Source: a virus
Virus record (IMG/VR): IMGVR_UViG_3300025732_000328
Span: 1-21,069 of that record
DNA length: 21,069 nt
Reading direction: 5' to 3' (one strand)
The translations under genes were made by a program, and so were the position numbers. The notes below the pieces were generated by a model. It was not told where the DNA came from. It was given only the letters and a program-made list of their open reading frames with translations, and did no database searches. How positions within the stretch are numbered: position 1 is the stretch's first letter; the number at the start of each line of letters is the position of its first letter. Of the stretch, positions 1 to 21,069 are shown piece after piece.

Positions 1-50
1 CCACCCGTAAGGCGGGTGCTGATGATGACCCTGATAGAAGGAATATCGAT

Positions 51-155
51 ATGAACCGCGAAGCTTTTCTCCCCTCCTCCACTGGCACCCGCAAGGTGAT
101 CCTTTCCAAGGTTCGCCGGGGCCTTCGCTCCCTTCCCCGTCCCTCTAAGCGCTAA
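51..155 (+). CDS. Small basic protein of unknown function (34 aa)
   Basis: The ORF encodes a very basic, Arg/Lys/Ser/Pro-rich peptide (starts MNREAFLPSS, ends RSLPRPSKR). The sequence AGAAGGA lies 8-14 bases before this ATG and supports the start. The same frame is open to the left edge of the window, so it could instead be the C-terminus of a longer gene. In another frame an upstream gene could end with a TGA at 52-54, giving an ATGA overlap with this start. The next gene begins 14 bases downstream with its own AAGGA site, which fits an operon. I recognise no family. The strong basic charge could suit nucleic-acid or membrane contact, but that is inference. Confidence 0.45.
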   Translation: MNREAFLPSSTGTRKVILSKVRRGLRSLPRPSKR

Positions 156-168
156 GGAAATACGCGCC

Positions 169-372
169 ATGGCAATCCTGCAATTTAATCTTTACGAAGG
201 CCTTGCATCGTACCAGCTGGGGCAGGCGATCCGCATCGCCCCCGCCCTGCGGGAAGTGATCGAAGACTATCGGGCCGAAGGCCTGAATGATCGGGAGATC
301 GTCCAGATCATCGCACGGGTCATCGACCTGATCGACGAAGAACGCGAAACCGAAAAGGGGACAAAGCAATGA
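169..372 (+). CDS. Small hypothetical phage protein (67 aa)
   Basis: The protein is acidic and mostly helical in appearance (starts MAILQFNLYEG, ends EERETEKGTKQ). It has no Cys, no signal peptide and no membrane segment. The start is supported by TAAGGAAA upstream. The stop overlaps the start of the next gene as ATGA, so the two are probably translationally coupled. The initiator A is also the last base of a CGCGCCA heptamer (163-169), one of the repeats dispersed through this window. I do not recognise the family. It is probably one of the small early phage genes in a short rightward operon that ends at the terminator near 640. Confidence 0.7.
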   Translation: MAILQFNLYEGLASYQLGQAIRIAPALREVIEDYRAEGLNDREIVQIIARVIDLIDEERETEKGTKQ

Positions 373-596
373 ACACGTTTGATGCCATTATGATCGCAGA
401 GGGCGTGGAACCCGCCTCTTACGACGAACAGCAGGCTGCATGGCAGCACCTGATCGACACGGGGGTCTGTTGGAACCTTCAAGGGTTCTTTGGCCGCACA
501 GCCAAGGACCTGATCGACCGGGGGGTCTGCAGCCCTCCACCAGCCCGCCCAGCGCCATCGTCGCCACACAGCCCGCTCCACACCATGCATAACTAA
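369..596 (+). CDS. Small phage protein, resembles the DUF7417-type family
   Basis: This 75-aa protein has two similar short units: LIDTGVCW near residues 28-35 and LIDRGVCS near 48-55. They are separated by a segment reading NLQGFFGRTAKDL. That pattern matches a small, widespread phage protein I recall as DUF7417, whose function is unknown; the number is from memory. The family usually ends just after the second unit. Here a Pro/Ser/His-rich tail of about 20 residues follows, which may be a local extension. The start overlaps the upstream stop by 4 bases (ATGA). It is the last gene before the terminator at 622-651. Confidence 0.7.
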   Translation: MNTFDAIMIAEGVEPASYDEQQAAWQHLIDTGVCWNLQGFFGRTAKDLIDRGVCSPPPARPAPSSPHSPLHTMHN

Positions 597-621
597 TAAT
601 CCTTGCATCCATGCGGATTAG

Positions 622-651
622 CGCCCCTCAGAAGCCTCTGGGGGGCGTTTT
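622..651 (+). terminator. Rho-independent terminator of the left rightward operon
   Basis: An 11-bp stem (622-632 paired with 637-647, containing one T-G wobble) closes a 4-base loop and is followed directly by TTTT. It lies 25 bases after the stop of the 75-aa gene and 17 bases before the end of the oppositely oriented primase gene. The T-tract is on the + strand only, so it should stop rightward transcripts. No equivalent T-run follows on the - strand. Confidence 0.85.
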
Positions 652-668
652 CCTTATGATCTTGCGGA

Positions 669-1556
669 TTAGTCTGCCCAGTCTGATCCTACAGCTTCCG
701 GGATCATCACATTGACCCGGAGGTTATCCTTTAGCTTCAACCTTCGCGCCAGAGCGTAGGCCGCACTTTGCCCGGTAAATGATTCGTCGTTATCCCCGAA
801 CACATAGACCTCTTCGACCCCAGCCGGGGCCTGCCATGCTGCAAGCCTGTTGGCATTGATCGTAGACCATACCGGCATCTTAAACTTCTGCGCTGCAGCC
901 ATAGCCGTCTCAATTCCCTCCGCAACGCCTAACAGGCCATCGCGCGGCTCCCAGAGCCTGATCGCGCACCCCTCCGGCAGGCTACCCGGCATAACCCGGC
1001 GCGTGACCTTCTGGCCCTCTGCCGTCAAATAGGTCAGGTGGCAGTTCACAACTGAACCATCGTTTGTACGTACAACTGACACCATGGCAGGCATGCGGGT
1101 CTTAGATCCTGCCTCCCAGCAATCCAGCACTTCGCGGATCGCATTAGAGCGCCAGTGACGGCCAAGGCGACGTGTTAGGTATCTACTAACAGGCCCATCG
1201 TCTGCAGGCCGCTGTGCGCGCTCCCAGAGGCTTTTAATGGCATGCATCTCCTTGGCAGTGTCCCGCTCCTGAACCCGCACGGCAGGCACATACATGGCGC
1301 GCTGCTTTACCTCTTCCAGCACTGTTGCCACAGGCTTACCCGTGACCTTCGTTACAAGCATAACTCCATCGCCAGATCCGCAAGAATTGCATATCCAGTC
1401 ACCCACCCCGTTTTTATCGTCAAATCGGAATCGGTCTTTCCCGCCGCATATCGGGCAGGGGCCGTGCCTCTTATTCAGGTAAGTAGATGCGACGCCCAGC
1501 TCTGGGAGCAAACCGCGCCAACGGCCTTTCGCTATTTCCCGCACGCTTTGATTCAT
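669..1556 (-). CDS. DNA primase, P4-type zinc finger plus Toprim
   Basis: This 295-aa protein would make RNA primers for phage DNA replication. A zinc-binding motif lies at residues 31-60 (C34, C37, C56, C59; HGPCPICGG then WICNSCGSGDG), typical of phage P4 alpha-type primases. A Toprim-like domain follows: LLGVAEGIET near 208-217 supplies the acidic residues, and GDND at 254-257 the metal-binding pair. It ends with SDWAD, as in related primases. There is no helicase domain. That activity is probably supplied by the SF2 helicase encoded immediately upstream. The start at 1556 follows a GAGGCGGG site and matches the expected distance to the zinc finger. It places the first 86 bases inside the helicase gene in another frame. 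Confidence 0.93.
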   Translation of the reverse strand: MNQSVREIAKGRWRGLLPELGVASTYLNKRHGPCPICGGKDRFRFDDKNGVGDWICNSCGSGDGVMLVTKVTGKPVATVLEEVKQRAMYVPAVRVQERDTAKEMHAIKSLWERAQRPADDGPVSRYLTRRLGRHWRSNAIREVLDCWEAGSKTRMPAMVSVVRTNDGSVVNCHLTYLTAEGQKVTRRVMPGSLPEGCAIRLWEPRDGLLGVAEGIETAMAAAQKFKMPVWSTINANRLAAWQAPAGVEEVYVFGDNDESFTGQSAAYALARRLKLKDNLRVNVMIPEAVGSDWAD

Positions 1557-3009
1557 TTTCCCGCCTCTTTGCTTTCACGATATTGTGGTGCTTAATCCAT
1601 GACATTGTTTCAGGCGATATCGTCGCACTGGGTGCTACACTTCCATGCGGTGGGCCTTTGCCCATCCTATCCTTGTATGCGTGATAAGCCCAACCTCTTT
1701 TCCATCCGCGACCGTCAGCGTAATTCAAAAGCTCTGAATAAAATTGCACCTTTCTTTCGACAGGCCAATCTTTCGCTTTCACTGCTTTGTCGCGCGTTAG
1801 TTCGTATAATTCGCCTTCTGCATTTTCGACATCGCTTCGTGGAGTAGGAACGAAGCCACACGCCGGACATTCGCGCACTTTCGGCGGGCGCAGAAAAGAG
1901 CATTGCGGGCATTCTTTCGGCAATCTTTCTTTTGGTTTTGGTTCAGCACGTTTGCGTTCTCCATCATCTAATTCAGTGTGGTGAATTTCAGTTACAAATC
2001 CTAAGCGTAGTGTCGTGTCGCTATGATCTAATATCAGGCAATGATCTTTGCCCTTTGCAGTGCGCAGACCGCGACCAATCATCTGCGTATACAGAATTTC
2101 ACTTTTTGTAGGGCGCGCCAAAATGATGCATCGAACGTCTGCATCAAAACCTGTGGTAAGAACGCCAACATTGCATATGACCTTTACATCGCCATTGTCG
2201 AAACGCTTCACGATTTCATTGCGCGCAGGACGATCCGTATGCGCATCCATATATTCCGCGACAACACCAGCGTCGATAAATTGCTGTTGAATGTGTTTCG
2301 CATGCGTTCTGTTTACAGCGAAGCAGATCGTCTGCCTATTTTCACCGCGCTCCATCCATGTCGAAACAATATCAGCCACCAGCTGGCCTTGATCCATTGC
2401 ATCAGCAAGGCCTTTCAATTCGTAATCGCCTGCAACCGTTTTGACGTTCTTAAGATCAGGATGCGCTGGCGCGAACACTTTGAAGTCTGACAAGTGGCCG
2501 CGTTCGATCAGATCCTGCGTGGTCACGGCAATGATCAAATCGTCCCAGATCTTGCCCATTCCTTTCTGCCATGGTGTAGCAGTCAGCCCGACGAAGGGCG
2601 TGTCTTTCCATTCTTCGTATCCAGCCCAATCGTGCAGGAATTTGAACATCACATGCGCTTCGTCGATGATAACCAGATCAGCCTCTGGAATTTTACGGCG
2701 CATTAGCGTTTGGATAGAGCAAATTTGCACGGGCTGTCGCCAATCCGTCATTTCATGCATGCCCTGCATCACGCCGATATCCCATATGCCGTTTGCTTGG
2801 AAGCGTTCGACGGTCTGGTCGATCAGGGATAGGGCAGGCACGCAGAAGATCACCTTACGGTCCTTCTGTCGCGCCATGTTGATGATGGCTGCAGCAATGA
2901 TCGTTTTCCCCGCGCCTGTCGGTGCCATAAGCACTGGCCGCTTGCGACCGCTGATCAACGAAGCGCGAAGAAGATCGATTGCCTTTTGCTGATAATCACG
3001 AAGATTCAT
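1471..3009 (-). CDS. SF2 DEAD/DEAH-box helicase
   Basis: This 512-aa ATP-dependent superfamily 2 helicase (ResIII/UvsW-like layout) probably acts at phage replication forks or on recombination intermediates. Visible motifs are the Q-like LRDYQ at the N-terminus, Walker A APTGAGKT (29-36), DEAH (116-119), motif III TAT (143-145), TTGFD (285-289) and motif VI QMIGRGLR (309-316). A four-Cys zinc ribbon follows (C367, C370, C381, C384), which is common in phage helicases of this type. The C-terminal 28 codons overlap the primase start. The gene overlaps the upstream DUF3310 gene by 4 bases (ATGA), so DUF3310, helicase and primase appear to be one translationally coupled unit. The exact strand polarity and substrate cannot be told from sequence. 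Confidence 0.95.
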   Translation of the reverse strand: MNLRDYQQKAIDLLRASLISGRKRPVLMAPTGAGKTIIAAAIINMARQKDRKVIFCVPALSLIDQTVERFQANGIWDIGVMQGMHEMTDWRQPVQICSIQTLMRRKIPEADLVIIDEAHVMFKFLHDWAGYEEWKDTPFVGLTATPWQKGMGKIWDDLIIAVTTQDLIERGHLSDFKVFAPAHPDLKNVKTVAGDYELKGLADAMDQGQLVADIVSTWMERGENRQTICFAVNRTHAKHIQQQFIDAGVVAEYMDAHTDRPARNEIVKRFDNGDVKVICNVGVLTTGFDADVRCIILARPTKSEILYTQMIGRGLRTAKGKDHCLILDHSDTTLRLGFVTEIHHTELDDGERKRAEPKPKERLPKECPQCSFLRPPKVRECPACGFVPTPRSDVENAEGELYELTRDKAVKAKDWPVERKVQFYSELLNYADGRGWKRGWAYHAYKDRMGKGPPHGSVAPSATISPETMSWIKHHNIVKAKRRENESKRAGNSERPLARFAPRAGRRIYLPE

Positions 3010-3209
3010 TTTTCACCATATTGGTGCTGCAGAATGAAATGCAGATATTGGATTGCTTTTTTGATGTCTTGCGCGCCGCCTTTTTCGCGGTGGCGCGTGA
3101 CATATTTAATGACATTGCCTTCGCAATATCCCATTCCGTTTTCCATGATGTAGCGGATTGGCTCTATCGCTTTGTTGCGATAATGATCACCGCCAACCTG
3201 ATCAGACAT
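3006..3209 (-). CDS. DUF3310 domain protein
   Basis: This 67-aa protein matches DUF3310, a small phage family whose biochemical role is not settled. Members have been called SaV-like or nucleotide-kinase-like. The family signature is visible: GGDHY at residues 6-10, PI at 17-18, EGNVIKYVTRH at 30-40, KGG at 43-45 and a C-terminal helix with KAIQYL. The start has a strong upstream GGAGAAAGAAG. The gene overlaps the helicase by 4 bases and itself overlaps the end of the preceding 56-aa ORF. Its position next to helicase and primase suggests a replication or nucleotide-metabolism role, which is inference from context. Confidence 0.92.
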   Translation of the reverse strand: MSDQVGGDHYRNKAIEPIRYIMENGMGYCEGNVIKYVTRHREKGGAQDIKKAIQYLHFILQHQYGEK

Positions 3210-3372
3210 CTTCTTTCTCCATAAATTTCAATCGCGGTAAGCTGACCTTGACCGTCTGGGCGCGCTTCGTCAAATAAATTTTCGCCGTATCCATCGATTG
3301 GTAGATACGTCCCTCTTCGCAGGCGTTGCGCTCTTGCACCGACATCTTTTTGTGTTTGCGTTTTCTAATCAT
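3202..3372 (-). CDS. Small basic hypothetical protein (56 aa)
   Basis: The ORF starts MIRKRKHKKMSVQERNACEE and ends LKFMEKEDV. The first ten residues are extremely basic. Its last codons contain the ribosome-binding site of the DUF3310 gene, and its TGA lies just inside that gene, as in the other coupled pairs of this arm. A GGGGT tract lies close upstream of the ATG. I recognise no family. A competing frame over the same bases is open for about 65 codons after a TAG at 3365-3367, so the coding frame is likely but not certain. Confidence 0.55.
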   Translation of the reverse strand: MIRKRKHKKMSVQERNACEEGRIYQSMDTAKIYLTKRAQTVKVSLPRLKFMEKEDV

Positions 3373-3397
3373 AGTAACCCCACATTGCTTCAGACAT
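3365..3397 (-). CDS. Possible 10-residue leader peptide
   Basis: A mini-ORF reads MSEAMWGYYD then TAG. Its stop overlaps the ATG of the 56-aa ORF by 8 bases, so translating it would carry ribosomes onto the next start. A purine-rich GGAAGCGGAA precedes the ATG. It is far too short for statistics, and I list it only because of the tight coupling geometry. Confidence 0.25.
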   Translation of the reverse strand: MSEAMWGYYD

Positions 3398-3473
3398 GGT
3401 TCCGCTTCCGCATAACCCCCTGATCCCTGCCGGGACCAATGCGTTTGGAGGGGCGCTTACAGCAACCGTTTAG

Positions 3474-3561
3474 CTGGACTGCGGGCTATCGTGCCGCCAG
3501 ACGCCCCCCGGTCCGAAGTGTCGGACGCATCCCTTGCGGGCAGGGTTTGTTATAGGTCCAG
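3474..3561 (-). ncRNA. Candidate folded RNA or leader element
   Basis: CTGGAC at 3474-3479 can pair with GTCCAG at 3556-3561 across about 76 bases. Inside lie a perfect 6-bp hairpin (GTCCGA 3511-3516 with TCGGAC 3521-3526, 4-base loop) and a 4-bp hairpin (CCCT 3531-3534 with AGGG 3542-3545). The nested layout suggests a multi-branched RNA upstream of the helicase operon, read leftward. I cannot match it to a known riboswitch or ncRNA class. Strand is assumed from the flanking genes. The pairings are short and could be accidental in GC-rich DNA. Confidence 0.3.
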
Positions 3562-3672
3562 TTATCCTTCAGCCTGCGCGGCAGTCAGGGCGTCGGAAGC
3601 CGTTTTCACGGAAAGTTCCGCCGATTGCATTTCTGGTGCTACCCACCAGCTGGCCTGTTTGATTGGCGGCAT
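3562..3672 (-). CDS. Doubtful 36-aa ORF
   Basis: The ORF starts MPPIKQASWWVAPEMQSAEL and ends DALTAAQAEG, then TAA. The composition looks protein-like, with Trp-Trp and an Ala-rich helical end. However, it has no clear ribosome-binding site and matches no family I know. Its ATG sits 4 bases beyond the TGA of a preceding 19-aa ORF (3677-3736), which has AAAAGG before its own ATG. The pair could be coupled micro-genes, remnants of one longer gene split by a frameshift, or chance. Confidence 0.25.
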   Translation of the reverse strand: MPPIKQASWWVAPEMQSAELSVKTASDALTAAQAEG

Positions 3673-3766
3673 ACAGTCAAAACCCGCCTGAACCCCGTAG
3701 CGTCATCGCAGTCGGCAAAGCCGGGATACGCGCCATGGTTTGGGCCTTTTGCGGGATTCGACTTGC

Positions 3767-3795
3767 AAAAAAGAGCAAACAATGTTTTTACTCTT
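3767..3795 (-). terminator. Weak terminator-like hairpin, leftward
   Basis: On the - strand AAGAG (3795-3791) and AAAC (3787-3784) pair with GTTT (3780-3777) and CTCTT (3775-3771) around a 3-base loop, with small internal bulges. The stem runs straight into TTTT (3770-3767). It would end leftward transcripts coming from the 4676-3905 genes. The stem is A/T-rich and interrupted, so efficiency is doubtful. Confidence 0.35.
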
Positions 3796-3833
3796 CTTGC
3801 TGAACCTGTCCCGCGAAAGACTTATCGGTTCAG

Positions 3834-3870
3834 TGTGGCCCCTGTAGAGCGACTAGCTCCGGGGGCCACA
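3834..3870. other. Long hairpin downstream of the HTH gene
   Basis: A perfect 9-bp stem (3834-3842 with 3862-3870) continues through a T-G and a G-C pair. A 2-base bulge and four more pairs follow (GAGC 3847-3850 with GCTC 3856-3859), closing a 5-base loop. No T-tract follows on either strand. It starts about 34 bases after the end of the HTH gene. It could stabilise the mRNA 3' end, act as a factor-dependent terminator, or be a protein-binding site. Confidence 0.55.
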
Positions 3871-3904
3871 ACTTCATTCACCGTATGCCATGACCCATTT
3901 AGAG

Positions 3905-4102
3905 TCAATTAGCCAATTCCATCTCCAGAAGCTTCATTGCCATTGGAGGCATGGCGCGTTCGCCGGAAAGCCACTTGTAGATGGTTCTTTCATGTACGCC
4001 TAAGAGCGCTGCGGCCTCTTTATTCAAGATCTGCTTTTCCCACAGCAACCGTGCCAGCTGAACACCTAGGTCAGTATTGCTGTCCATTTTCTTTTTTCCC
4101 AT
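3905..4102 (-). CDS. Helix-turn-helix DNA-binding protein (XRE-like)
   Basis: From the chosen start at 4102 the protein is 65 aa (starts MGKKKMDSNTDLG). An HTH reads NKEAAALLGVHERTIYKWLS, with the recognition helix around HERTIYKWL, then GERAMPPMAMKLLEMEL. This fits an XRE/Cro-type or plasmid-style transcription regulator. AAGGA lies 8 bases before the ATG at 4102, so I prefer it over an upstream in-frame ATG at 4147. The gene overlaps the preceding gene by 32 bases. The ligand and operators are unknown. The nearby intergenic stretch at 3398-3904 is the obvious place to look for targets. Confidence 0.8.
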   Translation of the reverse strand: MGKKKMDSNTDLGVQLARLLWEKQILNKEAAALLGVHERTIYKWLSGERAMPPMAMKLLEMELAN

Positions 4103-4274
4103 TTTGGATGTCCTTAGCGCATAGTTTTTGCAGGTGCTGGACCACATCGAATTCGGTCCAAACGTCAGACGGATCTGCCGGGCGATTCTTCAGCTGGCAA
4201 AAATAATACCATAGCGACGGGTTCACCTGTGCGCATGGTTCAAGGCGCGGATGTTTCGGTGGTGTGATTTTCAT
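4071..4274 (-). CDS. Hypothetical protein (67 aa)
   Basis: The frame is open further upstream, but the ATG at 4274 follows AGAGGGGG closely and lies just after the end of the preceding gene, so I use it. The protein starts MKITPPKHPRLEPCAQVNPS, contains an aromatic patch SLWYYF near residues 19-24, and ends in a Lys/Asn/Gln-rich tail. I recognise no family. It overlaps the HTH gene by 32 bases, which couples the two. Confidence 0.65.
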   Translation of the reverse strand: MKITPPKHPRLEPCAQVNPSLWYYFCQLKNRPADPSDVWTEFDVVQHLQKLCAKDIQNGKKENGQQY

Positions 4275-4291
4275 GGCCCCCTCTGGCGCGT

Positions 4292-4492
4292 TTAGAATTG
4301 CGGGTCGAATTGTTCGCCCATACCAAGACGCTCTTTCAAACGATCCACGACGCGCCAATAGTAGGTGGCCGCGTATGTGTCGCCTTCCCATTCCGCTTCT
4401 TTAGCAAGGCGGATGGTTTCCTTTAACGTTTCAGTCAGAAGAGGCACTGATGGCCCCTTTGACACGTTGTTAGGCAGTTCAAGCGTTGTCAT
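4292..4492 (-). CDS. Hypothetical small protein (66 aa)
   Basis: The protein starts MTTLELPNNVSKG and is mainly helical, with TLKETIRLAKEAEWEGDTY and VVDRLKERLGMG. The A/Y/W-rich centre (YAATYYWRVVD) resembles a short helical hairpin. It overlaps the end of the upstream 65-aa gene by 14 bases, and its ribosome-binding site (GAGGAGATGG) lies within that gene. No family is recognised. Confidence 0.72.
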   Translation of the reverse strand: MTTLELPNNVSKGPSVPLLTETLKETIRLAKEAEWEGDTYAATYYWRVVDRLKERLGMGEQFDPQF

Positions 4493-4676
4493 CTTCCATC
4501 TCCTCTTCCGTCAATGGTGCGACTTCGTAAACTCTTTCAACCTTATTGATGTAATAGCCTTTGCCAGTGCGCTTGCGCAGACGATCAACATGATCTTTTG
4601 CGTTTTCAAATTTATGCGCATAGGCAATCGACTGCGTATGCGGGTCGCCTTCTGCGATGATGGTGTAAATCGTCAT
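4479..4676 (-). CDS. Hypothetical small protein (65 aa)
   Basis: The start follows a strong GGGGGGAG site. The protein begins with a short beta-strand-like segment (MTIYTIIAEGD). It continues through a basic helix (HVDRLRKRTGKG) into KVERVYEVAPL and ends in a very acidic tail (TEEEMEDDNA). The beta-alpha-beta feel suggests a small compact domain. I cannot assign it. It belongs to the leftward early cluster, 11 bases after the preceding 121-aa gene. Confidence 0.75.
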   Translation of the reverse strand: MTIYTIIAEGDPHTQSIAYAHKFENAKDHVDRLRKRTGKGYYINKVERVYEVAPLTEEEMEDDNA

Positions 4677-4687
4677 TGCTCCCCCCT

Positions 4688-5053
4688 TTACGCCGGAACT
4701 TTAGGAACAATGGTGACACGTTCGGTTTTCTTGATGTCTGTCGTTGCGTCTTCGACAAGAACCTTGAACACCGCTTCATCGACCAGCTTTTCTGTCAGGT
4801 CAGTTGACACTTTGACGGTCGAAATTTTCTTGAACAGCGCAGCGCCGACAACAGCACGAACCGTATCAGGGTCGAACGTAAGCGTTTCGACGGGTGTAAT
4901 TTTAAGATCGCTGTGCGTGCCTTCAAAGATCTTAAGATCTTCAGCCTTAAGCTTCTTTTTGATGGCATCTTTTGTAGCCTTAGCAGCTTTTTCAGCTGCA
5001 TCAGCGCGGATGTATTCGTCCACAAGGGAGGTAAGGGCTGCTGTATTCGACAT
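4688..5053 (-). CDS. Coiled-coil N-terminal phage protein of unknown function (121 aa)
   Basis: I start at the ATG at 5053 because TAGGAG lies 9 bases upstream. An earlier in-frame ATG at 5113 lacks this. Residues about 8-37 form a charged Ala/Lys/Glu helix likely to be a coiled coil (EYIRADAAEKAAKATKDAI). A beta-rich part follows (SDLKITPVETLTFDPDTVRA), and the end is Thr/Val-rich. This layout of a short coiled coil plus a small beta domain is common in phage early proteins that sit beside recombination genes. The function is unknown. It is separated from the next upstream gene by about 100 bases that show nothing clear. Confidence 0.75.
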   Translation of the reverse strand: MSNTAALTSLVDEYIRADAAEKAAKATKDAIKKKLKAEDLKIFEGTHSDLKITPVETLTFDPDTVRAVVGAALFKKISTVKVSTDLTEKLVDEAVFKVLVEDATTDIKKTERVTIVPKVPA

Positions 5054-5156
5054 ATCAATTTCTCCTAATGGCAAAAGCGCCATGTCCGAACCATACGCCA
5101 GCCCATTGGGCATGTCAAATCGATAATGAATCGGCCCAAAAAGCCCTAAATTTCAA

Positions 5157-5393
5157 TCACTTAGCCTTCTGACGGTGGACCTCCCTGACCAGCTCTTGAT
5201 TCGCTTCCAGCCACTTTAAGGTGGCCAAAGCGGCCTCTAGGGCAGGGAGCCGCCCCGTCTGGTAGTCCACGTCATGTTGTGGCCTTTCCTTCCGGCGCAC
5301 TAGATCCCGCAGGGTCGATATAAATCCGCGCCTGTTCGCCACCGTTAATTCAATTTCAAATATCTGCGTTGCTAACGGAATTTTAGCGGCCAT
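5157..5393 (-). CDS. Hypothetical small helical protein (78 aa)
   Basis: The start (MAAKIPLATQIFEIEL) follows AGGAAACT and overlaps the end of the methyltransferase gene by 11 bases. The protein is alpha-helical and rich in Arg, Leu and Ala, with a long second half (LPALEAALATLKWLEANQEL) likely to form a helix or coiled coil. I see no Cys, motif or membrane segment and recognise no family. The tight overlap suggests joint expression with the methyltransferase. Confidence 0.72.
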   Translation of the reverse strand: MAAKIPLATQIFEIELTVANRRGFISTLRDLVRRKERPQHDVDYQTGRLPALEAALATLKWLEANQELVREVHRQKAK

Positions 5394-5907
5394 AGAAAAC
5401 AGTTTCCTCTACATCGTCGGGTAAAAATAAATACCAAGCGCAATTATCTTTCCCAACCATTTTTGTTTCTGGAAACCATTTCACGCGGCCAACAGAAACA
5501 ATTCTGTCGCAGCGTGTAAGAAACGGAATAGCTTGCTTTGTGTGCATCCAATCTGCATCAAACAACAACCATGTCGGAAGCATATTAGAAAACACATCTA
5601 TCAATGGATGCAGCACATCACGATCCCATGGCGGGTTAGTGATAATTAAATCAGCATCGTGCAGATCGCGTTCTGTCAGCTGCATCGCGTCCATTGGCAA
5701 CACAGATGATGATCGCGGTTTGATATCGTAAGCAGCGCTGCAAAGAAGACCGTGACTTTCCAGATGACTAATTAGAGCGCCATCGCCAGCGCATGGTTCG
5801 ACAAAAAATTCACCGCCATGCAAATGCGGGAATAGCGGTTCGACAGCCGCTAACGGCGTTGGATAAAAATCGCGTTCGATACGTTCAAAGTCAGATCTCT
5901 TTCCCAC
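5383..5907 (-). CDS. SAM-dependent DNA methyltransferase (probable N6-adenine type)
   Basis: This 174-aa class I methyltransferase has the SAM-binding motif I FVEPCAGDGAL (35-45) and the catalytic motif IV NPPW (91-94), typical of amino-methyltransferases acting on adenine or cytosine in DNA. The N-terminal DFYPTP is shared by small phage members. There is little room for a target-recognition domain, so specificity cannot be predicted. No restriction endonuclease lies next to it, so it is probably an orphan used to modify phage DNA or evade host restriction. The start codon is GTG, preceded by AGGGG. The gene overlaps rusA by 17 bases and the next gene by 11. Confidence 0.88.
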   Translation of the reverse strand: MGKRSDFERIERDFYPTPLAAVEPLFPHLHGGEFFVEPCAGDGALISHLESHGLLCSAAYDIKPRSSSVLPMDAMQLTERDLHDADLIITNPPWDRDVLHPLIDVFSNMLPTWLLFDADWMHTKQAIPFLTRCDRIVSVGRVKWFPETKMVGKDNCAWYLFLPDDVEETVFYGR

Positions 5908-6253
5908 CCTCTATCCCCTCTATTTCGATCCTTACTGGAGGACCGCTTTCAACCCATCGAACATGCAAGTCACGACACATGTGATCATCTTCAATCACGC
6001 GCGCTGCAACTAATACGTCTAGGATTGCCTTACAAATGTTATCGATATCGCGGCGTCGTTTGTCTGGCGCGACAGCCTCTATCAAGATCTTAAATCGACC
6101 TTGGATAGAGCGGGACTTAACCTGCACAGCTAATTCCCATGCTGCCGCTTTTTTCCAGTTCACATATTCTGCGCTCCTGTAAACTCCTCCACCTTTCTTG
6201 GCGCGCCAAAGGCGATTAACGCTTGGCGGATAAGGCAGAGTAATTTCAATCAC
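5891..6253 (-). CDS. rusA: RusA-family Holliday junction resolvase
   Basis: This endonuclease cleaves four-way DNA junctions during recombination and genome processing. The family signature near the N-terminus (LPYPPSVNRLWR) and the metal-binding centre PDKRRRDIDNICKAILD are clear. From the chosen start, the acidic residues D69, D71 and D89/D90 are available for metal binding. I prefer the GTG at 6253 because it forms a GTGA overlap with the upstream regulator stop, has a GGGA box 9 bases upstream and aligns with the usual family N-terminus. An ATG at 6268 would add five residues (MGCSC). Together with ERF and YqaJ on the other strand it completes a recombination set. Confidence 0.93.
   Translation of the reverse strand: MIEITLPYPPSVNRLWRAKKGGGVYRSAEYVNWKKAAAWELAVQVKSRSIQGRFKILIEAVAPDKRRRDIDNICKAILDVLVAARVIEDDHMCRDLHVRWVESGPPVRIEIEGIEGGKEI
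6199..6208. repeat. TGGCGCGCCA palindrome (copy 1)
   Basis: This is the first of four exact copies of a 10-bp palindrome, here inside rusA and extended to a 12-bp palindrome (TTGGCGCGCCAA). It consists of two overlapping copies of the heptamer TGGCGCG that is scattered through the window. Confidence 0.85.
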
Positions 6254-6468
6254 GCAGCTGCATCCCATCCTGCGAACACATCAGGCCGTACCTGATCAGG
6301 GCGCAAACCCGTCAGCTGGCAGACCTTGCGGACATGATGGATAGGCACGCGGTGCCATACGGATACAGCGGCCTTAGTGATACCAAGGGCGCTGGAGACA
6401 GCACCAAGGGTCCCGAAGTGATGCAAAACAAGCAACAATTCAGGAGTTTTCGGTTTAGGCGTTTTCAT
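6250..6468 (-). CDS. Cro/YdaS-like transcriptional regulator
   Basis: This 72-aa protein carries an HTH around residues 20-45 (VSSALGITKAAVSVWHRVPIHH) followed by VCQLTGLRPDQVRPDVF. That arrangement is typical of the YdaS/Cro family, in which a tryptophan and a valine-proline follow the recognition helix and a later R-P-D occurs. It is the first gene of the leftward arm and faces the ERF gene across a 124-bp control region. It is therefore the likely regulator of one or both arms. The start at 6468 follows GGGGGAATTC. Three CGTTAG boxes next to it are candidate operators. Confidence 0.85.
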   Translation of the reverse strand: MKTPKPKTPELLLVLHHFGTLGAVSSALGITKAAVSVWHRVPIHHVRKVCQLTGLRPDQVRPDVFAGWDAAA

Positions 6469-6477
6469 GAATTCCCC

Positions 6478-6488
6478 CGTTAGAAAGG
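6478..6488 (+). promoter_or_regulatory. Candidate operator, CGTTAG copy 1
   Basis: CGTTAGAAAGG here matches CGTTAGAGGGG at 6530-6540 in 9 of 11 bases. It lies just upstream of the TTGACA box and about 10 bases before the start of the YdaS/Cro gene on the other strand. Repeated half-sites flanking a promoter are typical of phage repressor binding. Confidence 0.4.
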
Positions 6489-6493
6489 TCGGC

Positions 6494-6521
6494 TTGACAC
6501 CGATTAGGGTTCCTTTATAGC
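6494..6521 (+). promoter_or_regulatory. Sigma70-type promoter for the ERF arm
   Basis: TTGACA at 6494-6499 and TATAGC at 6516-6521 are separated by 16 bases, close to the consensus. Transcription would start around 6528, about 65 bases before the ERF gene. The -10 region complement contains TATAAA on the - strand, but I see no matching -35 box there. The leftward promoter is therefore uncertain. Confidence 0.7.
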
Positions 6522-6529
6522 ATGCTTTT

Positions 6530-6554
6530 CGTTAGAGGGGGCCTAACGCCCCTC
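6530..6554 (+). promoter_or_regulatory. CGTTAG inverted pair and hairpin in the ERF leader
   Basis: CGTTAG at 6530-6535 and its inverted copy CTAACG at 6543-6548 form a palindromic pair around the predicted transcript start. The overlapping GAGGGG (6535-6540) can pair with CCCCTC (6549-6554) in the mRNA leader. It could be an operator, a leader hairpin, or both. There is no T-tract, so it is not a standard terminator. Confidence 0.4.
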
Positions 6555-6592
6555 CCTATGAAAATTAGTATCTGAACCTGAAGGGGATAAAT

Positions 6593-7030
6593 ATGCAGAT
6601 GTCCGATACCATTGCCGCTCTGGCAGAAGCGCTTTCTAAGGCACAGGGGGCTATCGATGACGCCACCAAAGCCGGCATCAACCCGCACTTTAAATCCAAG
6701 TATGCCGATCTGGCCTCTGTGCGCGCCGTGATTCGCGGTCCACTGTCGGCCAATGGCCTATCTGTTGTTCAGCTTCCCCGCGCCCAAAACGGCGTGGTCG
6801 AAGTGGATACCATGCTCCTGCACAAGACGGGGGAGTACATCAGCGAAACGTTGCGCATGCCTGTGGCGAAGCCGGATGCCCACGGCATTGGTTCTGCCAT
6901 TACCTACGCACGGCGCTACGGCTTAATGTCGATCCTATGCATCGCAGCTGATGATGATGATGGCAATGCAGCTGTGCAGGCTCCTGCGGCCTTTACCCGC
7001 ACCATGAAATCAGAAAAGGATTTTGCGTAA
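6593..7030 (+). CDS. erf: ERF-family single-strand annealing protein
   Basis: This recombinase pairs complementary single strands, functionally like P22 Erf or lambda Bet. The ERF signature is visible: INPHFKSKYADLASV (29-43), LHKTGEYI (76-83) and GSAITYARRYGLMSIL (100-115), followed by an acidic patch of four Asp. At 145 aa it is shorter than many family members and has little C-terminal region after the core. AAGGGG lies 6 bases before the ATG. The stop overlaps the exonuclease ATG as TAATG, so annealing protein and exonuclease are made together, as in two-component phage recombination systems. Confidence 0.95.
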   Translation: MQMSDTIAALAEALSKAQGAIDDATKAGINPHFKSKYADLASVRAVIRGPLSANGLSVVQLPRAQNGVVEVDTMLLHKTGEYISETLRMPVAKPDAHGIGSAITYARRYGLMSILCIAADDDDGNAAVQAPAAFTRTMKSEKDFA

Positions 7031-7656
7031 TGGAACAAGGCTCTCCTGAATGGTTTGCCGCGCGTGCTGGCAAGGTTACTGCTTCGCGTGTGTCAGATAT
7101 CGTTGCCCGCACTAAAAGTGGCTATGCCGCTTCGCGTGCAAATTACATGGCAGAGCTATTGTGCGAACGTTTGACGGGACAGCCTGCGCCGTCCTTTCAA
7201 ACGCCAGCGATGGCATGGGGGACGGCAAATGAACCAGTGGCGCGCCAGCGTTTTGTAGAGACGTTTGGCATGCCAGTGGAAGAGGTGGGGTTCGTCCCCC
7301 ATGCTACCATCGCTAATGCTGGCGCGTCCCCTGATGGATTGATCCAGCACGATGGCCTAATCGAAATCAAATGTCCGCAAACGACAACGCATTTGGAAAT
7401 CATGGCGGGCGGGAAGATCCCTGCCCGTTACATGTTCCAAATGTATTGGCAGATGGCCTGCACAGGCCGTGACTGGTGCATGTTCGTTTGTTTCGATCCG
7501 CGCCTGCCAGAACCAATGCAGCTGTACAATGAAGAGGTTCCGCGCGATGACAAAATCATCGCAGAACTAGAAGAAGAGGTGATCAAGTTCATTGAAGAGC
7601 TTAATCACAAAGTCATGGTAATCAAATCCAAGTATGGGGTGACTGACAATGTCTGA
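7030..7656 (+). CDS. YqaJ-family viral recombinase exonuclease
   Basis: This 208-aa PD-(D/E)XK exonuclease resects double-strand ends to give single strands for the ERF protein. The N-terminal GSPEWFAARAGKVTAS is the family hallmark. WGTANEPVAR supplies the conserved Glu (E68), SPDGLI supplies D102, and IEIKCP supplies E112 and K114. The length is normal for phage YqaJ/lambda-exo relatives. It overlaps ERF by one base and the next gene by 8 bases. All catalytic residues are present, so it should be active. Confidence 0.95.
   Translation: MEQGSPEWFAARAGKVTASRVSDIVARTKSGYAASRANYMAELLCERLTGQPAPSFQTPAMAWGTANEPVARQRFVETFGMPVEEVGFVPHATIANAGASPDGLIQHDGLIEIKCPQTTTHLEIMAGGKIPARYMFQMYWQMACTGRDWCMFVCFDPRLPEPMQLYNEEVPRDDKIIAELEEEVIKFIEELNHKVMVIKSKYGVTDNV
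7238..7247. repeat. TGGCGCGCCA palindrome (copy 2)
   Basis: An exact copy of the 10-bp palindrome inside the YqaJ exonuclease gene, in a different coding context from the rusA copy. Confidence 0.85.
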
Positions 7657-7897
7657 CATTAAATATCCGAATTCCGGTTCACTGTTTGTGAACGACCGCA
7701 AAACAAAAGATACCCACCCTGACTATACGGGTTCCGGCAACTTTGAAGGCAAAGACGTTTGGATCAGCGGCTGGAAAAAGCAAACTAAAGCAGGGAAGAC
7801 GTTCCTCTCCCTGTCATGGAAGGAAAAGGAAGCTGTCACTGGTGAAAAGCCTGCGGCTGCGGCTCCTGCTCTTGCTGATGACGAAGTGCCGTTTTGA
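7649..7897 (+). CDS. Small DUF736-like protein with an SSB-type acidic tip
   Basis: This 82-aa protein has a beta-rich core reading NFEGKDVWISGWKKQTKAGK then TFLSLSWKEKE. It recalls DUF736, though I cannot confirm membership. An Ala/Pro linker leads to the end ADDEVPF, close to the DD(I/V)PF tip that bacterial SSB proteins use to recruit partners. It follows ERF and YqaJ with an 8-base overlap and a GGGGTGA ribosome site. A role as a small single-strand-binding or partner-recruiting factor is an inference from the tail and context. A canonical OB fold is not obvious by eye. Confidence 0.8.
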   Translation: MSDIKYPNSGSLFVNDRKTKDTHPDYTGSGNFEGKDVWISGWKKQTKAGKTFLSLSWKEKEAVTGEKPAAAAPALADDEVPF

Positions 7898-8214
7898 TTA
7901 ACGAAAACATTCCCCTTTCAGAGCAGTATCGCACCACGGCTGAAGCTTGGGTCGATGCAGATAGCGCTGCCAGCCTTCTGGAAGAAACGAAGTCAGCTGT
8001 GCTTAACCGCATGATGCTGGACACGAAAGAGAAGGCGGTCAACCGCGCTGAAATGATCGTGAAAGCGTCTGATGATTGGCGCGATCACGTTACCAAGATT
8101 GTGGAGGCCCGTAAGCGGGCTTCCATCCTTCGCGTGCAAATGGAATACATCCGCATGAAGTTCAATGAATGGCAGTCACACGAAGCAACCCGTAGAGCGG
8201 AAATGAAATTATGA
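7894..8214 (+). CDS. Conserved helical phage protein (106 aa)
   Basis: The start codon is TTG and forms a 4-base TTGA overlap with the upstream stop. The protein is almost entirely charged helix (starts MINENIPLSEQ). The conserved-looking centre has SKAEM-like spacing (NRAEMIVKASDDWRDHV) and the C-terminus reads WQSHEATRRAEMKL. I recall similar proteins next to phage annealing proteins and exonucleases, but no function is established. The 4-base overlap on each side places it firmly in the recombination operon. It may be an accessory factor. Confidence 0.8.
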   Translation: MINENIPLSEQYRTTAEAWVDADSAASLLEETKSAVLNRMMLDTKEKAVNRAEMIVKASDDWRDHVTKIVEARKRASILRVQMEYIRMKFNEWQSHEATRRAEMKL

Positions 8215-8519
8215 AAACGGATGAAATTGAAAAAGCTACACATGAAGAATATCAACAGGCCATGATCGAAATGGTCACAAAGATCCTGATGTGCGTTGAT
8301 GGCCACGATGCTTTATTTGGCATGCAGGCTCTTATGGGCGCGCTGGCCAACATCGTGATCGATTCCGCGCCAGACAAAGAAGCAGCAACACGGGCTGTCA
8401 TGGGGCTGTCCATCACTACAGTGCGCGCCATTGAACATGCTTTTGAATTACTGGCCGACGAAGAGCGCCTTGAAGGAGAAGAAGCTGCAACCCACGAAGT
8501 GCCGTTTAGAATGCAATGA
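8211..8519 (+). CDS. Hypothetical protein (102 aa)
   Basis: The protein begins MKTDEIEKATHEEYQQAM and continues with a hydrophobic helical segment (ALFGMQALMGALANIVID, about residues 34-51). It ends in an acidic helix and HEVPFRMQ. The hydrophobic part is amphipathic with Ala/Met and is more likely a buried helix than a membrane span. It overlaps both neighbours by ATGA. No family is recognised. Confidence 0.78.
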   Translation: MKTDEIEKATHEEYQQAMIEMVTKILMCVDGHDALFGMQALMGALANIVIDSAPDKEAATRAVMGLSITTVRAIEHAFELLADEERLEGEEAATHEVPFRMQ

Positions 8520-8869
8520 AGCGCGTCCGTATCACCCCCAAAATGCGTATTGAAATTTTCACGCGCCATGAAGGTTACTGCCACATATGCAACTTCAAGG
8601 TACGTCCGGGGGAGGAGTGGGATGTCAGCCATGAAATCCCTCTTGAGGCTGGTGGTGCTGACGATGAGTCTAATTGGCTTGTTGCACATCGTCATTGCCA
8701 TCGCATCCATACGGCCACTGTTGATGCCCCCCGTATCGCAAAAACAAAACGAATGCGGGCCAAGCATCTGGGTATTAAAACAGTTCGGTCTCCCTTGCCG
8801 GGAGGACGAAAGAGTAAATGGAAAAAGAAAATGGACGGCACCGTAGTTCGCAGGGATGAAGATGGGTAA
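8516..8869 (+). CDS. HNH endonuclease
   Basis: This 117-aa protein carries an HNH nuclease module: a zinc Cys pair (C22, C25 in CHIC), the first His in WDVSHEIPL (H39), the central Asn in DESNW (N53), and the His/Cys cluster AHRHCHRIH (58-65). A basic tail with GRKSKWKKK should help bind DNA. It could be a free-standing homing-type nuclease or a phage DNA-processing enzyme. Its tight overlaps (ATGA with the upstream gene, 8 bases with the next) argue that it is a resident operon gene rather than a recent insertion. Confidence 0.9.
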   Translation: MKRVRITPKMRIEIFTRHEGYCHICNFKVRPGEEWDVSHEIPLEAGGADDESNWLVAHRHCHRIHTATVDAPRIAKTKRMRAKHLGIKTVRSPLPGGRKSKWKKKMDGTVVRRDEDG

Positions 8870-9341
8870 TACATACGAAGAATTTGCTGCAAGGCTAAAG
8901 GCATCGATACCCGGCGTTATGGCTATTACGGAGTGGCTATATCGCAACGGCTGGGCTGTCTCTTTGCCTGCGCTTGTGCTTCGTCCAAAAAATGCGCCAT
9001 ATCAGGATTATCAAGATCGTGGTGATCTATTTGCAACTAAAGATAATAAGGCTTGCCGCTTTGAAGTGAAATATTCACAGCGCGCAAACTTCACGGACTA
9101 TCTGAACTATCCGTTTCCTGATTTTTTCATTGCTGATGCCGATGCAGTAGACCGCGCCAAGGGTGAAGTCGCTGCATACTTCTGGGTCAGTAACGATCTT
9201 ACGCATGCAGCTTTTGTGCGTCAGGAGACAAACCAGCACTGGCAGAGAGTGGTGCGGTTTATGAAGAACACAAATAAGGAGCAGGCGATCTATGTTTGCC
9301 CCTTAGAACATGTCGAATTTGTACGCATAAAAGGAGAATAA
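8862..9341 (+). CDS. Candidate PD-(D/E)XK nuclease
   Basis: I start at the ATG at 8862 because CAGGG lies 6 bases before it. An ATG at 8856 adds two residues. The 159-aa protein has a helix with Glu (ITEWLYRNGW, E24) and then YQDRGDLFA (D55). After 12 residues comes FEVKYSQ (E68 and K70). This order, helix Glu, Asp, and E-x-K on adjacent strands, is the PD-(D/E)XK nuclease pattern, and DFFIADAD follows as a likely core strand. I do not recognise an annotated family. The nuclease call is motif-based inference, strengthened by HNH and YqaJ neighbours. Confidence 0.75.
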   Translation: MGNTYEEFAARLKASIPGVMAITEWLYRNGWAVSLPALVLRPKNAPYQDYQDRGDLFATKDNKACRFEVKYSQRANFTDYLNYPFPDFFIADADAVDRAKGEVAAYFWVSNDLTHAAFVRQETNQHWQRVVRFMKNTNKEQAIYVCPLEHVEFVRIKGE

Positions 9342-9342
9342 A

Positions 9343-9612
9343 GTGCGCTTTCTTATCACAATGAATATGCCAAGCGCTAAAGGCTATTCAGTCCATCAGA
9401 TTACGGTCGAACACGAATCCAAAAATATCAAAGAGTTCTGGAACTATCTGCAGGACAATGAATTCATCATGGCCAATCTGATGTACAAGATCCGCAACGA
9501 TGACCTTTCCGAATATTGGGAAGATCGCGGCTCTTTGATCATTAACACGGCGCATGTTGGTAAGGTTCAGGAACTGATCGAATTCAAGGATGATCGATAT
9601 GGGCATCAATGA
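9343..9612 (+). CDS. Hypothetical protein (89 aa)
   Basis: The start is GTG with a near-perfect AAGGAG six bases upstream. The sequence begins MRFLITMNMPSAKGYSVHQI and alternates short strands and helices, with the acidic segment NDDLSEYWEDRG near residues 52-63 and then SLIINTAHVG. It looks like a small compact alpha/beta domain. No family is recognised. It is 1 base from the upstream stop and overlaps the next gene slightly, consistent with the same operon. Confidence 0.78.
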   Translation: MRFLITMNMPSAKGYSVHQITVEHESKNIKEFWNYLQDNEFIMANLMYKIRNDDLSEYWEDRGSLIINTAHVGKVQELIEFKDDRYGHQ

Positions 9613-9844
9613 AGAGCTAGAGACATACATCAAAGCCTTCCGCGTGACAGAAGGAACCCTCCTACCGCAGCTATTAGAACGCGCACAAAGCAAGATCGAA
9701 AAACTAGAGCAGGACGTTAAGGTGCTTCGATGGGCTTTGTATCAGGCCCGCGATGCCCTTAGCGGCCAAACAGTACAAGAAACTACAGCCCTGTCTCTAT
9801 TGGACACAGCGCGACGCATCACGGAACCAGCAAATGATCGCTAA
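9599..9844 (+). CDS. Coiled-coil small protein (81 aa)
   Basis: I choose the ATG at 9599 because AAGGA lies 8 bases upstream. The in-frame ATG at 9590 would have that box directly abutting it. Residues about 20-50 (LLPQLLERAQSKIEKLEQ onward) show heptad-like Leu/Ile spacing, so a coiled coil and dimerisation are likely. No enzymatic motif is visible and the family is unknown. The gene overlaps both neighbours by about a dozen bases. Confidence 0.72.
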   Translation: MGINEELETYIKAFRVTEGTLLPQLLERAQSKIEKLEQDVKVLRWALYQARDALSGQTVQETTALSLLDTARRITEPANDR

Positions 9845-10079
9845 TGTAAAAGCTTGGTACACAAACGCTCTTCGCGGTAAGAGCCTGACGTATCATATCG
9901 GCTATCTGGCGCGTGACCGTGAAACAAGGCCGCGTGACGCTACAGAAAAGGCCTACTATGAAGAGATTGGCGCTGTGGCCAATTACCTGTTTAAGCTAGC
10001 GGAAGAGGGGCGCGTTTCGCTGGTTCAGAAGAAAGTCGCGCCAATGCAATTTGAATATATCGCAACCAAAATTAGGTGA
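9834..10079 (+). CDS. Conserved small phage protein (81 aa)
   Basis: I start at the ATG at 9834, which overlaps the previous stop by 11 bases; the frame is open further upstream without a better site. The sequence starts MIANVKAWYTNALRGKSLTY. It continues with HIGYLARDRE, a helix around AYYEEIGAVANYLFKLAEEG, and a final strand with VSLVQKK and FEYIATKIR. The helix followed by R-V-x-L-V-Q looks like a winged-helix-like or small DNA-contact fold. I recall similar uncharacterised proteins in alphaproteobacterial phages, but there is no established function. Confidence 0.72.
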   Translation: MIANVKAWYTNALRGKSLTYHIGYLARDRETRPRDATEKAYYEEIGAVANYLFKLAEEGRVSLVQKKVAPMQFEYIATKIR

Positions 10080-10082
10080 CAC

Positions 10083-10205
10083 ATGGCTGAATTTATATGG
10101 GGTATCGTTTGTGGCGCGATTGGTACGCTTACAATCATCCTTGCGATGATAGCTTGGCAGATCATTGATGATCACCGCAAGGCGATTAGGGACGATCAGT
10201 CGTGA
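10083..10205 (+). CDS. One-helix membrane peptide (40 aa), possible holin or spanin-like partner
   Basis: A 40-codon ORF starts MAEFIWGIVCGAIGTLTIIL and ends with a charged tail (DDHRKAIRDDQS). Residues about 4-27 form one strong transmembrane helix with a short N-terminus. TAGGTGA lies a few bases upstream. It is the last rightward gene before the leftward islet and precedes the exported transglycosylase, so a lysis role such as a minimal holin is possible. Many phages also carry unrelated single-helix peptides. The last 10 bases overlap the end of the convergent 86-aa gene. Confidence 0.65.
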   Translation: MAEFIWGIVCGAIGTLTIILAMIAWQIIDDHRKAIRDDQS

Positions 10206-10456
10206 TTACGGACTACGCTAAGAGAAGCCTGCTCTGGCGTCTTTATGGAACGCATCACTACCCGCAGCATATCGATAGCCACAGGTTTAACTTCGTCGTC
10301 CATCAAGGCGAACTTTTCTGCAAGGTAGGCAAAGGCGATGACCCGCTCTGCTACAAAGTCTGTAACCATTGGGAAATCATCAGGGCCTATGTCCACATCG
10401 TCGTAGGCGACATCATCAGACGGATCGTCATCATCATCGAACGAATCATCACGCAT
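10196..10456 (-). CDS. Acidic hypothetical protein (86 aa), leftward islet
   Basis: The start at 10456 follows AAGGA by 8 bases; a longer in-frame version from 10576 would run through the upstream gene. The N-terminus is extremely Asp-rich (MRDDSFDDDDDPSDDVAYDD) and leads into a helical part (FVAERVIAFAYLAEKFAL then VAIDMLRVVMRSI). Acidic N-terminal tails like this occur in DNA-mimic proteins and chaperone-like factors, but I see no specific match. It overlaps the preceding gene of the islet by 8 bases and runs against the surrounding rightward genes. Confidence 0.78.
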   Translation of the reverse strand: MRDDSFDDDDDPSDDVAYDDVDIGPDDFPMVTDFVAERVIAFAYLAEKFALMDDEVKPVAIDMLRVVMRSIKTPEQASLSVVRNHD

Positions 10457-10697
10457 TTTCCAATTCCTTCCCTGTTTCGATCCAATCGTCGGTGATGGGA
10501 TTCGGCGGCATGTCGAACGTGCCTTCAGTCGGCGGTTTTTCGCGGGCATAAGCACGGGAATAAAGGCGTTCAGCACGCTCTAAAAGACCACACATTTGAA
10601 CATATCGCCCGGCCAAATCGGCGTAGGCAGCTGTCAGGTCGTAATTGTTATCACGGAGGACGGAAGTAGTGACCATTTTACGCAAATCTATAGACAT
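10449..10697 (-). CDS. Hypothetical protein (82 aa), leftward islet
   Basis: The start at 10697 follows AAGAAGGGG; an upstream in-frame ATG at 10745 is less well placed. The protein begins MSIDLRKMVTTSVLRDNNYD and has a helical middle (LAGRYVQMCGLLERAERLYS). It ends with a Pro/acidic tail (FDMPPNPITDDWIETGKEL). No family is recognised. It is first in a two-gene leftward unit placed between the rightward operon and the lysis gene. Its promoter should lie in the 124 bp up to 10821, where I see no box pair I trust. Confidence 0.75.
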   Translation of the reverse strand: MSIDLRKMVTTSVLRDNNYDLTAAYADLAGRYVQMCGLLERAERLYSRAYAREKPPTEGTFDMPPNPITDDWIETGKELENA

Positions 10698-10821
10698 AGG
10701 CAGACCCCTTCTTAGTGCGAACCATACGATCCTACGGGAGGCCACAGGGTTCGTCTACGCCTCTCTATGGCCCCATTCTGGGTGTAGGGTACAGCCATCG
10801 TTAACGGTTCAAGGGTGCTTG

Positions 10822-11370
10822 ATGAAGGCCTCTCTAATCGGGCTTGCCTTAGCCCTCTTCATTATTCCCGTAGCGGCTTCACAGGAGGCCAATGGGCCCT
10901 CCCTACTATCAGAGTTATTCACCGCGCCAGAAGCCCGTCAGGGGCCGCTGGAGACCGTTTCTAAGCTATATCCTAACCAGCCCCCAGAGCAGCAAAGGGT
11001 GGCGGTTCTTGTCGCCCAGAGAGCCAAGGCGACCCTAGGCAAAGAGTGGCAGGAGACTGCCGTAAAGATTGCTTTCAAAGAGAGCCGGTTTAACTGCAAG
11101 GCCACAGGCCCTCTGGCTAAAGGCTCCCGCGCCATGGGCGTGATGCAGGTCATGCCCGGCACAGCCCGTGGGATGGGCTTCAACCCCCGCCACCTGCACG
11201 ATTGCACATATGGAATTGACGCAGGTTTGGAACACATGCGACGGTGCGCATCAGCTGGCGCGACCACCGAAAAACAGATGATTCGATGCCATCAAACAGG
11301 TTGGGTTCAAAAAAAGAACCCGGCCACAAAGGACCGGGTTAGTAAGGGAGTATCGAACAAGGCCAACTGA
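10822..11370 (+). CDS. Exported lytic transglycosylase (SLT-type endolysin)
   Basis: This 182-aa protein would cleave peptidoglycan glycan strands to release progeny. It starts at the ATG at 10822 after AAGGG. It has a Sec-type signal peptide (K, then LIGLALALFIIPVAASQEA) and a lysozyme-like SLT domain over about residues 80-160. Catalytic Glu lies in FKESRFN, followed by GVMQVMPGTAR and the late YGIDAGLEHMRRC. Extra Cys residues near DCTYG and RRC may form a disulphide in the periplasm. The C-terminal codons also form competing hairpins with the region before gcrA. No canonical multi-helix holin is visible nearby, so export may rely on the signal peptide. Confidence 0.92.
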   Translation: MKASLIGLALALFIIPVAASQEANGPSLLSELFTAPEARQGPLETVSKLYPNQPPEQQRVAVLVAQRAKATLGKEWQETAVKIAFKESRFNCKATGPLAKGSRAMGVMQVMPGTARGMGFNPRHLHDCTYGIDAGLEHMRRCASAGATTEKQMIRCHQTGWVQKKNPATKDRVSKGVSNKAN

Positions 11371-11388
11371 CCGGGTTGTTTAGTCAGT
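11303..11388 (+). promoter_or_regulatory. Competing hairpins between the lysis gene and gcrA
   Basis: GGGTTC (11303-11308) pairs with GAACCC (11316-11321). AACCCGG (11317-11323), which shares those bases, pairs with CCGGGTT (11334-11340) and could equally pair with a second CCGGGTT at 11371-11377. That second copy overlaps another stem, ACTGAC (11366-11371) with GTCAGT (11383-11388). The stems exclude each other, as in attenuators. There is no strong T-tract, so control of translation or RNA processing is as likely as termination. Confidence 0.4.
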
Positions 11389-11406
11389 CAAGCAATGGAG
11401 ATTATG

Positions 11407-11892
11407 ATGTGGACGGATGACGAAGACAAGCTTTTAATTCAGCTATGGGCCGAAGGAAAACCCAGCACCTACATAGCCCCCGCGATGGGCAAATCCCGTG
11501 GTGCAATCATGGGTCGCATTAGCCGTCTAAGAGAGGCGGGTGTTGATCTTAAGGCACGCCCACGGCCTCTACGGAAGCAACGTGTCTATGTGCCTAATCC
11601 TAAACCAAAGCCCAAGCCAAAGGTCTTGGAACTTGCTGCAGTGGCGCGACCAATGCCACAACCAGTTTCACCGTTCATCCCCGCGCCAGAAATAGAATAC
11701 GGCGAACCATGCGATATCTTAGGCCTGCGTTTCTTTTCATGCCGTTACATCGTGAAAGAAAAGCCTACGCTTTACTGCAATCAAATGGTGCATAAACACT
11801 CTTACTGCGAAACACACTTCCAACTTTGCTACCAGCAAGGCACCAATGTACCTCTTACAGCTAAACCCCGCCCTGCCTATCGAAACGCCTAA
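11407..11892 (+). CDS. gcrA: GcrA-family cell-cycle regulator homologue
   Basis: GcrA is an alphaproteobacterial factor that works with sigma70 RNA polymerase and CcrM-methylated GANTC sites to time cell-cycle genes. The N-terminal HTH-like domain is clear: MWTDDEDKLLIQLWAEG, then SRGAIMGRISRLREAG. A Lys/Pro-rich linker (PNPKPKPKPK) follows. The C-terminal Cys/His part matches the GcrA polymerase-binding end (SCRYI, YCN, HSYCETH). I use the ATG at 11407, 6 bases after GGAG; ATGs at 11395 and 11404 are in frame. Phage copies may redirect host polymerase to phage promoters or reprogramme the host cycle. The full domain set suggests a functional protein. Confidence 0.9.
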   Translation: MWTDDEDKLLIQLWAEGKPSTYIAPAMGKSRGAIMGRISRLREAGVDLKARPRPLRKQRVYVPNPKPKPKPKVLELAAVARPMPQPVSPFIPAPEIEYGEPCDILGLRFFSCRYIVKEKPTLYCNQMVHKHSYCETHFQLCYQQGTNVPLTAKPRPAYRNA

Positions 11893-12052
11893 AGGAAAAG
11901 CTTTGGCCCATGTCTTAATTGACTATGGGCCAGAGCATGATCTTTTGTGGGTCTGCTTTCAGGACAATGGCGAATGCTGGACATGGAATAATAAAGAAAT
12001 CCGTGCCCAGACTAATATCACTATGGGCCGACTTTCGCCTCCAAAGCCTTGA
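11846..12052 (+). CDS. Conserved small phage protein (68 aa)
   Basis: The protein starts MYLLQLNPALPIETPKGKAL and contains HVLIDYGPEHDLLWVCFQDN, GECWTW and a final ITMGRLSPP. I recall this type (P-L-E-T-P-K-G-x-A, I-D-Y-G-x-E, G-E-C-W-T, N-I-T-x-G-R) as a conserved but uncharacterised protein of tailed phages of alphaproteobacteria and others. The compact strand-rich pattern suggests a small SH3-like fold. It overlaps the gcrA end by 47 bases and the convergent fibre gene end by 32 bases. The start has AAGG upstream. Confidence 0.8.
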   Translation: MYLLQLNPALPIETPKGKALAHVLIDYGPEHDLLWVCFQDNGECWTWNNKEIRAQTNITMGRLSPPKP

Positions 12053-13526
12053 CGCGCGCATCAAGTTCTTTCACCGCGTTAATAAGAGTGAAAACAAGAG
12101 CCGAAGAATCAAGCTGGTAGACTTCTGTGGTCTGTCCAGTATTTGGGTCTTTGTATGGGCGCGTCGTAATAATTTCTGGAACAGCGCTATTTAAAACGTC
12201 CTGCGCAATAAGACCTGTGCGCGTTACGTTATCATTTGGCGTTCCATATGCGCCATTATATTTAAAATCTACTGGCGACAACGTGTTGATTGCATCAGTA
12301 GACTTTGTATATGGCGTCACATCTTTCTTTGTGCGCGCATCAGAATAAATAGTGAAGTTAGCTTGCAGCGCATAGGGAACCGCGCCAGAACCAATGACAA
12401 GAAGATTTTTATAAACACTAAAGTTTGTGTTATCCCCCGAAAACACACCAATGTTTCCAACAGCTGCTCCAATAGACGGCGGAGTAGCGCTGCTGTTATA
12501 AATAATATAGTTTGAACTACTCCCAAAAAATATTTGGCTAGAAGAAATAGTTGGCGCAGATAATGTCGGATTTGTTGCAAAAACTACTGCTCCAGTTCCG
12601 GTCGTGGATGTTGTACCTGTTCCGCCATTCGTAGTTCCAAGAACACTGGTCCCAACATCCGTTGCTGATGCAAGATTTATCGTTGCAACACTAGTGAAGG
12701 CAGCTGTCGTCCCCGGTGTTTTTAAAAATCCTGCTGTAGCAAATCCTGCTCCACCAACACCAGTTCCACCATTCGCAACACCAAGCGTGCCACCAAGAAC
12801 TGTTGACGTATTTGTTGAATTAAGTGTTGATGGAGTAAAAGTTAATCCAGTAGTGCCGGAAAAACTTATACTTGAAAGACCGCCACCGCCTCCAGATGCT
12901 GTTGAATCAATGGTAATTGTTCCATCACCATTGGTAATTGTAATATTCGTACCAGCAGTAAGCGTGGTTTTTGCTAGCGTGCCATCTGCTTTTCCAATTA
13001 AAAGTTGGCCACTAGAATACCCGCCTGCATATCCTGTTCCACCAATCGCCGCTGTAACAGGCGATGTCACGGCTAATGAATTGCCTGTCAGCGTAAGGCC
13101 GGTGCCTGCTGTAATTCTGGAATCATCAGCAAACTTAATGTCAGTCCCGTCTGAATAGACAAGCGCTTTTTTGCCTGTTGGAATTGCAACACCAACACTA
13201 CCAGCTGCTTCCGTAACAATATTTTGGGTTGCGTTTGATTGATTATCAACAATCCACATACCACCAACAGCTGTGGTTGCGCTTAAATATTTAAAAGGAA
13301 TAATTATATATCGTGAAGCACTTGGGTAGCCAGTTAAAACAATACGCTGGTTCTGCGCTTCATCAATTGTTAATGTGATGTCTGTCGCGCCAACAGTAAA
13401 AGACGCTGCGCTGCCAAGAGCCTTATCAATAATGTCCCAGTCCTGATTGACAGGAACATCCCATGTATTTGGGTATTCGCCGTTAGCTGGCTTATTAAGC
13501 TTCTTGTTGTCGGTATATGTAACCAC
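12021..13526 (-). CDS. Tail fibre or spike with C-terminal S74 chaperone domain
   Basis: This 501-aa protein is Gly/Thr/Ser-rich and strongly beta-repetitive (repeated NGGTG and GTTG-type turns at 250-320), as in phage receptor-binding fibres. Residues 395-501 are a peptidase S74 intramolecular chaperone: S395-D-A-R-T-K400 is the SDxRxK cleavage motif with its Ser/Lys dyad. GLIAQDVLN and a C-terminal coiled coil (KELDARVKALEAKVG) follow. Such domains trimerise the fibre and then cut themselves off. The start is GTG, 6 bases after AAGGAG. It is the last leftward virion gene here, and its end overlaps a convergent gene. Confidence 0.9.
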   Translation of the reverse strand: MVTYTDNKKLNKPANGEYPNTWDVPVNQDWDIIDKALGSAASFTVGATDITLTIDEAQNQRIVLTGYPSASRYIIIPFKYLSATTAVGGMWIVDNQSNATQNIVTEAAGSVGVAIPTGKKALVYSDGTDIKFADDSRITAGTGLTLTGNSLAVTSPVTAAIGGTGYAGGYSSGQLLIGKADGTLAKTTLTAGTNITITNGDGTITIDSTASGGGGGLSSISFSGTTGLTFTPSTLNSTNTSTVLGGTLGVANGGTGVGGAGFATAGFLKTPGTTAAFTSVATINLASATDVGTSVLGTTNGGTGTTSTTGTGAVVFATNPTLSAPTISSSQIFFGSSSNYIIYNSSATPPSIGAAVGNIGVFSGDNTNFSVYKNLLVIGSGAVPYALQANFTIYSDARTKKDVTPYTKSTDAINTLSPVDFKYNGAYGTPNDNVTRTGLIAQDVLNSAVPEIITTRPYKDPNTGQTTEVYQLDSSALVFTLINAVKELDARVKALEAKVGP

Positions 13527-13536
13527 GGGTTACTCC

Positions 13537-15396
13537 TTAGATGTTCTTTTTAGCCACAGCCAGCGCCTTAACGACCGTTTCGTCTGGCGCGTCTAATATC
13601 TCTTCAGTCGTCTTCTGGTGATACTTATGGGCCTTCTCTGCAGCTGCCACAAGGCGCTGCGCGATAGACCCAGTCACCTTACCACCAGTGGCGCGCTGTT
13701 CACGCTCTTCTGGTGGTATTTCATCCATCCCCGTCAATACACCTGCTTGATATCCAAGCCCTTTAGTAAATTGCGGCACACCGCCATATACGCGCTCCCC
13801 TAAAGAGCCTACTTGGCCAGTTCTATAAGCGATATTTCCACCAATCCGTGGCGAACCTAAAACAACGCCAGCAGCTAATTCAGGATGCATTGCAACACCT
13901 GCTAAACCACCGCTAGTCAAAACACTGCCTAACCACCCACGCCAACCTTGGGGATAAATAGCATTTAACTCTTGCCCAGCAAGCATGTACGGAATGTCAG
14001 GATCATATTTAGCCAATTCAGCAATTAATGTTTTTTTGTACGGGCTTTCAGGCGAAGATAGCAACTTTCTTAATTTTGCAGTTGATGTTCTCCCGCTAGC
14101 TAAATCAGCCCTAAAACTTTTAACCAAATCTTGTGCTTGCCGCCATTCTTCGGTCATTTTAGCGTAATTAGGATCTGCCTCTTTTAGCGTATCAAGAGCC
14201 GCTTTTCGCAAATTATCAACAATTCTAAATTCTTTACTTCCCGGCAAAAGATTATTTTCTTGCGTAAAATCCTGTAAAGATTTTTTTAACGTGTCAAAAC
14301 GCTCTAAATCATGGGATACATTTGGCTTATTTTTCCAATTATCTAAAAGAGCATTGATGCGCGCAAATGTTTGAATTTTGCTTGAAGATGGATCAAATGC
14401 TTCCCCTTTGGGAAAGGCAATGTTTTGGGATTCCTTAAGCGCTGTATCAATTTTATCATATTTAAGAGGTTGACCCTTGTTTAATTTTTCATAATTTTCA
14501 ATGTATTTTTGACTTGCTGTTTTAGCAGCTGAATTTGTCGCAGTATCGACGGCTTCAACAAGTTCCCCCCCAACAGATGGCCCATTAGACATATGCCGGA
14601 CAAATGCTTTATTTCCTGTCAACCCAGCTTGCGTTGCCGTATCAAATGAACTCATAGGCCTCCCACTTTGAAGCCATAAACCAAAATTAACAGGCTTTGA
14701 TACTATTTGGGCGGTTAAGGTTGGCGCTTTTAAAGCAAGACCAATTGGGTCAGTGGCGCGGCCTACTGCTTGTACCGCTTCACCAGTCTTCCCAAGAATT
14801 CCCGGCAATCTTGCCAAACCTGCGCCGCCCAGTGAAGCAACGCTAGACACATCAGCCGCAGCAAGAAAAGGATTTTCCGCAACAGTTCTTTGAATGCGTG
14901 GCCATGAACCATAACGTTCTTTTTGAAGTTCCCAAAATGCATCTGCAACTGCTTCATCCTCTGCTTTTTGTTCTGGTGATTGTTGCATTCCAACAGCACC
15001 AGCTACTTTTGAAACAACCCCTTTACCAAGACCTTTAATGCCCTCCCACGTTTCCGCAGGGTTCATAAACGGTTCAACAAAAGTTTTTCCGGCTTCATAA
15101 GCTTTCTTGGGCAGATCTTTTACAATCTCTGAACCCCATTCGCTAAGCGGCATTTCCTTTGGTTCTTGACGGCCAACAGTCAGTGTAGGAAGGGCCTGTT
15201 GTTGATCTGTTTCTGTTTCAGCTTGCTGTGGCGCGCCAGAAGGTTGTGGCGGTGGTGCGCCAAGTTTTGGCTGTTCACCACGTAACAAAGCATCCATTCG
15301 GGATGCAAATGGATTTTCAGAAAACTTTTGTTCTTGATTTGTGGTTTCCGAAGAATTACCACCAACCAATGTTTGCATTCGTTGTGAATAATCCAT
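13537..15396 (-). CDS. Large virion-associated (internal/ejection-type) protein, 619 aa
   Basis: I start at the ATG at 15396, which overlaps the upstream stop by one base; a GTG one codon earlier is also possible. The N-terminus is Gln/Pro-rich and disordered. A long Ala/Gly/Val-rich middle and helical stretches follow, then a hydrophobic glycine-rich part (residues about 480-530, GGLAGVAMHPELAAGVVLG). The end is RATGGKV (568-574) plus a charged helix. I see no enzyme motif. Size, position after the 1513-aa protein and membrane-like segments fit internal proteins ejected with DNA. That is inference from context, not homology. Confidence 0.8.
   Translation of the reverse strand: MDYSQRMQTLVGGNSSETTNQEQKFSENPFASRMDALLRGEQPKLGAPPPQPSGAPQQAETETDQQQALPTLTVGRQEPKEMPLSEWGSEIVKDLPKKAYEAGKTFVEPFMNPAETWEGIKGLGKGVVSKVAGAVGMQQSPEQKAEDEAVADAFWELQKERYGSWPRIQRTVAENPFLAAADVSSVASLGGAGLARLPGILGKTGEAVQAVGRATDPIGLALKAPTLTAQIVSKPVNFGLWLQSGRPMSSFDTATQAGLTGNKAFVRHMSNGPSVGGELVEAVDTATNSAAKTASQKYIENYEKLNKGQPLKYDKIDTALKESQNIAFPKGEAFDPSSSKIQTFARINALLDNWKNKPNVSHDLERFDTLKKSLQDFTQENNLLPGSKEFRIVDNLRKAALDTLKEADPNYAKMTEEWRQAQDLVKSFRADLASGRTSTAKLRKLLSSPESPYKKTLIAELAKYDPDIPYMLAGQELNAIYPQGWRGWLGSVLTSGGLAGVAMHPELAAGVVLGSPRIGGNIAYRTGQVGSLGERVYGGVPQFTKGLGYQAGVLTGMDEIPPEEREQRATGGKVTGSIAQRLVAAAEKAHKYHQKTTEEILDAPDETVVKALAVAKKNI
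15229..15238. repeat. TGGCGCGCCA palindrome (copy 3)
   Basis: An exact copy inside the 619-aa virion protein gene, within its Pro/Gln-rich N-terminal coding region. Confidence 0.85.
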
Positions 15397-18300
15397 CACT
15401 GCCCCACAAAAAAGTCAGACATACCCGTATGGTATTTTAGTTTACGGCTTTGCGCATACTGTTTGAAGAACTTTTCCATCTCTTCTGGAGGTACCTGATT
15501 TGACAAAAATCCTTTTGCCAAAACTGGATCTTCAAGCATTAATTTTTTAACCAACGAAACAGAATCTAAATATTTCTGTTTATTTAAGCGTTCAAACTCT
15601 GCATAGACGTTAGCAGGATTGCTGTTTGAATCGCGATCATATTTTTGTGCAAACTGCTGCCTATGCTGATCCTTTTTGTTAAACACAAGAAGTTCAGATG
15701 TCAGTTGTGCTTGGGTATCTTTTGTAAGTTCTGGTTCTGGCATAACAGAAGCCATTCTTTGCATTGCACCAAGGGTATCTTGACCATAACCCTGCGCCGC
15801 TGCAGCTGCCAAAAATTCCGCATATTTTTGCGCTTTTTGCTTAATGTCAGCTGGCTTTGTAAAATCAATTGGAAGGCCAAAGCGCGCTGGCCATGTTCCA
15901 AGTACGGCAGATGCGGATGCAATTTTTCCAAAACCCGGACCGGTTGAAGATATCCCAGTCTGGGAAAGCGAATCCATGATGTTTTGCGCCATTTCATTAA
16001 TTACTGGTGCAATTCCGTAGGATTGTTGCGCACCATTATTAATTTTTTTCCGGTTTTCTCTTCCTTGCTCTGCAAACGATTGGCCGCCGGGAGACTGCGT
16101 TTGTTTAAAGTCTTCTCTGGCGCGTTGCACAGAACTATCATCGTATGTGACAAACGGTGATATCGGTATATTTGCACTTTTTGCAGGCTTTATTTGTCCC
16201 GGCTGGCCTTGTGCTGATTGACCACCAACAACTGTTGTTGTTCCAGCCCCTGCAGAACCAGCTTCAGTACCCGCCTGCCCAGCGGTAGCTGCACCTGCGC
16301 CTGTATCAGCTGTTCCAGTATATGCAGCTGGTTTTGCAGATGCCTGCCCCGTTTTACGGGCATAAATTTTACGCGCCAATTCAGCCCCAGATTCACCCCC
16401 AACAAGAGGCTCTTGCGTCTCCATCCAATCGGCCAAATCTTTAGTGCCACCCTTAGCAAGATAAACAATAAAATATCCGGGTGTAATTTCTTGAATAGAC
16501 ATATTGCGCGATTGGGCTAGACCCAATTGTTCACGCGATTGCGATTCAGCAATTTCTTGTTGTCCTTTTTCAGCCATCATGTCGGCTGCGGCAGCTGCCC
16601 CCAATCCTTCAAGAATTGCTGGAACAGCAAAACGGCTCTTGGACTGTGCCATGCCAGCAAGGCCAGCAAACAATGGGCGAACAAATTGGCGATCAGTAAG
16701 ATAGTCTGACCATCCCTTAAATGGCGCGCCAGTGCGGTAATTAGTCGGAAGAAGGCCAGCAAGCGTTCCTTTTTCTTCTTCTCCATTGACTGTATTTACG
16801 CGCTTTCCGCTTTCATCAATATATGATTCAGCTGGAGCTACAGAGCGGCGAACATTTGCTGGCGCTCCTTCAAATGGGCGTGCTTCAATTCCTCTATGCG
16901 ATGCCTTAACTTCGTCAAGAGAATGGAACCGTGTTCCACCTAGATCTAGACCGCCTACACGACCCCATTCAGGTGCCTGACGCTTAAGAGCGTACTGTGA
17001 TATTGGACCCCAAAAATTCTGAACATTTTCAAAACGTGGGTCCATATTGCCGGATTGAATATCTTCAAACGCAGCTTTTGCTTGCTGATAACGCGGATCA
17101 TCAGGTTTAATCCGCATCGGGTTGTTGTTTTCTGTTTGCCAAGGTTCAAATTGATTTGGCGCTAAAACAACATTTTTATAACTGTCACCATACTTTCCAG
17201 ATTGCAAACGGTTATGGATCACATGCGCAATCCCGCGCGTTTCATCTGGATCACCAGTTGTTTCAGCTGCAGCTGTTCTGATTGCGTAATCGATGTCTTG
17301 CATATCGGGATCAACGCGACCGCGCGTTTGATATGCTGGGCGGATACCACCGCCATATTCCCGTGTGGCGCGTTCATAATCTAAATGAAGGAAACCATCA
17401 TCATCACGATAAACAGACGATGGATCACCATATTTAGATACGTTCTGTGCAGATAGTCCAATTTGGGTTGGCCCATTACCAATACGATATTTATAGACTG
17501 GTTGGCCGTTGTCTAATTCACCAACCCGTTTCATGCCCGTTTTAAAACGTTCATCGGATGGAAGAAGAGATGCAAGAGCAGTAAGACCTTTTATTGCGGT
17601 ACCTGCCATTCCTATGGCGTTTGCCAAACCTGACCCAGATCCAGAACCGCTTTTCCCTCCACCAGCTTCATCAAGAGTATCAAACTTGTGTCCGCTTTCT
17701 GCTTCATTAACAGCTTCTGGACCATATTTATCTTCTGTTTGATAAGGAAGAATACCTTCATTCAAGGCAGATACGCCGCCTCTTGCCATAAATTGTGGTG
17801 CAACGCCGCCGCCATAAGCGCGGTTTTGATACCAATCAATAAATTTATCGTAAAAAGACTTTTCATCTGGAGAAACAGAAGATGCTTTTGTTTGTTCTAG
17901 TTTTTGTTGTTGTGGTGGCTCTGACGAAGTTGAAGTATTTTGGCCCGATTTAGAACCCTGCTTGTCGTCGTTACTTCCTGTAAGACCTTTGTATATGCGC
18001 GCTGGCATACCCTTAGATGTTGCAAGACCCTTTTCACCAAACAGCTTATCAAGCCCACCTTCTACAGTTTTGTATGCAGAAGCTGCTTGCGATAGTCCAC
18101 TTTCTTGTTGGCGTGGGGGAGAGCTTGGCGCTCTTAACTGCATAATTGGTGGAGTTTGCTGCGGAACAATACCTGCTTGCCCCGGCAAATTTTTTGCAGA
18201 TTTTGCATATGAAGCTACGTTCCCATGCGGTGTGTCAGCTAAACCAATAAAATTAAGGTATTGTTTAAAAATATCATCGCTGACGCTTGCGCTACCAGAA

Positions 18301-19937
18301 GGTACTGAACTTCCTAAAGCAAAACCTTCACGGGCACGGTGCGGGAGAACACCCCCACCTTCACTGGCGCGGTTTACAATCTTGTCGTAATCAACCGAAT
18401 CAATTCCGCCAACACGATGGACAGCATCAGGATGCTTTTCCCGCGCTTCATCGGCCATAACACCAATACGCTGCTGGTCATCACCGCCCTTGTACTTAAA
18501 GCTATAGATCGGAAGACCATCGTGGGTTTCACCAATTTCTTTAATATCTTTCTTAAGGCGGCGGTCAGACATCCAGTTATTCGGTGACGTTGTCGTTGTA
18601 GTTGAACCAGACAACGCGCCAGTACCCATAGCAATGTTTGCCAAGAACTGCGCGATCTGGAACGGATAACCACGCTCTTGCAAAAATTCGTTGTATTTAG
18701 CGGTGTCTTGCGCTTGCTGCGTTTGTTGCTGCAGTGTTCCAGCACCAATCTGTGCCTGCGCGCCCTGCAATGCTGCGGCCTGCGCTCCTGTTCCAAGGCC
18801 AGCAAGGCCGGAAGCATATTGCGACCCCATGCCAAAAAGACCCTGCGCGGCCTGCTGCATTAAATTGGCCTGTTGCGCAGACATGCCAAATTGATTTTGG
18901 GCAATTCCAGCTTGTGCTTGTGCAGCCCCCAGACCCTGACTATAAAGTTGTTGGCCAAGAGCAGATAGAGCCTGACCTTGCGACAAATTTTGGCCGAATA
19001 AAGCTTGACCTAAATTTCCGTATTGCTGTGATGCGGCAAGGTTTTGCCCAAAACGTTGTTGCGCAAGATTGGCTGCGGCCTGTTGGCCAAATTGCTGGGC
19101 CTGACGATTAGCCTGCTCTGCAGCAAGGTTAACGCCCTGCTGCTGCTGGAACATGCCAGCGGCCTGACCATATCCCTGCTGCAACAAATTGCCTAAAGTT
19201 GCTTGGTTGGCCAGCGTCTGTTGGCGCGCAAGGTTTGCCTGTGAAATTCCGGCACGATCACCACCAAACGCGCCAGCGCCAATAGCCTGCGAATTAAGAG
19301 CCGAACGCTGCGCTGCCGATTCTTGCTGCTGAAGGGCCTGCTGCGCCTCCACTACATTCTTCATGTAGGGAGACATGTACTTGTTAATCTGGGCCTGACT
19401 AAACTCTTGCGGGTTAATTGCTTGCGTAGAACCTTCAAGAAACTTTTGCGATTGCGCAAGTAAAGGATCTGCAGCCGCAAGGCCGCTACCAACATATGCC
19501 CCTGCTTGGTTCATATATGGCTGGGCAGAGGTCCCGGCTTGATTGATAAATCGTGTTGCGTCCGTCCCATACTGCGAACCAATGTTAACAGCATTAGAAA
19601 TGCCGCCAAGAGCAGTTCCATAAAGTTGGTTTGCTTGGCTTGCACCACCCGCAACTGTGTTAATAGACTGCCCATAGTATGGATTTGCCTGCCCATAAGC
19701 ATTTGTTAGAGCGCCAGATGCCTGATTGAAATATGGTTGAGCCATATTGGCAGCTTGATTAATGCCGCTAATGCCTGCCATCTGTTGTTGGTTGATGGGG
19801 GCTACAAATTGGCCCGTGTATCGCTGGAATGGCTGTTTGGCGACATCTTCTGCCCGCGCGTTGACCGCATTATATCGCGCCAGAACCTCTGGTGGGATCG
19901 TGGTCGATTGGGTGGTTGTAGATGATCCGCCGCACAT
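15396..19937 (-). CDS. Giant virion protein with two S74-like modules and a SleB-type hydrolase (1513 aa)
   Basis: Residues 1-440 are an Ala/Gln/Gly-rich helical region (MCGGSSTTT, then repeated QQ and AQ helices). A first S74-like unit starts at S457 (SDRRLKKDI, then GLPIYSFKY, IGVMADEA, VDYDKI). A second starts at S794 (SDERFKTG, then GQPVYKYRI, QIGLSAQNV, LDYERA). Residues 885-1008 match the SleB/Hydrolase_2 cell-wall hydrolase fold: likely catalytic E892 in AAAETTG, IAHVIHNRL, NQFEPWQ, GTRFHSL. The remaining 500 residues are helical with a Gly/Thr/Ala linker. I infer an ejected protein that locally opens peptidoglycan during entry. S74 units are normally C-terminal, so internal copies are odd. 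The ribosome site lies inside the GNAT gene end. Confidence 0.88.
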   Translation of the reverse strand: MCGGSSTTTQSTTIPPEVLARYNAVNARAEDVAKQPFQRYTGQFVAPINQQQMAGISGINQAANMAQPYFNQASGALTNAYGQANPYYGQSINTVAGGASQANQLYGTALGGISNAVNIGSQYGTDATRFINQAGTSAQPYMNQAGAYVGSGLAAADPLLAQSQKFLEGSTQAINPQEFSQAQINKYMSPYMKNVVEAQQALQQQESAAQRSALNSQAIGAGAFGGDRAGISQANLARQQTLANQATLGNLLQQGYGQAAGMFQQQQGVNLAAEQANRQAQQFGQQAAANLAQQRFGQNLAASQQYGNLGQALFGQNLSQGQALSALGQQLYSQGLGAAQAQAGIAQNQFGMSAQQANLMQQAAQGLFGMGSQYASGLAGLGTGAQAAALQGAQAQIGAGTLQQQTQQAQDTAKYNEFLQERGYPFQIAQFLANIAMGTGALSGSTTTTTSPNNWMSDRRLKKDIKEIGETHDGLPIYSFKYKGGDDQQRIGVMADEAREKHPDAVHRVGGIDSVDYDKIVNRASEGGGVLPHRAREGFALGSSVPSGSASVSDDIFKQYLNFIGLADTPHGNVASYAKSAKNLPGQAGIVPQQTPPIMQLRAPSSPPRQQESGLSQAASAYKTVEGGLDKLFGEKGLATSKGMPARIYKGLTGSNDDKQGSKSGQNTSTSSEPPQQQKLEQTKASSVSPDEKSFYDKFIDWYQNRAYGGGVAPQFMARGGVSALNEGILPYQTEDKYGPEAVNEAESGHKFDTLDEAGGGKSGSGSGSGLANAIGMAGTAIKGLTALASLLPSDERFKTGMKRVGELDNGQPVYKYRIGNGPTQIGLSAQNVSKYGDPSSVYRDDDGFLHLDYERATREYGGGIRPAYQTRGRVDPDMQDIDYAIRTAAAETTGDPDETRGIAHVIHNRLQSGKYGDSYKNVVLAPNQFEPWQTENNNPMRIKPDDPRYQQAKAAFEDIQSGNMDPRFENVQNFWGPISQYALKRQAPEWGRVGGLDLGGTRFHSLDEVKASHRGIEARPFEGAPANVRRSVAPAESYIDESGKRVNTVNGEEEKGTLAGLLPTNYRTGAPFKGWSDYLTDRQFVRPLFAGLAGMAQSKSRFAVPAILEGLGAAAAADMMAEKGQQEIAESQSREQLGLAQSRNMSIQEITPGYFIVYLAKGGTKDLADWMETQEPLVGGESGAELARKIYARKTGQASAKPAAYTGTADTGAGAATAGQAGTEAGSAGAGTTTVVGGQSAQGQPGQIKPAKSANIPISPFVTYDDSSVQRAREDFKQTQSPGGQSFAEQGRENRKKINNGAQQSYGIAPVINEMAQNIMDSLSQTGISSTGPGFGKIASASAVLGTWPARFGLPIDFTKPADIKQKAQKYAEFLAAAAAQGYGQDTLGAMQRMASVMPEPELTKDTQAQLTSELLVFNKKDQHRQQFAQKYDRDSNSNPANVYAEFERLNKQKYLDSVSLVKKLMLEDPVLAKGFLSNQVPPEEMEKFFKQYAQSRKLKYHTGMSDFFVGQ
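16722..16731. repeat. TGGCGCGCCA palindrome (copy 4)
   Basis: An exact copy inside the 1513-aa virion protein gene. A near copy with one changed base (GGGCGCGCCA) lies at 2111-2120 in the helicase gene. Confidence 0.85.
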
Positions 19938-19943
19938 TAATTT

Positions 19944-20426
19944 TTATCCTTCCTGCACTTGTGGATGCAGATTGTAGAGAAATACCGCCCCCTGCGGCTT
20001 GCCAAACTGCCTTTCGTAAAGGCGAACCTTAGCTTCGGTTCTAATGCTTGACATGACACCAATCAGCAAAGGCACACCCAGCGATTCAGCAACGCTTTTG
20101 GAGAATTCAACAAGCTTGCGCGCACGACCGCCTTTAGCGTTCCTGAACTCTGGCTTGATAAAAACGCAGCGTTCTTCAAGTACATCTTGATTTGAATACC
20201 ACATTTTACCCATTCTTAAAAGGACACCGCCCTCTACAGGACCGCCGGGCTTTTGAATAATACCAACAATACCAGCCTGTTGATTTAAGGCTGGCCAAAC
20301 GTCTTCAAGAACTTTTCGTGGGTCTGGATGTACAAGGCCAATTTCGGCAATCGCTGACTGCGCTGCGTCCATCACTTCATCCAGATCATCCGGCGTTCCA
20401 ATCCGAATTTGCAGATCTTCTGTCAT
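19944..20426 (-). CDS. GNAT-like N-acetyltransferase
   Basis: This 160-aa protein looks like a Gcn5-related acetyltransferase. It starts IRIGTPDDLDEVMD, typical of the GNAT N-terminus, and has a strand CVFIKPEFRN leading into a motif A-like AKGGRARKLVEFSKSVAESLG, which would hold acetyl-CoA pyrophosphate. A late strand with RLYERQFGKPQGAVFLYNL follows. The usual R/Q-x-x-G-x-G/A is present only in a loose form. Similar proteins sit in virion gene blocks of many tailed phages, and their substrate is unknown. AAGGGGG precedes the ATG. It lies 14 bases after the preceding Gly-rich gene and 6 bases before the 1513-aa gene. Confidence 0.8.
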   Translation of the reverse strand: MTEDLQIRIGTPDDLDEVMDAAQSAIAEIGLVHPDPRKVLEDVWPALNQQAGIVGIIQKPGGPVEGGVLLRMGKMWYSNQDVLEERCVFIKPEFRNAKGGRARKLVEFSKSVAESLGVPLLIGVMSSIRTEAKVRLYERQFGKPQGAVFLYNLHPQVQEG

Positions 20427-20440
20427 GTAGTCCCCCTTTG

Positions 20441-21069
20441 TTAATCCTTCTTTGGACCGGGGAGCTTTTGCAGGGTCTTGATTGTCTTGGCGCGCATTGC
20501 CTTAACAAATAGATCAAGCTCCTGATGCCCCCTGTCTAAGTCTCCTTCGCCAATACGCCGAACATCGCCCGGCGCAATAACATATTCCCCACCAGCCGCA
20601 ACGATGGGTACAGCATCTTCAATAGTGCCACCTTTTGCTTTGCCGGGGATGCCTAATTCAGCATCCATACCGGGTGTGCTACCCTTCGTTGGGATAGCCT
20701 GCATACCGGGCGCACCAGTCATTCCGGGGATACGGCTAAAGATTGTATTGGCCACCTTAAATCCGGCCATAGTGTTGCCTTCACCCATGGCCGAAATGAT
20801 ATCGGCAGGGATCACATAGGACCCAGAAGGCACATGCATGGGAAGGTGATCTGTACGGCCCGCTACGGGGCTGTGGATGGGTCCTACGTGGACCTTGGTA
20901 GTAGTGCCCGTTCCACCGCCAAAGAAGGGCGCTGCGCCGCCCTCTGCAAGGGTTGCAGGAGAGCCGCCTTCGCTGCCGGGGTTATTACCAGAACCGCCGC
21001 CATAATCAGAGCCATTGACGCCACCGGCTGTGCCACTGGCATCGGACCCTCCAAAATTGGAACCGCCGC
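20441..21069 (-). CDS. Gly-rich virion-associated protein, N-terminus beyond the window
   Basis: The frame is open from the right edge, so only the last 208 or so residues are seen. The visible N-terminal part is a Gly/Ser/Asn-rich linker. A conserved C-terminal domain follows, with VHVGPI, GRTDHLPMHVPSG and SYVIPADIISAMGEGNT. A second, similar unit reads EYVIAPGDVRRIGEGDLD, so the domain contains an internal duplication. It ends in LQKLPGPKKD. I recall this C-terminus as a conserved, uncharacterised protein encoded among tailed-phage structural genes. The function is unknown; a structural or assembly role is inferred from neighbours. Confidence 0.8.
   Translation of the reverse strand, partial: GGSNFGGSDASGTAGGVNGSDYGGGSGNNPGSEGGSPATLAEGGAAPFFGGGTGTTTKVHVGPIHSPVAGRTDHLPMHVPSGSYVIPADIISAMGEGNTMAGFKVANTIFSRIPGMTGAPGMQAIPTKGSTPGMDAELGIPGKAKGGTIEDAVPIVAAGGEYVIAPGDVRRIGEGDLDRGHQELDLFVKAMRAKTIKTLQKLPGPKKD

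Follow-up and report, generated by a model that had tools for sequence, protein, structure and literature searches.

An iterated, lineage-specific word, TGGCGCG, kept at the DNA level in a phage genome

Along the genome of the uncultured phage recorded as IMGVR_UViG_3300025732_000328, the heptamer TGGCGCG recurs about once per 475 bases, genome-wide. Is this word a by-product of composition and coding, or is it a signal, and if so, what would read it? These questions were addressed in the 21,069 bp stretch analysed here (the window), in a longer contig of the same virus and in related phages.

Word count, null models and distribution

An exact count in the window yields 49 heptamers, 24 TGGCGCG and 25 CGCGCCA, the total reported in the initial annotation. 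Its positions are also right with one exception, a word placed at 19232 that starts at 19222. The words occupy the following places by exact count, including four with the palindrome TGGCGCGCCA, in which two words overlap:

163..169, minus strand, CGCGCCA
745..751, minus strand, CGCGCCA
1295..1301, plus strand, TGGCGCG
1514..1520, minus strand, CGCGCCA
2114..2120, minus strand, CGCGCCA
2467..2473, plus strand, TGGCGCG
2870..2876, minus strand, CGCGCCA
3091..3097, plus strand, TGGCGCG
3729..3735, minus strand, CGCGCCA
3952..3958, plus strand, TGGCGCG
4284..4290, plus strand, TGGCGCG
4351..4357, minus strand, CGCGCCA
6065..6071, plus strand, TGGCGCG
6199..6208, palindrome TGGCGCGCCA
7238..7247, palindrome TGGCGCGCCA
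7320..7326, plus strand, TGGCGCG
8077..8083, plus strand, TGGCGCG
8366..8372, minus strand, CGCGCCA
8424..8430, minus strand, CGCGCCA
8562..8568, minus strand, CGCGCCA
9153..9159, minus strand, CGCGCCA
9907..9913, plus strand, TGGCGCG
10037..10043, minus strand, CGCGCCA
10112..10118, plus strand, TGGCGCG
10923..10929, minus strand, CGCGCCA
11128..11134, minus strand, CGCGCCA
11256..11262, plus strand, TGGCGCG
11642..11648, plus strand, TGGCGCG
11682..11688, minus strand, CGCGCCA
12381..12387, minus strand, CGCGCCA
13386..13392, minus strand, CGCGCCA
13585..13591, plus strand, TGGCGCG
13689..13695, plus strand, TGGCGCG
14754..14760, plus strand, TGGCGCG
15229..15238, palindrome TGGCGCGCCA
16118..16124, plus strand, TGGCGCG
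16372..16378, minus strand, CGCGCCA
16722..16731, palindrome TGGCGCGCCA
17366..17372, plus strand, TGGCGCG
18365..18371, plus strand, TGGCGCG
18615..18621, minus strand, CGCGCCA
19222..19228, plus strand, TGGCGCG
19269..19275, minus strand, CGCGCCA
19876..19882, minus strand, CGCGCCA
20488..20494, plus strand, TGGCGCG

The excess had been put at 19-fold, which holds under equal base frequencies only. Expected numbers for both strands of the window are 2.4, 5.1, 8.1, 10.5 and 14.1 under Markov models of order 0 to 4, respectively, and the excess stands at all of these orders; it amounts to 6.0-fold at order 2 and 4.7-fold at order 3, both orders at which TGGCGCG ranks first among the 7-mers. 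An order-5 model, the check originally proposed, predicts 40.5 copies against the 49 observed, but this expectation is circular and uninformative, as the abundance of TGGCGCG raises the counts of its own hexamers. Codon bias alone had been judged a poor explanation; the shuffling analysis agrees and rejects codon pairs as the cause too. In 500 synonymous shuffles inside each gene, with proteins and codon use preserved, the genes of the window gave on average 6.5 copies (sd 2.3, maximum 15) compared with 46 observed, a 7-fold excess. The same holds for G001 (L058-L060), a 52,737 bp contig of the same virus that is 99.8% identical to the window over 14.6 kb; it carries 111 copies of the word and 14 of the reversed control word, and its 101 coding copies compare with 12.8 ± 3.4 after shuffling.

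The flanking T is required, as proposed before. GGCGCG follows T 49 times in the window, while its A-, C- and G-preceded forms are at chance there and near the codon null in G001; the ratio of T to non-T in the virus is 3.8. Fewer than ten non-T occurrences had been estimated, and the actual number on both strands is 14 (A 4, C 3, G 7). The copies are spread evenly over the window (KS p = 0.90), and the spacing in G001 is random (CV 0.99 against 0.99). Also in line with the early observations, the words use all reading frames, both strands and both gene orientations, with 21 versus 25 relative to the gene strand. Called genes make up 85.5% of the window, and of the 45 distinct places 4 fall into the remaining 14.5%; an operator or promoter element is not supported, as there is no intergenic concentration. 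In G001 the two orientations are found 58 and 48 times, with an alternation slightly above chance (runs z +2.65), and 5 of 106 places are the palindrome. The earlier argument that strand balance speaks against a polar translocation signal is supported; G001 shows no polarity. Over-representation of TGGCGCG in the window is confirmed, and the earlier interpretation is partly supported.

Another word in excess in the window is CAGCTG, by 3-fold (26 versus 8.4). The gene called at 20441-20839 (20441-21069 of the window, minus strand) encodes the final part of a protein that the window edge truncates; the full form of this protein, 321 aa, is found in G001 (L059:17758-18723). A literature search found no paper on the TGGCGCG word, and the named-phage collection holds no near match to the window DNA.

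Turnover and lineage-specific variants in relatives

Searches with the helicase and the terminase gathered about 130 related loci. Many relatives contain other over-represented words, such as collagen-like repeats, which were removed by a spread test; EM motif runs picked up codon periodicity in the weakly enriched phages, the run on the contig G003 drifted as well, and all of these were left unused. In the close relatives L089, L070 and L056 (72-83% DNA identity, ~25% diverged) the density of the word is alike, 2.16 versus 2.26 per kb, but only 49% of the sites are shared with the virus; the density is hence maintained while the positions turn over. For GC-matched 7-mers 21% of the sites are common, and of the control words that occur 8 times or more, 18% were retained as well. 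Protein conservation could explain part of the higher site retention. The partner words at non-shared sites vary widely and not only by C/T exchanges; differences of two or more substitutions are frequent.

The form of the word depends on the subclade, being TGGCGCG(N), TGGCGCGT or TGGCG(A/C)GG. TGGCGCGT accounts for 57 of 70 in G003 and is also found in L047 and L011, while the octamer variant of G004 has T or G. TGGCGMGG, i.e. TGGCG(A/C)GG, reaches 36 versus 3.2 in L024/22 and 65 versus 11 in L045/36/53, and is also seen in L032. In L032 and L045/36/53, where enrichment is lower, CGGCGCG or GGGCGCG is in excess too, which leaves the motif of these groups less sharply defined than that of G001, G003 and G004. 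TG(A/T)CACG occurs in L012 and partly in G003 and L053; L012 has a different iterated word family, comprising TGTCACG (25 versus 2.9), TGACACG (17 versus 2.9) and TGGCACG (15 versus 2.7). No comparable excess was observed in L005, L019/20/15, L037, L039/40 and L028/30/49, nor in the named phages tested (Caulobacter phage DMCA, Roseobacter phage CRP-902 and a Manatee Spring phage). Contigs with related terminases from a Methylococcales MAG (L148) and a beta-proteobacterial MAG (L146) are without the word.

On the helicase tree, the trait requires 4-5 changes (shuffled mean 14) and is uniform inside tight subclades, while L005, the nearest non-self row, lacks the word. No window gene is confined to the enriched phages, a weak negative because the contigs compared are fragments. 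As the replication genes are common to enriched and non-enriched phages, the word is not set by the phage core on its own.

TGGCGCG is a genuine feature, strong and unusual, whose pattern is specific to lineages; it is a strand-symmetric, T-specific word kept at the DNA level with maintained density. The excess over the Markov and codon expectations, the T-specificity, the density kept despite turnover and the lineage variants indicate that it is probably maintained by selection. Since the excess goes beyond genes and composition, and related phages have differing versions, the word resembles a signal in the DNA that some protein reads.

Host, restriction and possible readers of the word

Five genes of the window bear on the host and on the reading of the word:

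669-1556, zinc-ribbon/Toprim primase
5383-5907, small methyltransferase-like gene
6593..7030, plus strand, Erf single-strand annealing recombinase (PF04404, 83.8 bits)
7030..7656, plus strand, YqaJ-like recombination exonuclease (PF09588, 95 bits)
11395..11892, plus strand, GcrA-like cell-cycle regulator (PF07750, 44 bits, cut-off 26.9)

The GcrA homologue and a depletion of GANTC (GAATC 48 against 116) point to a CcrM/GcrA-bearing alphaproteobacterial host, GcrA and CcrM being linked to the Alphaproteobacteria by what is generally known of the GcrA family; the initial guess of an alphaproteobacterial phage is supported. GcrA has a distant match in Caulobacter phage DMCA, and distant copies with 24-31% identity are present in many relatives. 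No tRNA gene in the virus gives a hint to the host. About 1,450 bacterial genomes were scanned, most of them from Alphaproteobacteria or other Pseudomonadota, and none has a comparable density and T-specificity; the scans covered the Pseudomonadota, the Burkholderiales-type order of G006, and the Alphaproteobacteria with four of its orders. In 337 Alphaproteobacteria the ratio of T to non-T does not exceed about 1 in any genome with substantial counts. The best genome by the reversed-word control, G804 (955 versus 125), proved ordinary, with 115 copies in 160 kb, where 67-70 are expected, and without a preference for T, and samples of G339, G139, G187, G107, G024, G083 and G897 show no comparable excess. 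An unsampled host may carry a modest Chi-like excess. In G804 (L209-L216), a small alphaproteobacterial genome, GATC (129 versus 659-906) and CCWGG (30 versus 313) are strongly depleted.

The phage appears to live under heavy restriction, as heavy avoidance of restriction sites implies frequent cutting. In the 52.7 kb of G001, CGAG is found 0 times versus 277 expected and TGAG 16 times versus 345 (order 1). CCWGG is found 0 times versus 118 in G001, once versus 159 in G003 and 0 times versus 102 in Roseobacter phage CRP-902. Its avoidance in the window and nearly all relatives, though not in Caulobacter phage DMCA, suggests widespread CCWGG restriction among the hosts. The avoided CGAG/TGAG is a non-palindromic tetramer, shunned on both strands; L056, L070 and L089 are also without CGAG (0 versus 141), and no restriction enzyme targeting this tetramer was identified. 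G003 and G004 lack CGAGG (0 versus 57 and 0 versus 30, respectively), and G003 lacks CAAGG (0 versus 163). The 6-bp palindromes GGCGCC, GGATCC and CCGCGG are missing from the window, and ACGCGT, CGGCCG, TTCGAA and others from G001 as well.

A Chi-like role had been among the roles first suggested. It is now the favoured reading, if a tentative one and unproven: TGGCGCG may be a Chi-like word that tames an end-degrading nuclease of the host (AddAB/RecBCD). A helicase-nuclease of the AddAB or RecBCD type in the alphaproteobacterial host would degrade linear DNA until the word is read. The phage would supply its own Erf annealing recombinase and YqaJ exonuclease, with no recognisable inhibitor in the early genes tested, and a word every ~475 bp would spare restriction-cut phage DNA and allow its recombination. 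As breaks fall anywhere and both ends need protection, both orientations would be useful; the octamer differences among related phages may reflect different hosts. Chi mimicry is favoured because Erf, which makes the phage 'Rec+', and YqaJ are present, restriction is heavy and no inhibitor was recognised (no Gam or Abc2 match among the early proteins scanned, a scan that covered part of the proteome). In E. coli phages with a recombinase and without a RecBCD inhibitor, Chi is over-represented, with a median O/E of 2.5 and about 0.2 per kb (PMC3784561). Against Chi, the density of TGGCGCG is 2.1 per kb, about ten times this value, and its orientation (58/48) is not biased along the replicon, whereas chromosomal Chi is polarised, although a phage need not show polarity. 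The word shows over-representation beyond composition and codons, but it is not identical with a characterised Chi word, and of the known Chi words tested (E. coli, L. lactis, S. aureus and Caulobacter GCGGTGGT) none is strongly enriched, with 4/1.8 for GCGGTGGT, 7/2.5 for GCTGGTGG and 20/12.1 for GCGCGTG, against 111/17.6 for TGGCGCG. The absence of a matching T-specific excess from the scanned genomes also speaks against it, and the Caulobacter Chi word in phage DMCA (0 copies versus 3.6 expected) argues against generality.

Nearly as likely as Chi mimicry, and like it doubtful, is a phage or host protein that binds the word on duplex DNA non-directionally, for coating, protection or the organisation of replication or packaging. 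Such a reader would fit the strand balance, the random spacing, the lack of intergenic preference and the density kept with turnover, and the word family (TGGCGCG, TGGCACG and TG(A/T)CACG; G003, L012) resembles a protein-binding motif with tolerated positions; against it, no window gene is confined to the enriched phages in the fragmentary contigs compared, and no candidate reader was found. The remaining mechanisms of the phage or host are less likely than either. If Okazaki fragments started at the word, it would have to be frequent on both strands, the encoded primase could be the reader, and the per-strand spacing of about 950 bp would suit the fragments. This is improbable, as words to one side of an origin should be polarised, yet the orientation alternates, and equally similar primases occur in non-enriched relatives; moreover, known primase recognition words have a length of about 3-5 nt. 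Slightly less improbable is that a repair bias of the host, methylation-directed or of the very-short-patch type, made the word accumulate, as in a HIP1-like iteration. The density is like that of HIP1, the virus has the small methyltransferase-like gene, and the octamers differ as alternate HIPs do among related cyanobacteria (PMC4390886). However, TGGCGCG is seldom palindromic (5 of the 106 places in G001), partner words differ by more than C/T, and the methyltransferase-like gene is also found in non-enriched relatives. The suggestion that the host shares such a word is not supported, given the palindrome count and the lack of T-specific iteration in the about 1,450 genomes.

It is very unlikely that the word is a by-product of restriction-site avoidance or codon use. 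With CCWGG, CGAG, TGAG, GGCGCC and others banned, the allowed GC-rich words would become common, and the bans are indeed extreme. Yet codon shuffling does not approach the observed count in G001, A/C/G-GGCGCG is not depleted to make room, G003 and G004 carry the word without a TGAG ban, and L037 bans CCWGG without having the word; codon bias and restriction avoidance were each rejected as sole cause. Least probable, and disfavoured, is a DNA uptake sequence or a polar translocation or packaging signal, which would match a non-palindromic word at high density, but polarity is lacking, no host carrying the word was found, and phages are not known to require an uptake word.

More broadly, and with much reserve, phages of uncultured Alphaproteobacteria might carry a rapidly changing lineage code word (TGGCGCG, TGGCGCGT, TGGCGMGG or TG(A/T)CACG) that occurs one to several times per kb and has a new host or phage protein as its reader. 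If true, phages with a common host could be told by their word, which would also hint at a DNA self-signal not described before. Few bacteria have a characterised Chi word; for the Alphaproteobacteria the literature search found one tested word, that of Caulobacter (PMC5443536). An extreme, clade-specific phage word would offer a route, from sequence alone, to guessing Chi-type signals and pairing phages with their hosts. If the reader is a phage protein instead, TGGCGCG would mark an unknown genome-wide DNA-binding system.

Comparison with known iterated words

On testable features TGGCGCG qualifies neither as a Chi site nor as a HIP. DNA uptake sequences (DUS of Neisseria, USS of Haemophilus) are non-palindromic words of similar density; unlike these, TGGCGCG is located in a phage, where an uptake word is not expected, and no transformable host is known. 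HIP1 (GCGATCGC) and the alternate HIPs of cyanobacteria are likewise spread genome-wide at about one per 0.5-1 kb, and alternate HIPs replace each other between related cyanobacteria (PMC4390886). TGGCGCG differs in being non-palindromic and in being carried by a phage, and no host genome that shares it was found; of HIP1 itself the virus has 0 copies. Compared with Chi sites, TGGCGCG is ten times denser, not polarised and of another sequence. The Chi sites of E. coli (GCTGGTGG), Caulobacter (GCGGTGGT; PMC5443536) and L. lactis (GCGCGTG) are, like it, G-rich, non-palindromic words of 7-8 bp that are over-represented and differ between lineages, and Chi is enriched in recombinase-bearing phages without nuclease inhibitors (PMC3784561).
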